Part shown: positions 1 through 64,000 of the stretch, one piece after another
How positions within the stretch are numbered: the first letter of the stretch is position 1
How the letters are laid out: every line of letters begins with the position of its first letter
Origin: Planktomarina temperata RCA23
GTDB taxonomy: Bacteria > Pseudomonadota > Alphaproteobacteria > Rhodobacterales > Rhodobacteraceae
Assembly: GCF_000738435.1 (NCBI RefSeq)
Contig: NZ_CP003984.1
Span: 2,170,001 to 2,234,000 of the forward strand
Direction of reading: 5' to 3'
DNA length: 64,000 nucleotides
Made by a program: the position numbers and the translations under genes
Notes under the pieces: model-generated
Told to the model about the DNA's origin: nothing
Seen by the model: only the letters and a program-made list of their open reading frames with translations
The model's database searches: none

Positions 1-192
1 GTTGATTTTCGTCGCGCCATATCTACTCCGGTTTGGTCGTCCACCCTATTCTAGGCAAATCCGCCCCATCACCGAAACGCCATTAACGACGAAACCATGT
101 CAAAATCCCGCTGTTTTGCGCAGATATCAGCGCTGCGAGCAGGTCATTGCAATCTGCGCCCTATAGGCTACCAATATCCTAAGGAGCAAACT

Positions 193-597
193 ATGACCCA
201 GGTGATTACAACATCCGTCAAAGACTTGGTCGCGGCCGCCAATGCGGAGGTGACCACCCTCACTGTCGAACAGGCCCGCACGCTCATTGACAGCCCCGAT
301 CACATCCTTGTGGATCTGCGCGACATCCGCGAGCTGCAACGCACGGGAAAGATCCCCGGCGCTTTTTCCTGCCCGCGCGGGATGCTGGAGTTTTGGATTG
401 ATCCGGCCAGCCCCTATCACAAAGAGATTTTCAACCAAGATAAGACCTATGTGTTCTATTGCGCCAGCGCTTGGCGTTCGGCCTTAAGTGCGAAAGTGGC
501 GCAAGATATGGGCCTGGCGCCCGTGGCCCATATCGCCGGCGGCTTTACGGCGTGGGTCAAAGCCGACGGCCCCGTTGAGGCTTTGCCCCAAAAATAG
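193..597 (+). CDS. Rhodanese-like domain protein
   Basis: Single-domain rhodanese of 134 residues, probably a sulfurtransferase or persulfide carrier. The fold elements are visible as VDLRDIRE near residue 40 and the active-site loop YCASAWRS with Cys90, followed by a typical [16 protein letters not shown]-terminus. The start at 193 is chosen because AAGGAG lies 8 nt upstream; an in-frame ATG at 97 would add 32 residues with no domain character. It ends 31 bp before a class III aminotransferase on the same strand, so the two may be cotranscribed. The physiological sulfur donor or acceptor cannot be told from sequence. Confidence 0.85.
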
Positions 598-628
598 AGC
601 CCGCGCAGCTGGAATAAAAAGAGGTTTC

Positions 629-1999
629 ATGCAAAATTCACCATCGCCAGAAGAGTTACACGCCTTTGATCGGGAGCATTTCTTGCACCCTTGGCACGAT
701 ATGAATGCTTGGCGTGGCTATGATAATATGTTGGTGGAGGCGGCGCAGGGCATCTACCTTTATGATGAAACCGGCAGAAAATTTATAGACGGTCCTGGCG
801 GCATGTGGTGCGTGCAAATCGGTTATGGTCAGGCAGAGATGGCAGAGGCAATCGCGGCCCAAGTCCTGAAAATGCCCTATGCCTCGCCCTTTACCAATGT
901 CACCCAACCTGGCGCGATACTGGCCAAGAAATTGGCCGATTTCGCACCGGGGGATTTGAACAATGTCTTCTTCACCACAGGCGGCTCGACAGCGGTCGAC
1001 ACCGCTTTGCGGGCCATGCAGTTTATGAACAACAGCCTTGGGCGGCCCGAAAAGAAGATGATCCTAGCGCGGGAGAAAGGCTATCACGGCTCGACCTATC
1101 TGGCAGCATCCGTGAGCGGCAAAGAGCGCGATGTGACCAAATTCGATATGGAAAGCCGCTTGGTGCATTTTCTACCCAATGTGAATCCCTATCTGCGCCC
1201 CGATGAAATGAGTGTCGCGCAATGGTGCGATGCCAAAGTGCAGGATCTTGAGGAGGCCATTGCGCAGCTTGGGGCCGAAAATATCGGCGCTTTCATTGCC
1301 GAACCCATTTTGAGCTCAGGCGGCGTGATTGTGCCGCCAGAGGGCTATCACAAACGCACCTTCGATATCTGCCGCGCCCATGATATTCTGTATATCTCTG
1401 ACGAGGTGGTCACGGGCTTTGGACGGCTGGGCCATTGGTTTTCCTCGCAAGCCGTATTCGACATCGAACCCGACATCATAACCTGCGCCAAAGGCTTGAC
1501 CTCTGGCTACCTACCCTTGGGGGCCTGTATCATTTCGGATCGCATGATGGAGCGCATGACCCATCGCGGTGAAGTCTTGTTTTCCAACGGCTATACCTAT
1601 TCGGGTCACCCGGTGAGTTGCGCGGCCGCGCTAAAGAATATAGAAATTTTAGAACGCGATAATGTTTTGGCGCATGTGCGCGACATCGCCCCCTATTTCC
1701 AAGAGCGACTCGCGCGCTTGACGCGCTACCCCATTATTGGCGACGCGCGCGGCGCTGGGTTGATCGGTTGCATTGAAGCGCGGTTGAGCAAAGATGGCTC
1801 GCGGCTTGAGGATGAACGCAAGATCGGCGCCATGATTGACCAGGCCTGCCATGACCGCGGGCTGATCGTTCGGCCATTGATCAACATGTGCGTGTTTTCG
1901 CCGCCGCTGGTCATCAGCAGAACTCAGGTGAATGATTTATTTGACATTCTTGGGCAGGCCATTGAAACTGTGTGTGAAAAATTTGATCTGACACCGTGA
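629..1999 (+). CDS. Class III PLP-dependent aminotransferase
   Basis: An omega-amine/amino-acid transaminase of 456 residues. The PLP-binding Lys is Lys288 in [13 protein letters not shown], and the cofactor Asp is Asp258 in [11 protein letters not shown]. Similarity in layout to putrescine- or beta-alanine-pyruvate aminotransferases is clear, but the phosphate-binding turn reads TTGGSTAVD instead of the more usual TGSEAND, so the substrate is left open. The start at 629 excludes a 47-residue upstream extension that only reads through the rhodanese 3' end in another frame. Its position near PotABCD-type transport genes and a DadA-like oxidase suggests amine or amino-acid use (inference). Confidence 0.88.
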
Positions 2000-2113
2000 T
2001 CGTGCTCCGTTCACGGGACCTATGGGCGGGTCGTTTTGTGATCTTAACCCCATAAAAATCGATGTCATTATATGTCTTGAAATGCGATAAAAAAATCGTA
2101 TAAACGAAAAAAG

Positions 2114-2129
2114 TTTCCGATAGTGGAAA
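2114..2129. promoter_or_regulatory. Palindromic site upstream of gcvT
   Basis: TTTCC-N6-GGAAA, a 16-bp interrupted palindrome 25 bp before the gcvT start. A second AT-rich dyad, CGAT-N6-ATCG, lies at 2085-2098. The spacing and form fit a dimeric regulator site, for example IclR-like, but no regulator gene is adjacent. The 154-bp spacer shows no recognisable glycine riboswitch. Confidence 0.35.
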
Positions 2130-2153
2130 AATGTTCAAAAACGGGAAAATATC

Positions 2154-3251
2154 ATGAGCGATAAACCCAAACGCACCGCGTTATATGATCTTCACTGTGC
2201 CTTGGGCGGCAAAATGGTTGATTTCGCAGGGTGGGAAATGCCCGTGCAATATCCCATGGGAATCATGGGCGAGCACCAACACTGTCGCAGCAAAGCCGCC
2301 CTATTTGATGTGAGCCACATGGGGCAAGTGCTGCTGCATGGTGCCAATGCCGCCGAAAAATTGGAAGCCTTAGTGCCAGCCGCTTTGAGCAAATTGCCCG
2401 AAGGCAAAGCGCGCTACACATTCTTTACCAATGACTCTGGCGGCATTATGGACGATTTGATCGTCGCCAATGCGGGCGATCATTTGTTCTTGGTGGTCAA
2501 TGCTTCTATGCGTGCCCAAGACATACCGCATATGAAAGCGCATCTTAAGGACGTTGAGGTCACAGAAATTTTCGACCGTGCCCTTATTGCCGTGCAAGGC
2601 CCCTCGGCGCAGGACGTGGTGGCCAGCCATTGTCCGCAGGCAGCACAATTGAGCTTTATGCAGACCTGTGAGGCATTGATCGATGGCACGCTTTGCCGGA
2701 TTTCGCGCTTGGGCTACACCGGCGAAGATGGCTATGAAATATCGATCCCTCAGGCTGAGGCAGAACGGATTACTCGGTTGATGCTGGATCATCCAGACTG
2801 CGCCCCAGCCGGGCTTGGGGCCCGCGACAGTCTGCGTCTCGAAGCGGGATTGTGCCTTTACTGCAATGACATAACCCCTGACACATCCCCCATTGAAGCC
2901 GGTCTGAGCTGGGCCATTCAAAAACGCCGCCGCGAAGAAGGCGGCTTTCCAGGTGCGGCACGCATCATGGCAGAGCTGGAACATGGCACGGCGCGCAAAT
3001 TGGTCGGCATCCTGCCGCAGGGCCGCGCCCCAGCCCGTGCGGGGGTCGAGATTCACGACCAAGACGGCAATGCTATTGGCCAAATCACTTCGGGCGGTTT
3101 CGGCCCAACCGTCCAAGCTCCGGTTGCGATGGGCTACGTTCACGCCGATCACAGCGCACCGGGCCAAGAGCTGCACCTGATCATTCGCGGCAAACCGCAG
3201 CCCGCCACGGTCTGCACCCTGCCCTTCGTTTCACAAAACTACAAACGCTAA
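2154..3251 (+). CDS. gcvT: Glycine cleavage system T protein (aminomethyltransferase)
   Basis: Transfers the methylene group from the aminomethyl-lipoyl arm of GcvH to tetrahydrofolate, releasing ammonia. The 365-residue length is normal for GcvT. Family landmarks are the N-terminal LYDLHCALGGKMVDFAGWEMPVQY stretch (start of the folate-binding domain), SRLGYTGEDGYEI in the middle, and GLGARDSLRLEAGLCLYCND. It heads a gcvT-gcvH-gcvP operon with 13-bp and 48-bp spacers; no gcvL is present, so dihydrolipoyl dehydrogenase must be shared from elsewhere. The ATG at 2154 has a weak GGGA-type ribosome site. Confidence 0.96.
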   Translation: MSDKPKRTALYDLHCALGGKMVDFAGWEMPVQYPMGIMGEHQHCRSKAALFDVSHMGQVLLHGANAAEKLEALVPAALSKLPEGKARYTFFTNDSGGIMDDLIVANAGDHLFLVVNASMRAQDIPHMKAHLKDVEVTEIFDRALIAVQGPSAQDVVASHCPQAAQLSFMQTCEALIDGTLCRISRLGYTGEDGYEISIPQAEAERITRLMLDHPDCAPAGLGARDSLRLEAGLCLYCNDITPDTSPIEAGLSWAIQKRRREEGGFPGAARIMAELEHGTARKLVGILPQGRAPARAGVEIHDQDGNAIGQITSGGFGPTVQAPVAMGYVHADHSAPGQELHLIIRGKPQPATVCTLPFVSQNYKR

Positions 3252-3264
3252 ACGGGAGATCCCA

Positions 3265-3630
3265 ATGACCACTTATTATTCCGAAGAACACGAATGGATC
3301 ACAGTTGAGGGCGACATCGCCACCATCGGCATCACGGCCCATGCCGCTGAGCAATTGGGCGATATCGTCTTTGTAGATCAAAAAGAGGAAGGCGATGAAT
3401 TTGAAAGCGGCGATGAAATCGGTGTGATTGAATCGGTGAAAGCTGCCTCCGAAATTTTCGCCCCTGTAGATGGGGAAATCATTGAGGCCAACGAGCTTTT
3501 GCAAAGCAACCCAGCCGCCTTGAACGAAAACCCTGAAGCTGATGCTTGGATTTACAAAGTAAAACTCTCCGATCCGTCCCAGCTCGAAGGGCTAATGGAT
3601 TTGGCCGGTTACAAGACCTTCATCTCCTAA
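3265..3630 (+). CDS. gcvH: Glycine cleavage system H protein
   Basis: Lipoyl carrier of the glycine cleavage complex, 121 residues and full length. The lipoylation site is Lys59 in GVIESVKAASEIFAP. It shuttles the aminomethyl group from GcvP to GcvT. An upstream GGGAG sits 7 nt before the ATG. It lies between gcvT and gcvP in the usual order for proteobacteria. Confidence 0.97.
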   Translation: MTTYYSEEHEWITVEGDIATIGITAHAAEQLGDIVFVDQKEEGDEFESGDEIGVIESVKAASEIFAPVDGEIIEANELLQSNPAALNENPEADAWIYKVKLSDPSQLEGLMDLAGYKTFIS

Positions 3631-3662
3631 CCACAGACTTAATCGCTGACCCACAGACTTAA
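3631..3662. repeat. 12-bp direct repeat between gcvH and gcvP
   Basis: CCACAGACTTAA occurs at 3631-3642 and again at 3651-3662, with starts 20 bp apart, filling most of the 48-bp gcvH-gcvP spacer. The first copy begins right after the gcvH stop codon. It may be a small duplication or a regulatory repeat; nothing further is visible. Confidence 0.6.
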
Positions 3663-3678
3663 AAGCGGAGCTACGCGC

Positions 3679-6525
3679 ATGCCTTTTGAACTGACCACTT
3701 ATGAAGCCTATGATTTCGCCAACCGTCGACACATCGGCCCATCGCCGTCTGAGATGGAAGAGATGCTGCGCACCATTGGCTTTGACAGCCTTGATGCATT
3801 GATTGATGCGACCGTGCCAAAGGCCATCCGCCAAAAGGCACCGCTTGATTTTGGTCCGGCGATGTCTGAGCGTGATGCGCTGCATCATATGAAAGAAGTG
3901 GCCAGTAAAAACCAAGTCCTGACCTCGTTGATTGGTCAAGGCTATCATGGCACCACCACCCCGGCGCCAATCCTGCGCAATATCTTGGAAAATCCCGCCT
4001 GGTACACGGCCTACACGCCCTATCAGCCAGAAATTTCGCAAGGTCGGCTTGAGGCTTTGCTCAATTACCAAACTATGGTCAGCGATCTGACCGGGCTGGA
4101 CATTGCCAACGCCTCTTTGCTCGATGAGAGCACCGCCGCCGCCGAGGCGATGACCATGGCGATGCGCTCTGCCAAGTCAAAATCACAAACCTTCTTTGTG
4201 GATGAAAACTGCCATCCGCAAAATATCGCTGTGATTCAAACCCGGGCGGAGCCTTTGGGGATCGAGATTGTCGTGGGGTGCCCAGATGACTTGGACGCCA
4301 GCGCCGTCTTTGGCGCCATCTTCCAATATCCCGGCACCTATGGCCATGTGCGCGACTTCACATCGCAAATTACAGCCCTGCATGAGCACAAAGCCTTGGC
4401 CATTGTGGCGGCCGATCCTCTGTCTTTGGCGCTGCTCAAAAGCCCCGGCGAGATGGGCGCAGATATCGCCATTGGCTCGACCCAACGCTTTGGCGTGCCC
4501 ATGGGCTATGGCGGGCCACATGCGGCCTATATGGCCACGCGGGACGCCTTTAAACGCTCGATGCCCGGCCGGATCATTGGCGTCTCAGTGGACAGCCGTG
4601 GCAACAAGGCGCTGCGCCTGGCGCTGCAAACCCGCGAGCAGCACATTCGGCGCGAGAAAGCCAATTCCAATGTCTGCACCGCGCAAGCGCTCCTGGCGGT
4701 GATTGCCTCCATGTATGCGGTCTATCATGGGCCGGACGGCATCAAAGCCATTGCCCAATCGGTCCACCGCAAAACCAGCCGTCTGGCCAAAGGGCTCGAG
4801 GCCATGGGCTTTGACGTGCAACCTGAGGTTTTCTTCGACACGATCACCGTAAAAGTTGGCAATCTGCAAGGGGTGATCCTACAGGCGGCAGTGGCCAATG
4901 GCATCAACCTGCGCAAGATCGGCGCGGACCGTGTCGGCATCAGCCTGGATGAGCAAACCCGCCCAGAAACCATTGAGGCGGTATGGCGCGCCTTTGGCGG
5001 CGACATGAAAGATGACAGCAAGGCCAATCGCGCCTATCGCCTGCCCGATTCCATGCTGCGCGAAAGCGCCTATCTCACCCATCCCATTTTCCACCTCAAC
5101 CGCGCTGAAGCGGAAATCACCCGCTATATGCGCCGCTTAGCAGACCGCGATTTGGCGCTGGATCGCGCCATGATTCCGCTGGGCAGCTGTACGATGAAGC
5201 TCAATGCCACCATTGAGATGATCCCGGTGACTTGGCCAGAATTTGCCAATTTGCACCCTTTCGTGCCTGTCGATCAAGCGCGCGGCTATCATGAGATGTT
5301 TGAGGATCTGAATGCCAAGCTTTGCGACATCACCGGCTATGACGCCATCAGCCAGCAGCCCAATTCCGGCGCGCAGGGTGAATATGCCGGCCTGTTGACC
5401 ATCCGCAAATACCACGCGGCCAATGGGCAAGGGCATCGCAATGTCTGTTTGATCCCCACATCCGCCCATGGAACCAACCCAGCCTCTGCGCAAATGGTTG
5501 GCTACAAGGTTGTGGTGGTTGGATCGGATGCCGATGGCAATATCGATGTCGCTGATTTCCGCGCCAAGGCCGAGCTGCACAGCGATGCCCTGGCTGCCTG
5601 TATGATTACCTATCCCTCAACCCATGGGGTCTTTGAGGAAACTGTGCAAGAGGTGTGCAAAATCACCCATGATCACGGCGGTCAGGTCTATATCGATGGG
5701 GCCAATATGAACGCCATGGTCGGCCTCTCGCGTCCGGGCGACATTGGCGGCGATGTCTCACACCTCAATCTGCACAAGACCTTCTGCATTCCCCATGGCG
5801 GCGGCGGGCCGGGCATGGGCCCAATCGGTGTAAAAGCCCATTTGGCCGAGCATTTGCCCGGGCACCCGGAATATGGCAGCGACGTTGGGCCCGTATCGGC
5901 TGCGCCTTTTGGCTCTCCCTCCATTCTGCCGGTCAGCTGGGCCTATATCCTGCTGATGGGCGGCGCAGGCCTCACCCAGGCAACGAAAGTGGCGATTTTA
6001 AACGCCAATTACATTGCTGCGCGTCTGGAAGGCGCCTTTGACATTCTCTACACCTCCAAAACAGGGCGCGTGGCGCATGAATGTATCATCGACACAAGAC
6101 CGCTCAATGAGGCGGCAGATGTCACCGTGGATGACTGTGCCAAACGCCTAATGGATAGCGGTTTTCATGCACCCACCATGAGCTGGCCTGTCGCCGGCAC
6201 GTTAATGGTCGAGCCCACAGAATCCGAGCCCAAAGCCGAGTTGGATCGCTTCTGTGATGCCATGCTCTCGATCAGAGCAGAAGCGCAGGAGATTATTGAT
6301 GGCACAATGGATCGCATCAATAACCCACTGAAAAATGCGCCGCATACGGTGACGGATTTGATCGAAACCTGGGACCGGCCCTACAGCCGTGAGCAAGCTT
6401 GCTATCCCGCGGGCGCGATGCGGGGCGACAAATATTGGGTGCCCGTGAACCGTGTGGACAATGTGCATGGTGATCGCCACCTGATCTGCACCTGCCCGCC
6501 TTTGGAGGCCTATGAAGAGGCCTGA
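3679..6525 (+). CDS. gcvP: Glycine dehydrogenase (decarboxylating), P protein
   Basis: PLP enzyme that decarboxylates glycine and loads the remaining aminomethyl group on lipoyl-GcvH. The 948-residue length shows the single-chain (fused alpha2) form rather than the split gcvPA/gcvPB pair. The PLP Lys is about residue 700 in [16 protein letters not shown]. The N-terminal half has the conserved RRHIGP and IGQGYHGT motifs. Its stop overlaps by 16 bp the stop of the convergent FAD oxidoreductase gene. Confidence 0.97.
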
Positions 6526-7760
6526 TAGCGGGCCGGGTCAAAGGCGGATAAATCGGCATTGTTGGGATGATTGCTGACCATATCGGCAATCAACCGCCCT
6601 GTTTTCGGTCCAGCCGTCAGCCCGACATGCTGATGGCCGAAAGCCACATGGCCATTGCCAATCGCACGGGTTGGCCCAATGAGCGGAAGGCTGTCCGTGG
6701 TGGCCGGCCTGCGCCCCATCCATTCGCTCATGTGATCATAGCTCAATTCGGGAAACAGCGCCGCAATCTGGCGTTTGATAAACTCCAGTGGCCCCGCCTG
6801 CGCCGGCGCCTCGGTGCTGGCAAATTCCACCACCCCCGCACATCGGATGCGCCCTTCCATTGGGGTCACAACAAATTTGCCGGCCGCAACCATCATCGGC
6901 GCTTTGGGCATGGCGCTGGGATTGTGCAGCTCAATGTGATAGCCGCGCTCGCTTTCCAAAGCCAAGCGCTTGATCCCAAGCTTTTTTGCCATCTTGCCCG
7001 ACCAAGCCCCCATGGCCAAAACAATATGATCGCCAGCCACCGGGCCCTGATCTGTGATCAAGGCCTTATAAATGCCATCCTGCACCTCGATATCGTCAAT
7101 TTGCGCCGCAAGCACCGTGCCGCCTTCTGCTTGAAAATGGGCCAAAAGCGCGGCCAGATAAGCCCCCGGGTCTGAAATTCGGCCACTATTCTTATAACAG
7201 ACCACTTTGGCGAATTGAGTGCTGTAGAGCGGATCTCTTGCGCCATAGGCCGCCCCATCAAGCGCCTCGATCTCATAGCCATGCGCCCGGCGCAGGGTCC
7301 GGCCCGGAGCGTCTGCCAGATAGCTGGCCTCTGTGGCATAGCCAAAACAAAAATCCTCATCGCTGATAAACCGCTCGGCTCCGGTCCCCTTGGCCAGCGA
7401 TTGATGCTGGGCATGGCTATCGGACAAAAGATAAGACAGGGCCCGAGCAGAATGTGCGACATGATCTGCGCGCGCAAAGCTGAGATATTTCAACAAGAAA
7501 GGCAACAGACGTGGCAGATAGCGCCATTGCAAAAAGAGGGGTTCGTCGCGGCTGAGCAACATTTTTGGCAGTTTGCGCGCCAATCCAGGCACAGGCACCG
7601 GCAGAATCGCGCCCGCCGCCAAAACGCCGGCATTGCCGTAACTGGTGCGCAGCGCGCCATCCATGCGATCGACAAGCGTGACCTCATGGCCCGCCCGTTG
7701 CAGCCAAATAGCCGAAGAAACGCCAACGATACCGGCGCCGGCAATCACAACATGAGCCAT
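6510..7760 (-). CDS. FAD-dependent D-amino-acid dehydrogenase-like oxidoreductase
   Basis: DAO/DadA-family flavoprotein of 416 residues. The N-terminal dinucleotide fold [25 protein letters not shown] is clear, and the C-terminus has the family block [15 protein letters not shown] and [19 protein letters not shown]. It probably oxidises a D-amino acid or N-methylated amino acid and passes electrons to the respiratory chain. The start at 7760 is preferred because GAAGG lies upstream; 38 further residues in frame look non-coding. It is divergent from the PotD-like binding protein gene, which suggests the imported solute or its product is the substrate (inference). Confidence 0.85.
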
Positions 7761-7926
7761 GGTTTGTACCTTCATTCTGATCGGAGCCAAACTGTCAGGG
7801 CCAAAAGCCGCAAGACCGCCCTTCGTAAACGCCCCGCCACAAGTCATATCGAATAGAATTCTTGAAGCAAACAAAAAGCTAGTTTAACGTTTCTGTCACG
7901 GCGGTTTGCCGACAAGGAGATAAATT

Positions 7927-8970
7927 ATGAACCTGAAGAAAATTCTGCTGGCCACAACGGCCGCAACGCTTGTCAGTGGCGCCGCTATGGCGGCCGATGA
8001 CGGCCTGGTTGTTCTCGATTGGTCTGGCTATGAAGACGAAGGATTCTTCCAGAAATATATCGCACAGCATGGCGATGCGCCAACCTACTCCTTCTTTGGT
8101 GAGGAAGAGGAAGCTTTCCAGAAACTGCGTGCGGGTTTCAGAGCGGATGTCTCACACCCGTGCAGCCAATCTGTATCAAAATGGTTAGAAGCCGGCCTAC
8201 TTGAGCCGCTTGATACTTCACGGATTGACCTTTGGGATGATGTGAACGCGGAGATGAAAGAAGCCTTCAAATTTGATGGCGCATATTACCTTTTGCCGAT
8301 GGATTGGGGCACAACCGCTTTGACCTATCGTACGGATATGGTCGATATGGCGAAAATGGACAGCCTGGCTGTTTTCCTTGATCCCGCCTACGCAGGCCGG
8401 ATTGCTTTGCCGGACAATGTCGATGATATCTACGCCTTGGGCTATTTGGCCAATGGCGTCACCGATTGGACCAAAGCCACCGATGCCGATTTTGAAGCGG
8501 CCTCTACGTGGCTGCGCCAAGCGCATCAAAATGTACGGGCCTATTGGGCCGATGGCGCGGAGTTGGCGCAGCTGATGGGCAGCGGTGAGGTTGTTGTCTC
8601 TTGGGCCTGGAGCGAAACGCCTGCAACCATGGCCGGCGAGGGCCTGCCGGTTGAAGCCAACCGCTCCACAAAGGAAGGCTCTTCGAGCTGGTTCTGCGGC
8701 TATGTGAATTTGGCAAATGGACCCAACCCAGAAGACAAAATGTATGACTTCTTCAACGCATGGATGGACCCCGGCTCGGCGGAATATATCGTTTCGGAAT
8801 GGGGCTATGGCCATGGCAACCAAACAGCCATGGCGGCCATTGGCCCCGAAGGTCTGGCCGAGGCCGGCCTTGGCCCAGTGGAGGTCCCAGTCCTGGCGCA
8901 GGTGCCAATGAACCAAGCATTGCGTGAAAAAATGATCGCTGAATTCGAGAAGATCAAAGCAGGCTTCTAA
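7927..8970 (+). CDS. PotD-like periplasmic substrate-binding protein of an ABC transporter
   Basis: Extracellular binding protein of 347 residues with a signal peptide of about 22 residues ending AAMA. Landmarks of the spermidine/putrescine-type family are VVLDWSGYED at the mature N-terminus, YLLPMDWGTTALTYRTDMV, and VNLANGPNPEDKMYDFFNAWMDPGSAEYI. It faces the divergent DadA-like gene. Its cognate ATPase and permeases are probably the convergent genes at 9164-11933, although they are on the other strand and separated by a repeat element. The ligand could be a polyamine or another cationic or quaternary amine; the sequence does not decide. Confidence 0.88.
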   Translation: MNLKKILLATTAATLVSGAAMAADDGLVVLDWSGYEDEGFFQKYIAQHGDAPTYSFFGEEEEAFQKLRAGFRADVSHPCSQSVSKWLEAGLLEPLDTSRIDLWDDVNAEMKEAFKFDGAYYLLPMDWGTTALTYRTDMVDMAKMDSLAVFLDPAYAGRIALPDNVDDIYALGYLANGVTDWTKATDADFEAASTWLRQAHQNVRAYWADGAELAQLMGSGEVVVSWAWSETPATMAGEGLPVEANRSTKEGSSSWFCGYVNLANGPNPEDKMYDFFNAWMDPGSAEYIVSEWGYGHGNQTAMAAIGPEGLAEAGLGPVEVPVLAQVPMNQALREKMIAEFEKIKAGF

Positions 8971-9157
8971 AAGACTTGGCCCGGTGGCAACACCGGGCTG
9001 CGCCTGCCTGCCCCCCGGCAGGCGCATTCACCATCTCAATATACGGGTATGTATGGTTATTGCTCCAGCATTCCGGTGATTTCACCACCGCACACATGCG
9101 CCCGCCCAGGCAGGCGCTGCCCTCATTTCGTGTTGAAATGGCCTATGCAGTGGTCTT
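8971..9157 (+). repeat. Palindromic intergenic element, copy A
   Basis: Begins immediately after the stop codon of the PotD-like gene with AAGACTTGG and ends near GCAGTGGTCTT. It contains hairpin 1 at 8979-8998 (GCCCGGTG/CACCGGGC with loop GCAA), hairpin 2 at 9000-9025 (GCGCCTGCC/GGCAGGCGC), an extra central segment of about 75 bp, and a tail with GAAATGGCC and TATGCAG. It sits between two convergent genes and may also serve as a transcription terminator. Related copies lie at 16333, 37557 and 42659. Confidence 0.75.
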
Positions 9158-9163
9158 TTTCTG

Positions 9164-10246
9164 TTACCGCAACAGCAGCAGCGAAACCGGGCTCCATCCC
9201 ACCCGGGCCGTATCGCCCGCTGCCAGCACCTTGCGGCCCGCGGTGTTGCGCATCGTCACGGTCACCGGCGCATCCTTTTGCGGCAGTGTCACGTCATAAA
9301 AGGTCATATCCCCGTAGTAGAAGACCTCAGACACCACAGCTTCAATTTCACGCTCAGCGGTTTGCCCCTCCGCTAAAATGGTCAACATTTCCGGGCGAAT
9401 GCCAACGGATTGGCAGCCGTCGACCCCTGCGGGGGCTTGAGACAGGGGCAAGGTCAATCTGCCCAAAGATTGCACGTCCACCTCGACCGTCTCACCCGAC
9501 GTAGCGCGCACCTCGGCCTCCAAAAAGTTCATCATGCCGATAAAATTGCCGACCCGCCGCGAGCTGGGCTTACCATAGAGCATCTGCGGCGTGGCCACCT
9601 GGGCGATCTTGCCGTCAAACATGACCGCAATGCGATCGGACATGGTGAGCGCCTCTTCTTGATCATGGGTCACGAGAACAAAGGTGATGCCAACGGCCCG
9701 TTGCAGCCGCCGCAATTCCGACTGCATTTGTTCGCGCATCTTTTTGTCAAGCGCCGAAAGTGGCTCATCGAGGAGCAAAACCCGCGGCTTGAGCACTAAG
9801 GCCCGTGCCAGCGCAACCCTTTGGCGTTGCCCCCCCGACAGCGCATGTGAGGCGCGGCTGTCAAAGCCTTGCAGCCCCACCATGGAAATGGCCTCCGAAA
9901 CCCGCTCTTGTATCTCCGCTTTTGGCAAGCGGCGGGCCTTCAGCCCATAGGCCACATTCTCGGCCACGCTCATATGCGGAAAAATTGCGTAGCTTTGAAA
10001 CACCATATTGGTCGGACGCTTATTGGCCGGCACCCCATCCATGGACTTCCCATCGATATGAAGACTACCCGCCGAGGGGGTCTCAAATCCGGCAATTGAG
10101 CGCAGCAGCGTCGTCTTTCCGCAGCCCGATGGGCCCAGGAGCGAGAAAAATTCCCCGGTGCGAATATCCAAATCTATCTGCGACAGCGCTTGAAAATCAC
10201 CATACAATTTATCAACTCCACTGAGTTGAATAATGGGCTGTGTCAT
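9164..10246 (-). CDS. PotA-like ABC transporter ATP-binding protein
   Basis: ATPase of 360 residues that drives the PotBC-type permease pair. Walker A is GPSGCGKT at residues 38-45, followed by the signature LSGGQRQRVALARAL and Walker B VLLLDEPLSALD. A C-terminal TOBE-like regulatory domain follows (SVGIRPEML onward). Its ATG overlaps the stop of the upstream permease by 4 bp, so it is the last gene of the Rieske-potB-potC-potA operon. Confidence 0.93.
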   Translation of the reverse strand: MTQPIIQLSGVDKLYGDFQALSQIDLDIRTGEFFSLLGPSGCGKTTLLRSIAGFETPSAGSLHIDGKSMDGVPANKRPTNMVFQSYAIFPHMSVAENVAYGLKARRLPKAEIQERVSEAISMVGLQGFDSRASHALSGGQRQRVALARALVLKPRVLLLDEPLSALDKKMREQMQSELRRLQRAVGITFVLVTHDQEEALTMSDRIAVMFDGKIAQVATPQMLYGKPSSRRVGNFIGMMNFLEAEVRATSGETVEVDVQSLGRLTLPLSQAPAGVDGCQSVGIRPEMLTILAEGQTAEREIEAVVSEVFYYGDMTFYDVTLPQKDAPVTVTMRNTAGRKVLAAGDTARVGWSPVSLLLLR

Positions 10247-11058
10247 AGGAATCCCCCTGAATTCTCAATGCCGGTTTTCTTGAGCCCGCGCCGTCGGAAA
10301 TAATCTGCGAGGAGCAGCAGGCTGATCGAAAGCACCAGCAACAATGTACCCAAGGCCATCAAACTGGGCAGTTTTTGTGGGAAGCGCAATTGCCCCCAAA
10401 TATAAACTGGCAGGGTCGGCTCTGTCCCGGCCAAGAAGAAGGCGATAATAAACTCATCAAGAGAGATGGTAAAAGCAATCAACAGGCTCGCCACAATCCC
10501 CGGCATGACCAGGGGGAAAATCACCATCCAAAAGGTGTTCCATCGGGTTTGACCCAAGTCAATCGAGGCCTCTTCAAGGCTTCGATCCAAATTCATAAAG
10601 GCCGACGATAAAATCGCGATGCAAAACGGTGTGCAAATTAAGATATGCCCCAAAATAATCGTAAAGAGCGACAGTTCAAACCCAAGCTGTATGATGACAA
10701 CCAAAAGCGACACGCCGATAATAATCTCGGGCAGCACCATCGGCAGCATGATAAACCCCATGATGGAGCGTCGCGCGGGAAAGGCAAAGCGGGTCGACGC
10801 CCGCGCGGCCAAGACGCCGAAGAGTGTGGAAAATATCGCCGTTGTCACCGCAATCATCAAGCTGTTGCGCACGGCCACATGCAGCGCCTCAGTCGATTGC
10901 AGCACTTCAAACCATTTTGTCGTGAAGCCTTTCAACGGAAAGGACACAATGCTGCTGTCATTGAAGGCGAAGACCGGCAAGAGAATGGCCGGTGCATAGA
11001 GAAACACAAAAAACAGCGCGACATACCATTTGAAAAAATACCCCTTGCCACGCATCAT
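10243..11058 (-). CDS. PotC-like ABC transporter permease
   Basis: Inner-membrane permease of 271 residues with about six hydrophobic segments, the first at residues 10-30. The EAA-type cytoplasmic loop is EEASIDLGQTRWNTFWMVIFPLVMPGI. It overlaps the partner permease and the ATPase gene by 4 bp at each end, which indicates translational coupling. It belongs to the spermidine/putrescine-type class of importers. Confidence 0.92.
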   Translation of the reverse strand: MMRGKGYFFKWYVALFFVFLYAPAILLPVFAFNDSSIVSFPLKGFTTKWFEVLQSTEALHVAVRNSLMIAVTTAIFSTLFGVLAARASTRFAFPARRSIMGFIMLPMVLPEIIIGVSLLVVIIQLGFELSLFTIILGHILICTPFCIAILSSAFMNLDRSLEEASIDLGQTRWNTFWMVIFPLVMPGIVASLLIAFTISLDEFIIAFFLAGTEPTLPVYIWGQLRFPQKLPSLMALGTLLLVLSISLLLLADYFRRRGLKKTGIENSGGFL

Positions 11059-11933
11059 TTGGGCCCTCGCATAAATTTCCTATTCATCCAAACGAACACC
11101 AAGGTCACACATGTCACAATCGCCATGGCAGAAATGGCCAAAGCGGCCCCGAGGGGGGCATTATTGGCCTTTTTGAACTGCAACTCGATCATATTGGAAA
11201 TCATTAACCCATTCGGACCGCCCACCAATCGCGGCGTGACGTAATCGCCGATGGTGGGAATGAAAACAATAATGGTCGCGGCAATGACACCGGGCATCGA
11301 CAGGGGCAATGTCACGCGCAAAAACCGGCGCAGCCGATTGTCACCCAGGTCCTCTGCCGCTTCAATCAAAGAGCGATCGACCCGCTCCAGGGCCACGAAA
11401 ATCGGCAAAATTGCAAAGGGCACCCAAGAATGGGCCAGAGTCAAAACCACGGCGTTTTGATTGTACAATATAAAGCTCAACGGCTGTTCAATCAGCCCAA
11501 GCCCCATGAGGCTGCCATTGACCACGCCGTTATAACCCAAGATCACCTTCCAAAGGAAAATCCGCATCAGATAGCTGGTCCAAAATGGGATGGTGATCAA
11601 AAAGATCCACATGGCCTTGCGTTTGGGCGTGACATGGAAAGAGATGAAATAGGCCACAGGATAGGCCAAAAGCACCGTTAAAGCCGTCACAAAAATTGAG
11701 ATCCTGAGCGAACGGGCCATCAGATATTGATACATTGGCTCGGTCCAAGCCGCCTTGTAATTCTCAAGAGAAAAACTGCGATCTAAAGTCAGATAGCTTT
11801 GCGTCCAAAAGCTGAGCGCCAGCACCATGATCAGGGGGACCGCCAACATCAAAAGCGTAAAAACCAGCGTGGGGCTGATCAAAACCATCCCCTGAGCGCC
11901 TTCACTCCGCAGTCGTTTTCGTAATCCTGTCAC
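11055..11933 (-). CDS. PotB-like ABC transporter permease
   Basis: First permease subunit, 292 residues, about six membrane segments. The EAA loop reads IEAAEDLGDNRLRRFLRVTLPLSMPGV. The start is GTG at 11933, directly after the stop codon of the Rieske oxygenase gene (no spacer). This zero-gap junction ties the importer to the oxygenase in one operon. Confidence 0.92.
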   Translation of the reverse strand: MTGLRKRLRSEGAQGMVLISPTLVFTLLMLAVPLIMVLALSFWTQSYLTLDRSFSLENYKAAWTEPMYQYLMARSLRISIFVTALTVLLAYPVAYFISFHVTPKRKAMWIFLITIPFWTSYLMRIFLWKVILGYNGVVNGSLMGLGLIEQPLSFILYNQNAVVLTLAHSWVPFAILPIFVALERVDRSLIEAAEDLGDNRLRRFLRVTLPLSMPGVIAATIIVFIPTIGDYVTPRLVGGPNGLMISNMIELQFKKANNAPLGAALAISAMAIVTCVTLVFVWMNRKFMRGPK

Positions 11934-13133
11934 CTATGCAGTCCCCTTCCCTAGAAGCGCATCATTGACCTGCGCCATTTGCCCCGGCTCGGGTGGAGCC
12001 GGCTGTCCCATCACCGGCAAAAGCCGACGCAAATGGTCGTGATAGGTTTTCACACCATACTCCAAATCAGAAAATATCACACCGTCATATGCAGAGGATT
12101 TTGTGGCCTCGCAAGACCAAACCATGAGCATCTGATCCTCTTCGGCCGTATCGCGGTCAATCCGTCCACTCAAATAGCGCGCGGCCTTCATTTCGCGGCT
12201 TTCCTCGCGCCGCCGATAGCACATCCCACGCTGCACCGTTTGCGTGGCAGACTGGGGCACTTCTTGATAATAGATGACACTGTCGGGATAGAGGCCGAGG
12301 ACGAAATTAGGGAACATGCCAAAATAGATCCATTGACGCCGCTGGTGCAGCGGAAGGTGATCAGCCTCTGGCAAGATCTCGCGGTATTTTCGCACGCTCC
12401 AGCGGTGGCCATAGGCCTCATTGAATGTCCCGACCGATCGCGAGGTGCCGTTGGCGTATGGCTCGTCAAAATAGCCATCGCCATATAATTGATGCAGCCC
12501 CGGATGGGCTTGGCGCACGTGATAGCCCTCATTGTCCACATCGCGCACAGATTTCCAATTCACCGCCAAAAAATCATCCATTGAATTGCTGTCCGTGGGC
12601 ACCATATTGGCCAAATCATAGGAGGCGATTTCATCATCAAACCGCGCCAGAATTTCTGCCACTGCAGGCTGTGGACCGGCTTGGAATCGAATGAAGACGA
12701 GGCCATTCCAGATTTCCATCTCCAGCGGTTTCAGACCCCATTTCTCGGCTTGCATCGGGGGAAATGTATCTCGATTGGCAATTCCGCGCAGCCCCCCGTC
12801 CAAATTATAGGCCCACCCATGATAGGGGCAGACCATCGCCTTATTGCAGACCCCGCGCGCATCCGGAACAATCCGCGATCCACGATGCCGGCATAGGTTG
12901 TGAAAGCCCCGCAAAATGCCATCATGACCGCGGATCACCAGCGCCCGCTCACCGGCCACATCAAAGGTGACATAGGCGCCAATTTCCGCCGCTTCATTCA
13001 CATGGCAGACAAATTGCCAATGGGTTTTGAACAGGGTCTCACATTCCAGCTCAAACAGTTCCTGCGAAAAATAGGCCCAACCGGGCAAGCCAGAGCGGTC
13101 CCAGTCTTTTGGCAACGCGATATCTGCAGTCAT
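11934..13133 (-). CDS. Rieske [2Fe-2S] ring-hydroxylating/N-demethylating oxygenase, alpha subunit
   Basis: Terminal oxygenase of 399 residues. The Rieske cluster ligands are Cys81-His83 in CRHRG and Cys102-His105 in CPYHGWAY. The mononuclear iron site is in NWKSVRDVDNEGYHVRQAHPG (His205 and His210). Family members oxidise aromatics or demethylate quaternary amines such as glycine betaine, carnitine or proline betaine. Abutting PotB-type transport genes favour an imported amine as substrate (inference). No reductase gene lies in this operon; the only ferredoxin-reductase in the window is PaaE. The ATG at 13133 has GGAG 7 nt upstream; a TTG four codons earlier is less likely. Confidence 0.88.
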   Translation of the reverse strand: MTADIALPKDWDRSGLPGWAYFSQELFELECETLFKTHWQFVCHVNEAAEIGAYVTFDVAGERALVIRGHDGILRGFHNLCRHRGSRIVPDARGVCNKAMVCPYHGWAYNLDGGLRGIANRDTFPPMQAEKWGLKPLEMEIWNGLVFIRFQAGPQPAVAEILARFDDEIASYDLANMVPTDSNSMDDFLAVNWKSVRDVDNEGYHVRQAHPGLHQLYGDGYFDEPYANGTSRSVGTFNEAYGHRWSVRKYREILPEADHLPLHQRRQWIYFGMFPNFVLGLYPDSVIYYQEVPQSATQTVQRGMCYRRREESREMKAARYLSGRIDRDTAEEDQMLMVWSCEATKSSAYDGVIFSDLEYGVKTYHDHLRRLLPVMGQPAPPEPGQMAQVNDALLGKGTA

Positions 13134-13244
13134 GAAAGGCTCCAATCAATATCCCTTGGCATGGAACAGCGGGCGCCCAAAAATATCAACACTAATCTCA
13201 CAAACCACTCGGAATTATGTCGCATTCGCCCGGTCAATTGGGCT

Positions 13245-14561
13245 CTAGGCCCGCAGCCAAAACAGGGTAATGGCCGGGAAGGCCACGAGCAAAATCACCC
13301 GCGCAATGTCAGAGGCCACGAAATACATCACCACCTTATAGGTCTGCGCCAAGGGCGTGCTGCGGTCCATTGCGTTGATGACAAAGAGGTTCATACCCAC
13401 AGGCGGGGTAATCAGCCCCACTTCCACCACGATCAACACCAATATGCCAAACCAGATGGCGATTTGTTCTTGGCTCATGCCGAAATCAAGTTCCACGATG
13501 ACCGGAAAGAAGATCGGAATGGTCAGTAAGATCATAGACAAGCTGTCCATCAAACAGCCAAACACAAGGTAAAACAGCAAAATGATACTCAGCACCACCC
13601 AGGGGCTAAACCCTTGGCTAACCACAAAGTTCGAAATTTCCTGCGGCACTTGGGTCAGGGCCAAAAACCCGTTGTAAAAACCAGCGCCAAGAATGATGAA
13701 GAAGATCATTGCGCTGGATTTTGCGGTGACAAGGAAGCTCTCAATCAGGGTGCTGCGCGTCAATCCTTTATTCATCCACGCAATGAACCCCGTACCGGCC
13801 GCCCCAACCGCCGCCCCTTCCGTGGGGGTGAACCAACCCTGATAGATACCGCCCACCACAAGGGCAAAAACCAGTAGGACCGGCCAGACTTTGAACAAGG
13901 CCGCAAAGCGATCGGCATAGGGCACTGCCGCTTTCACCCCCGCCGCTTCCGGGTGCAGTCGGACATAGATGGAAATGGCAATCACATAGCCAAGCGCCGC
14001 CAAAATCCCCGGAATGAAAGCCGCAAGAAACAGTTTAGCAATATTTTGCTCGGTTAAAATCGCATAGATCACCAAAACAATGGAGGGCGGAATCAAAATC
14101 CCCAGGGTGCCGCCGGCGGCCAAAGTGGCGGTGGAAAAGCCGCCGGAATAGCCATATTTGCGCAATTGGGGCAAAGCAACGCGCCCCATGGTCGCCGCCG
14201 TGGCGAGGGACGAGCCGCAGATCGAGCCAAACCCGGCGCAGGCACCAATGGCCGCCATAGCAATGCCGCCCTTGCGATGGCCCAAAAAGCTCTCAGCCGC
14301 TTTGAACAGGGCGCTGGACATGCCCCCCAGGGTCGCAAAATGCCCCATCAGCAAAAACATTGGCACTATCGACAAAGAATAGCTGGAAAACGTGCTGAAG
14401 GTTTCAGATTTCAACCGGGCCAGCGGCAAATTGAAACTGCCCGTAGTGAAATACAGCCCCACCAAACCCACCAAAAACATCGCAAGACCAATGGGGACCC
14501 GGATGAAAATCAAAATCAGGAGCGCCGGAAAAGAGGCCAAGCCAATCTCTAAGTTGCTCAT
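13245..14561 (-). CDS. TRAP transporter large permease (DctM type)
   Basis: Membrane subunit of a tripartite ATP-independent periplasmic transporter, 438 residues and highly hydrophobic throughout, with the family motifs GGTLGILIPPS and LITPPVGMNLFVI. It forms a sodium-driven uptake system with the DctQ and DctP genes upstream; the DctQ stop overlaps its start by 4 bp. The substrate, probably an organic acid, cannot be inferred from the membrane subunit. Confidence 0.93.
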   Translation of the reverse strand: MSNLEIGLASFPALLILIFIRVPIGLAMFLVGLVGLYFTTGSFNLPLARLKSETFSTFSSYSLSIVPMFLLMGHFATLGGMSSALFKAAESFLGHRKGGIAMAAIGACAGFGSICGSSLATAATMGRVALPQLRKYGYSGGFSTATLAAGGTLGILIPPSIVLVIYAILTEQNIAKLFLAAFIPGILAALGYVIAISIYVRLHPEAAGVKAAVPYADRFAALFKVWPVLLVFALVVGGIYQGWFTPTEGAAVGAAGTGFIAWMNKGLTRSTLIESFLVTAKSSAMIFFIILGAGFYNGFLALTQVPQEISNFVVSQGFSPWVVLSIILLFYLVFGCLMDSLSMILLTIPIFFPVIVELDFGMSQEQIAIWFGILVLIVVEVGLITPPVGMNLFVINAMDRSTPLAQTYKVVMYFVASDIARVILLVAFPAITLFWLRA

Positions 14562-15139
14562 AGGTCCAGTCCTGGTTCTTGGGACAAAATATCTTCACCA
14601 CGCAGGCATTCCACCGCGCGAATACCCGCCACATAAAAAGCAATCACCGCTGTGAGAACGGCTCCGGACAGGCTGGCGGCATAGGCCCACCAAATCGGAA
14701 ATTGCAGCAAAAAGGTGGTGTCGCCATAGCTCTGTTTGGACAGCATACCATTGTAAAGCTGATAGGCGATTGAGATCAGCACAATGGCAAAAATCACATC
14801 AATGCCAAGCTGCAACACCCGGTTGATCCGCATTGGCAGTTTTGCCGTAAAAATATCCACAGATGCGTGGCCTGCGGAAATTTGGCACAATGGCAGAAAC
14901 GCGAAAATGGCAAAGGCCACGCCTGCCTCCACCAGTTCAAAATCGCCATTGATCGGCCCGACGCCCAAATCCAAAGCCCAAGCTGAAAGGCCGGGCATGA
15001 CCGATCCGATCCAGCCGTGCAACAGCCCGTTCAAACTGCGCCCAACTACAGAAATGCAAATCAAAACAATAAGAAGAGTTAAGACCAAACCACCGCAGAT
15101 CGCCATCAAGCGCGCTGCTTGCGTCGCCAAATTCCTCAT
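14558..15139 (-). CDS. TRAP transporter small permease (DctQ type)
   Basis: Four-helix small membrane subunit of 193 residues, with hydrophobic segments beginning near residues 15, 60, 100 and 150. It sits between dctP and dctM in the usual order. Its length is at the upper end for DctQ proteins. Confidence 0.9.
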   Translation of the reverse strand: MRNLATQAARLMAICGGLVLTLLIVLICISVVGRSLNGLLHGWIGSVMPGLSAWALDLGVGPINGDFELVEAGVAFAIFAFLPLCQISAGHASVDIFTAKLPMRINRVLQLGIDVIFAIVLISIAYQLYNGMLSKQSYGDTTFLLQFPIWWAYAASLSGAVLTAVIAFYVAGIRAVECLRGEDILSQEPGLDL

Positions 15140-15166
15140 GTGAATGCCCCGTCTTGCAAATAGAAA

Positions 15167-15196
15167 AACGCTGCGCGAAACGGCCCGCGCAGCGTT
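15167..15196 (-). terminator. Hairpin between TRAP dctP and dctQ
   Basis: AACGCTGCGCG/CGCGCAGCGTT, an 11-bp perfect stem with 8-nt loop, followed on the minus strand by TTTTTC. It lies 18 nt after the dctP stop. It would allow partial termination so that the binding protein is made in excess of the membrane subunits. Confidence 0.7.
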
Positions 15197-15213
15197 GCAT
15201 GTGCTTTAGCGAC

Positions 15214-16242
15214 TTAATTTGCGTTCATCAATGCCGTTGCTTGATCAATCATGGCTTGCCCATCGAGACCACGGCCCTTCATCTCTTCGATCCATGCCCC
15301 ATAGACCGGCTGGGCCGCTTCTGCCCAGACGGCAGATTGCGCCACGTCCAAAGTGACAATACTGTTGCCACGGTTCACGGCAACATCACGGCCAGGCGTG
15401 TCATAGGCTTGCTGCGTCGTGCCGGCAAAGATGGAAAACTCAAGACCTGAGTTATCTTCGATCACCGCTTGCAGATCCGCAGGCAGGGCCGCGAATTTAT
15501 CCTTGTTCATCACCAATACGAAAGTGACCGTGTAGAGCATGGGGCCGGTGAATTCCGTGTGATGTTCGACAAGCTCTGGCACTTTCAGCGCCTTTGTCAC
15601 CTCCCAAGGGATGGTCGTGCCATCAATCACACCTTTGGACAATGCCTCTGGCACTGCTGGCACTGGCATGCCCACAGGGGTGGCGCCCAACTCTTTGAGC
15701 ATTGCATTCACCTGGCGCGACGCGCCGCGGATCTTCATGCCGTTGAAATCCGATGGGACAGTCACAGCCTTATTGGCATGAATAACGCCAGGGCCGTGCA
15801 CCCAGCCGCCCAGCACCTTAAGATTGCCAAACTCGCGCTCGGCAATATCTGCCTCCAACATTTTCCAGAATGCCGCAGAGGCCGGGCCTGCGTCATTCAC
15901 CAAGAAGGGCAGCTCAAAAACTTCGGTTGATGGATAACGGCCCGGCGTATAGCCCACCACATTCCAGGTCATATCAATCACGCCATCGAGCACCTGGTCG
16001 ATCAACTCAGGCGGCTTGCCACCCAATTGCATGGCCGCATAGCGGTTAATTTCGATGCGACCGCCAGAGGCTTGCTCAACATTATCAGCCCAAACATCGA
16101 TAATTTTCGACGGAATCGTCGCCTGCGCGGGCAAAAAGCTTTGCAAGTTGAAGCTATAGTCTGCAGCGCCAGCCATAGTGGACATTGCAAGAGCTGCAAC
16201 GGCACCGCCCAAGGTTCTGTGAATGATCGTATGAAAAGTCAT
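15214..16242 (-). CDS. TRAP transporter substrate-binding protein (DctP type)
   Basis: Periplasmic binding protein of 342 residues with a signal peptide cleaved around AGAADYS (residues 25-28). Typical DctP features are QLGGKPPELIDQVLDGVIDMTWNVVGYTPGRYP and the conserved Arg in MKIRGASRQVN, which usually binds a ligand carboxylate. It is the first gene of the leftward TRAP operon and is divergent from the PhyH-family gene. Confidence 0.92.
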   Translation of the reverse strand: MTFHTIIHRTLGGAVAALAMSTMAGAADYSFNLQSFLPAQATIPSKIIDVWADNVEQASGGRIEINRYAAMQLGGKPPELIDQVLDGVIDMTWNVVGYTPGRYPSTEVFELPFLVNDAGPASAAFWKMLEADIAEREFGNLKVLGGWVHGPGVIHANKAVTVPSDFNGMKIRGASRQVNAMLKELGATPVGMPVPAVPEALSKGVIDGTTIPWEVTKALKVPELVEHHTEFTGPMLYTVTFVLVMNKDKFAALPADLQAVIEDNSGLEFSIFAGTTQQAYDTPGRDVAVNRGNSIVTLDVAQSAVWAEAAQPVYGAWIEEMKGRGLDGQAMIDQATALMNAN

Positions 16243-16300
16243 GATATATCCCTGCCAATGATGAGTGGCACCACTGTAAGATAAACGGCCAACCGATCAA

Positions 16301-16332
16301 CAAAAAAGTCTTATAACAAAAAAGTCTTATAA
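16301..16332. repeat. Perfect 16-bp tandem repeat upstream of dctP
   Basis: CAAAAAAGTCTTATAA occurs twice back to back (16301-16316 and 16317-16332), 58 bp upstream of the dctP start. Each unit carries GTCTTATAAC-like half symmetry, which suits a GntR-type operator pair, but no regulator gene is next to it. Confidence 0.6.
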
Positions 16333-16445
16333 AAGATCTCTACATACCCGAGCCGCCAAGCCAAAACACTTTGCCCGGTGGCAACACCGGGCTGCGCGTG
16401 CCTGCCCAGGCCTTTCGTGTTGAAATGGCGTTATGCAGAGGCCCT
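16333..16445 (+). repeat. Palindromic intergenic element, copy B
   Basis: Short copy of about 113 bp. The left end is AAGATCTCTACATA, hairpin 1 is CCCGGTG-GCAA-CACCGGG around 16374-16391, and the right end is TTTCGTGTTGAAATGGCG followed by TTATGCAGAGG. It lies in the divergent dctP/phyH spacer (16243-16549), which otherwise holds only the tandem repeat and the upstream region of the PhyH gene. Confidence 0.75.
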
Positions 16446-16549
16446 CATTCTTAACGTTTTGGCAAAAAGCGGGGCGCGCACTGCAAACTCAGAATTGAAA
16501 TTGTCACCAGCCTGTGGCAGCACAATAGAAACCAACAAGGATCTCACAC

Positions 16550-17362
16550 ATGCCCCATCCCCTCCTCACCCAAGGCGATATCGACGCCTTTCAACGCGAT
16601 GGCGTGATCTTGGTGAAAGGCCTCTTTGCCGATCATGTGGAGACGCTACGGGCAGGCATTGCGCGCAACATGGACGCGCCGGGCCCCTATGCCGCCGAGA
16701 ATTTGAAATCGGGCGAAGCGGGGCGGTTTTTCGATGATTATTGCAATTGGACCCGCATTCCAGAGTTTGAAACTGTTCTGCGCGAAAGCCCCGCGGCCGC
16801 CGTGGCCGCAGATCTCATGGGCACGCAGCGGGTGCAGATGTTTCACGACCATATTTTGGTGAAAGAACCCGGCACATCCAAAGCCACCCCTTGGCATCAA
16901 GACGGGCCCTATTACTTTGTGGACGGCCAGCAAAATGTGAGTTTTTGGAGCCCGCTTGATCCGGTGACCGAAGCCTCACTCCGCTGCGTTGCCGGCAGTC
17001 ACAAATGGGCCAAACCCGTCTTGCCGACCCGCTGGCTGGCCGAAGAGAGTTTTTATCCCAATGAGGACGACTACATGCCCGTGCCTGACCCCGAGGCCGA
17101 AGGTATGGAGATTCGCGAATGGGCGATGGAGCCCGGCGACGCGGTGGCCTTCAATTTTGGCATTCTGCACGGGGCGCGCGGAAATGACAGCCACCAGCGC
17201 CGCAGGGCCTTTTCTTTGCGGCTTGTGGGCGATGATGCGCGCTATGTGGAGCGTCCTGGCCCGACCTCGCCACCCTTTCCCGGCCATGCGATGAAGCCGG
17301 GCCAACGGCTACGCGAGGATTGGTTTCCCGTGATTTTTGACCGCAGCGATTCCCCGGTCTGA
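16550..17362 (+). CDS. Phytanoyl-CoA dioxygenase (PhyH) family protein
   Basis: Fe(II)/2-oxoglutarate-dependent dioxygenase of 270 residues. The iron triad is His116-x-Asp118 in WHQDGPYY and His207 in GILHGARGND; the basic cluster RRRAFSLRL near residues 217-225 would bind 2-oxoglutarate. The family hydroxylates varied small molecules, so the substrate is unknown. It is divergent from the TRAP operon and convergent with paaE. An AAGGA ribosome site precedes the ATG. Confidence 0.88.
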   Translation: MPHPLLTQGDIDAFQRDGVILVKGLFADHVETLRAGIARNMDAPGPYAAENLKSGEAGRFFDDYCNWTRIPEFETVLRESPAAAVAADLMGTQRVQMFHDHILVKEPGTSKATPWHQDGPYYFVDGQQNVSFWSPLDPVTEASLRCVAGSHKWAKPVLPTRWLAEESFYPNEDDYMPVPDPEAEGMEIREWAMEPGDAVAFNFGILHGARGNDSHQRRRAFSLRLVGDDARYVERPGPTSPPFPGHAMKPGQRLREDWFPVIFDRSDSPV

Positions 17363-17381
17363 GGCGCGGCGCACCCAAGTG

Positions 17382-18449
17382 CTAGACCGCGTCAAAATCC
17401 AAAACGACCAGCTCTGATCGTGGTTTAAATTGGCAGGCCAAAACGTAACCCTGTTCAATTTCCCAAGGCTCAAGCGAGAAGTTTTGCGCCATCTCTCCCT
17501 CCCCTTGGCTCAACTTGCAGCGGCAGGTCGCGCACATGCCATTGGCACAGGAATAAGGAAGCTCAAGTCCAGACTGGCTGGCCGCATCGAGCAGCATGTC
17601 ATCCGCCGCCATGGCAAACCCACGCCGCGCACCATCCAGCACAACCTCAACCCGCGCGCCGCGCGCGGGTGCGGGCTTTTGAGCCGCGCTGGCAATCGGC
17701 AGCGGGCTGGACGGGGTAAAGAGCTCAAATTTAATCCGCTCGGGCGGCACGCCCAAGACTGTCAAAGCCTCGGAAGCCGCCGTGATCATCGGCTGTGGTC
17801 CGCAGATGTAAATCGCATCATAATCCATTGGGGAAATGAGCCCGCGCGTGGCCATTGTGCTCAGTTTCTCCGCATCCATGCGCCCGTTGAAGAGGGCCAC
17901 ATCCTGTGCCTCCTCATCCATCACATGGGTCATCAAAAACCGTGTGAGATACCTATCTTTAAGATCATCAAAGGCTTGGCGAAACATGATGCTTTCGGTG
18001 TTGCGATTGGCATAACACAGGGTAACCGTGCTATCGGCTTCGCCCTCCAACACGGATTGTGCAATGGATTTGATTGGCGTGACACCGGAGCCTGCGGCCA
18101 AAAGCAAATAATTGTGCCGCCCGCCAATTGGCGCCGTGAACCGCCCCTGCGGCGGCATAACCTGCACCACATCCCCCGGCTTCAGGCCCAAAGCAAAGCT
18201 GGAAAAAGCGCCGCCCTCAATCCGTTTGATCCCGACAGAGAGCCGCGGCGCGCCCAGTGGCGAGCAAATCGAATAGGACCGGCGCAGGTCCTGCCCATCG
18301 ACCATGGCGCGCAGGGTTAAATACTGCCCCGGCTCAAAAACAAAATCATTTGCCAAGGCCGCCGGGATGTCAAAACTGAGCTCCACAGAACTGGCGGTAT
18401 CGCTGCGCACGGCGCTGATGGTCAAATCATGAAATTTCAGTTTGGCCAT
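17382..18449 (-). CDS. paaE: Phenylacetyl-CoA epoxidase reductase subunit PaaE
   Basis: Electron-transfer subunit of 355 residues feeding the PaaABC epoxidase. The N-terminal half is a ferredoxin-NADP reductase-like FAD/NAD(P) module (RRSYSICSPLG, LLLAAGSGVTPIKSI). The C-terminal quarter is a plant-type [2Fe-2S] ferredoxin with YSCANGMCATCRCKL and the final Cys in VLACQ. It is the last gene of the leftward paa operon, 12 bp after paaD. Confidence 0.95.
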   Translation of the reverse strand: MAKLKFHDLTISAVRSDTASSVELSFDIPAALANDFVFEPGQYLTLRAMVDGQDLRRSYSICSPLGAPRLSVGIKRIEGGAFSSFALGLKPGDVVQVMPPQGRFTAPIGGRHNYLLLAAGSGVTPIKSIAQSVLEGEADSTVTLCYANRNTESIMFRQAFDDLKDRYLTRFLMTHVMDEEAQDVALFNGRMDAEKLSTMATRGLISPMDYDAIYICGPQPMITAASEALTVLGVPPERIKFELFTPSSPLPIASAAQKPAPARGARVEVVLDGARRGFAMAADDMLLDAASQSGLELPYSCANGMCATCRCKLSQGEGEMAQNFSLEPWEIEQGYVLACQFKPRSELVVLDFDAV

Positions 18450-18461
18450 CGCAGCCTCTCC

Positions 18462-18950
18462 TCAAATACATTTAAAATAATCAAAGGGCTCATGGCAGGC
18501 ATTGCAGCGATACTGGGCTTTGCAAGCGGTGGAGCCAAATTCGGAGAGTTTGGACGTGTCCGTTGCGGCGCAGCGCGGGCAAGCCACTGTGATCTCGCCA
18601 AAGAGTGCGCGTTTCGACGAAGAGCCCGCCACGGGCGGCGCAATCCCATAGGCGCGAAGTTTTTCGCGCCCCTCCTCGGTGATCCAATCCGTGGTCCAAG
18701 CCGGCGCAAGGATCCGCTCAATCACAGGATCAAACCCGGCCTGCCGCAGTGCCGCCTCGATGGCCAATTCAATCGCCAACACCGCCGGGCATCCCGAATA
18801 GGTGGGGGTGACCTTGGCAATCGCCCGACCTTGATCGTCAATGTCGACAGCCCGCAATATGCCCAAGTCCGCCACGGTGACCGCGGGCACCTCGGGATCC
18901 AAAACAGCCGCTGCGGCCTCCCATGCACGGCGGGCCGGAAGCGCTACCAT
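18462..18950 (-). CDS. paaD: Phenylacetyl-CoA epoxidase assembly protein PaaD
   Basis: MIP18/DUF59-type protein of 162 residues thought to help mature metal or Fe-S centres of the epoxidase. The N-terminal DUF59 core is DPEVPAVTVADLGILR and TPTYSGCPA. The C-terminal Cys pairs (CPRC, CNAC) form a probable zinc or cluster site. Its start overlaps the paaC end by 7 bp. Confidence 0.94.
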   Translation of the reverse strand: MVALPARRAWEAAAAVLDPEVPAVTVADLGILRAVDIDDQGRAIAKVTPTYSGCPAVLAIELAIEAALRQAGFDPVIERILAPAWTTDWITEEGREKLRAYGIAPPVAGSSSKRALFGEITVACPRCAATDTSKLSEFGSTACKAQYRCNACHEPFDYFKCI

Positions 18951-19696
18951 GTCATATCCGGAAAACTGCGCTGCATGAATTGCAGCTGCGCCAATAGGTG
19001 GCCCATGGCTTCCGTATGCAGCCCACTGCGCCCCCCCTTTTGCGCATAGACATTCTCCGGCAGGACCAGCTTGGCCGCCGCGAAGACCTGCTCAATATCC
19101 GCTTGCCACGCGGGTTGCAAAGCTTTGGTGTCGGGCAAAACGCCGGCCTCAACAGCACCGCCGGCTTCGGGATCTGCTATAAAAAATTCGCCCGTGTAGG
19201 GCGCCAAAAGCGTCACCGCTTCGGCCATACGCCGGGCACTTTCATCGGTTCCATCCCCCAGACGGATCACCCATTCCGCACAATGGCGGCGGTGATACTG
19301 CGCCTCTTTCACAGCCTTGGCGGCAATCGCCTCAAGGGTGACATCGGTTGAGCTCTCGGTCTCTTGCCAAAACAATTGCATGAAACTGGCAAAGTAAAAC
19401 TGCCGCAACATGGTGTGGGCAAAATCCCCATTGGGCAGCTCACAAATCAATAGGTTTCGATAGGCCCGCTCCAATCGGCCAAAGGCCAAAGCATCCTCAT
19501 CGCGCCCCGCCCCTTCCAAATCGCCCGCATAGGTGTAAAGCCCGCGCGCTTGGCCAATCAGATCCAGCGCAATATTGGGCATGGCCAGATCTTCCTCGAG
19601 CATCGGCGCATGACCGCACCACTCCGACAAGCGGTGACCCAGGATTAAGTGATCATCAGCCAAGCCGATCAAGGCGGCGACCCATGCGGCGGGCAT
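18944..19696 (-). CDS. paaC: Phenylacetyl-CoA epoxidase subunit PaaC
   Basis: Structural subunit of the multicomponent monooxygenase, 250 residues, ferritin-like helical fold. Motifs ADDHLILGHRLSEWCGHAP and QYHRRHCAEWVIRLGDGT match PaaC. The start overlaps the paaB stop by one base, which indicates coupling. Confidence 0.95.
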   Translation of the reverse strand: MPAAWVAALIGLADDHLILGHRLSEWCGHAPMLEEDLAMPNIALDLIGQARGLYTYAGDLEGAGRDEDALAFGRLERAYRNLLICELPNGDFAHTMLRQFYFASFMQLFWQETESSTDVTLEAIAAKAVKEAQYHRRHCAEWVIRLGDGTDESARRMAEAVTLLAPYTGEFFIADPEAGGAVEAGVLPDTKALQPAWQADIEQVFAAAKLVLPENVYAQKGGRSGLHTEAMGHLLAQLQFMQRSFPDMTW

Positions 19697-19986
19697 TACA
19701 TATGCCCCACATCATCTGGAATGTTGTAAAAGCTCGGGTGGCGATAGATTTTATCATCGGCCGGATCAAATAGCACGCCGCGATCTTGCGGATCAGAGGC
19801 GACAATCTGCGCCGAGGGAATAACCCAAACAGACAAGCCCTCCCCGCGGCGGGTATAGACATCCCGCGCCGCTTGCAGTGCCATTTCAGCATCTGCCGCG
19901 TGCAGCGAACCGCAGTGGCGATGCGCAAGCCCATTGCGCGGGCGGATAAACACTTCCCATAGTGGGATTTCTTCGGCTTCGCTCAT
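19696..19986 (-). CDS. paaB: Phenylacetyl-CoA epoxidase subunit PaaB
   Basis: Small bridging subunit of 96 residues, full length, with the family pattern WEVFIRPRNGLAHRHCGSLHA and the ALQAARDVYTRRGEG repeat-like helix. It links PaaA-PaaC heterodimers in the known complex. It is 20 bp downstream of paaA. Confidence 0.95.
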   Translation of the reverse strand: MSEAEEIPLWEVFIRPRNGLAHRHCGSLHAADAEMALQAARDVYTRRGEGLSVWVIPSAQIVASDPQDRGVLFDPADDKIYRHPSFYNIPDDVGHM

Positions 19987-20006
19987 CTGCTCTCTTTCCT
20001 ATTGCC

Positions 20007-20999
20007 TCACTCGGCAGCTACTGCCACCGATTGCCGCGCGGCGCGTTTTTTTGCATGGGCAAGCGCCGCCTCGCGGACCCAAGCCCCGTCTTCCCAAGCC
20101 TTTTTGCGCGCCGCCACACGGGCTTTGTTCAACGGGCCATGCCCCTTGACCACGGCCCAAAACTCATCCCAATCAATTTCGCCATAGTCATAGCGCCCCT
20201 CCGCCTCATTCCAGGCCAGTGCCGGATCGGGAAGGCTCAAGCCCAAACGCTGCGCCTGTGGCACGGTGGCATCAACAAATTTCTGCCGCAGCTCATCATT
20301 GGTAAACCGCTTGATTTTCCAGCGGGTAGATTGATCTGAATGCTCACTCGCCCCATCGGGCGGACCAAACATCATTAAGGAGGGCCACCACCAACGGTTC
20401 AACGCATCCTGCGCCATCTCCTTTTGCGCCGGGCTTCCCTCGGCCAGTTTCAGCATGATCTCATACCCTTGCCGCTGGTGAAAACTCTCTTCCTTGCACA
20501 CGCGGATCATCGCCCTTGCATAGGGCCCATAGGAGCAGCGGCACAAAGGCACCTGGTTCATAATCGCGGCCCCATCCACAAGCCAACCAATGGCGCCAAT
20601 ATCGGCCCAGGTTTGGGTGGGGTAATTGAATATGGAAGAATATTTTGCCCGGCCGGACACCAATTCTTCGGTCATCTGCTTGCGACTCACCCCGAGCGTT
20701 TCGGCCGCGGAATAGAGATATAAGCCATGCCCGCCCTCATCTTGCACCTTGGCCAATAGCGCCGCCTTGCGCCGCAATGTCGGTGCACGGGTGATCCAAT
20801 TGCCCTCTGGCAACATGCCGACGATTTCTGAATGTGCGTGCTGCCCAATCTGACGAATCAAGGTCTTGCGATACGCCGCTGGCATAGGATCATTTGGTTC
20901 AATTTTCTCATCCGCATCAATGCGGGCTTGGAAGGCCGCCAAAAACTCTGGTGTTTCAGTGGTCTGTTCGCCAGAGCCAATCAATCCTTGTGAATACAT
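20007..20999 (-). CDS. paaA: Phenylacetyl-CoA epoxidase catalytic subunit PaaA
   Basis: Di-iron oxygenase subunit that epoxidises the aromatic ring of phenylacetyl-CoA. The 330-residue chain has the two iron-binding EXXH-type motifs [14 protein letters not shown] and [16 protein letters not shown] sits 8 nt before the ATG at 20999; an out-of-frame ATG lies 4 nt upstream. A likely promoter with an inverted repeat is directly upstream. Confidence 0.96.
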
Positions 21000-21026
21000 C
21001 CATTTTCTCCCAAATGTCCGCGAAAG

Positions 21027-21066
21027 ATTATATTACAAAAATAAATAAATCAATATTGCTTTGTAA
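21027..21066 (-). promoter_or_regulatory. Candidate paaA promoter with inverted repeat
   Basis: On the minus strand TATTGA (21055-21050) and TATAAT (21032-21027) are 17 bp apart. An inverted repeat TTACAAA/TTTGTAA (21033-21039 and 21060-21066) embraces the -35 region and reaches into the paaX stop codon. A regulator bound here would block RNA polymerase; PaaX is the natural candidate (inference). Confidence 0.5.
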
Positions 21067-21871
21067 CATAAGCAAAGCGTGTCGCACAATCTGGCGTCCC
21101 GCCGCTCATCTGCACCAATTGCGGATAGAGACTGGCCAGCGCGCGATGCGCACGCGCCAAAGGCCAATCATCGAGCGGTGCCTCAATGGTAGGATAACGC
21201 AGCACCAAGCGACGCCAAAAATGCACAAGCAAAAGCCGGGTCAATCGGGCCTGCGGCACCGTCAGCACATGCCCATCAAGAGCGCCGCAGAGGCGTGCGA
21301 TCACACCACAGATCTCAGCATTCAGCGCGGGAAACACCTGCCTGCGCGCCCAATCTGGAAAGGTAGACGGCGTGCTGTCAAAAATCACAAGCCTGTCGCG
21401 CCAAGGCTTCAATCCCTCTGGCATGGCCGCAGCAGGCCAACAGGCAAGCCGCGCCCCTAAAATCAAGGGCGGCTCAGCCGCGCAGTCTTTTTGCAACTCA
21501 GCCAGATCCACATCCGGCCCGATCAACCCATAGCACCAATGCTCAATGTCGCGGGGCGCCGCATAAATCTGGCGCGCGGCCCGGTGGTACTGCTCCAGAC
21601 CCGCGCTTGAGAAACGATAAAACGCTTGCCGCCCCAGGCGCCGGCCCGTGACCAAACCTTCTTTGGACAGGCGCGACATGGCTGTGCGCACCGCTTGCGG
21701 CTCAATGTCTAGCGCCGCGCAGAGCTCAAGAAGCGCGGACATCGAGAGCTCGCCCCCCTCCGGTTCGCCCAACTCGCCCAAAATCGTGACAATCACCGAC
21801 CATACCCGCAACCGCCCCTGGGCGTGCAGATGGTGAATCAATTGGGCAAGAGGCGCAGGTTGCTCCGTCAT
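21050..21871 (-). CDS. paaX: PaaX-family transcriptional repressor
   Basis: Phenylacetyl-CoA-responsive regulator family, 273 residues. The N-terminal winged helix includes SALLELCAALDIEPQAVRTAMSRLSKEGLVTGRRLGRQAFYR, and the C-terminal PaaX domain contains LTRLLLVHFWRRLVLRYPTIEAPLDDWP. It lies between paaZ (4-bp overlap) and paaA. Together with the TetR-type gene at 27730 it gives the cluster two regulators, which is more than the usual one. Confidence 0.88.
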   Translation of the reverse strand: MTEQPAPLAQLIHHLHAQGRLRVWSVIVTILGELGEPEGGELSMSALLELCAALDIEPQAVRTAMSRLSKEGLVTGRRLGRQAFYRFSSAGLEQYHRAARQIYAAPRDIEHWCYGLIGPDVDLAELQKDCAAEPPLILGARLACWPAAAMPEGLKPWRDRLVIFDSTPSTFPDWARRQVFPALNAEICGVIARLCGALDGHVLTVPQARLTRLLLVHFWRRLVLRYPTIEAPLDDWPLARAHRALASLYPQLVQMSGGTPDCATRFAYVTKQY

Positions 21872-23916
21872 GCCCCTTTGGTTTCACCATATGAATTCAT
21901 GGTCAACAATTCATATTCCGCCACCAAATCGCGATCTTGGTTGCGCAGGGCCACATGCCAGCGCACTTCCCCATAGGCCTCCGTGCGGCGCGTCTTGCGC
22001 TTGACTGTAAGCTGCACCGAAATGCAGTCACCCGCAACGACCGGCTTTTGAAACGACAACGCATTGAGCCCGGTATTGGCCAGCACCGGGCCAGGACTTG
22101 GCTCCACAAAAAGACCTGCGGCAAAACTGAGCAACAAATACCCATGCGCGACGCGGTCTGGAAAAAACGGATTGGCCTTGGCTGCCTCGGCATCCATATG
22201 CGCGTAAAACCGATCACCGGTAAACTCGGCAAAATGCTCAATATCGGCCAGCGTGACCTCACGCGCAGCGGTGTGAAGGGTCTCGCCAATCTGAAGCGCA
22301 TCAAAACTGCGCGTAAAGGGATGCGCAGGCCCCACATGCTCCGCCGCGCCTGTCACCCAAATTCCCGTGATGGCTGAAAGCATATCCGGGCTGCCTTGAA
22401 TGGCGCTGCGTTGCATAAAATGTTTCACACCGCGCAGACCGCCCAATTCCTCTGAGCCGCCCGCGCGGCCTGGCCCGCCATGCACCATATGCGGCAAGGG
22501 CGCGCCATGGCCTGTACTCTCGGCCTGAGATACCCGGTCGTTGAAATAAAGACGCCCATGAAACGCCCCCGCCCCCAAAACCACCTGCCGTGCCACCTGT
22601 GGATCATGGGTGATGACAGAGGCCACCAGCGAGCCGCCACCCTTGTTCAGCAAGGAAATTGCATGGGGCACATCGCGATAAGCCATGACCGTGGAGACCG
22701 GGCCAAAGGCCTCAATCTCATGAACGGTCTTGGCGGCATCAGGATCTGGACAGTTGAGCAGCACAGGCGACATAAATGCCCCCTCTTTGGCATCGGCCCC
22801 GCTGACCACGCAGTGCTGCGCATCGCCGAATACAACATCGCATTCCCCCGCCAGAAGCTGTAATTTGCCCCGCACATCCTCGCGTTGCGCCTGAGAGACC
22901 AAGGCGCCCATCTGCGTCTCTTTCTGAGCCGGATGGCCAATTTTCGTGGCCGCCAGCCGCTCTGACAGGGCCGCAGTCACCGCCTGCAAATGGGCCTCGG
23001 GCACCATAATGCGCCGGATAGCGGTGCATTTTTGCCCCGCTTTCGTGGTCATTTCACGGTGCACCTCGGTGATGAAGAGATCAAATTCCGCAGACCCAGG
23101 CTCTATATCCGGCCCCAGCACAGAACCATTCAAACTGTCTTGTTCCGAAGTGAAGCGCACGGCGTTTTGCAAAAGTGATGGCCGGCTGCGCAGGGCCATG
23201 GCTGTGGCAGCGCTGCCGGTGAAACCCACAGTGTCTTGCGCGTCCAGACAGTCCAAAAGATCCCCCGTGGCGCCCATGATCAGCTGAAGCGCGCCGTCGG
23301 GCAAAATTCCACTATCTGCGATCAACCGCACTACGGCTTGCGTCAGATAGCCCGTGTCACTGGCCGGTTTGACCAGACTGGGCACCCCAGCCAAAAGACT
23401 GGGAGCAAGCTTTTCCAACATGCCCCACACTGGAAAGTTGAACGCATTGATTTGCAATGAAATCCCTTGGCGCGGTGTCAAAACATGCTGGCCAAGAAAG
23501 CTGCCGTCACGGCTGAGCACCTCCAGCTCGCCATCGGGCAGAACAAACCCCTCGGGCATTTCGCGGCGCCCTTTGGACGCATAGACCAACAAGGTGCCAA
23601 TGCCCCCGTCAATATCAATCTGACTGTCCGCAAGCGTGGCGCCAGTAAGGAACGACAAGTCATAGAGCGCTTTGCGATGGGCCTTGAGATGCAAGGCGAG
23701 GGCTTTGAGCATGCGCGCACGGTCGTGAAAATTCAATGCGCGCAGAGCCGGCCCCCCGTGGCTTTTGGCATAGTCCCGCATGGCCGCCACATCTGGCACC
23801 CCGCCCAGAACGCCGAGGGTCTCACCGGTGACCGCCGAGCGAACCTGCCGCCCGCTGCTGTCTGAGCGGAGCCAGTGCCCCATAGCATAGCTTGAAAAAT
23901 GATCTTGATCCAACAC
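21868..23916 (-). CDS. paaZ: Bifunctional oxepin-CoA hydrolase / 3-oxo-5,6-dehydrosuberyl-CoA semialdehyde dehydrogenase
   Basis: Ring-opening enzyme of phenylacetate degradation, 682 residues, the same size as the E. coli protein. The N-terminal aldehyde dehydrogenase domain (about 1-520) has INAFNFPVWGMLEKLAPSL, FTGSAATA and the catalytic Cys in KAGQKCTAIRRI. The C-terminal MaoC-like hydratase domain (about 545-682) has FTGDRFYAHMD. A GTG start at 23916 is chosen: AGAGG lies 7 nt before it, and a longer reading would run through the divergent operator. It is the first gene of the leftward operon. Confidence 0.92.
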   Translation of the reverse strand: MLDQDHFSSYAMGHWLRSDSSGRQVRSAVTGETLGVLGGVPDVAAMRDYAKSHGGPALRALNFHDRARMLKALALHLKAHRKALYDLSFLTGATLADSQIDIDGGIGTLLVYASKGRREMPEGFVLPDGELEVLSRDGSFLGQHVLTPRQGISLQINAFNFPVWGMLEKLAPSLLAGVPSLVKPASDTGYLTQAVVRLIADSGILPDGALQLIMGATGDLLDCLDAQDTVGFTGSAATAMALRSRPSLLQNAVRFTSEQDSLNGSVLGPDIEPGSAEFDLFITEVHREMTTKAGQKCTAIRRIMVPEAHLQAVTAALSERLAATKIGHPAQKETQMGALVSQAQREDVRGKLQLLAGECDVVFGDAQHCVVSGADAKEGAFMSPVLLNCPDPDAAKTVHEIEAFGPVSTVMAYRDVPHAISLLNKGGGSLVASVITHDPQVARQVVLGAGAFHGRLYFNDRVSQAESTGHGAPLPHMVHGGPGRAGGSEELGGLRGVKHFMQRSAIQGSPDMLSAITGIWVTGAAEHVGPAHPFTRSFDALQIGETLHTAAREVTLADIEHFAEFTGDRFYAHMDAEAAKANPFFPDRVAHGYLLLSFAAGLFVEPSPGPVLANTGLNALSFQKPVVAGDCISVQLTVKRKTRRTEAYGEVRWHVALRNQDRDLVAEYELLTMNSYGETKGA

Positions 23917-23949
23917 CGGCGCACCTCTGTGTAAAACTTGGAATATTAA

Positions 23950-23967
23950 TTGACCAAGCGGTCGGTC
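23950..23967. promoter_or_regulatory. TetR-type operator between paaZ and paaG
   Basis: TTGACCAAGCGGTCGGTC, an imperfect palindrome centred on GACC-N4-GGTC, in the 89-bp spacer between the divergent paaZ and paaG starts. It resembles the ACCNACCGNNCGGT-type sites described for TetR-family regulators of fatty-acid and phenylacetate genes. The TetR gene at 27730 ends the rightward operon and is the probable binder. No other copy was noticed in the window. Confidence 0.6.
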
Positions 23968-24005
23968 TATGCAAGTTATTTGTATAACCCGCATTGGAGG
24001 TCCGC

Positions 24006-24791
24006 ATGTCCGACACGATCCTGACCCAACACACCGACGGCTGGATGCAGATCACATTGAACCGACCCGATCGGCTCAACGCCTTTAATGACGAGATGCA
24101 TGCCGCCCTCAGCGCGGCGCTTGCGGAGGCAGAAAAGCCCGAGGTGCGCGCGCTATTGCTCACCGGTGCCGGGCGTGGATTTTGCGCTGGGCAAGATCTT
24201 GAGGGCCGCGATCCGCGCAGATTGGGCGGCCCCCCTGATCTGGGCCATACCCTGAGCACGCTTTACAATCCTCTGGTGCAGCGCCTGCGCTCATTGGCCA
24301 AACCTGTCGTCTGCGCTGTCAATGGCGTCGCGGCCGGGGCCGGCGCCAATATTGTATTTGGCTGCGATATTGTCCTGGCGGCCACCACGGCAAAATTTGT
24401 ACAAAGCTTTGCCAAAGTTGGGCTGATCCCTGATGCGGGTGGCACCTATCATTTGGCGCAAATCTTGGGACCGCTGCGCGCCAAGGCCTGGGCCATGACC
24501 GCCACGCCCATCACAGCGCAAACCGCCCAAGACTGGGGATTGGTTTGGCAATGCTTCGACCCCGATGCGCTTTTGGAGGCTGCACAGCAGATGACCGCAG
24601 ACCTGGCCAAGGGCGCGACCCTGGGTTTGGCACAGACCAAACATGCCATCCACAAAGCGGGGCAAATGGATCTCGAGGCGCATATGGCGCTTGAAGCGGA
24701 AATTCAGCGCGCCTGCGGCCAGTCGGCAGATTACCTCGAAGGCGTTACAGCCTTCCTCGACAAGCGCCCCGCACAGTATTCAGGATCCTAA
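24006..24791 (+). CDS. paaG: Ring 1,2-epoxyphenylacetyl-CoA isomerase (enoyl-CoA hydratase family)
   Basis: Crotonase-fold enzyme of 261 residues. The oxyanion-hole and active-site segments are GAGRGFCAGQDL and GVAAGAGANIVFGCDIVLA; SFAKVGLIPDAGGTYHL carries the Asp typical of PaaG isomerases. It converts the ring epoxide to oxepin-CoA. GGAGG lies 5 nt before the ATG at 24006. It is the first gene of the rightward arm. Confidence 0.9.
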   Translation: MSDTILTQHTDGWMQITLNRPDRLNAFNDEMHAALSAALAEAEKPEVRALLLTGAGRGFCAGQDLEGRDPRRLGGPPDLGHTLSTLYNPLVQRLRSLAKPVVCAVNGVAAGAGANIVFGCDIVLAATTAKFVQSFAKVGLIPDAGGTYHLAQILGPLRAKAWAMTATPITAQTAQDWGLVWQCFDPDALLEAAQQMTADLAKGATLGLAQTKHAIHKAGQMDLEAHMALEAEIQRACGQSADYLEGVTAFLDKRPAQYSGS

Positions 24792-24792
24792 A

Positions 24793-25233
24793 ATGCCCCT
24801 CACCGCGCAACAAATCGCTGAAAAATCATCCGCGGCCTTGGGTGCCCATGATGCGGCCAGTCAAGCGCTGGGGTTGCAGGTCACCCATATCGCGCCCGGA
24901 CAGGCCAATGTGACCATGCAGGTCACAGAGCAGATGCTCAACGGCCATGGGATATGCCACGGCGGGTTAATCTTCACCCTGGCCGACACGGCCTTTGCCC
25001 ACGCCTGCAACAGCTATAATCAACGGGTCGTGGCCCAGACCTGCTCCGTCAGCTTTCTGGCCCCCGGCCAGTTGGGCGATCAGCTCACCGCCGCGGCCCG
25101 CGAGCTGCACCACGCCGGGCGCAGCGGCATTTATGATATTGAAGTGACCCGCGCCACGGGCGAAGTGATTGCCCAGTTCCGGGGACACTCCCGCAGCATC
25201 AAAGGTCAGCATTTTGAGGAGCTCCAACCATGA
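24793..25233 (+). CDS. paaI: Hydroxyphenylacetyl-CoA thioesterase PaaI
   Basis: Hotdog-fold thioesterase of 146 residues that rescues CoA from dead-end intermediates. The PaaI signature is GHGICHGGLIFTLADTAFAHACNS. The start at 24793 is 1 nt after the paaG stop, and its stop overlaps paaJ by 4 bp. Confidence 0.93.
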   Translation: MPLTAQQIAEKSSAALGAHDAASQALGLQVTHIAPGQANVTMQVTEQMLNGHGICHGGLIFTLADTAFAHACNSYNQRVVAQTCSVSFLAPGQLGDQLTAAARELHHAGRSGIYDIEVTRATGEVIAQFRGHSRSIKGQHFEELQP

Positions 25234-26432
25234 CTGAAGCCTATCTGTGCACCGGGCGTCGCAGCGCGATCGGTCGGTTTGGCGGCGCTTTGGCGCAAAC
25301 CCGGCCCGATGATCTTTTGGCCCATGTGATCCGTGCCACTTTGGCCGATGTGCCGACCCTCGATCCTGCAGCCATTGATGATGTGATCATGGGATGCGCC
25401 AATCAGGCCGGAGAAGACAATCGCAATGTGGCGCGTATGGCGGCCCTCTTGGCAGGCTTGCCTGAGAGCGTGGCGGGCGTCACGCTCAACCGCTTATGCG
25501 GCTCAGGACTGGACGCAATCGCGATGGGTGCTCGTGCCATCAAAGCCGGGGAGGCGGAGATCATACTGGCCGGCGGCGTGGAAAGCATGACCCGCGCGCC
25601 CATGGTCATGCCCAAGGCCGAGAGCGCCTTTTCGCGAAAAGCTGAAATTTTCGACACAACCATCGGATGGCGGTTTGTGAACCGCGAGATGAAAGCGCGC
25701 TTTGGCATCGACAGCATGCCCGAAACAGCCGAAAATGTGGCCGCCGATTTTGGCATATCGCGCGCCGATCAAGACGCCTTTGCCCATCGCAGCCAGTGCC
25801 GCGCGGCGCAAGCCCAGGCCGCGGGGCGATTTGCCCGGGAAATCACGCCGATATCTCTGCCGCAACGGCGCGGCGACCCGATCATCTTTGACACAGATGA
25901 ACACCCCCGCACGACCAGCCTTGAAAAACTCGCCAGCCTCACCACCCCGTTTCGGCAAAATGGCACGGTCACAGCCGGCAATGCCTCGGGCGTCAATGAT
26001 GGGGCCGCAGCGCTCATCATCGCCTCACAAGCCGCAGTGGAGCGCTTTGACCTCAAGCCCATGGCCCGCATTCTTGGAACGGCCGTGGCCGGGGTCGCCC
26101 CGCGCATTATGGGCATCGGCCCTGCGCCGGCCAGCGAAAAGCTCTTGCAGCGGCTTGGGCTGACACTGTCAGACATTGATCTGATCGAACTGAACGAAGC
26201 CTTCGCCGCCCAAGGCTTGGCGGTCATGCGGCAGCTTGGCCTGGCCGATGATGCCGCCCATGTGAACCCCAATGGCGGCGCCATAGCCCTTGGCCACCCG
26301 CTGGGCATGTCAGGGGCACGTCTGGCTTTGACCGCCGCCCATGAAATGCAGCTGAACGGCCACAAACGCGCCCTGTGCACCATGTGCATCGGCGTGGGGC
26401 AAGGCATTGCGATGATACTTGAGAAACTGTGA
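25230..26432 (+). CDS. paaJ: 3-oxoadipyl-CoA/3-oxo-5,6-dehydrosuberyl-CoA thiolase
   Basis: Degradative thiolase of 400 residues. The nucleophilic Cys is in NRLCGSGLDAI near residue 90, the His in NPNGGAIALGHPLGMSGAR, and the second Cys in CTMCIGVGQG. It cleaves the two beta-ketoacyl-CoA intermediates of the pathway. The product name rests on the operon context as well as the family; a general acetyl-CoA acyltransferase is the alternative. Confidence 0.92.
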   Translation: MTEAYLCTGRRSAIGRFGGALAQTRPDDLLAHVIRATLADVPTLDPAAIDDVIMGCANQAGEDNRNVARMAALLAGLPESVAGVTLNRLCGSGLDAIAMGARAIKAGEAEIILAGGVESMTRAPMVMPKAESAFSRKAEIFDTTIGWRFVNREMKARFGIDSMPETAENVAADFGISRADQDAFAHRSQCRAAQAQAAGRFAREITPISLPQRRGDPIIFDTDEHPRTTSLEKLASLTTPFRQNGTVTAGNASGVNDGAAALIIASQAAVERFDLKPMARILGTAVAGVAPRIMGIGPAPASEKLLQRLGLTLSDIDLIELNEAFAAQGLAVMRQLGLADDAAHVNPNGGAIALGHPLGMSGARLALTAAHEMQLNGHKRALCTMCIGVGQGIAMILEKL

Positions 26433-26442
26433 GACGAGACAG

Positions 26443-27726
26443 ATGAAAGATCTATCCCCAAAACCCGGAGATTTAAGCGCCATTGAAACCGCCAGCCGCG
26501 ATGAAATCGAAGCGCTGCAACTTGAGCGGATGCGCTGGTCCTTGACCCATGCCTACACCAATGTGCCACATTATAAACAGAGCTTCGATGCGGCCGGCGT
26601 GCATCCCGATGATCTGAAGTCTCTGGCCGATTTGGCCCGCTTTCCGTTCACAGTGAAAACGGATTTGCGGAGTAACTATCCCTTTGGCCTCTTCGCCGTG
26701 CCACGCAGTCAAATCAACCGCATTCATGCCTCCTCTGGAACCACCGGCCAGCCCACGGTGGTCGGCTATACCAAAGCTGATTTGGCGATGTGGGATGAGG
26801 TGATGGAACGCTCCTTGCGCGCGTCCGGCCTGCGCGCGGGAGATCTGCTCCACAATGCCTATGGCTATGGGCTTTTTACCGGCGGATTGGGTGTGCATGG
26901 CGGCGCGGAAAAAATGGGTCTGACGGTGGTGCCCGTCTCCGGTGGTATGACCGAACGGCAGGTGCGTTTGATCGAAGACTTTCAAGCCACTGGGATCACA
27001 GTCACCCCCTCCTATATGCTGTCAATTCTGGACGAATACCGGCGCCAAGGGCTCGATCCGCGCAAATCTCCGCTAGAAGTGGGTATTTTTGGCGCCGAAC
27101 CTTGGACCAACGCAATGCGCGAGGAGGTCGAGCAGTCGTTTGATATGCATGCGGTGGATATTTACGGCCTCTCAGAGGTGATGGGGCCCGGTGTGTCTTG
27201 CGAATGCGTCGAAAGCAAAGACGGGCTACATATTTGGGAAGACCACTTCTACCCGGAGATCATTGATCCCGAAACTGGCGCGGTTCTGCCCGATGGGGCG
27301 CTTGGGGAATTGGTCTTCACCTCTCTGAGCAAAGAAGCTTTTGCAATCATTCGATACCGCACCCGTGATCTGACCCGGCTCCTACCTGGCACTGCGCGCA
27401 GCATGCGGCGCATGGAAAAAGTCACCGGCCGCAGCGATGACATGATGATCCTGCGCGGCGTCAATGTCTTTCCGACGCAGATCGAAGAGCAATTGATGAA
27501 GGTGCCACAATTGGCGGCGCATTTTCAGATTGAACTGGTCAAAAAAGGCCCGATGGATCACATGATTGTGCATGTGGAGGGCGATAGCGCCGCCGGTGAC
27601 ACCCTGGCAACTCTCATTAAGGCCAATATCGGCATCACCGCAGAGGTACGCGCAGGCGCTGACAATTCCGTCGCCAGATCTCAAGGCAAAGCCGTACGGG
27701 TCATCGACAACCGAGCAGCGCGCTAA
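26443..27726 (+). CDS. paaK: Phenylacetate-CoA ligase
   Basis: Adenylate-forming enzyme of 427 residues that activates phenylacetate with CoA and ATP, the entry step of the pathway. The P-loop-like motif SSGTTGQPTVVGYT and the later YGLSEVMGPGVSCEC and RYRTRDLTRLLPG segments are characteristic. The ATG at 26443 lies 10 bp after the paaJ stop. Confidence 0.96.
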   Translation: MKDLSPKPGDLSAIETASRDEIEALQLERMRWSLTHAYTNVPHYKQSFDAAGVHPDDLKSLADLARFPFTVKTDLRSNYPFGLFAVPRSQINRIHASSGTTGQPTVVGYTKADLAMWDEVMERSLRASGLRAGDLLHNAYGYGLFTGGLGVHGGAEKMGLTVVPVSGGMTERQVRLIEDFQATGITVTPSYMLSILDEYRRQGLDPRKSPLEVGIFGAEPWTNAMREEVEQSFDMHAVDIYGLSEVMGPGVSCECVESKDGLHIWEDHFYPEIIDPETGAVLPDGALGELVFTSLSKEAFAIIRYRTRDLTRLLPGTARSMRRMEKVTGRSDDMMILRGVNVFPTQIEEQLMKVPQLAAHFQIELVKKGPMDHMIVHVEGDSAAGDTLATLIKANIGITAEVRAGADNSVARSQGKAVRVIDNRAAR

Positions 27727-27729
27727 CCT

Positions 27730-28344
27730 GTGGCCCGCCCCATCGCCAAGGACCACCGCGAAAAACGCAGCGCGATCTTGAAACAGGCCGCGGTCTATTT
27801 CGCAGACCACGGCTATGATCGCGCGTCGGTCAATGGGGTGGCGGGGGCCTGCGGCATCTCCAAATCCTTGATTTATCACTATTACGACAGCAAGGAGCAG
27901 CTGCTTTTTGACATTTTGCACAGCCATCTCACGACGCTCTACGAGGGCCTAAAAGCCCTGCCAAAGGCCGAAGATCCTGAGCTGCAGCTGCGTCAATTGG
28001 TGAGAAAACTGCTGCATATGTACCGCGGCGCAGATGCAGAGCATCGATTACAATTGCAAAGCACAACGGCCCTGCCCCAGGCGCAACGCCATATACTGGC
28101 GGACATCCAACGGTCTATTGTCAAGGAATTTTCCCAGGCCATTGCTGCCGCCGCGCCCGAATATCTAGAGCAAGACCCAGATCATTTGCGCCCGCTCACC
28201 ATGTCGCTCTTTGGCATGGTCAATTGGTTCTACCTCTGGCACCAACCGGGCCGCGGCTTGAGCCGGGAAACCTATGCCGATCTGGCAACCGAAATTCTCT
28301 TAGGCGGGTTGGCGCGGCTTCAAAATCAGGGGCGATCCCCTTAA
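27730..28344 (+). CDS. paaR: TetR-family regulator, probable PaaR
   Basis: Regulator of 204 residues, GTG start, 3 bp after the paaK stop. The N-terminal helix-turn-helix is [31 protein letters not shown], typical of TetR proteins. Last in the paaGIJK operon, it probably autoregulates it through the operator at 23950. Its 3' end overlaps that of convergent aroQ by 4 bp. Confidence 0.8.
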
Positions 28345-28787
28345 CCCTTGGGCGCCAGAATATGCCCCATGCGCTGCATCGCCAGACTATAGCCTTGGAC
28401 ACCGAACCCGGCGATCACCCCATCTGCTCTCAACGAGACATAAGACGAATGGCGGAAGCTCTCGCGTTTATGCACATTTGAAATATGCACCTCGAGAACC
28501 GGGCCCTCAAAGGTATGCAAAGCGTCGAGCAAAGCAATCGACGTATGGGTGAAGGCCGCAGGGTTGATGATAATGCCCGCTGAGGTTTGACGGGCCGTGT
28601 GGATCATATCAATCAGCGCACCCTCATGATTGCTTTGCATCAACTCGCAGCGCAGCCCGAATTGCGCCGCCACCGCGGTGCAGGAGTTTGCCACATCGTC
28701 CAATGTGTCATGCCCGTAAATTTCCGGCTGACGTTGTCCCAAAAGGTTCAAATTGGGACCGTTCAAAATTGTGATGAGTTGCGCCAT
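28341..28787 (-). CDS. aroQ: 3-dehydroquinate dehydratase, type II
   Basis: Shikimate-pathway enzyme of 148 residues. The N-terminal [18 protein letters not shown], the NPAAFTHTS loop and [14 protein letters not shown] are the type II active-site blocks. The start at 28787 is preferred over an in-frame extension of 13 residues. Confidence 0.96.
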
Positions 28788-28868
28788 GATCTCAGTTCCA
28801 TCTCGTTTGTCACCCGGCCATGCCACAGTTTTGCGGCAATTGCGACTGTTTCTTGCCCTTCGCTGAAA

Positions 28869-30260
28869 TTATGCAGCCAGCTCGCAGAGCACCTGATAGG
28901 CACATTGCACGTCGTCTTGGGTCACATCAAATTGACCAATCTGGAACCGTACGGCAATCTGCCCATCCACTTGCGTTTGTGTGATATAAATCCGCCCATC
29001 GTCATTGATCCGGTTTACAAAGGCAATTTGCGCCGCATCATCGCAGCCGGCCAATCGAAAGGTGAACAGGGATAAAACCGGCGCAGTCACAATCTCAAAT
29101 TGAGGATGCTGTGACAATTGATCAGCCAAACCCTCAGCCCAAGCCACATGATTGCGCAGCCTCTGGCGCAGGGCCTCAAGCCCGTACGAGCGCAGCAAAA
29201 ACCACAGCTTTAACGCGCGGAACCGCCGCCCGAGGGGCAAAGACCACTCGGAATAATTAATCACCCCGTCACGGCCATGGGTTTTGAGATATTCCGGTTG
29301 AATGGCCAGAGTTTTGACCAGACTTGCAGGATCGGCAAGGAAATGCGCCGAGCAATCAAACTGCGCACCGAGCCATTTATGCGGATTAAACACGAGGGAG
29401 TCCGCGCCCTCAATCCCGGCCCATAGCGCACGAAATTCAGGGCAGATCATGCCCGCGCCGGCCCAAGCCGCATCCACATGGCTGTAAAGGTTAAACTCTT
29501 TGGCCACGCCAAGCACAGCTGTAAGATCATCGCAGGCGCCGGTGCCTGTGCCGCCGGTGCAGGCGATCACCCCCGCCGGCAAATATCCCGCCGCAATATC
29601 GGCCTCAATCGCTGCCCGAAGCGCCACCGGATCCATGCCGCGGCGGATGCCGCCAATGGGGATGCGCACGAGATTGTCTTGACCAATTCCCGCCACCCAT
29701 ATGGCGCGATCTACCGATGTGTGAACCTCTGCCGAACAATAGATACGCAGCCGCGGCCCGCCCGATAGCCCAGAGCGATTGCCCTGCCAATTCAGCGCCC
29801 GCTCGCGCATGGTCAGCACCGCCGCCAATGTCGCCGAGGAGGCCGAATCTTGAATGACACCAGAAAACCCTGAGGGAAGACCAATGGCTTGGCGCAACCA
29901 ATCGAGCATCACGGTTTCCATCTCCGTCGCCGCCGGTGAGGTCTGCCAAAGCATACATTGCGCCGCAATGGTTGAGACCAGCATCTCTGCCAGCATAGAC
30001 GGAGGGGCGGCATTGGCTGGGAAATAGGCAAAAAACCTTGGGTGCTGCCAATGGGTCATCCCTGGCATCACCACCCGCTCAAAATCGGCCATGATCTCTT
30101 CCATGGACTGCGGCGTCTCCGGGGCGCTGTGCTCTAAAAGAGCGGCCACATCCCCCGGCGCCGTTTGCGCGCGCACCGGGCGGTCGCGTAGATTTTTATG
30201 GTAATCTGCGGCCCATTGAGAAATTTTTGCACCCCAGTCAGAGAATTCATCCCAGTGCAT
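28869..30260 (-). CDS. Group II PLP-dependent amino-acid decarboxylase (aromatic-L-amino-acid type)
   Basis: Decarboxylase of 463 residues with the family N-terminus MTHWQHPRFFAYFPANAAPPSMLAEML and the PLP Lys in FNPHKWLGAQFDC. His in HVDAAWAGAGMICPE stacks on the cofactor. The sequence is closest in pattern to DOPA/tryptophan/phenylalanine decarboxylases. If phenylalanine is used, phenylethylamine would feed the neighbouring phenylacetate pathway, but an amine oxidase is not seen here (inference). AAGGGG precedes the ATG at 30260. Confidence 0.87.
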   Translation of the reverse strand: MHWDEFSDWGAKISQWAADYHKNLRDRPVRAQTAPGDVAALLEHSAPETPQSMEEIMADFERVVMPGMTHWQHPRFFAYFPANAAPPSMLAEMLVSTIAAQCMLWQTSPAATEMETVMLDWLRQAIGLPSGFSGVIQDSASSATLAAVLTMRERALNWQGNRSGLSGGPRLRIYCSAEVHTSVDRAIWVAGIGQDNLVRIPIGGIRRGMDPVALRAAIEADIAAGYLPAGVIACTGGTGTGACDDLTAVLGVAKEFNLYSHVDAAWAGAGMICPEFRALWAGIEGADSLVFNPHKWLGAQFDCSAHFLADPASLVKTLAIQPEYLKTHGRDGVINYSEWSLPLGRRFRALKLWFLLRSYGLEALRQRLRNHVAWAEGLADQLSQHPQFEIVTAPVLSLFTFRLAGCDDAAQIAFVNRINDDGRIYITQTQVDGQIAVRFQIGQFDVTQDDVQCAYQVLCELAA

Positions 30261-30567
30261 TTTCAACCCCTTCTCTTAGCAGCACAGACCCCATACGGGC
30301 GGCCAAAGGCCGATAGAGCCATCGCGGTTTGCGCAAAATACAGCATACCGCTCCGCTCACGGCTCGCAAGCCATAACACGGCAGCGCGCCTTAAATCTAT
30401 ACAGGGCTATGCGTCCCCCTTTGTGCATCGCGCAATTTGACATTGACCCTTGGCGCGCAAAACGCCAGCCTTGCCGTACAGAAGCTCATGCCCATAACGC
30501 CGGCAGTGGATGCACAGCTGCATCCCATGCAAGGCCGCGAGCAGTGCCAGACATCAGGGAGATCCCT
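30261..30567. other. Intergenic region, decarboxylase/SDR
   Basis: Divergent spacer of 307 bp. A continuous reading frame enters the SDR gene from 30409, but its first 53 codons show no domain character. No RNA gene, repeat or strong promoter was recognised. Promoters for both flanking genes must lie here. Confidence 0.5.
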
Positions 30568-31383
30568 TTGGAATTCCAAGGCAAGATAATTATCCTCACC
30601 GGTGCCGCGGGCGGCATTGGCGCGGCTTTGGCCCGTGAATTTGCCCAGCGCGGCGCGCGCTTGGCGCTCTGCGACCTCAATGCCCCCGCGCTGAACGACC
30701 TGGCCCAGGAGTTGGGCGCGCTGCAGATGGTCTGCGATGTGACTGTCGAAAGCCGCATTCAGGCCGTTGTGAAAGAGGTCGAAGTAACCCTTGGCCCGGT
30801 GGATATTTTCTTTTCCAATGCCGGATTCAGCGCAGGCGAGCCAGGTCACGCGGCCTCAGCGCCAGATCGGATTTGGCAGGCCGCCTGGGAGGTGCATGTC
30901 ATGGCGCATGTCTATGCCTGCCGTGCCGTGTTGCCGGCCATGCTGGCGCGTGGCCAGGGCTATCTCGTGCAGATGGCCTCGGCTGCGGGGCTGCTCAACC
31001 AGATTGGCGATGCGGCCTATTCCACCAGCAAACACGCCGCCGTCGGTTTCGCCGAAGCCCTGGCCATTTCCCATGGGCACGAAGGCCTCAAAGTCTCAGT
31101 TGTTTGCCCGCAATATGTCGCCACGCCAATGCTGGGATATGATGATCCCGGCGCGGCCGCCCCTTTGCCAGATGTATTGAGCCCAAAGACCGCAGCCCAG
31201 CGCATAGCAGATGCGATGGAGGAGGAACGCTTTCTGATCCTACCGCATCCGCAAGTCGCCGATTACATGGCCTTCAAAGCGATGGAGCCCGAAAAATGGC
31301 TGGCTGCCATGCGCAAACTGCGCGCGCGACTGATGGCAAAACTTGGCAAGCTTGATTTGGCACAGATGCACAAATGGATGTGA
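30568..31383 (+). CDS. Short-chain dehydrogenase/reductase
   Basis: NAD(P)-dependent oxidoreductase of 271 residues. The Rossmann glycine motif is TGAAGGIGAAL, the catalytic Tyr-Lys is in AYSTSKHAAV, and the preceding Ser is in MASAAG. A TTG start at 30568 fits the fold boundary and has GGGAGA 6 nt upstream. The substrate is unknown. Confidence 0.85.
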   Translation: MEFQGKIIILTGAAGGIGAALAREFAQRGARLALCDLNAPALNDLAQELGALQMVCDVTVESRIQAVVKEVEVTLGPVDIFFSNAGFSAGEPGHAASAPDRIWQAAWEVHVMAHVYACRAVLPAMLARGQGYLVQMASAAGLLNQIGDAAYSTSKHAAVGFAEALAISHGHEGLKVSVVCPQYVATPMLGYDDPGAAAPLPDVLSPKTAAQRIADAMEEERFLILPHPQVADYMAFKAMEPEKWLAAMRKLRARLMAKLGKLDLAQMHKWM

Positions 31384-31402
31384 TCGCCGGATCGCTTCCC
31401 TG

Positions 31403-32389
31403 TCAGAGGGTTTTTTGCATGGTGATTTCCGTCACGCGATCATAACCCGGATGGGCATTGCGCGCGGTCTCAATAAATCCGCATTTGCCGAATATTTTTT
31501 GGTTCTCCACCAGCTCAAGACGCACCTGCAGCTCAAGGCGGGAGAGGCTCATAGAGCGGGCCAATGCCTCACTCGCCGCCAGCAGCGCACGCAACACGCC
31601 CCGGCCACGCAGATCCTCCGAAATGGCAATTTTTCCCAGATACAGCGCATGGGGCAAAGGCGTGGCCAGAAGGCAAGCGGCGACGGGATCGCCCAGAGCC
31701 AAAAGCCAGCTGCCTTTTGCCGCCTCTGCCAGCTTGCTGATGGTCAGCTGATGCATGGAGCTGGGCGGATCAATCCGTCCAGTCATATAGGCAAAGGAGG
31801 TTTGAATAAGCGTGAGCACCTGCGCCAAAGCCACGGTATCGCTGGCCTCCACGCGCCGCACCGCAGAGTGCAAATCGGCCTGCCCAATCATGCGCTGGTA
31901 AATCGCTGTTCCATGCCATTGGTCAAATTTGCGCCCAACCTCCTGCAAGCTTCCCACATGGGCAAAGCCACAGCGTTCGTGCAACTGCGCACTCTGCGGA
32001 TTTGGCAAGGTGACAATGGCCACCGCCGTATGAAACCCGCGGGCGGCCAAATGTGCAAAGAGCATCCGATAGAGCGCCTGGGCAAGGCCGCGACCCTGTC
32101 CCTCGGGCGCCACGTAAACACTGACCTCTGCGGTGCGGTCATAGGCCGGACGGGAACGATAGGGGCTGGCATAGGCAAAGCCTAAAATTCCCGCATCTGA
32201 CTGCGCCACAAAGTAGCCATGGCTGGCAAGGTTGCTGGCTATGCGCTCAGCCATGGTCTCCACACTGGGTGGAACGGTTTCAAAAGAAATGGAAGTCTCT
32301 TGCACGAAAGGCGCATAAATCGCCCGAATATCAGCTGCATCCTCTGGCCGGGCCGCACGAATGGTGACATCTCCCTGCGGTGTAGACAT
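31403..32389 (-). CDS. Tandem GNAT acetyltransferase (two domains)
   Basis: A 328-residue protein with two GNAT folds. The first (about 1-170) has the phosphinothricin-acetyltransferase-like pattern IRAARPEDAADIRAIYAPFV, the acetyl-CoA loop APEGQGRGLAQAL and CGFAHVGSLQEVGRKF. The second (about 180-328) has the loop SEDLRGRGVLRAL and KCGFIETARNAHPGYD. Each domain alone is of usual GNAT length, so this is a fusion. Acceptors are unknown. Confidence 0.85.
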   Translation of the reverse strand: MSTPQGDVTIRAARPEDAADIRAIYAPFVQETSISFETVPPSVETMAERIASNLASHGYFVAQSDAGILGFAYASPYRSRPAYDRTAEVSVYVAPEGQGRGLAQALYRMLFAHLAARGFHTAVAIVTLPNPQSAQLHERCGFAHVGSLQEVGRKFDQWHGTAIYQRMIGQADLHSAVRRVEASDTVALAQVLTLIQTSFAYMTGRIDPPSSMHQLTISKLAEAAKGSWLLALGDPVAACLLATPLPHALYLGKIAISEDLRGRGVLRALLAASEALARSMSLSRLELQVRLELVENQKIFGKCGFIETARNAHPGYDRVTEITMQKTL

Positions 32390-32454
32390 CTCGGTGGCAC
32401 CTCAACCAGTATGTGGACTCGGAGCGCCGATGCTGTTGCGCAACACCCCCCGCA

Positions 32455-32793
32455 TTAGAACAATCGCCCGCCAATAGGCACATCCTGATCTGGCCGCATC
32501 AACACCACTTTGCCCGCCTCATCCGGCACACCCAGCACCAAAATCTCAGACATCACCTTACCAATCTGGCGCGGCGGAAAGTTCACCACGGCCAGAACCT
32601 GGGTTCCAACCAACGCTTCGGGCGTATAATGATCGGCCAGCTGCGCGGAAGATTTCTTAATCCCAAGATCGCCGCCAAAATCCACCCAAAGCTTGATGGC
32701 TGGCACGCGGGCCTCGGGATAGGGTTCGGCTTGAGTGACATGGCCAATGCGAATATCAAGCTTGGCAAAATCCGCATAGGTGATCTCAGCCAT
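32455..32793 (-). CDS. csaA: tRNA-binding (CsaA-like) protein
   Basis: OB-fold protein of 112 residues related to CsaA/EMAP-II domains, proposed to act as a chaperone or tRNA-binding factor. Landmarks are FAKLDIRIGHVTQAEPYPEARVPAIKLWVDFG and AVVNFPPRQIGKVMSEILVLGV. Its start overlaps the proC end by 8 bp. Confidence 0.9.
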   Translation of the reverse strand: MAEITYADFAKLDIRIGHVTQAEPYPEARVPAIKLWVDFGGDLGIKKSSAQLADHYTPEALVGTQVLAVVNFPPRQIGKVMSEILVLGVPDEAGKVVLMRPDQDVPIGGRLF

Positions 32794-33601
32794 TTGACAG
32801 CTCCTGCGATCGTTGGCTGGCAGCGGCCACGGCTTGATCCAAAAGTTGCGGCAATCCAGACTCGTTGCGCATCAAGATCTCAAGCGCCGCTTGGGTCGTG
32901 CCATTGGGGCTGGTGACGTTGACCCTAAGTTGCTCGGCGCTCTCACCAGAGTGAATGGCCAAAGCCCCTGCCCCCGCCACAGTGGCCTGCGCAAGCTGCA
33001 TCGCCATATCCTCTGGCAGCCCTTGGTTTACACCCGCCGCAGCCAAAGCCTCGATCATTAAAAATACATAGGCCGGGCCAGAGCCAGACAGACCCGTCAC
33101 CGCATCCATTTGTTGCTCATTTTGCAACACAAGCGTTTGACCCACGGCCGCCATCAGGCTTTGCGCCTCTGCAACGTCTTTTTCCGTGGCTCGTCCATTG
33201 CCGATGAGCGCTGTTATTCCTTGTCCAATGGCCGCCGGCGTATTGGGCATGGCGCGCACAATTGGCGTGGATTTGCCCAAAACATCCTCAAAGGCCGAAA
33301 TGGGCGTGCCGGCGGCCACTGAAATAAACAAAGTTGTCGCCGAACCAAACCGCTGCAATCGCGGCAGAGCTTCCCCCATCATCTGGGGTTTGACCGCCAC
33401 CAAAACCGCGGCGGGGTCGTCGGGCAGCATTTCATTGACCCGCACGCCAATTGACAAAAGCCAATCACTGGGTTTCGGATCCAAGATCCAAACAGATTTA
33501 GGATCCATCCCCTGTTCGAGCCAACCGCTCAAGAGGGCCGACCCCATTTTTCCGCAGCCAAGCAGCACCAAGCCACGTTTTAAAATATTATTTGAGAACA
33601 T
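32786..33601 (-). CDS. proC: Pyrroline-5-carboxylate reductase
   Basis: Final enzyme of proline synthesis, 271 residues. The NADPH-binding loop is LLGCGKMGSALLSGWL, and the C-terminal signature region is VTGLSGSGPAYVFLMIEAL with VTSPNGTTQAALEIL. It lies between ybjN and csaA in a leftward operon. Confidence 0.95.
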   Translation of the reverse strand: MFSNNILKRGLVLLGCGKMGSALLSGWLEQGMDPKSVWILDPKPSDWLLSIGVRVNEMLPDDPAAVLVAVKPQMMGEALPRLQRFGSATTLFISVAAGTPISAFEDVLGKSTPIVRAMPNTPAAIGQGITALIGNGRATEKDVAEAQSLMAAVGQTLVLQNEQQMDAVTGLSGSGPAYVFLMIEALAAAGVNQGLPEDMAMQLAQATVAGAGALAIHSGESAEQLRVNVTSPNGTTQAALEILMRNESGLPQLLDQAVAAASQRSQELSNG

Positions 33602-33634
33602 CTCTAAACCCGTATTCGCCTTTCACCGCAGATC

Positions 33635-34138
33635 CTACGCGTGGCCGTGAGCCTCTGCAATGGCCACTTTCAGTGCTGTCTCAAGGTCTTTTTCGCCCCA
33701 TGTGACCATTTGAAAGGCTGGGTAATAGCGCTCAGCGGACATGACGGCGGCAGAAATCATTGTATCAATCTGATCGGGTGTCGCCATTTGGGCGTTGGAA
33801 AGGATCAACCCATAGCGATAAGCCATCAACCGCTCCGCGCCCCAATAGGTGAAACTGCCAGCCCAGCACATATCATTGACCGCATTGAGCGCCTCATAGA
33901 GCGCGGGCATCCGATGGGCCGGCGGGTCCATCTCGAAGCTACAGATCAAACGTAGAGTTTGATCGGCTTCACACCACGCCAGAGTGATGGAATAGCTGCG
34001 CCATTGTCCGGCCATCTCCATTGAGATTTGATCATCCGCAATCCGGTCGAACTGCCATTCTTGATGGGTGGCAATATCTTCCACGATATCTATGGGATGC
34101 AGATCTTCAAAATCATAGGCGTGATTGGACAGTGCCAT
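33635..34138 (-). CDS. YbjN domain-containing protein
   Basis: Cytoplasmic protein of 167 residues, DUF1790/YbjN fold, related to type III secretion chaperone-like folds. Recognisable are DLHPIDIVEDIATHQEWQFDRIADDQISMEM and ALNAVNDMCWAGSFTYW. It precedes proC by 33 bp. The exact function is not known. Confidence 0.85.
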   Translation of the reverse strand: MALSNHAYDFEDLHPIDIVEDIATHQEWQFDRIADDQISMEMAGQWRSYSITLAWCEADQTLRLICSFEMDPPAHRMPALYEALNAVNDMCWAGSFTYWGAERLMAYRYGLILSNAQMATPDQIDTMISAAVMSAERYYPAFQMVTWGEKDLETALKVAIAEAHGHA

Positions 34139-34267
34139 AAAGAACCCCTTTCCGGGTCAAAAACTCCGATCCGGCAGCTCCACAACCTCTTGTACACTCC
34201 CCAAGATTTTGCGGTCATCGAATACCTCTATACAATCTATGGTGTCCTTTGACCGGGATTCTGTCGA

Positions 34268-34305
34268 GTCATTTATCTGGGGATAAGTCATTTATCTGTG
34301 GACAA
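34268..34305. repeat. 19-bp tandem repeat with DnaA-box-like ends
   Basis: GTCATTTATCTGGGGATAA (34268-34286) is followed directly by GTCATTTATCTGTGGACAA (34287-34305); 17 of 19 positions match. The complements TTATCCCCA and TTGTCCACA resemble weak DnaA boxes. It lies in the spacer between ubiK and ybjN. Confidence 0.6.
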
Positions 34306-34341
34306 GACGGCAAAATCACCACGCCGCAGCCGCAAAACCAC

Positions 34342-34367
34342 AAAGGCCGCCCCGAGGGACGGCCTTT
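34342..34367 (-). terminator. Terminator downstream of ubiK
   Basis: AAAGGCCG/CGGCCTTT, an 8-bp stem with the loop extended by CCC/GGG pairing, about 60 nt after the ubiK stop. The following T-run is weak on both strands. Confidence 0.6.
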
Positions 34368-34426
34368 TAGCAGCTGAACCAGTCACGCGCCCACGAGATT
34401 CGTGTTGGGCAGTGGCGCGGCTTTGC

Positions 34427-34711
34427 TTAGGGCTTGGGCGCCGCCTTGGATTTCGGAGCCTTTTTCGCAGCGGCCGCTTCTAGCGCCTCAAGCCGCGCGC
34501 TCAAGTCTTCATTTTGCGCCCGCGCTTTTTGCGCCATGGCCCGCACCGCGTCGAACTCTTCACGGGTGACAAAATTGCGATCCGCCAGCCAGCGGTCCAT
34601 GAAGCTTTTCATGGCATTCTCGGCCTCGTCCTTGGCGCCTTGCGCGACACCCATCGCATTGGTCATGATTTGGCTCATATCATCCATGAACTTATTCTTG
34701 CTTTGCATCAT
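34427..34711 (-). CDS. ubiK: Ubiquinone biosynthesis accessory factor UbiK family (BMFP domain)
   Basis: Small coiled-coil protein of 94 residues. The amphipathic N-terminus and the block VTREEFDAVRAMAQKARAQNEDLSARLEALEA match the BMFP/YqiC family. An Ala-Lys-Pro-rich tail (KKAPKSKAAPKP) ends it. It is divergent from lgt. Confidence 0.88.
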   Translation of the reverse strand: MMQSKNKFMDDMSQIMTNAMGVAQGAKDEAENAMKSFMDRWLADRNFVTREEFDAVRAMAQKARAQNEDLSARLEALEAAAAKKAPKSKAAPKP

Positions 34712-34810
34712 CTGTCTCCTTGGCGGCGATAAGTCGCTTTGGTCTTATATGGGGGCTAATATCGCGGAACTCAAGGTTGACTTACAGCGCCGCTCTGGGA
34801 ATGAAGGGTT

Positions 34811-35740
34811 ATGATCGCTTCGATTCCCTTTCCTGATGTCTCGCCCACCCTCTTTTCGGTGGACATACCGCTCTGGCAGTTTTCACTGGCTGGCATGGAT
34901 TTTAGCTTGGGTGGGTTTGAACTCGCCCTGCGCTGGTATGCTCTGGCCTATATCGCGGGTATTTTGCTTGCCTCTTGGATCATGCGCCGCGCCCTGCGCC
35001 GGCCTGCGCTCTGGCCGCAAGATCGGCCAGCTTTCAGCGAAGCAAACCTGGATGATCTCATCACCTGGTTAATCTTTGGCATCATCATCGGGGGGCGATT
35101 GGGCTATGTGCTGTTCTACAACCCCAGCTATTACCTCGCCAACCCCGCGGCAGCCCTCCGAATTTTTGACGGGGGCATGTCCTTTCATGGCGGTTTTCTG
35201 GGCGTTGTCGCGGCCGGATTGCTGTTTTGCCGCAAGCATAAGATCGCACTGCTAAAAGCCTCGGATGTGATGGCGGCCTCTGCTCCGGCGGGCCTGCTCT
35301 TTGGCCGGCTGGCCAATTTCATCAATGCCGAGCTCTGGGGCAGAGAGACCACCCTGCCTTGGGGGGTGATCTTTCCGGGCGAGGACGCTCAAACATGTGT
35401 TCAGGCGGCCGCCGGCCTTTGTGCGCGCCACCCCTCGCAGCTCTATGAGGCCTTGGGTGAAGGGCTTATCCTGGGCGCGCTTTTGCTTTATCTTCTGTTT
35501 CGCACAGGGGCATTGCGCCGCAGCGGTCTGTTAACCGGGATCTTTTTGATCGGATATGGTCTTACGCGGTTCATGGTCGAATGGGTGCGCCAACCAGATG
35601 CGCAGTTTCAAACCTTGGACAACCCGATTGGCTACGCCTTGCAACTGGGTCCGACCGGTCTGACCATGGGACAAATTCTAACCCTGCCGATGCTTCTGGC
35701 TGGGCTATGGTTGATCCAAAAGGCACGCGCCCGGCCATGA
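34811..35740 (+). CDS. lgt: Phosphatidylglycerol-prolipoprotein diacylglyceryl transferase
   Basis: Integral membrane enzyme of 309 residues that adds diacylglycerol to the lipobox Cys of prolipoproteins. The key motifs are GGMSFHGGFLGV and GRLANFINAELWGRETTLPWGVIFP with the conserved catalytic-region Arg and Glu. About seven hydrophobic segments are visible. It is first of lgt-midA-pgeF, with 4-bp overlaps. Confidence 0.96.
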   Translation: MIASIPFPDVSPTLFSVDIPLWQFSLAGMDFSLGGFELALRWYALAYIAGILLASWIMRRALRRPALWPQDRPAFSEANLDDLITWLIFGIIIGGRLGYVLFYNPSYYLANPAAALRIFDGGMSFHGGFLGVVAAGLLFCRKHKIALLKASDVMAASAPAGLLFGRLANFINAELWGRETTLPWGVIFPGEDAQTCVQAAAGLCARHPSQLYEALGEGLILGALLLYLLFRTGALRRSGLLTGIFLIGYGLTRFMVEWVRQPDAQFQTLDNPIGYALQLGPTGLTMGQILTLPMLLAGLWLIQKARARP

Positions 35741-36798
35741 ACGCCTTGGCCGAGACATTGCGCCAACGCATTGGGCAGCACGGCCCATTGACCCTTGCCG
35801 ATTATATGGGGGAGTGCCTGCTCCACCCCAAGCACGGCTATTACACGCAGCAAGAGGCCTTCGGCCGCAGCGGCGATTTCATCACCGCTCCCGAAATAAG
35901 CCAAATGTTCGGGGAAATGATCGGCCTCTGTCTTGGTGCCACATGGCAAGCGCAGGGCGCACCCAGGGATGCTATTGTGGTGGAGTTGGGGCCCGGACGA
36001 GGCACATTGATGCAAGACCTGCGCCGCATTGCGCCGGCTGTACCGGGCTTTGACAGCTTGCCAATCCATATGATCGAAGCCTCGCCAAGATTGCGCCGGC
36101 TCCAATCCGATGCGCTGCCCGGTGTAATCCATCACGCCGAGGCAAGCGGACTGCCACAAGCGCCCCTCTTTCTCATTGCCAATGAGTTTTTTGACGCCCT
36201 GCCCATCCGGCAATTTCGCCGCCACTCGGCGGGCTGGGAAGAGATATTGGTGGGATGCGGCGCCAATGGCCTGTGCTTTGGCAAGGCCGCGCCGCAACCC
36301 TATCATTTTCTCGACCATCGGCTTGAGGATACCGAACCCGGCATGATCGTTGAATATTGCCCCGCGCTCCCGCCCATTGTGGCCGAGCTGTCCCAGCGTA
36401 TCGCCGATCACGGCGGTGCGGCGCTGATCGTTGACTATGGCGATTGGCGCTCTCAAGGCGATACAGTGCAGGCCGTGGGCCATCATCAACCCGCCGATCC
36501 CCTAGCCGCGCCCGGGACCGCAGATCTCACAGCCCATCTGGACTTTGAGGCCCTGTATAACGCGGCCAAGGCCGCAGGGCTGCGCCCGACCCGTTTGACC
36601 ACGCAGGGGGTATTTTTGGAGCGATTGGGACTGACCCAGCGCGCGCAAACCCTGGCCAAATCCCTAAGCGGAGCGGCGCTTGACTCCCACATTGCCGCGC
36701 ATCGCCGCCTCACCCACCCTGACGAGATGGGCGGGCTATTCAAGGTCATGGGCTTTGTGGCAGAGAGCGCGGCTGTACCGCCGGGGCTTGAACCATGA
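35737..36798 (+). CDS. SAM-dependent methyltransferase, MidA/NDUFAF7 family
   Basis: DUF185 protein of 353 residues. Family blocks are GDFITAPEISQMFGEMIGLC, VELGPGRGTLMQDLLR-like VELGPGRGTLMQDLRR, and IANEFFDALPIRQF. The mitochondrial homologue methylates an arginine of a complex I subunit; a similar role is plausible here but unproved. ATG overlaps the lgt stop by 4 bp. Confidence 0.9.
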   Translation: MNALAETLRQRIGQHGPLTLADYMGECLLHPKHGYYTQQEAFGRSGDFITAPEISQMFGEMIGLCLGATWQAQGAPRDAIVVELGPGRGTLMQDLRRIAPAVPGFDSLPIHMIEASPRLRRLQSDALPGVIHHAEASGLPQAPLFLIANEFFDALPIRQFRRHSAGWEEILVGCGANGLCFGKAAPQPYHFLDHRLEDTEPGMIVEYCPALPPIVAELSQRIADHGGAALIVDYGDWRSQGDTVQAVGHHQPADPLAAPGTADLTAHLDFEALYNAAKAAGLRPTRLTTQGVFLERLGLTQRAQTLAKSLSGAALDSHIAAHRRLTHPDEMGGLFKVMGFVAESAAVPPGLEP

Positions 36799-37550
36799 CG
36801 CTCACCCCCCTCACGTCTGACCTTCTGTCGGAGGTGTCACATGGGTTTTTCACCCGGATGGGCGGCAGCTCAACGGGTATTTATCATGGGTTGAATTGCG
36901 GCAAAGGCTCGGGTGACAGGCCTGACGCGGTCCAGAGCAATCGCGCAGCGGTTGCGGATTTTTTTGGACGGCCAGCCGATCGCTTGCAATCGGTGCATCA
37001 AACTCATTCAGCGCAGGTGCAGATCCTAACCGCTCCGCTCACCGCTGCGCCCAAAGCCGATGCCATGGTGACCGCGACTGCGGGCGTGATCTTGGGGGTT
37101 CTTACGGCCGATTGCCAGCCTGTGTTGTTTCATGACGCGAAAGCCCGCGTCATTGGCGCCGCCCATGCGGGCTATAAGGGCGCCAAATTGGGGATTTTGC
37201 AAAATACCCTCGCGGCTATGGAGACCTTGGGCGCCCAGCGACAAGATATTTGCGCGGTCATCGGACCCTGCATCAGTCAAAGGGCCTATGAGGTTGGACC
37301 GGAATTTCTTGAAGAGATCTGCCACGACGCCCCAGACGCCCTGCGCTTTTTCGCTCAGGGCAGGGGCGATCGTTATCAGTTCGATCTGCCAAGCTACAGT
37401 TTGGACCAGCTGCGCGCAGCCGGGATCAAGGAGGCGGCATGGACGGGCCATTGCACCTATAGCGCGCCGGATCAGTTTTACTCTTATCGCCGCTCGGTGC
37501 ACGAGCACCAGCCCGACTATGGCCGGCTGATCTCTTGTATTTGCCTGTAA
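36795..37550 (+). CDS. pgeF: Peptidoglycan editing factor (YfiH/laccase-domain family)
   Basis: 251-residue protein with the zinc/copper-site signature: His in QSVHQTHSAQV, Cys in VLTADCQPVLFHD, and His in GAAHAGYKGAKLGI. PgeF prevents wrong amino-acid incorporation into peptidoglycan precursors; older names are polyphenol oxidase or purine nucleoside phosphorylase. ATG overlaps the methyltransferase stop. Confidence 0.92.
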   Translation: MTLTPLTSDLLSEVSHGFFTRMGGSSTGIYHGLNCGKGSGDRPDAVQSNRAAVADFFGRPADRLQSVHQTHSAQVQILTAPLTAAPKADAMVTATAGVILGVLTADCQPVLFHDAKARVIGAAHAGYKGAKLGILQNTLAAMETLGAQRQDICAVIGPCISQRAYEVGPEFLEEICHDAPDALRFFAQGRGDRYQFDLPSYSLDQLRAAGIKEAAWTGHCTYSAPDQFYSYRRSVHEHQPDYGRLISCICL

Positions 37551-37556
37551 CGTCCT

Positions 37557-37646
37557 AAGACCTCTGCATAACGCCATTACACCACAAAATGAGGGCAGCA
37601 ACTGCCGGGGCGCAGGCAGGCGCTGCCCGGTGTTGCCACCGGGCAA
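37557..37646 (-). repeat. Palindromic intergenic element, copy C
   Basis: Begins 6 bp after the pgeF stop with AAGACCTCTGCATAACGCC, contains GGGCAGC and GGCGCAGGCAGGCGCTG stem segments, and ends with hairpin 1 at 37625-37644 (GCCCGGTG-TTGC-CACCGGGC). It is in opposite orientation to copies A and B. It separates housekeeping pgeF from the accessory TIR gene. Confidence 0.75.
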
Positions 37647-37768
37647 TGCACGGCAGTTTTGAGTCCAAATTTTTGGTGCTGCGGACTTCTCCATTGGCAA
37701 CCGGGGCATTTGGCAAGAAATATTCCACACACCTCCGATTTCTCAATCTTAATGCTGTCAAAATCAGT

Positions 37769-38770
37769 TTACATTAAACCGTCGCTGTCGTTAACGCTGC
37801 TATCCTCATCATCGCTGATCTGCCCAGAAATAATACGATCAACGAACCGATCCACGAAAAATGACAACTCAATAATCATCATCCGTGAATACTTGCTGTC
37901 GTCAAAAAGCATTCCTGCATAGCGACTTCGGGTCATCGACCTAAGTGTACGTCTCAAATCCTCAGCAACCCTGCTTGCTTGTTTCGGGGGTGCATTTTTT
38001 AGTTCTCTATGTGCTTCTACAAGAATTTCTGAAATCCAAGGCATTGTTTCTCTACAAAGCCCTGCGGCAATGAGTAGCCCATAGCTGCCGGTTCGTTCTT
38101 CTGCGGTCATCATTAACATTTTATCCATAAACCTTGGGTGAATGCTCCGTACTCGTGATCCCGACGCGCGCAGTTGTCCTTCGGCCCAGTCAGGGTCGAA
38201 GGCGGACATTCTGGTGGCTAATCCGCGTACTTGAGAAACCAAATCTTCCATGACTTCGGTTTGCGGGCGCACATGATTTTTTGATTCTGTTTTTGCTGGA
38301 ATTGCATCAATTTTTTCTTGAAGTTTCGGCCAAAGTGCTGGTACGAGTTGTTGAATATGTGCATCATCGGTCTTCTTGTCGTCGGAAGCTGCATTGATGG
38401 CATTGAGCGTTTCCAGCATTCCCTGCTCATTGACCTTCGACGCTTGAAACTGCTGCAAAGGACCGCTTAGATCACTTAATTCGAGGCCAAATAGTAAGGG
38501 AATGGCCTTTCCGACCTGCATGGATTTGGAAAGAGCGCCCGCTTCAAACATTATCCATTCCGACGAAATGTTTTCTGGAGTGATGCATAGGATTCCGAAA
38601 TCTGAACTTTCAAGCTCCCCTGCGATTGCTTTCGCCCAACGATCCCCAGCTGAAATGTCCTTGTCCGAAACAAACGGTTTTGCGTGTTGTACGATTAGAG
38701 GAATCCACTCCTTTAATGCATTGGCCATAGCCTTACTTCGTGTACCGCTCCAAGAAATAAATACTTTCAT
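37769..38770 (-). CDS. Stand-alone TIR-domain protein
   Basis: 333 residues. The N-terminal TIR domain (about 1-110) starts MKVFISWSGTRSKAMANAL and carries SSEWIMFEAGALSK, where Glu76 is at the place of the catalytic Glu of NAD-cleaving TIR domains. The C-terminal 200 residues look helical and were not recognised. No ThsA, SAVED, Argonaute or STING-like partner is adjacent, so this is not an obvious Thoeris or CBASS operon. Base composition is AT-richer than the neighbours, and repeat elements flank it, which suggests acquisition. ATG at 38770 has GGAG 8 nt upstream. Confidence 0.82.
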   Translation of the reverse strand: MKVFISWSGTRSKAMANALKEWIPLIVQHAKPFVSDKDISAGDRWAKAIAGELESSDFGILCITPENISSEWIMFEAGALSKSMQVGKAIPLLFGLELSDLSGPLQQFQASKVNEQGMLETLNAINAASDDKKTDDAHIQQLVPALWPKLQEKIDAIPAKTESKNHVRPQTEVMEDLVSQVRGLATRMSAFDPDWAEGQLRASGSRVRSIHPRFMDKMLMMTAEERTGSYGLLIAAGLCRETMPWISEILVEAHRELKNAPPKQASRVAEDLRRTLRSMTRSRYAGMLFDDSKYSRMMIIELSFFVDRFVDRIISGQISDDEDSSVNDSDGLM

Positions 38771-38842
38771 CAAATTTTCTCCAAATTTTTTTTAACAATT
38801 ATCGTACACAACTCATTAGCGAAGTGAAACCTGCAAAGAGCT

Positions 38843-38896
38843 ATGAAGGTTTTCGTCGCTGGCGCGTCGAGGACAGCTTTGTCCCGCGTTGTATGA
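38843..38896 (+). pseudogene. Possible remnant of a Rossmann-type N-terminus
   Basis: A 17-codon frame reading MKVFVAGASRTALSRVV resembles the beginning of NAD(P)-dependent epimerases, then stops. It lies in the spacer between the TIR gene and lrp. It could equally be part of a conserved intergenic repeat; confidence is low. Confidence 0.2.
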
Positions 38897-38932
38897 ATTA
38901 ATCAGCGGTGCCACAAAGCCTTGCTCCGCGCC

Positions 38933-38951
38933 CGCCCTGCCACATAGGGCG
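38933..38951. repeat. Short intergenic hairpin between TIR gene and lrp
   Basis: CGCCCT/AGGGCG stem with loop GCCACAT, in a GC-rich stretch 37 bp past the lrp stop. It may terminate lrp or belong to another dispersed palindrome family. Confidence 0.4.
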
Positions 38952-38987
38952 ACCGGTTGGTTTTGGTTCGGAGGTGGGGTGCTGTGC

Positions 38988-39482
38988 TTAGGGTTGTTTT
39001 GACAAGCGCTCTTCGAGCACCTCGAAGGGCACGCCGGGTTGATCTTTTGCGCCGCGGATGACCAGCGATGTTTTAACGGAGGCGACATTCTCCGCTGAGG
39101 TCAGCTCTTCGGTCAAAAAGGATTGGAATGTCGACAGATCGGGCGCGACGCATTTCAAGATGAAATCCACCTCGCCGTTGAGCATATGGCACTCACGCAC
39201 GAGCGGCCAGCGCAGGCAGCGCATCTCAAAGGCGGATAGATCCGCCTCTGCCTGGCTTTGCAGCCCGACCATGGCGAAGACCTGAACTTCAAAGCCCAAT
39301 TTGCGCGCATCAATATCCGCATGATAGCCGCCGATATAGCCGGTTTCCTCCAAAGTGCGCACGCGGCGCAGGCAGGGAGGCGCGGAAATTCCGACCCTTT
39401 TGGCCAGCTCAACATTTGTCATCCGCCCATCGGCTTGCAACTCTGCCAAAATCAAACGATCAATGTCATCCAGACGGTGCAT
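38988..39482 (-). CDS. Lrp/AsnC-family transcriptional regulator
   Basis: Feast/famine regulator of 164 residues. The N-terminal HTH is LDDIDRLILAELQADGRMTNVELAKRVGISAPPCLRRVRTLEETG; the C-terminal RAM ligand domain includes FAMVGLQSQAEADLSAFE and VEFILKCVAPDL-like VDFILKCVAPDL. It is divergent from trxB, an arrangement often seen in this group. Confidence 0.92.
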   Translation of the reverse strand: MHRLDDIDRLILAELQADGRMTNVELAKRVGISAPPCLRRVRTLEETGYIGGYHADIDARKLGFEVQVFAMVGLQSQAEADLSAFEMRCLRWPLVRECHMLNGEVDFILKCVAPDLSTFQSFLTEELTSAENVASVKTSLVIRGAKDQPGVPFEVLEERLSKQP

Positions 39483-39534
39483 AAACGGGTACCCTTTCGC
39501 AGTGTTGGGAAATCATACCCAAATGACGCACCCA

Positions 39535-39566
39535 GCGCAATAATATTTCAACACTGCGCAATAATA
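39535..39566. promoter_or_regulatory. Phased direct repeat in the lrp/trxB spacer
   Basis: GCGCAATAATA occurs at 39535-39545 and 39556-39566, starts exactly 21 bp apart, i.e. two helical turns. Such phasing is expected of an Lrp/AsnC octamer binding one face of DNA. It lies between the divergent lrp and trxB starts. Confidence 0.5.
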
Positions 39567-39667
39567 ATTCGTATAGCGACCTGTAGTCGCAAAGGTCCCG
39601 GTTTGGGCTTTTGCCCGGCGGCTGGCCTGTATATATGCAGCAGCAACACTTACCTGTAGGAAATCGC

Positions 39668-40609
39668 ATGTCCAATACACGCCACACGAAAGTCTTGATC
39701 ATCGGCTCCGGTCCTGCCGGCTACACGGCCGGGGTTTATGCCAGCAGAGCCATGCTCAATCCGATATTGGTTCAGGGCATCGAGCCCGGCGGGCAACTGA
39801 CCACAACCACCGAAGTGGAGAACTGGCCCGGGGACAGCGAAGTGCAGGGCCCCGACTTGATGATCCGTATGCAAGACCACGCCAAGGCCATGGGCACGGA
39901 AATCATCGGCGATATCATCACCGATCTGGACGTCTCGGAACGCCCCTTCAAAGCTCAAGGCGATAGCGGCACGCTTTACACCTGTGATGCGGTGATTTTG
40001 GCAACCGGCGCACGGGCAAAATGGCTTGGCATTGACAGTGAGGAAAAATTCAAAGGATTTGGCGTTTCGGCCTGTGCGACATGCGACGGTTTTTTCTATC
40101 GCGGTCAAGAAATCGTTGTGGTCGGCGGCGGCAATACCGCGGTTGAAGAGGCGCTGTTTCTGACCAATTTCGCCTCAAAAGTCACATTAATTCACCGACG
40201 CGACGAGCTGCGCGCCGAGAGGATCTTGATCGACCGGCTGATGAAGAATGAAAAAATCGTGCCGATGTGGTTCCATGAGATTGACGAAGTCTATGGTACA
40301 GATATGCCTTTAGGTGTTGAAGGCGTGAAGGTGAAACACACTAAAACCGGTGAAATCACGGATGTGCCTTGCAAAGGCGTCTTTGTTGCCATCGGCCATG
40401 CGCCCGCCAATGAGCTGGTCAAAGACGTGCTGGAAACCCATATGGGCGGGTATGTGGTGACCAAACCCGACAGCACCGAAACCTCAATTCCCGGTGTGTT
40501 TGCCGCCGGTGATCTGACCGATCACAAATACCGCCAAGCCGTCACCAGTGCCGGAATGGGCTGTATGGCAGCTCTGGAAGCCGAGCGGTTTTTGGCCGGT
40601 CAGGACTAA
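39668..40609 (+). CDS. trxB: Thioredoxin-disulfide reductase
   Basis: FAD/NADPH enzyme of 313 residues that reduces thioredoxin. The FAD motif is [18 protein letters not shown], the redox pair is Cys136-Cys139 in ACATCDGFF, and the NADPH motif is [18 protein letters not shown] at 39668 with AGGA upstream is chosen over a 19-residue extension. Confidence 0.96.
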
Positions 40610-40929
40610 CGCTTTGGCTTTGGGCGATGCCTGTGTTGCTCAAAGTCAAAACCACTCCAGCCCCCGGCCCGGCCGCCAAAAGCGCCATGTAATCGATGCG
40701 GGCGTAATTGGTTGCCCTGTCGATGAATTCAACTTAAAAGTACAATCTAATTTATTAATACCATATTCGTTTAACCCTCTGGTCAACTGGCTCTGAAATA
40801 AAATAACATTCCATCAACCCGGCGCAGGCGGCGCAAGTCTCTCTGCTAAATCTCTCAACTCCGCAAGCGGTTTTGTCACCTACAACTGGCGAGGCTTCTG
40901 CGCAAAGCGACCTTCTCGAGATACATATT
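40610..40929. other. 320-bp leader upstream of sat/cysC
   Basis: No gene is visible. The first third contains GATGCCTGTGTTGC and CCAGCCCCCGG, words shared with element copy D, so a decayed copy may be present. The middle is AT-rich (around 40733-40808) and may hold the promoter. No known riboswitch was recognised. Confidence 0.4.
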
Positions 40930-42633
40930 ATGCAAAACAATTTAACACCGATCCCCGAATTATACGTCAGCTATGACAGCGCGCAGAAAATGAAGCTCGA
41001 GGCGGCAGAGCTCACCTCCTGGGATCTCACGCCGCGGCAGGTCTGCGATTTGGAATTGCTGATGAACGGCGGGTTCAATCCCTTGAAGGGATTCTTGGGA
41101 CAGGCTGATTATGACAGCGTGGTGGCCCATATGCGTTTGAGTGACGGGGCGCTTTGGCCCATGCCAATCACTTTGGATGTGAGTGAGGCATTTGCCAGCA
41201 GCCTTGAGTTGGGCCAAGATATCGCTTTGCGTGACCCAGAGGGCGTCATTCTCGCGACCATGACCGTAACAGACCGCTGGACACCCGACAAAGACCGCGA
41301 AGCCGAACAGGTTTTTGGCACCAATGACATGGCCCATCCGGCTGTCAATTATCTGCACAATACCGCAGGGGCGGTCTATCTCGGTGGACCCGTGACGGGC
41401 ATTCAACAGCCAGTTCATTACGACTTTCGCGGCCGGCGCGATACCCCCAATGAGCTGCGCGCCTATTTTCGGAAAATGGGTTGGCGCCGCGTGGTGGCGT
41501 TTCAAACCCGCAACCCGCTGCATCGGGCTCACCAAGAGTTAACCTTCCGCGCCGCCAAGGAGGCCCAGGCCAATCTGCTCATTCACCCGGTGGTGGGCAT
41601 GACCAAACCCGGCGACATCGATCACTTCACCCGCGTGCGCTGCTATGAGGCGGTCCTTGATCAATACCCATCCTCGACCACGGCGATGTCGCTGCTCAAT
41701 TTGGCAATGCGCATGGGCGGGCCGCGCGAGGCGGTATGGCACGGGCTTATTCGCGCCAACCATGGCTGCACCCATTTCATCGTCGGCCGCGACCATGCCG
41801 GACCGGGGAAAAATTCAGCAGGAGAAGATTTCTACGGCCCCTATGAGGCGCAAGACCTGTTTCGCAAATATGAGGCGGAAATTGGCCTGGAGATGGTGGA
41901 TTTCAAACATATGGTATACGTGCAGGACCGCGCCCAATATGAGCCCGCCGATGAAGTTGAAGACGGCTGCACGGTGCTAAATATCTCCGGCACAGAGCTG
42001 CGCCGGCGCCTGTCGGAGGGCTTGGACATTCCCGAATGGTTCAGCTTCCCCCAGGTGGTGGCCGAATTGCGTAAATCACGACCACCGCGGGCGCAACAGG
42101 GATTTACCGTCTTTTTCACCGGGTTTTCTGGATCAGGAAAATCAACAATTGCAAATGCTTTGATGGTAAAGCTCATAGAGATGGGCGGTCGGCCGGTGAC
42201 CTTGCTGGACGGGGATATTGTGCGCAAGAATCTATCCTCGGAACTGGGATTTTCCAAAGAACACCGCGACCTGAACATTCGCCGGATCGGCTATGTGGCC
42301 TCGGAAATCACCAAAAATGGCGGCATCGCCATCTGCGCCCCCATCGCCCCCTATGCCACCACACGGCAGGCCGTGCGCGAAGATGTGGAGGCTTTTGGAG
42401 CCTTTGTGGAGGTGCATGTCGCCACCTCCATCGAAGAATGCGAACGGCGTGACCGCAAAGGCCTGTACAAATTGGCCCGCGCTGGAAAAATCAAGGAATT
42501 CACAGGTATTTCAGATCCCTATGATGTGCCCAACGCACCGGAATTGCGGCTCGAAACTGAGAGTGTCGAGGTCGACAATTGCGCCCATCAGGTCTTGCTC
42601 AAACTGGAGAGCATGGGTCTCATCGGCGCATAG
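40930..42633 (+). CDS. Bifunctional sulfate adenylyltransferase / adenylylsulfate kinase
   Basis: 567-residue fusion that activates sulfate to APS and then PAPS. The N-terminal ATP sulfurylase (about 1-385) has QTRNPLHRAHQEL and GRDHAGPGKN. The C-terminal CysC-like APS kinase has a P-loop GFSGSGKST at residues 398-406 and LDGDIVRKNLSSELGFSKEHRDLN. This replaces the CysDNC system. ATG at 40930 is chosen; the earlier in-frame start adds 19 residues outside the fold. Confidence 0.94.
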   Translation: MQNNLTPIPELYVSYDSAQKMKLEAAELTSWDLTPRQVCDLELLMNGGFNPLKGFLGQADYDSVVAHMRLSDGALWPMPITLDVSEAFASSLELGQDIALRDPEGVILATMTVTDRWTPDKDREAEQVFGTNDMAHPAVNYLHNTAGAVYLGGPVTGIQQPVHYDFRGRRDTPNELRAYFRKMGWRRVVAFQTRNPLHRAHQELTFRAAKEAQANLLIHPVVGMTKPGDIDHFTRVRCYEAVLDQYPSSTTAMSLLNLAMRMGGPREAVWHGLIRANHGCTHFIVGRDHAGPGKNSAGEDFYGPYEAQDLFRKYEAEIGLEMVDFKHMVYVQDRAQYEPADEVEDGCTVLNISGTELRRRLSEGLDIPEWFSFPQVVAELRKSRPPRAQQGFTVFFTGFSGSGKSTIANALMVKLIEMGGRPVTLLDGDIVRKNLSSELGFSKEHRDLNIRRIGYVASEITKNGGIAICAPIAPYATTRQAVREDVEAFGAFVEVHVATSIEECERRDRKGLYKLARAGKIKEFTGISDPYDVPNAPELRLETESVEVDNCAHQVLLKLESMGLIGA

Positions 42634-42658
42634 GGCGCAGCGGAGACAAGGACAGCTA

Positions 42659-42779
42659 GGCGCAAAATGCTCAAAATCGCAGTGAAATTTTGCGCCTGCC
42701 GGGGGCTGGCAGGCGCATCCCTGTGTTGCCACCGGGTAAAGTCATTTAGCTTGGCGGTTGGATTATCCAGAGGTCTTAA
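42659..42779 (-). repeat. Palindromic intergenic element, copy D
   Basis: From left to right it holds GGCGCAAAAT/ATTTTGCGCC (42659-42668, 42687-42696), GCGCCTGCC/GGCAGGCGC (42692-42700, 42708-42716), an imperfect form of hairpin 1 around 42719-42736, then GCTTGGCGG and TTATCCAGAGGTCTTAA at the end. It sits between the convergent sat/cysC and DUF1150 genes. Confidence 0.75.
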
Positions 42780-42807
42780 ATATATTCTTTAACAGAGCCT
42801 TGCGAGT

Positions 42808-43026
42808 CTAATGTAAAGTCATTGGCGAGTAGCGAAACTCGCGGGCCATGTCATAGGCTTGGGCTAAATCCCCAACCAATGCCAATTGCTCACCTTCGGA
42901 GTTATGCACCGACCAGAGTTGCTCAATCTCCCCGGTTTCTTCAAAAATTTCCTCTGGAAGATCGGCCTTATCAATTGGTTTGAGATAAACAATGCGATCT
43001 TCTAAAACGCCGAATTGATCTTTCAT
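42808..43026 (-). CDS. DUF1150 family protein
   Basis: 72-residue protein of unknown function, MKDQFGVLEDRIVYLKPIDKADLPEE to YDMAREFRYSPMTLH. DUF1150 proteins are found beside small heat shock genes in alphaproteobacteria, as here: its ATG follows the hsp20 stop by one base, so the two are coupled. Confidence 0.88.
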   Translation of the reverse strand: MKDQFGVLEDRIVYLKPIDKADLPEEIFEETGEIEQLWSVHNSEGEQLALVGDLAQAYDMAREFRYSPMTLH

Positions 43027-43027
43027 C

Positions 43028-43444
43028 TCAGGATCCTTTCTGGATTTCAATCTTCTGTATAACAGTCTCTGGTAGAGCGCGCTTGAGGTCAATATGCAAC
43101 AACCCATGCTCCATAATCGCAGCCCCAACATCGACGCCATCGGCCAAAACAAAGGTCCGCTGAAACTGCCGCGCAGCGATGCCGCGGTGCAGATAAACCC
43201 GCTCGCCGGTCTCCTCGCCCTGCCGGCCCAGGATCACCAATTGCCGGTCCTCCACAGTGATTGTGAGGTCGTCTTCCGCAAAACCAGCCACGGCCAGTGT
43301 GATGCGGTAAGAGTTTTCTGAAGTCTGTTCGATATTGTACGGCGGGTAGCCTTCGTTACCCGTTTTGGCCGTACGCTCAACCAAACGTTCAAGCTGGTCA
43401 AAGCCCAAAAGGAACGGATGAGTTCCAAGAGTCAATTTAGACAT
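43028..43444 (-). CDS. Small heat shock protein, Hsp20/IbpA family
   Basis: ATP-independent holdase of 138 residues. The alpha-crystallin domain spans about residues 35-125 (YNIEQTSENSYRITLAVAGF to HGLLHIDLKRALPE). ATG at 43444 is preferred over an upstream in-frame start 6 codons earlier. A sigma-32-like promoter lies about 70 bp upstream. Confidence 0.93.
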   Translation of the reverse strand: MSKLTLGTHPFLLGFDQLERLVERTAKTGNEGYPPYNIEQTSENSYRITLAVAGFAEDDLTITVEDRQLVILGRQGEETGERVYLHRGIAARQFQRTFVLADGVDVGAAIMEHGLLHIDLKRALPETVIQKIEIQKGS

Positions 43445-43508
43445 GTCTTCGTCCTTTTGCAAAGCGACAGAATAGCAGATCCCTCAAGAGGCAATCGTAT
43501 CTCGTCAA

Positions 43509-43537
43509 ATATGGGGCTGGCGGTGCAATTGCGCAAG
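43509..43537 (-). promoter_or_regulatory. Sigma-32 (RpoH) promoter of hsp20
   Basis: On the minus strand CTTGCGC (-35, 43537-43531), 14-bp spacer, CCCCATAT (-10, 43516-43509). This is a close match to the heat-shock consensus CTTGAAA-N13/14-CCCCATNT, upstream of a heat-shock gene. Confidence 0.75.
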
Positions 43538-43587
43538 AGCCCGCTTCTCAATTGGTTTAAAAACCTTTAAGCGAAAGGCAGAAACTC

Positions 43588-43815
43588 ATGAGGTCTCCCA
43601 TGGCAGGCAGTCAACAACTCAATCCGCAAGAGGTTATGACCATTCAACTTGCCGTGCTTCGCCAAGAGCACCGCGATCTTGATCTCGCCATTTCTGCCTT
43701 GGTGGACCGCGCCGGTGACCAGCTGGCGGTGAAACGCCTGAAACAGAAAAAACTCCACCTTAAGGATAAAATCGCCAGGCTTGAGGATGAACTTACCCCC
43801 GATATTATTGCCTAA
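43588..43815 (+). CDS. YdcH/DUF465 family small protein
   Basis: 75-residue coiled-coil-type protein with the family core LRQEHRDLDLAISALVD and VKRLKQKKLHLKDKIARLEDEL. Function unknown. An alternative start is the ATG at 43600, which also has a GAGG upstream. It is divergent from hsp20. Confidence 0.85.
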   Translation: MRSPMAGSQQLNPQEVMTIQLAVLRQEHRDLDLAISALVDRAGDQLAVKRLKQKKLHLKDKIARLEDELTPDIIA

Positions 43816-43871
43816 TCCCCGGCAATGGGTTAACTCGGCCTTTCTCTTAGCGCTACATATGGAACATTCAA

Positions 43872-44354
43872 ATGGTGCATGTCGGAATAATAATGGGCAG
43901 CCAATCAGATTGGCCAACAATGAAACATGCCGCCGAAATTCTCGACGCCTTGGACATTCCCTATGAAAGCAAAATAGTTTCAGCCCATAGAACGCCAGAC
44001 CGCCTTTGGGATTATGGCACAAGCGCGGTGGAGCGAGGCTTGAAAGTGATTATCGCAGGCGCCGGCGGGGCGGCGCATTTGCCCGGCATGGTGGCCTCAA
44101 AAACCCGCATCCCAGTTGTGGGCGTGCCTGTGCAAACCAAAGCGCTCTCAGGGGTCGACAGCCTCTATTCGATCCTTCAGATGCCAAAGGGCTATCCCGT
44201 GGCCACCATGGCGATTGGGCCGGCCGGTGCGGCCAACGCCGGGCTGATGGCAGCTGGCATTTTGGCCACGCAGGATCCAGACATCGCCGCAAGGCTTGAC
44301 GCCTGGCGCGCGGCCCTATCCGCCTCTATTCCCCAGGAGCCCGTTGATGAGTAA
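43872..44354 (+). CDS. purE: 5-(carboxyamino)imidazole ribonucleotide mutase
   Basis: Class I PurE of 160 residues, purine synthesis. Motifs are [17 protein letters not shown] near the N-terminus, SAHRTPDRL, and [16 protein letters not shown]. It acts with PurK, whose start overlaps its end by 8 bp. Confidence 0.96.
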
Positions 44355-45408
44355 CCCTCTGCCCCTCGGGGCCTGCATTGGAATTTTGGGTGGTGGCCAA
44401 TTGGGCCGTATGCTCGCAGTGGCCGCCAGCCGTTTGGGGCTAAAGACGCATATTTTTGAGCCCGGCGCCAATCCTCCGGCCGGTCACGTGGCCCATCAAG
44501 TCACCACCGCCTCCTATGAGGATGACGCGGCGCTGCGCCGTTTTGCCCAATCGGTGGATGTGATTACCTATGAATTTGAGAATATCCCGACCTCGGCTCT
44601 GGATATCCTCGAGCAGATCCGCCCTATTCATCCAGGCCGCCGAGCCTTGGCCATCTCACAAGACCGCCTGTCAGAGAAAGAGTTTCTCACCGGGCTGGGG
44701 CTCAAAGTGGCGCCCTATGCCAATGTGACCACCGCGGCAGAGGCGGAAGCGGCCGCCCAATCCATCGGCACCCCATCCATACTGAAAACCCGCCGGATGG
44801 GATATGACGGCAAGGGGCAAATCCGGCTCAAAGACGCTTCAGATATGGCCGAGGCATGGCAGGCCATGCAGGGCGCGCCCTCCGTTTTGGAGGGCTTTAT
44901 CAATTTCAGCCATGAGGTCTCTGTCATCGCCGCCCGCGCCAGTGATGGTCAGGTCGCCTGCTATGATCTGGGCGAGAATGTGCACCGCGAGGGAATTTTG
45001 CACAGCACGACAGTGCCGGCCAGTTTAAGCGCCGCCCAACGCATGGATGCCGTTCTATTGGCCGGACAAATCCTGAATGCTCTGGATTATGTCGGTGTGA
45101 TGGGCGTCGAGCTGTTCGTGACCGCAGACGGGTTGATCGTCAATGAGATTGCCCCGCGCGTGCACAACTCAGGTCATTGGACCCAAAACGGCTGCGATAT
45201 TTGCCAATTTGAGCAGCATATCCGCGCCGTGGCCGGCTGGCCCTTGGGCGATGGCAGCCGCCACAGTGATATACGCATGGAAAATCTGATTGGAGCCGAT
45301 ATGGATCGTGTGCCAGAGCTGCGCAAAACCAATGCGGCCTTGCATTTATATGGCAAATCGGAGGTCAAACCCGGCCGCAAGATGGGTCATGTCAACTTTC
45401 GCACATAA
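44347..45408 (+). CDS. purK: 5-(carboxyamino)imidazole ribonucleotide synthase
   Basis: ATP-grasp carboxylase of 353 residues that makes N5-CAIR from AIR and bicarbonate. Visible are [31 protein letters not shown], and [17 protein letters not shown] at 44347 is within the purE 3' end; the longer frame adds 17 residues before the fold. Confidence 0.96.
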
Positions 45409-45437
45409 CGCCCTTGCACGGCTAGCCAGACGCCGGA

Positions 45438-46205
45438 TCACGGACGATGCGGGTCGCCTGAGCGTAGCCTTAAGGCCTTGAGGATCATATCCAAGCTGAC
45501 CTCGCGCAGGGTGAGGCTGGCATCAAAAGCTCCAGTCTTTAAGTAGTGAGATACTTGCGCAATGACCAATGGGTTGTTCATCATGAAACTGTGAGACACA
45601 GGCAATATCAAATGGTCGCGCATCCCTTCCACACGGGTGCTCTCGACGGAGACTTTCCCATCATCCGGCCCGTCAATGAAATTGGAATAGACCGGGTTAA
45701 AACTGACCGTGCCGGCAATGATGCCCAGTGAAAAATTGACCCTTGGCAAGCGGTTTGGAAAACTGCTGGCGTCTGTGCCCAATTGCCGCCCTGCCGGTCC
45801 ATTGACCCAATCAAAGGCCGCGAGTGCCTGCATCGCATCCACCACCTCTGAGCCCTTATTCGGCGGGCCGAGCATCACCACATGGCCTAAGTTTTCAGGC
45901 TTGGCCCAGGCCAGATAGGCCCGTACCATAATACCACCCAAAGAATGGGTCACAAAATGGAGCCGCCGCGCACCACAGCCCGCGACAGCCTCCGGCAAAG
46001 TTTCACTCACCAAAGCCTCAATCGGCTTGCCCCGCGTGGAAAATTCTGGGTTCACCACGTGATACCCCTGCCCCCGCAGGCTCCGCGCCATCAAAGCAAA
46101 AGAGGCTTCGCTGCGCGCCAACCCATGCAGCAAGATCACACAATCTTGCGCCAAGGCCCAATTGGGCAGCATGAGGCCACAGGAGATTAAAAGAGGTTTG
46201 AGCAT
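45438..46205 (-). CDS. Secreted alpha/beta-hydrolase (lipase-like)
   Basis: 255 residues with a signal peptide of about 19 residues ending WALA. The hydrolase core has [14 protein letters not shown] (oxyanion side), the nucleophile elbow THSLGG with Ser near residue 88, and [14 protein letters not shown], typical of PGAP1/triacylglycerol-lipase-like proteins. A His in [12 protein letters not shown] is the probable catalytic base. It is probably periplasmic or exported. Confidence 0.85.
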
Positions 46206-46254
46206 GAGATAGACATAGTCACCGCTGCCGGGCCTTTAAAGAACCCCTTCACCA

Positions 46255-46283
46255 AAAAGGCCCACGACAAGCGCGGGCCTTTT
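46255..46283 (-). terminator. groEL transcription terminator
   Basis: AAAAGGCCC/GGGCCTTTT stem with 11-nt loop about 30 nt after the groEL stop; it also faces the lipase gene start side. U-rich on exit from the minus strand. Confidence 0.85.
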
Positions 46284-46313
46284 CAAAAAACAGGTCGTAA
46301 ATGACCGGCTGAT

Positions 46314-47987
<1,674 letters not shown>

Positions 47988-48014
47988 TCAATTAAAAACT
48001 TGCCCTTGGGGATC

Positions 48015-48302
48015 TTAGGAGATCACACCCAGGATATCGCTTTCTTTCATGATCAACAGATCTTTGCCGTCAACGGTCACTTCTGTACCGGACCATTTGC
48101 CGAACAGAACTTTGTCACCTGTTTTGACGTCCAAAGCGATGCGATCGCCATCATCGTCACGCAAACCTGCGCCTGCGGCGACGATGACGCCTTCGGCTGG
48201 CTTTTCTTTGGCGCTGTCTGGGATGATCAAACCACCCGCAGTTTTTTCTTCACCTTCAACGCGTTCGACAAGAACACGGTCGTGCAGAGGGGTAAATGCC
48301 AT
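48015..48302 (-). CDS. groES: Co-chaperonin GroES
   Basis: 10-kDa chaperonin of 95 residues, full length. The mobile loop is [19 protein letters not shown] and the core [11 protein letters not shown]. First gene of groESL. Confidence 0.98.
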
Positions 48303-48340
48303 CTTTAGTAACTCCTAGCTGGCTCAAGGTTGAACTTGAA

Positions 48341-48367
48341 TTAGCACTCGGATGCTCCGAGTGATAA
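48341..48367. promoter_or_regulatory. CIRCE operator (HrcA site) upstream of groESL
   Basis: TTAGCACTC-N9-GAGTGATAA, one mismatch from the CIRCE consensus TTAGCACTC-N9-GAGTGCTAA, 39 bp upstream of the groES start. HrcA is the known binder; its gene is not in the window. Confidence 0.9.
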
Positions 48368-48477
48368 CGAGCGGGAGATATGGACTCTGACTGCCAGTGT
48401 CAACGGGCAGGCCCAAAAAAATTCTATGCGCCAAACACACCACTTTAGGGCGAAATTTTCAGCAAAATTGACTTGAA

Positions 48478-48493
48478 ATATTCTAAAGAATAT
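48478..48493. promoter_or_regulatory. Palindrome upstream of the first lipoprotein gene
   Basis: ATATTC-TAAA-GAATAT, a perfect 6-bp dyad about 40 bp before the start at 48533. It overlaps a TTGAAA-like -35 word. It may be an operator for the lipoprotein gene. Confidence 0.35.
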
Positions 48494-48532
48494 ATGAAGT
48501 GGTATTTAATACTTTTTTAACGGAGCTATTTC

Positions 48533-49483
48533 ATGACGTATAAAATTTTATTGGCGATTCCCTTTGCCGCTGCCCTGACCGCCTGTGGTGGTGCCGACGA
48601 TACAACTGGTACAACAACTGCCGCTGCCCAGATTGCAACCACTGGGGTAAGCTTGGCCTCCACCGGTAGTTTTCCAACTGGCAACAACTCGATGACACTT
48701 GTGCAAGACGGGAAAGTCTCCTTCGTCAATAATGAGGTGATCAACGTAAAGGTGAATCCGCTGAGTACCACTGCCTCCAGCAATCGCAAAGATTTCACTT
48801 TCGATGTCGAAATCTATGGAAAAACTGTCAGCATGACATGGAATGCCACCGAGGGGTATTATACTGGACGCATTGATGGCAAAGACATTTACCTGAAACC
48901 AAAGGAAACCGGCAGCGACGGTGGGTCTTGGGTCGCCTCCTATGACCGGCTTGAGATCAAAGGCCGCAACTCATCGTACACCGTGTGGAGCGTACCGCTT
49001 GTTTATGGCTATGAGACAGCCGACGCGACAGTCGCAGCGGCAACGGGCACCGCAACCTATACAGGCAACGGTCGCCTGTCCTTGCAAATGCCAACTGACC
49101 GCGAGTGGCGCAACCTTGATGCGAGTTTGTCCGTCGACTTTGGCAACCAAACAGTCGGCGGCTCAATGAAAATCAGCGATGCGATAGACCATGGCAATAT
49201 GACAGCAGGCACGCTCATCATTCCAACGACCGCTATTTCCGGCAATGGATTTGACGCGACCAATGCCCAAATTACGATCAACCAATCGACAAACTCAGCC
49301 AATAACTCAACAACCCAATATGCGTTGGGCAATGCCGAAGTGAGCGGCACCTTCTATGGTGTAAACGGTGGCGTTTTAGGGGGCGTAATCACTGCTGACG
49401 GCACCGTCAACGTCACTGACACAAACGGTGTAGTCACGAGCAATGCGGTTGTTGTGAATGGTGGTTACATTGCCGAAGATTAA
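48533..49483 (+). CDS. TbpB-like barrel lipoprotein 1
   Basis: 316-residue predicted lipoprotein with signal peptide and lipobox LTAC (Cys18). The C-terminal half has the pattern VAAATGTATYTGNG, FGNQTVGGSMKISDAIDH, LIIPTTAISGNGF and VSGTFYGVNGGVLGGVITADG, matching the barrel of transferrin-binding-protein-like, Slam-type surface lipoproteins. Three paralogues follow at 49597, 50590 and 52874. Function unknown; a role in ligand or metal capture is only an inference from the fold. Its own terminator follows. Confidence 0.8.
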   Translation: MTYKILLAIPFAAALTACGGADDTTGTTTAAAQIATTGVSLASTGSFPTGNNSMTLVQDGKVSFVNNEVINVKVNPLSTTASSNRKDFTFDVEIYGKTVSMTWNATEGYYTGRIDGKDIYLKPKETGSDGGSWVASYDRLEIKGRNSSYTVWSVPLVYGYETADATVAAATGTATYTGNGRLSLQMPTDREWRNLDASLSVDFGNQTVGGSMKISDAIDHGNMTAGTLIIPTTAISGNGFDATNAQITINQSTNSANNSTTQYALGNAEVSGTFYGVNGGVLGGVITADGTVNVTDTNGVVTSNAVVVNGGYIAED

Positions 49484-49510
49484 CCCGACCGGAATTTAAA
49501 ACAGTTGACG

Positions 49511-49549
49511 AATCACTGCCATGGCAAAATGCTTTGGCAGTGATTTTGT
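49511..49549 (+). terminator. Terminator after lipoprotein 1
   Basis: AATCACTGCCA/TGGCAGTGATT, an 11-bp perfect stem with a 13-nt loop, followed by TTGTTT, 28 nt after the stop codon. Confidence 0.85.
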
Positions 49550-49596
49550 TTAAGATTGCGTATTTATAATAAGTTTAATTATCAAAGGTCTTTATT

Positions 49597-50529
49597 TTGC
49601 AACAACACGCCATTCTCCCCGCATTCGCTTTTTCTTTACTCGCTGCTTGTGGGGGCGGAGGTGAAGAGGCCACGGTCGCCACCCTCGTGCCCTATACACC
49701 CCAAACTGCCACTGTGCAGGCGCAAGAGTCAGATACCGCCAGCAAACCCAATTGGGCGCAGGTCCTGCCCCTCCGCTTGTCGCAAACATCGTCGCGTGAT
49801 GGCAGCTCTTTGATCCGTTACCAAAACATTGCCAATATTGAGTATCTCTATAACACGAACACATCGACCTTCGATCGCATAGATCTGAGTATCGACGGGC
49901 AAGTCGTGAGATTAACTGTGAACCCCGCGAATTCCCGCCAATATAGCGGCAGCCACAATGGCATTCTCTATTCGGTAGATATTTTGCACACTGCTAACAC
50001 CGTTGATGCGCTTTCAAATTTGGAATATGTCGCAGAGCTGCTGTTCATCCCTACCTATGACGCCACGAATTCCACCAACACAAATAGCTTTGCCATAGCA
50101 GGTTTTGAAACCTCCACCGCAAAGGTTGCGGCTGCAACGGGAACGGCGACATACAATGGCACCGGCTGGCTGGGCTATTCGAGTGAGAGTGGATTTACCG
50201 ATTCAGAGTTGGCTGTCACCTTGAATGTGAATTTCCAAGATCCCTCCGGCAATCAAACCGTCGGCGGAACCATCGACGTGAGCGATCCGGCGAACCATGC
50301 CCTGTCTGGCTATGCCACGCTCACGATTCCCACCACCCAGTTGACAGGAAATGGGTTCAGCACAACGCCGGTTTTGACCTCCTCCAACGGCTTGTCCCTC
50401 ACCGATGCCAGCATCAGTGGCACATTTTACGGCGACTATTACGGAGCCCTCGGCGGCGTGATCCACGCTCAAGGCGATGACAGCGGCACCACCGTGGTGG
50501 TCAATGGGGGATATCTGGCCGTGAGGTGA
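49597..50529 (+). CDS. TbpB-like barrel lipoprotein 2
   Basis: 310-residue paralogue with TTG start and lipobox LAAC (Cys18), followed by a Gly/Glu run. The barrel repeats VAAATGTATYNGTG, NQTVGGTIDVSDPANH, LTIPTTQLTGNGF and ISGTFYGDYYGALGGVIHAQG correspond block by block to lipoprotein 1. It ends NGGYLAVR. No ATG lies near the lipobox. Confidence 0.78.
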   Translation: MQQHAILPAFAFSLLAACGGGGEEATVATLVPYTPQTATVQAQESDTASKPNWAQVLPLRLSQTSSRDGSSLIRYQNIANIEYLYNTNTSTFDRIDLSIDGQVVRLTVNPANSRQYSGSHNGILYSVDILHTANTVDALSNLEYVAELLFIPTYDATNSTNTNSFAIAGFETSTAKVAAATGTATYNGTGWLGYSSESGFTDSELAVTLNVNFQDPSGNQTVGGTIDVSDPANHALSGYATLTIPTTQLTGNGFSTTPVLTSSNGLSLTDASISGTFYGDYYGALGGVIHAQGDDSGTTVVVNGGYLAVR

Positions 50530-50589
50530 TTAAGAATTTGTATTTAAATGGTATATTTTTTGAAAAATTTTAACTTAGGAAATCGAAAA

Positions 50590-51510
50590 ATGACCCAAAA
50601 ACTATTACTTGCACTTCCAGCAGCACTCTCTCGCGCAGCTTGCGGCGGCGGCGGCGGTGACGAAGCCACGACCACACCCGCACAGGCGCAATATTCCTAC
50701 ACCACCAGCTCACCAAACTGGACAACCACATTGCCCGCAAATCTCTCCGTCTACGCGGAGCAGGACGGGACAAATGTCACCTCCAGTCAAAAAATCACGA
50801 ATGTGGAATTCAAACAATGGAATGCCACGCGTGGGGGGCATGACCAAATTGACATCCAAATCGACGGCGAAATCATCACATTGAACTGGGATGCCAATAA
50901 CAGGGAACATTACGGGACGCATGATGGCAGAACTTATGCGTACATCGGAGACCCAATTACCGATGGCGATCCTAACGCACCTGAGACCGTGGCGGACCTG
51001 ATTTATCTTGTGGCTGCAAATAGCACCAATACAGCGATTTTTGAAGACATAGCCGCTGGCGTTGTCGGCTTTGAAACACCCGACGCCGTGGTCGCTGCCG
51101 CAACAGGTACAGCAAATTATAGTGGGGGAGGCGAGATATTTTATTTAACGGCGAACGCTTGGGAAGTTTCAGAAACTCAAGCAAATTTTGCCGTCGATTT
51201 TAACACGTCAACGATTTCAGGTGCAATAGACGTCGATGACCCGGTCGTACGTTCACAAACAACGGCACCGTACACTTATACCTTCGCGACGATCTCCGTT
51301 CCGACAACAGCATTGACCGGCAATGGGTTTTCAGCGCAACCAACAGTGACGGTTAACAACCCCGGAGCAAACACCTATACCTTCAGCAATGAGACCATCA
51401 ACGGGACATTCTACGGGGATAGCAGCGATGTTCTTGCCGGCACTCTGAGCGCGGATTACACCGTAAACGGTACGGCCGGTGTGGCCGTCGGAAACTATTG
51501 GGCGCGCTAA
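50590..51510 (+). CDS. TbpB-like barrel lipoprotein 3
   Basis: 306-residue paralogue, start at 50590 with AGGAAA upstream, 60 bp after lipoprotein 2. The N-terminus MTQKLLLALPAALSRAACGGGGG keeps the acceptor Cys and Gly-rich linker, but Arg stands at position -3 of the lipobox, which is unusual. Barrel blocks are VAAATGTANYSGGG, ISVPTTALTGNGF and INGTFYGDSSDVLAGTLSADY. Confidence 0.75.
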   Translation: MTQKLLLALPAALSRAACGGGGGDEATTTPAQAQYSYTTSSPNWTTTLPANLSVYAEQDGTNVTSSQKITNVEFKQWNATRGGHDQIDIQIDGEIITLNWDANNREHYGTHDGRTYAYIGDPITDGDPNAPETVADLIYLVAANSTNTAIFEDIAAGVVGFETPDAVVAAATGTANYSGGGEIFYLTANAWEVSETQANFAVDFNTSTISGAIDVDDPVVRSQTTAPYTYTFATISVPTTALTGNGFSAQPTVTVNNPGANTYTFSNETINGTFYGDSSDVLAGTLSADYTVNGTAGVAVGNYWAR

Positions 51511-51604
51511 TATCTCAGCATCCCGGCGGTCATCTCCGCTGGGATCGATCTTATCTTGTCACAGGCATGAGCATTCGGCATCCTGCGCTCAAAAGGAGTT
51601 CAGG

Positions 51605-52753
51605 ATGCCGTTTCATTTTTCCGATGCAGAATATGCCGCAAGGCTGTCCAAAGCCGCCGCAGCGCTTCAGGCGCGGGACCTCGAAGCGCTATTGCTCTTC
51701 GCGCCCGAAAGCCACTATTGGATTTGCGGCTATGACACTTTTGGCTTTGCCATGTTCCAATGCCTCATTTTAGGGGCAGATGGGCGGCTGAACCTGCTGA
51801 CCCGCGCGCCAGACCTGCGCCAAGCGCAGCAGACCTCAACCCTCAGCGATGCGCAGATCCATATTTGGAAAGATATCGAAGGCGTATCTCCGGCCAACAC
51901 TCTGGCGGATTTGGTCAAATCCTTAGGCTATAGCGGTAAAATCGCCATGGAGACCGAAACCCCCGGGCTCACCTTCGCCAACGGGCAGTCCGTCATCGCA
52001 GCTTTTGACCGGAGTTTGCACCGCGGCGATGGGATCATTTCGGATCTGCGCCAAGACAAATCACCCGCGGAGCTCGACATGCACCGCCGAGCCGCGGCCC
52101 TGTCTGACGATGCATTAGATGCCGCACTGGCCAGCACCCGCGCCGGGGCCTTTGAAGGCGATATTTTGGCCGAGATGCAAGGCGCAGTGTTCCGCGGCGG
52201 CGGCGATTATGCCGGGAATGAGTTTATCATTGGCTCGGCTGAGCGCGCATTGCTTTGCCGCTATGCCTCCGGCCGCCGCCATCTTGATGCGCAAGACCAG
52301 CTGACGCTTGAATGGTCGGGAGCCTATGCCCGCTATCACGCGGCGATGATGCAGACTTTGGTTATCGGCAAAGCCAATTCTGCTCAACGCCAGATGCACA
52401 GCGTTGCCCGAGACGCCCTCGAGGCCTGCGAGGCCGCCATCAAACCGGGCCGGCCCATGGGTGAGGTGTTCGCGGCCCATGCGCAGGTTTTTGACAAAGC
52501 CGGTCTGGGCCATGCGCGCCTGAATGCCTGCGGCTATGCGATGGGGGCGATTTACAACCCGATTTGGGTCGATTTCCCAATGTTCTATGAGAATAACCCA
52601 ACGGTGATGCGCGAAAGCCAAGTGTTCTTTTTGCATATGATCTTAATGGACAGTGATGCGGGTCTGGCCATGTGTCTTGGCCATTCGGTCGAGGTGACCG
52701 CACATGGCGCCAAACGCTTGTCACGCCACGCGCCTGATTTATTTGAGCTATAA
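51605..52753 (+). CDS. M24 (creatinase/aminopeptidase-fold) family protein
   Basis: 382-residue protein with an N-terminal creatinase-type domain (ALLLFAPESHYWICGYDTFGFAMFQ) and a C-terminal pita-bread domain. The segment LEWSGAYARYHAAMM replaces the Asp-containing metal motif of prolidases, and the later His and Glu ligand positions are also changed, so it is probably a metal-poor hydrolase of the creatinase/ectoine-hydrolase kind. It interrupts the lipoprotein array. ATG at 51605 with GGAG upstream. Confidence 0.8.
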   Translation: MPFHFSDAEYAARLSKAAAALQARDLEALLLFAPESHYWICGYDTFGFAMFQCLILGADGRLNLLTRAPDLRQAQQTSTLSDAQIHIWKDIEGVSPANTLADLVKSLGYSGKIAMETETPGLTFANGQSVIAAFDRSLHRGDGIISDLRQDKSPAELDMHRRAAALSDDALDAALASTRAGAFEGDILAEMQGAVFRGGGDYAGNEFIIGSAERALLCRYASGRRHLDAQDQLTLEWSGAYARYHAAMMQTLVIGKANSAQRQMHSVARDALEACEAAIKPGRPMGEVFAAHAQVFDKAGLGHARLNACGYAMGAIYNPIWVDFPMFYENNPTVMRESQVFFLHMILMDSDAGLAMCLGHSVEVTAHGAKRLSRHAPDLFEL

Positions 52754-52760
52754 TACAAAG

Positions 52761-52795
52761 GCATTTGAGGAATGGCTAAAACATCCCTCAAATGC
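52761..52795 (+). terminator. Hairpin after the M24 gene
   Basis: GCATTTGAGG/CCTCAAATGC, 10-bp perfect stem with 15-nt loop, beginning 8 nt after the stop. The trailing sequence lacks a T-run, so termination strength is uncertain. Confidence 0.6.
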
Positions 52796-52831
52796 AAGAA
52801 ATAACACCGCCACAACTTAAGATTTAATTAG

Positions 52832-52862
52832 CCTTTTCTGCCGTTTTTGGCTGCAGAAAAGG
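52832..52862 (+). promoter_or_regulatory. Hairpin covering the ribosome site of lipoprotein 4
   Basis: CCTTTTCTGC/GCAGAAAAGG, 10-bp perfect stem, 11-nt loop. Its 3' arm runs into the GGAAGAG ribosome-binding stretch 12 nt before the ATG at 52874, so folding could limit translation. Confidence 0.5.
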
Positions 52863-52873
52863 AAGAGCGAATT

Positions 52874-53821
52874 ATGAGACAAGGCCTGACTTGGGTGCTG
52901 CTCTGTTTATCCCTAAGCGCCTGTGGTGGCGGTGGTGGTGGTGGGGCAGGAACTGGGACGACACCCCCCACGACGCCCACGACACCAAACCCGCCTCCCG
53001 CCGCAAACGGGCGCGCGGCGCTGGCGGCGTCTGGCTATGCGGGCCCAGGCGCTCAGGTCCGCTTTGGCGAGACTTATGAGCTGGCAAATGATCAATCCCT
53101 GCGTGGCACGCCCACCAGCAGCGGCATGTCCTATGCAATGGTCACAAAAAACTCCATGCAGATCAATTTCACCAGCGCCACTATGCTCACATTGGACAGC
53201 CAAGGCCAACAATACAGCCTGTTTGACGGGGATGGAGATTCTGTTTTTGAGCCGATCTCCGGCGGGCACCCAAAGGTTGTGGCCGTGATCGTGGAAAAAG
53301 AGGCCGCTCTGGTCATGGCCATTGAACTCACCGGCACCGGGCAAGTGGACACAACCTACAGCGCCATCGGACCCAATACCGACCCCACGGCAATGCCGGC
53401 CTCTGGCAGCGTGCTTTATAATGGGACGGTCAATGCCGTCCTGCAGCCCTCGATTAACCCCTCCACGCAGGTCAGCGAATTTTCTGGCGCCGGAAGCTTT
53501 CATGTGGACTTCACCGCAAACACAGTCTCCGGATCCATGGTCTACACCCAATCCAGCGATACGCAGTTCACCCAAGGATCAAGCATCTTAACAGTCACCC
53601 TGCCCAGCACCTCCATCACAAAAAACACCTTTGAGACCACAGCAGGCACCGCGCAATTCAACCAGACGCCCAGCCATGGCACGAGCTTTGGTGCCATACG
53701 CATCGAGGGTGATTTCTTTGGCCAAACAGGCAGCACACTGGCCGGCAGCTTCGACGGCGCAGGAACGGAAAGCAGCGGCAACACGGCGTATCTGCAGGGC
53801 GGGTTTGTGGCCGAAAAATAG
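52874..53821 (+). CDS. TbpB-like barrel lipoprotein 4 (divergent)
   Basis: 315-residue predicted lipoprotein with lipobox LSAC (Cys17), a Gly run and a Thr/Pro-rich linker (TTPPTTPTTPNPPP). The barrel blocks are more distant from paralogues 1-3: YNGTVNAVL, FTANTVSGSMVYT, LTVTLPSTSITKNTF and IEGDFFGQTGSTLAGSFDGAG. Ends GGFVAEK. Start chosen at the ATG directly before the signal peptide. Confidence 0.78.
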   Translation: MRQGLTWVLLCLSLSACGGGGGGGAGTGTTPPTTPTTPNPPPAANGRAALAASGYAGPGAQVRFGETYELANDQSLRGTPTSSGMSYAMVTKNSMQINFTSATMLTLDSQGQQYSLFDGDGDSVFEPISGGHPKVVAVIVEKEAALVMAIELTGTGQVDTTYSAIGPNTDPTAMPASGSVLYNGTVNAVLQPSINPSTQVSEFSGAGSFHVDFTANTVSGSMVYTQSSDTQFTQGSSILTVTLPSTSITKNTFETTAGTAQFNQTPSHGTSFGAIRIEGDFFGQTGSTLAGSFDGAGTESSGNTAYLQGGFVAEK

Positions 53822-53836
53822 GCGCAGCGCGGCGGC

Positions 53837-54490
53837 TTAAGACCAATCTTCAAGACCTTTACGCCCCGCAGGGGTTAGAGCGTAAACCCCTGTCTCGACC
53901 TTCTCAAACCATCCATAGACATTGTTACGCATCAAACGCGTTGCCGAGGGCACGCCCGTGGCCTTTGCCACGATGGCCCCTTTTTCCGGCCCTGTATGTG
54001 CCAGATAGGTCGCGCATTTCAGCGCATCTTGCCGATATCCCGTCACCAGCCCATGCCGCGTCGCCCCGCCTTCATTCGGATCCCCTTCCAGCCGGTCAAA
54101 GGCCTTGATGATCCCTTTGGCTTTGCGCAGATTCTTACGCGGCCTGTAGGGGCCCGGCGCGCAGTGCTGCTCAACGAAAAGATCGCGCGGCCGCACCGTC
54201 AAAAGCCCAAGGCCCAACCGCCGGCAGAGCGTCACATTGGCCTTCAACCGCTTCATCCCAGCTTTGCCCTCGGGCCGCAGCACGGCAATATAGACATCAT
54301 CCACAAGCTTCAAACGTTCCAAAGCCTGGTGAAACACTGTCAGAGAAAAGGCCAGTTTCAACTCAATGATCACCGCCGGTTCAGAGCCGCGACGCGCCAT
54401 GACGTCTGCCGCGCCCACCTCACCCTTCACCTCATAGCCCTGGGCTTCAAAATGCGCTTTTATGGGCGCGTATAGCTCTCTTTCCTTCAT
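53837..54490 (-). CDS. DUF2161 family protein (PD-(D/E)XK nuclease-like)
   Basis: 217 residues. The N-terminal part KERELYAPIKAHFEAQGYEVKGEVGAADVMARRG and VIIELKLAFS gives an E..D..ExK pattern like restriction-type nucleases. The C-terminus has a winged-helix-like segment (KGAIVAKATGVPSATRLMRNNVYGWFEKV). AAGG lies 6 nt before the ATG at 54490. Function unknown; divergent from ppaC. Confidence 0.82.
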   Translation of the reverse strand: MKERELYAPIKAHFEAQGYEVKGEVGAADVMARRGSEPAVIIELKLAFSLTVFHQALERLKLVDDVYIAVLRPEGKAGMKRLKANVTLCRRLGLGLLTVRPRDLFVEQHCAPGPYRPRKNLRKAKGIIKAFDRLEGDPNEGGATRHGLVTGYRQDALKCATYLAHTGPEKGAIVAKATGVPSATRLMRNNVYGWFEKVETGVYALTPAGRKGLEDWS

Positions 54491-54599
54491 AGAACCTTCA
54501 TGCAGCATATGCGCGCAAAGGTCCAACCTTAGCTGGGTGACAATCACTATTTCGCCGCCTATAAGAGCGTAAATTCAACACGCGCCTGAGGATTATATT

Positions 54600-55517
54600 A
54601 TGATCAAAGTTTTTGGCCACAAAGCCCCCGACACCGACAGCTCTGGAAGCGCCATCATTTGGGCCTGGTATCTCAATGAGATGAAGGGCCAGGACGCCCA
54701 AGCGGCTTTGCTCGGCACGCCCAATACAGAAGCAGCTTTCGTTGCGCAGCGCTGGGGCTTTAAGACGCCGGAAATTATTGCCGACGTCGATAACAACGCG
54801 CCGGTGGTCATCGTCGACACCAACAATCCCGCCGAATTGCCCAGCAATATCAATCAGGCCGATATTTTGGCCATCATTGATCATCACAAGCTTGTCGGCG
54901 GGCTCGAAACCAAAGGGCCAATTTCAATTACCATCCGCCCCTTAGCCTGCACGGCGACCATCATGCATGATCTCATGGGCGATGATGCAGCGCAGATGCC
55001 GGAGGCCATCAAGGGGGTGATGTTATCGTGTATTTTGTCGGACACCTTGGCCTTCCGCAGCCCAACAACGACGCCGCAGGACAAAGCCCTGGCCGAAAGC
55101 CTGGCCGCGGATCTGAACCTAACCATCGCCGATTACGCCGCTGAGATGTTTGCCGCGAAATCTGATGTCTCTGCCTTCTCGGATGCGGAGCTGTTACGCA
55201 TGGACAGCAAGGAATATGCCGTCAGCGGCACGAAATTCCGCGTCTCTGTTCTGGAAACCACCTCCCCCAAGATGGTCTTAGACCGCAAAGCCAGCCTCAT
55301 GGCGACCATGCCATCTGTGGCACAGGAAGATGCGGTGGATCATGTATTGCTCTTTGTGGTCGACATCTTGAATGAGGAAGCCACGATGTTGATCCCCAAT
55401 GCCACCGCGCAGACCGTGGCAGAAAAATCTTTTGGGGCCACAGTCACGGGCGATACCGTGGTCTTGCCCGGGGTCATGAGCCGCAAAAAGCAAATCATTC
55501 CCAACCTGAAACTTTAA
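54600..55517 (+). CDS. ppaC: Manganese-dependent inorganic pyrophosphatase (family II)
   Basis: 305-residue DHH-family enzyme. Metal ligands are His7, Asp11 and Asp13 in FGHKAPDTDS, Asp73, and the DHH motif Asp94-His95-His96 in IIDHHKLVGG. The C-terminal substrate motif is the MSRKKQIIP segment. It hydrolyses PPi; family II enzymes use Mn or Co. Confidence 0.95.
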   Translation: MIKVFGHKAPDTDSSGSAIIWAWYLNEMKGQDAQAALLGTPNTEAAFVAQRWGFKTPEIIADVDNNAPVVIVDTNNPAELPSNINQADILAIIDHHKLVGGLETKGPISITIRPLACTATIMHDLMGDDAAQMPEAIKGVMLSCILSDTLAFRSPTTTPQDKALAESLAADLNLTIADYAAEMFAAKSDVSAFSDAELLRMDSKEYAVSGTKFRVSVLETTSPKMVLDRKASLMATMPSVAQEDAVDHVLLFVVDILNEEATMLIPNATAQTVAEKSFGATVTGDTVVLPGVMSRKKQIIPNLKL

Positions 55518-55534
55518 CGGAACGAAAGCCTCTC

Positions 55535-56407
55535 ATGACACGCATTATCACATCCCTTTCGGAGATTTCCGAGTCCTATGATGCCCTATTTTGTGACCTC
55601 TGGGGCTGCGTTCATGATGGGTTGGCACCATTCGCGGAGGCGGTGGCGGCGCTGCAGGCCTTTCGCGCCAGGGGCGGTACAGTGATGCTGGTGACCAACG
55701 CCCCCCGCCCCCATGCGCCCGTGCGCCGGCAATTGGACCGGCTCGGCGTTCCCAGCGACGCCTATGACGGGATCGCGACCTCCGGGGACAGCGCCCGCGC
55801 GGCGATGTTGCGCGGCGCGGTGGGCGAGAAAGTATACTTCATCGGTCAACCGCATGATCAGGATTTTTTCGCACCGCTGGAGCTGATTGAAAACCCCGTC
55901 AAGATTTCGCAAGTGCCCTTGGAGCAGGCCGAGGGGATGGTCTGCTGCGGGCCTTTTGACCCGCTGGCCGATCCCGAAGAGATGCGGGCGCAATTTTTGC
56001 AGGCCAAGACCCGCGGCCTAAAATTACTCTGCGCCAACCCTGATATTGTGGTGGACCGGGGCGAGACACGCGAATGGTGCGCCGGAGCTTTGGCGAAACT
56101 TTATACTGAGATGGGCGGCGAGAGCCTTTACTTCGGCAAGCCGCATCCCCCCATCTATGATTTGGCGCGCAGGCGGCTTCAGGCATTGGGCAAAGACATT
56201 CCCGACAGCCGGATCCTCTGCGTCGGTGACGGGATTTTGACCGACATTGATGGGGCGATGGGAGAAGATCTTGATTCGCTCTTTATCACCGGTGGCTTGG
56301 CCGCCCGCGAAACACAAACCGCAGATCAACCCGACCCGAAGGCTCTGATGGCCTATTTGACCAGGGAAATGCGGCAACCGACCTATTCCATCGGAAAATT
56401 ACGCTAA
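55535..56407 (+). CDS. TIGR01459-type HAD hydrolase
   Basis: 290 residues, HAD superfamily subclass IIA. Motif I is FCDLWGCVHDG, motif II VTNAPRPH, and the C-terminal metal site ILCVGDGILTDIDGA. The substrate is unknown. It follows ppaC by 17 bp and is probably in the same operon. Confidence 0.9.
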   Translation: MTRIITSLSEISESYDALFCDLWGCVHDGLAPFAEAVAALQAFRARGGTVMLVTNAPRPHAPVRRQLDRLGVPSDAYDGIATSGDSARAAMLRGAVGEKVYFIGQPHDQDFFAPLELIENPVKISQVPLEQAEGMVCCGPFDPLADPEEMRAQFLQAKTRGLKLLCANPDIVVDRGETREWCAGALAKLYTEMGGESLYFGKPHPPIYDLARRRLQALGKDIPDSRILCVGDGILTDIDGAMGEDLDSLFITGGLAARETQTADQPDPKALMAYLTREMRQPTYSIGKLR

Positions 56408-56431
56408 CGGCCTCTTGATTTATTCCCCCTT

Positions 56432-56481
56432 AAGGTAATAATATTACGCAGGCGACATCACGACGTTGCAATTATTACCTT
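56432..56481 (+). promoter_or_regulatory. 11-bp inverted repeat in front of the MaoC gene
   Basis: AAGGTAATAAT (56432-56442) and ATTATTACCTT (56471-56481) form a perfect dyad 28 bp apart. The right arm ends directly before the GAGGTG ribosome site. It can be an operator or an RNA hairpin that controls translation. Confidence 0.6.
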
Positions 56482-56491
56482 GAGGTGCGAG

Positions 56492-56935
56492 ATGCTCGAC
56501 AACATGCCCCGCGGCACAATTTGTATTGAAGATATTGAAATCGGCATGACCCGGCATCTGCGCAAGGTTGTGACGGATCGGGACATTGAGATGTTTGCCG
56601 AGGTTTCCACCGATCATAACCCGGTGCATCTTGATGATGATTATGCCAATGACACGATTTTTGAGGGCAGAATTGCCCATGGGATGTTAACCGCAGGCTT
56701 GATCTCCGCCGTGATTGGCGAACAATTGCCCGGCCATGGCACCGTATATCTGGGGCAATCGCTGAAATTCTTGGCGCCTGTGCGCCCCGGCGATCTGGTC
56801 ACAGCTCAAGTGGAAGTGGTCGACATCGATCTTGGCCGCCGCCGCGTCAAGCTGGACACCCATTGCTCCATTGATGGCAAAAAAGTGTTGGCAGGCGAGG
56901 CCACCGTCTTAGCCCCTTCCCGAAAATTCGACTAA
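56492..56935 (+). CDS. MaoC-family (R)-hydratase
   Basis: 147-residue hotdog-fold hydratase. The active-site pattern AEVSTDHNPVHLDDDYANDTIFEGRIAHGML has the conserved Asp-His pair. Likely acts on enoyl-CoA thioesters. ATG at 56492 follows GAGGTG; an in-frame TTG at 56480 is inside the inverted repeat and less likely. Confidence 0.88.
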   Translation: MLDNMPRGTICIEDIEIGMTRHLRKVVTDRDIEMFAEVSTDHNPVHLDDDYANDTIFEGRIAHGMLTAGLISAVIGEQLPGHGTVYLGQSLKFLAPVRPGDLVTAQVEVVDIDLGRRRVKLDTHCSIDGKKVLAGEATVLAPSRKFD

Positions 56936-56996
56936 AACGCCACCGTTTCAGCCGCCACAGCTTGCTCTGATCAATCTCGCGCGATAGGGGGAATTC

Positions 56997-57944
56997 ATGA
57001 GGCGTTTTCAAACCAATCTTGTAGAGCAGGATGCCCGTGGCGCGGCCGTGGCCATCGGCAATTTTGATGGTGTGCATTTGGGCCATCAAGCGGTGATCGA
57101 TGTGGCGCGCACCGCAGCTGCCCGCAGCGGCGCCCCCTTGGGTATCCTTACCTTTGAGCCACACCCACGCAGTTTTTTCGCCAAAAAAAATGGCTCAGAC
57201 TTGCCACCTTTTCGCTTAATGAATGCAGAAGCTCGCGCGCATCGGCTGGAAAAACTGGGGGTTGAGCTGCTCCTGGAATTGCCCTTCGATCAAGCGCTTT
57301 GTGACCTCAGCGACTGGGACTTTTGCAAAGAGATTTTAAGCGACGGCTTCGGTCTTACGCATGTGGTGGTTGGTGCTGATTTCTGTTTTGGCAAAGGCCG
57401 ATCGGGAACGGCGCAGACCCTCACAGAACATGGACAACGCCTCGGTTTTGACGTGACGATTGCCGATTTAAAAAATCACGAGGCTGAAATCATCAGCTCA
57501 ACCAATATTCGCAAAGCTCTTGCCGCCGCAGATCCGCAGCGCGCCGCGGCCATGCTGGGCCATTGGCACCGGCTCGAAGGCGCGGTTGAACATGGCGAGA
57601 AGCGCGGACGTGAACTTGGCTACCCCACGGCCAATATGTCCATTGAAGGGCTGCAACCGCCGGCCTTTGGTGTCTATGCGGTTTTGGTAGATGTGCTCAC
57701 CGGCCCGCATAAAGGCAGCTTTCATGGTGCCGCTTCAATTGGAGTGCGACCGATGTTTGGGGAAAACCGTCCCAATTGTGAAACATTTATTTTTGATTTC
57801 AAAGGCGATCTTTACGGCGAAACATTGTCAGTCGGTTTGGTCGCCTATCTACGCAGTGAGCAAACCTTCGATGGGCTTGAGGCCTTGATTGAGCAGATGG
57901 ATGCCGATTGCAGCCAAGCCCGCCGCATTTTGAGTGCGCTATGA
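56997..57944 (+). CDS. ribF: Bifunctional riboflavin kinase / FMN adenylyltransferase
   Basis: 315 residues. The N-terminal nucleotidyltransferase motif GNFDGVHLGH is at residues 21-30, and the C-terminal kinase has RGRELGYPTANM-like GRELGYPTANMSIEG and GAASIGVRPMFGEN. Makes FMN and FAD. Its stop overlaps ycgN by 4 bp. Confidence 0.95.
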   Translation: MRRFQTNLVEQDARGAAVAIGNFDGVHLGHQAVIDVARTAAARSGAPLGILTFEPHPRSFFAKKNGSDLPPFRLMNAEARAHRLEKLGVELLLELPFDQALCDLSDWDFCKEILSDGFGLTHVVVGADFCFGKGRSGTAQTLTEHGQRLGFDVTIADLKNHEAEIISSTNIRKALAAADPQRAAAMLGHWHRLEGAVEHGEKRGRELGYPTANMSIEGLQPPAFGVYAVLVDVLTGPHKGSFHGAASIGVRPMFGENRPNCETFIFDFKGDLYGETLSVGLVAYLRSEQTFDGLEALIEQMDADCSQARRILSAL

Positions 57945-58405
57945 GCACCCCCGCAAACCCAAAGCCTCTGCGCCCAAAATTTTGGGAAACGGTCCCCCTG
58001 TCAAAGATGACCGAAGCGGAATGGGAAGCACTCTGTGACGGCTGTGGTCGCTGTTGTCTCAACAAGCTTGAAGATCCCGACACCGGACATGTTGCCCTCA
58101 CCCGCATTGCCTGTCGTCTGCTCGACAATGAGACCTGCCAATGCTCTCAATATTCCATCCGACAGAACTTCGTGCCGGAATGTATCCGAATGACCTCTGA
58201 AACCATTGCGCAACATGCCTATTGGCTTCCGAATACTTGCGCCTATAAACGATTGTACGAAGGCAAGGAAATTCCAGACTGGCACCCTCTGCGCAGTGGG
58301 ACGGCTCAATCGGTGCATGATGCCGGCATATCTGTGCAAGGTTGGACGATACCGGAATTTGAAGTGCCCGAAGAAGAATGGGAAGATCACATTATTGAGG
58401 ATTGA
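57941..58405 (+). CDS. YcgN/UPF0260 cysteine-cluster protein
   Basis: 154 residues. The Cys cluster CDGCGRCCLNKL is followed by CRLLDNETCQCSQYSIR and a further Cys in VPECIRM, a possible metal or Fe-S site. The family is conserved but uncharacterised. ATG overlaps the ribF stop. Confidence 0.9.
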   Translation: MSTPANPKPLRPKFWETVPLSKMTEAEWEALCDGCGRCCLNKLEDPDTGHVALTRIACRLLDNETCQCSQYSIRQNFVPECIRMTSETIAQHAYWLPNTCAYKRLYEGKEIPDWHPLRSGTAQSVHDAGISVQGWTIPEFEVPEEEWEDHIIED

Positions 58406-58408
58406 GCG

Positions 58409-59458
58409 ATGAATTTTGCATCTGATAACACCGGCCCCGTGCACCCCAATGTGATGGCAGCGCTCAATGCAGCAAATATGGGCTATGCCCTGCCCTATGG
58501 CGCTGATGATGCCACCGCACAGGCTGTGCAGGATATCCGGGATGTTTTCGAAGCCCCAGAGGCGGCAGTCTATCTGGTCTCGCTTGGGACGGCTGCCAAT
58601 TCCTTGATCCTTGCAACGCTGTCTCAACCCTGGGAGACGGTGTTTTGTCATACGGTTGCGCATATCCATGAGGATGAATGCAATGCGCCGGAATTTTATA
58701 CCGGCGGGACCAAGCTCACATTGGTGCCCGGTGATGACGCGAAAATGACCGCGCAAAGCCTGCGCAAATCAATTTTGGCGGAAGAGACCCGCGGCGTGCA
58801 TGGACCGCAACGCGGCCCGGTTTCCCTGACCCAAGCCACAGAACGCGGCACGATCTATAGCTTGGCTGAGATTCAAGAGATCTCCGCCACCGCTAAGGAT
58901 TTTGGCCTTCCTGTACATATGGACGGGGCGCGGTTCGCCAATGCCTTGCAAACCCTGGGATGCAGCGCGGCACAGATGACCTGGAAATCCGGCGTCGATG
59001 CGGTCACCTTCGGCGGGACAAAAAACGGCTTGATGGCGGTGGAAGCGGTTGTCTTCTTTGATCCGAAACACGCTTGGGAGTTCGAGCTGCGGCGCAAACG
59101 CGGCGCACATTTATTTTCAAAGCACCGTTTTCTGGCGGCGCAAATGCAAGCCTATTTGGCCGGTGATCTTTGGCTCGACATGGCGGAAAAATCTAACACC
59201 GCCTGCGCAAGACTGGCGCAAGGGCTTAAGCAAACACCGGGCGTTGTGCTCGATTTTGAGCCGCAAGCCAATATCATCTTCGCACAATGGTCGCGCGCGG
59301 CCCATCAACGGCTGCATGCTGCAGGTGCCAAATATTACGTCATGGCAGGTGATCACACCACCGGGCCGGCCGATGAACTTTTGCCCGCCCGTTTGGTGAC
59401 AGATTGGTCCGCAAGCCCGGAGGATGTTGACCGTTTCCTAGAGATCTTGCGCGGATAA
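58409..59458 (+). CDS. Low-specificity L-threonine aldolase
   Basis: PLP enzyme of 349 residues cleaving threonine or related beta-hydroxy amino acids to glycine and an aldehyde. PLP Lys is in TFGGTKNGLMAVEAV, and the Asp-containing VHMDGARFANAL block is conserved. It starts 3 nt after the ycgN stop. Confidence 0.9.
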   Translation: MNFASDNTGPVHPNVMAALNAANMGYALPYGADDATAQAVQDIRDVFEAPEAAVYLVSLGTAANSLILATLSQPWETVFCHTVAHIHEDECNAPEFYTGGTKLTLVPGDDAKMTAQSLRKSILAEETRGVHGPQRGPVSLTQATERGTIYSLAEIQEISATAKDFGLPVHMDGARFANALQTLGCSAAQMTWKSGVDAVTFGGTKNGLMAVEAVVFFDPKHAWEFELRRKRGAHLFSKHRFLAAQMQAYLAGDLWLDMAEKSNTACARLAQGLKQTPGVVLDFEPQANIIFAQWSRAAHQRLHAAGAKYYVMAGDHTTGPADELLPARLVTDWSASPEDVDRFLEILRG

Positions 59459-59466
59459 AACGCGCA

Positions 59467-59503
59467 TGACCGGGCGCCGCCCTTGCCGCCCGGTCACCTT
59501 TTT
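59467..59503 (+). terminator. Bidirectional terminator, threonine aldolase/DsbA-like gene
   Basis: TGACCGGGCG/CGCCCGGTCA, 10-bp stem, 10-nt loop, then CCTTTTTG on the plus strand. It separates two convergent genes. Confidence 0.85.
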
Positions 59504-59509
59504 GAGTGC

Positions 59510-60109
59510 TCAGAGCGCGCCTGAAAGCACCAGATCCAGATCTTCCAGACGATCCTGCCCCCAAAAGCGCTGATCTTTGTCTGTAATATAGAACGGCGCA
59601 CCAAAAACGCCGGCGGCGACCGCATCTTCGGTATTTTTGGCATATTGCTCCGCAGAACCGATCATATCTTTATCGGCAAGGCTTGGATCAAAACCGGCCG
59701 TTTTGAGACAAGCTTCAATGACCTCAGGCTGTGAAATATCTTTTTCTTCAGCCCAAACCGCACGCGTGAACCCATGCACCAATGCGCCCAAATCTCCATC
59801 GCCGTAGTTCGATGCGGCGATAACCGCATAGGAGGAGGGCGCCATATTCACTGGAAAGAAGGCCGGTTGCAGATTAAGCGGCAGTTTGCGCTTTTTCGCC
59901 TGGCGCGGCAGCTCTTGCGCGCGCATTTCAATGCGGCTGATGTGCCGGTCTTTCGGCGGCACGCCACCCGTGCGGCCAAAGACGGTCATCAAATCCATGG
60001 GCTTGTATGCGATCGTTGCCCCATGTTTCTGCGCGATATCTTCAAGCCCGGTACCTGCCAAATAGGTAAAGGGAGAAATTGTTGCGAAAAAATAGTCAAT
60101 ATGTGCCAT
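59510..60109 (-). CDS. 2-hydroxychromene-2-carboxylate isomerase-like (DsbA/kappa GST fold)
   Basis: 199 residues. N-terminus HIDYFFATISPFTYLAG has Ser-Pro-Phe in place of the CXXC of DsbA, as in the isomerase family, and the GVFGAPFYITDKDQRFWGQDRLEDL end is typical. Probably glutathione-dependent. Start at 60109 is the first Met before the fold; a 43-residue extension is rejected. Confidence 0.87.
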   Translation of the reverse strand: MAHIDYFFATISPFTYLAGTGLEDIAQKHGATIAYKPMDLMTVFGRTGGVPPKDRHISRIEMRAQELPRQAKKRKLPLNLQPAFFPVNMAPSSYAVIAASNYGDGDLGALVHGFTRAVWAEEKDISQPEVIEACLKTAGFDPSLADKDMIGSAEQYAKNTEDAVAAGVFGAPFYITDKDQRFWGQDRLEDLDLVLSGAL

Positions 60110-60216
60110 GAACGTCACCTTTTTGTGTATCAAACCTGTGACGAGCAGTAACCGCATGGTAAGCCATGTCAACAATATGCGACTCAGGCTCGCGGGTATC
60201 GTAGAGGGTAATACGA

Positions 60217-61236
60217 ATGGCATCTGTTCATGGTCCAAAACTCATCGCTGGGAATTCCAACTTAAAGCTGGCGCGCTCCGTGGCGCGGCGCATGTCTTTG
60301 CATCGGGGCATGAATGTGGATCTTGTGGATGCGCGGGTTGAACGCTTCAACGATGGTGAAATTTTCGTCGAAGTATATGAAAATGTCCGTGATGAGGATA
60401 TGTTCATCATTCAACCCACCTCACGCCCCGCCAATGACGCGCTAATGGAGCTTTTGATCATCGCCGATGCTCTAAAACGCTCCTCCGCCAGCCGCATCAC
60501 CGCCGTGATTCCTTATTTCGGCTATGCGCGCCAAGACCGTCGCAGCAAAGCACGCACGCCGATCACCGCCAAGCTGGTGGCCAACATGCTCGAAGAGGCC
60601 GGGATCGAGCGGGTTCTCACCCTTGATCTTCATGCCACACAAATTCAGGGATTTTTCGATATTCCGGTCGACAATCTCTATGCCTCCCCCGTCTTTGCCT
60701 TAGACGTCAAACATCATTTTAAAGACCAAATGGACAATCTGATGGTCGTCTCCCCCGATGTGGGCGGCGTGGCCCGCGCACGTGATTTGGCACAACGCAT
60801 CGGTGCGCCACTCTCCATTGTCGACAAACGCCGTGAGAAGGCCGGTGAAGTGGCGGAAATGACGGTGATTGGCAATGTCGAAGGCCGCACTTGCTTGATT
60901 GTGGATGATATCGTCGATACCGCCGGCACACTGTGCAAAGCGGCTGACGTCTTGATGGAGAATGGTGCGAAAGAAGTCCATTCCTACATCACTCATGGGG
61001 TCCTATCAGGTCCTGCGGTGGATCGGATTACCAAATCTGTGATGAAAAACCTGGTCATTACAGACACGATTGAGGCCACCGATGCGGTCGCCAATGCGCC
61101 CAATATCCGCATCGTTCAAACAGCCCCGATGTTCGCGCAGGCCATTTTGAACACTTGGAGCGGCACGTCGGTTTCCTCTCTTTTCTCAACTGAGTCTTTA
61201 TCGGCGATCTACGAGGGCATTTACGACTGCAGCTAA
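60217..61236 (+). CDS. prs: Ribose-phosphate pyrophosphokinase
   Basis: Makes PRPP from ribose-5-phosphate and ATP, 339 residues. The ATP/PPi loop [20 protein letters not shown], the [20 protein letters not shown] block and the PRPP motif [12 protein letters not shown] are diagnostic. Divergent from the DsbA-like gene. Confidence 0.97.
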
Positions 61237-61246
61237 TGCCAGCTTA

Positions 61247-61597
61247 TTAGTAAAGGTCCCATTGCTCGGGATCTGCCACGTCCCCAATCGCCAGCCAACT
61301 GGCACTCACCCGGGCAATGCGTGTGTCAGACCAAGTGCGGAACACCAGGTCAAATCCTGTCTCAGTCACGTTTTCCGCCCGAATGTCAGCCCGGGCATTG
61401 CTGTCACTGCCCATGTCCCACATGGTGAGGCTGACCTGGACCATCGGTTGCGCGGTAAAGGCTTCAGAAAATTCAACCGCCCGCGAAACCTTGCGAGTAC
61501 CGGACCCTGTCCACATCTCTCCACCGTCTTGAAAGTCCGAAAACAATTCAAGCGTTCCTTGATCCATCCCAATGGTATGTGATGATATACGTTTCAT
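61247..61597 (-). CDS. H-type lectin domain protein
   Basis: 116-residue protein with the H-type lectin-like pattern VEFSEAFTAQPMVQVSLTMWDMGSDSNARADIRAENVTETGFDLVFRTWSDTRIARVSASWLAIG. No signal peptide is evident. It lies 90 bp after atpC, beyond the terminator. Carbohydrate binding is predicted by family only. Confidence 0.82.
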   Translation of the reverse strand: MKRISSHTIGMDQGTLELFSDFQDGGEMWTGSGTRKVSRAVEFSEAFTAQPMVQVSLTMWDMGSDSNARADIRAENVTETGFDLVFRTWSDTRIARVSASWLAIGDVADPEQWDLY

Positions 61598-61649
61598 ACG
61601 GCGCAGGCTAAATTTCTAAAATTAAAATACAATAAATCAAAACGAAAAC

Positions 61650-61665
61650 GGGCCCGCGTGGGCCC
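61650..61665 (-). terminator. ATP synthase operon terminator
   Basis: GGGCCC/GGGCCC with loop of 4 nt, followed on the minus strand by TTTTCGTTTTG, 22 nt after the atpC stop. Confidence 0.8.
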
Positions 61666-61687
61666 ATTTCCAATCATATCCGAAAGC

Positions 61688-62094
61688 TTAAGCGGCGTTG
61701 AGGCCCAAGGCGGCGGCCAGAGCCACCACATCAGACTGCACCTTGCGTGCCGCCTCCTGCGCCTCTTCACTGGCCTTCTCAACCGCCTCGGCTGCGCCAG
61801 CTATGATGCCATCCATATCTTCCTGGGTGACATCCGCTTTTGCCATCGCACGCTCGGCGATCACGGTCACGCCCTGCGCTGTGACCTCAGCAAAACCGCC
61901 GGTGACAACATACTCGCTGACACCGCCGGCGGCACTGACCGACAAGACGCCAGGCCGCAAAGTGGTCAAAACAGGCTCATGGTTCGCCATGGCTGTCATG
62001 TCCCCTTCCGATCCCGGAATTTGGACCGCAGTCGCCTCAAAAGAAGCGAGGCTTCTTTCAGGGCTGACCAGATCAAAGTTCAATGTATCTGCCA

Positions 62095-62095
<1 letters not shown>
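61688..62095 (-). CDS. atpC: ATP synthase F1 epsilon subunit
   Basis: 135 residues. The N-terminal beta-sandwich [16 protein letters not shown] to [23 protein letters not shown] is typical, with a short helical C-terminal tail. Regulates and couples F1. ATG overlaps the atpD stop by one base. Confidence 0.94.

Positions 62096-64000
<1,905 letters not shown>

Follow-up and report, generated by a model that had tools for sequence, protein, structure and literature searches.

Among the MITEs mobilised by IS5/IS1182-type elements is MITEPye1 of Paracoccus yeei, which, in the available part of its description (PMC11578231), is short and intergenic, is without a transposase gene, carries IS-like terminal inverted repeats (TIRs) and target duplications, and can be folded. 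MITEPye1 measures 159 bp, with 18-bp IS1182-like ends and 4-bp duplications, and is present in one to three copies per chromosome. The palindromic family of Planktomarina temperata RCA23 is built in a similar way but is set apart from that description by its 53 copies, its 5-bp duplications and a core common to several genera. REPINs, in the accessible text of PMC3116915, likewise place an inverted hairpin unit on either side of a set-length spacer, show compensatory changes and are extragenic. Unlike REPINs, the P. temperata family has IS-type ends and 5-bp duplications, and no RAYT match is found in five high-copy genomes. A third group, the CGTC-tagged REPs, are also palindromic, frequent in alpha-Proteobacteria and mostly inverted dimers with no dedicated transposase known; they are defined, in the portion of PMC3733652 at hand, by a terminal CGTC, stems of 8–9 bp beginning with A-T and mostly a CCA tail. 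Hairpin 2 of the present family is a 26-mer beginning G-C, C-G, and has neither the terminal CGTC nor the A-T stem start. The family is not named in what a literature search found; it may nevertheless be described in ISfinder, in supplementary material or in a subscription journal.

Members of the abundant Planktomarina (RCA) lineage are reported, in the available part of PMC10675870, to have genomes without plasmids and, bar one incomplete example, without prophages. The same source places strain IMCC1909 in P. temperata; its genome (G013) serves here as the sister genome of RCA23 (G000), which is a single contig of 3,288,122 bases (3.29 Mb). The window, meaning the whole 64,000-nucleotide stretch that was analysed, spans genome positions 2,170,001 to 2,234,000. 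A sequence-only reading of this window had left three options for its palindromes: a MITE, a REP/BIME-like repeat with a RAYT, or a structured RNA element. The first of these is borne out by inverted ends that come in pairs, by 5-bp target duplications, by a site that is precisely empty in the sister genome and by ends like those of IS5-type IS; the P. temperata palindromes are a MITE family.

Anatomy and copy number

All four window copies named in the sequence-only reading are present and are related to one another as direct or inverted repeats:

8969–9157, plus strand: copy 1, a long form with a truncated left end and, at 9142–9157, a right end carrying 3 mismatches (core match at genome position 2178980)
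8979–8998, plus strand: hairpin 1 of copy 1 (GCCCGGTG GCAA CACCGGGC)
9000–9025, plus strand: hairpin 2 of copy 1, a 26-mer common to several genera
9098–9122, plus strand: hairpin 3 of copy 1 with tail TGCCC
16333–16445, plus strand: copy 2, short form, both ends kept; missing from sister genome G013
16373–16392, plus strand: hairpin 1 of copy 2
37557–37646, minus strand: copy 3, single end kept (37557–37572); a two-ended 218-bp copy lies at the matching G013 site
37625–37644, minus strand: hairpin 1 of copy 3
42690–42777, minus strand: copy 4, single end kept (42762–42777)
42692–42716, minus strand: hairpin 2 of copy 4
42719–42736, minus strand: hairpin 1 of copy 4, one mismatch against the 18-mer CCCGGTGGCAACACCGGG

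Copy 4 had been started at 42659, for which there is no support. The second stem had been credited to most window copies; only copies 1 and 4 have an intact hairpin 2. The proposed MITE-like inverted outer ends hold for the family, in which ends are mostly paired, but among the window copies both are kept only by that at 16333–16445.

The dispersed family is larger than the window suggested. At up to 2 mismatches, the 18-mer CCCGGTGGCAACACCGGG occurs at 46 genomic places (reversed control, 1), and the end AAGACCTCTGCATAACCC occurs at 84 places at up to 3 mismatches, most of them paired (control, 1). These places group into 63 clusters, from which 10 of the 16 single-end clusters were excluded on reading (4 of the 10 resemble end fragments), giving 53 copies genome-wide where only four had been seen. 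Two-ended clusters mostly measure 107–129 or 207–221 bp, with one of 88, for an overall range of 88–221 bp; family members are thus short, and they carry no transposase gene. Genome-wide, copies average about one per 62 kb; the window, with four in 64 kb, exceeds this rate because it sits in a copy-rich stretch. Within the genus Planktomarina, a 220-nt consensus-like query matches 10 of 20 genomes, with 59 matches in RCA23, 48 in G013, 25 in G005 and 17 in G019, counts that in places exceed the number of copies because the matches are pieces; six other genomes have one or two mostly weak matches and ten have none.

A full copy is bounded by TIRs of 15–16 bp (AAGACCTCTGCATAAC). From the left, this end is followed by about 25 nt, hairpin 1 (GCCCGGTG GCAA CACCGGGC), one base and hairpin 2 (GCGCCTGCC TGCCCCCC GGCAGGCGC); next come about 72 nt of spacer and hairpin 3 (approximately GCGCCCGCC CA GGCAGGCGC), then the tail TGCCC and, after some 30 nt more, the end repeat in inverted orientation. 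The core has the layout A-A'-B-B'-spacer-B-B'-A, in which hairpin 1 is A:A' and hairpin 2 is B:B' (GCGCCTGCCTGCCCCCCGGCAGGCGC), and the tail after hairpin 3 can base-pair with hairpin 1 on its 3' strand. Local and long-range folds are mutually exclusive because they share strands. Compared with shuffled sequence, one full copy folds much better (z −6.86) and window copy 1 less markedly so (z −3.67), 1 of 200 shuffles of the latter being equally good.

Target duplications, empty sites and length change

Identical 5-mers lie directly outside both ends in 13 of 48 two-ended elements drawn from seven genomes (L044 and L082 entering with alternative pairings), where mispaired flanks give an expectation of 0.3. 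In a scan of 88 offset-length combinations, the 5-mer and its central 3-mer stand out. Outside Planktomarina, the 5-bp duplication is found in 6 of the 35 long-spacer copies with both ends (0.09 expected).

Sites were compared between 55 RCA23 intervals and 400 kb of G013. Fifteen could be judged, the others lying elsewhere or matching poorly. The element is in both strains at nine of the 15 (two judged from an alignment, the other seven from the length of the gap together with G013 query matches), is missing from G013 at three and gave no call either way at three, window copies 1 and 4 among them. Many copies are therefore old. The copies are not all syntenic: between the two strains there are empty sites and lineage-specific copies. 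The cleanest empty site is at 1999106–1999212, where RCA23 reads TACTT-element-TACTT and G013 has a single TACTT. Window copy 2 is absent from G013, where the flank has diverged. Conversely, two of the eight two-ended G013 copies in the compared stretch are missing in RCA23; one of them is flanked by TAATA on both sides, at a place where the RCA23 sequence also differs nearby. Shared sites can differ in length (219 versus 121 bases at 1895924; 122 versus 220 at 1915415), which points to shrinkage of long forms by internal deletion. The family is usable as a source of strain markers and could be entered as a candidate in catalogues of repeats and of RNAs.

A candidate IS5-type mobiliser

The transposase families searched were PF05598, PF01609, PF13586 and PF01797. 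In RCA23, the sole PF05598 and PF01609 matches fall in one decayed IS (L112), whose ends, GAGACCTCAGTATAA and GAGACCTCAGCATAA, agree with the MITE end at 12 of 15 and 13 of 15 bases. Its transposase is split over several frames, and the two largest pieces score 68.1 bits for PF05598 and 49.6 bits for PF01609, both above the cut-off; NCBIfam IS5_4 is the best match of the two fragments, under its whole-protein cut-off. The proposed partner thus has the DUF772 and DDE_Tnp_1 transposase of the IS5 family. A Marinomonas algicola plasmid bears a related IS5-family IS (WP_191603771.1; 82.5% identity over 120 residues). It has GAGACCTCAGCATAA at both ends, again agreeing with the MITE end at 13 of 15 positions; unlike the MITE it carries a transposase gene, and past about 16 bases no likeness is seen by eye.

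Genomes G175 and G082, from two other genera, contain IS remnants that have the same 15 end bases as the MITE. G175 holds 60 ends at up to 1 mismatch and 42 PF05598 matches, with no clear duplications at the ends of its IS copies by eye, and G082 holds remnants at three contig ends. Of 394 family genomes, 3 have a longer version of this IS end, namely RCA23, G082 and G175. Because of the remnants with identical ends, the decayed IS in RCA23 and the presence of RCA23 among the three genomes with the longer end, an IS5-type transposase is our best guess, from sequence comparison, for the likely mobiliser of the family. No intact partner IS with matching ends was found, in RCA23 or elsewhere, although RCA23 holds some fifty short transposons in a lineage reported to be without plasmids and all but free of prophages. 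PF05598, PF01609 and PF13586 have no match in G013 or G019, though copies have moved since RCA23 and G013 split. In G213, which has 94 ends, PF05598 is unmatched and the single PF01609 match lacks paired ends. Plasmids yielded no intact partner IS for a G175-type fragment, and the G082 end gave a single 47-base partial match. A plasmid or phage vehicle was set aside, with one partial plasmid match, three viral contigs that contain the exact 26-mer of hairpin 2 and none that contains the exact 18-mer end.

IS-type ends together with 5-bp duplications are typical of a DDE transposon. Both stand against the view that the copies are REPIN/BIME-like and that a RAYT moves them in single-stranded hairpin form, a view that does find a parallel in two inverted hairpin units at near-fixed spacing (71–73 nt in 91 of 130 cores) and in compensatory changes and intergenic places such as those the available text of PMC3116915 describes for REPINs. 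PF01797 is matched in only three of 25 genomes: once, just at the cut-off, in G265, which has many short-spacer copies; once in G232, which also has other core copies; and 12 times in G072. It has no match in the five high-copy genomes G000, G013, G019, G005 and G213. For these five genomes, with their many TIR-bearing copies, the REP/BIME option raised for the window is unsupported because no RAYT gene was found, and movement by a RAYT is hardly credible.

The core across Rhodobacteraceae

The core extends beyond the family. Hairpin 2 occurs as an exact 26-mer in at least 119 stretches, and among the matches listed most are Rhodobacterales by title, including Shimia, Leisingera, Roseovarius, Natronohydrobacter, Alkalilacustris and Seohaeicola. 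At up to 3 mismatches the 26-mer is present in 27 of 295 family genomes, with the reversed control found at 1 place. Among 130 cores with usable tails, the spacer measures 3–7 nt in 31 and 67–77 nt in 98, 91 of the total falling at 71–73 nt.

The two spacer classes differ in their ends. Both ends are present in 35 of the 81 long-spacer copies found outside Planktomarina, against 19 of 2560 random places, and in none of 32 short-spacer copies. Flanks of short-spacer copies share a 7–9-mer in 11 of 31 cases, with about 4.6 expected, and multi-copy short-spacer families occur within a single genome. In G265, G292 and G053 the short-spacer core runs on into two further hairpins, forming an element of about 190 nt overall without IS ends. 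The core itself might accordingly be the mobile unit, moved by some other route, with IS5-like ends added later in some lineages; the pair of ends is, after all, missing from every short-spacer copy and from 46 of the 81 long-spacer copies, and the core recurs both in single-genome families and in the 190-nt element. We regard this as rather unlikely, since in Planktomarina, where movement is demonstrated, 16 of 19 cores have both ends.

The best reading is a MITE family whose core is a conserved structured module, with a putative role, that is common to many genera and is also present in repeats without MITE ends. That a MITE core should be such a module is what is new here. The structured-element option raised for the window holds in so far as the hairpin core covaries across genera and exists without MITE ends; it does not extend to a known Rfam family. 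At the curated threshold, Rfam gives no match in the window or in 10 other loci, L263 and L276 of the 190-nt element included; there are sub-threshold matches only, with E up to 1, L263 included.

Covariation and competing folds

Compensating changes were counted in an alignment of 54 long-spacer cores, hand-picked from 100 to limit near-copies, against shuffles that ignore relatedness among cores. Hairpins 1 and 2 together show 27 two-sided compensations versus 6.2 shuffled, every one of them located in hairpin 1; the share of paired cells is 95.1% versus 91.2 shuffled. Two of the five measures do not exceed the shuffles, namely pairs with two-sided change (4 versus 2.9) and pair types (10 versus 9.0). 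The invariance of hairpin 2 proves nothing because this hairpin was the search key; hairpin 1, the flanking pair and the tail lie outside selection by that key. For the long-range stem there are 23 two-sided compensations versus 9.2 shuffled and 15 pair types versus 10.3. The RNAalifold covariation term for the alignment is just −0.06. The strongest signal comes from the pair flanking hairpin 2, which is complementary in 52 of 54 cores (A-T 28, T-A 22, C-G 2), where shuffles average 24.6 and reach 36 at the highest of 2000. The same pair is complementary in all 27 short-spacer cores that have letters on both sides.

The 190-nt element was aligned from 12 of 14 copies, leaving out L286, which has no hairpin 3, and the diverged L312. 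Its predicted structure shows two-sided compensation in 22 of 53 pairs versus 10.1 shuffled and 94.9% of cells paired versus 83.9, values that lean towards the structure because it was fitted to the same rows. Matched compensating changes across genera suggest that a folded shape is being kept. It is possible, and we offer it tentatively, that the core is an independent module spread through the Rhodobacteraceae on two or more kinds of dispersed repeat, among them the MITEs with IS5 ends and the 190-nt element, which has further covarying hairpins and lacks those ends; it would then represent a RAYT-free REPIN-like class with two competing folds serving mobility or host-transcript stability. 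With a covarying core in so many genera, it can be tested whether short mobile repeats preserve structure in order to move, to be tolerated in 3' untranslated RNA or to serve the host.

Genomic position and a model of persistence

Convergent genes flank 24 of 49 intergenic copies versus 14 of 79 background gaps (Fisher p 0.0003), with genes called by a simple codon score and background gaps taken from the window and two stretches, element-holding gaps included. Within the window, the same gene calls agree with the claims that three of four copies lie between convergent genes and that two start no more than 6 bp from a stop codon. The convergent excess is compatible with the loss of harmful insertions and equally with elements that act at 3' ends.

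Together with the covarying hairpins and the many sites common to both strains, this excess speaks for vertically inherited host regulatory or terminator elements that function at gene ends and have terminal repeats as side features. Such an origin is nevertheless improbable given the empty sites, lineage-specific copies and target duplications, and no Rfam match was obtained. Ordinary terminators provide no general account, since in most of the copies inspected the hairpins have no T-run after them and the single terminator match is a weak one on the minus strand, in copy 1.

Taken as a whole, it is very probable that the family consists of MITEs, with a likely IS5-type mobiliser acting in trans and a structured core kept by selection on its fold. 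Its members are short non-autonomous DNA transposons with TIRs of 15–16 bp (AAGACCTCTGCATAAC) that duplicate 5 bp on insertion, moved in trans most likely by an IS5-type transposase recognising the same ends. Short forms would arise through internal deletion between repeated strands of the core, as the orthologous copies of different length indicate. Selection on the folded form would keep the core, the fold being most plausibly needed in transcripts that read through gene ends or when the DNA is single-stranded. Copies persist mainly in intergenic gaps, above all convergent ones, where harm is small; two of the 53 lie within weak reading frames, and two were left unclassified.

IS5-type elements

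Only one IS5-type element was found in the Planktomarina temperata RCA23 genome, and it is decayed.

G000:C1 about 776.6-777.9 kb (L112:685-1930): decayed IS5-type element, own genome

This element shares 82.5% identity (120 residues) with one on a gammaproteobacterial Marinomonas plasmid, a likeness that suggests transfer between classes. Another genome (G175) contains about 60 ends and 42 matches to PF05598, the DUF772 domain of IS5-type transposases. Reading is broken across several frames in the G175 IS copies that were read (examples at loci L116, L117, L120, L123, L126 and L137), and a single IS5-type element is apparently in mass decay there.

Related small elements

The genome G072 carries two copies of about 100 bp whose ends are the same as those of the MITE family and whose interior is unrelated; TGAAA is duplicated at one of them. 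These copies are a second MITE type using the same ends.

L088:1501-1600: copy of about 100 bp with the same ends, G072
L100:1501-1600: copy of about 100 bp with the same ends, G072

A multi-copy, structured element of about 190 nt that lacks the MITE ends is present in G265, G292 and G053, with two further covarying hairpins after the short-spacer core. Rfam, applied at threshold to two of its loci, returned no matches.

L263:1471-1690, + strand: structured element of about 190 nt, short-spacer core plus two more hairpins
L290, L308-L311, L313, L320, L321, L262, L276, L327: other copies

Insertion sites

By eye, the sequence flanking a core copy at L157:1526-1702 (- strand) is nearly duplicated over about 22 nt, a gene start included, as if this start had been copied upon insertion. 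At window 8971-9160, the sister genome IMCC1909 (G013) has, also by eye, the same stop codon followed by a terminator-like hairpin and T-run in place of copy 1, and farther along an apparent remnant of the right end. Own-genome site 2072920 holds a truncated copy, and its counterpart in G013 is unrelated DNA.

G013:C1 near 1,441.9-1,443.4 kb: about 1.5 kb of unrelated DNA, counterpart of own-genome site 2072920
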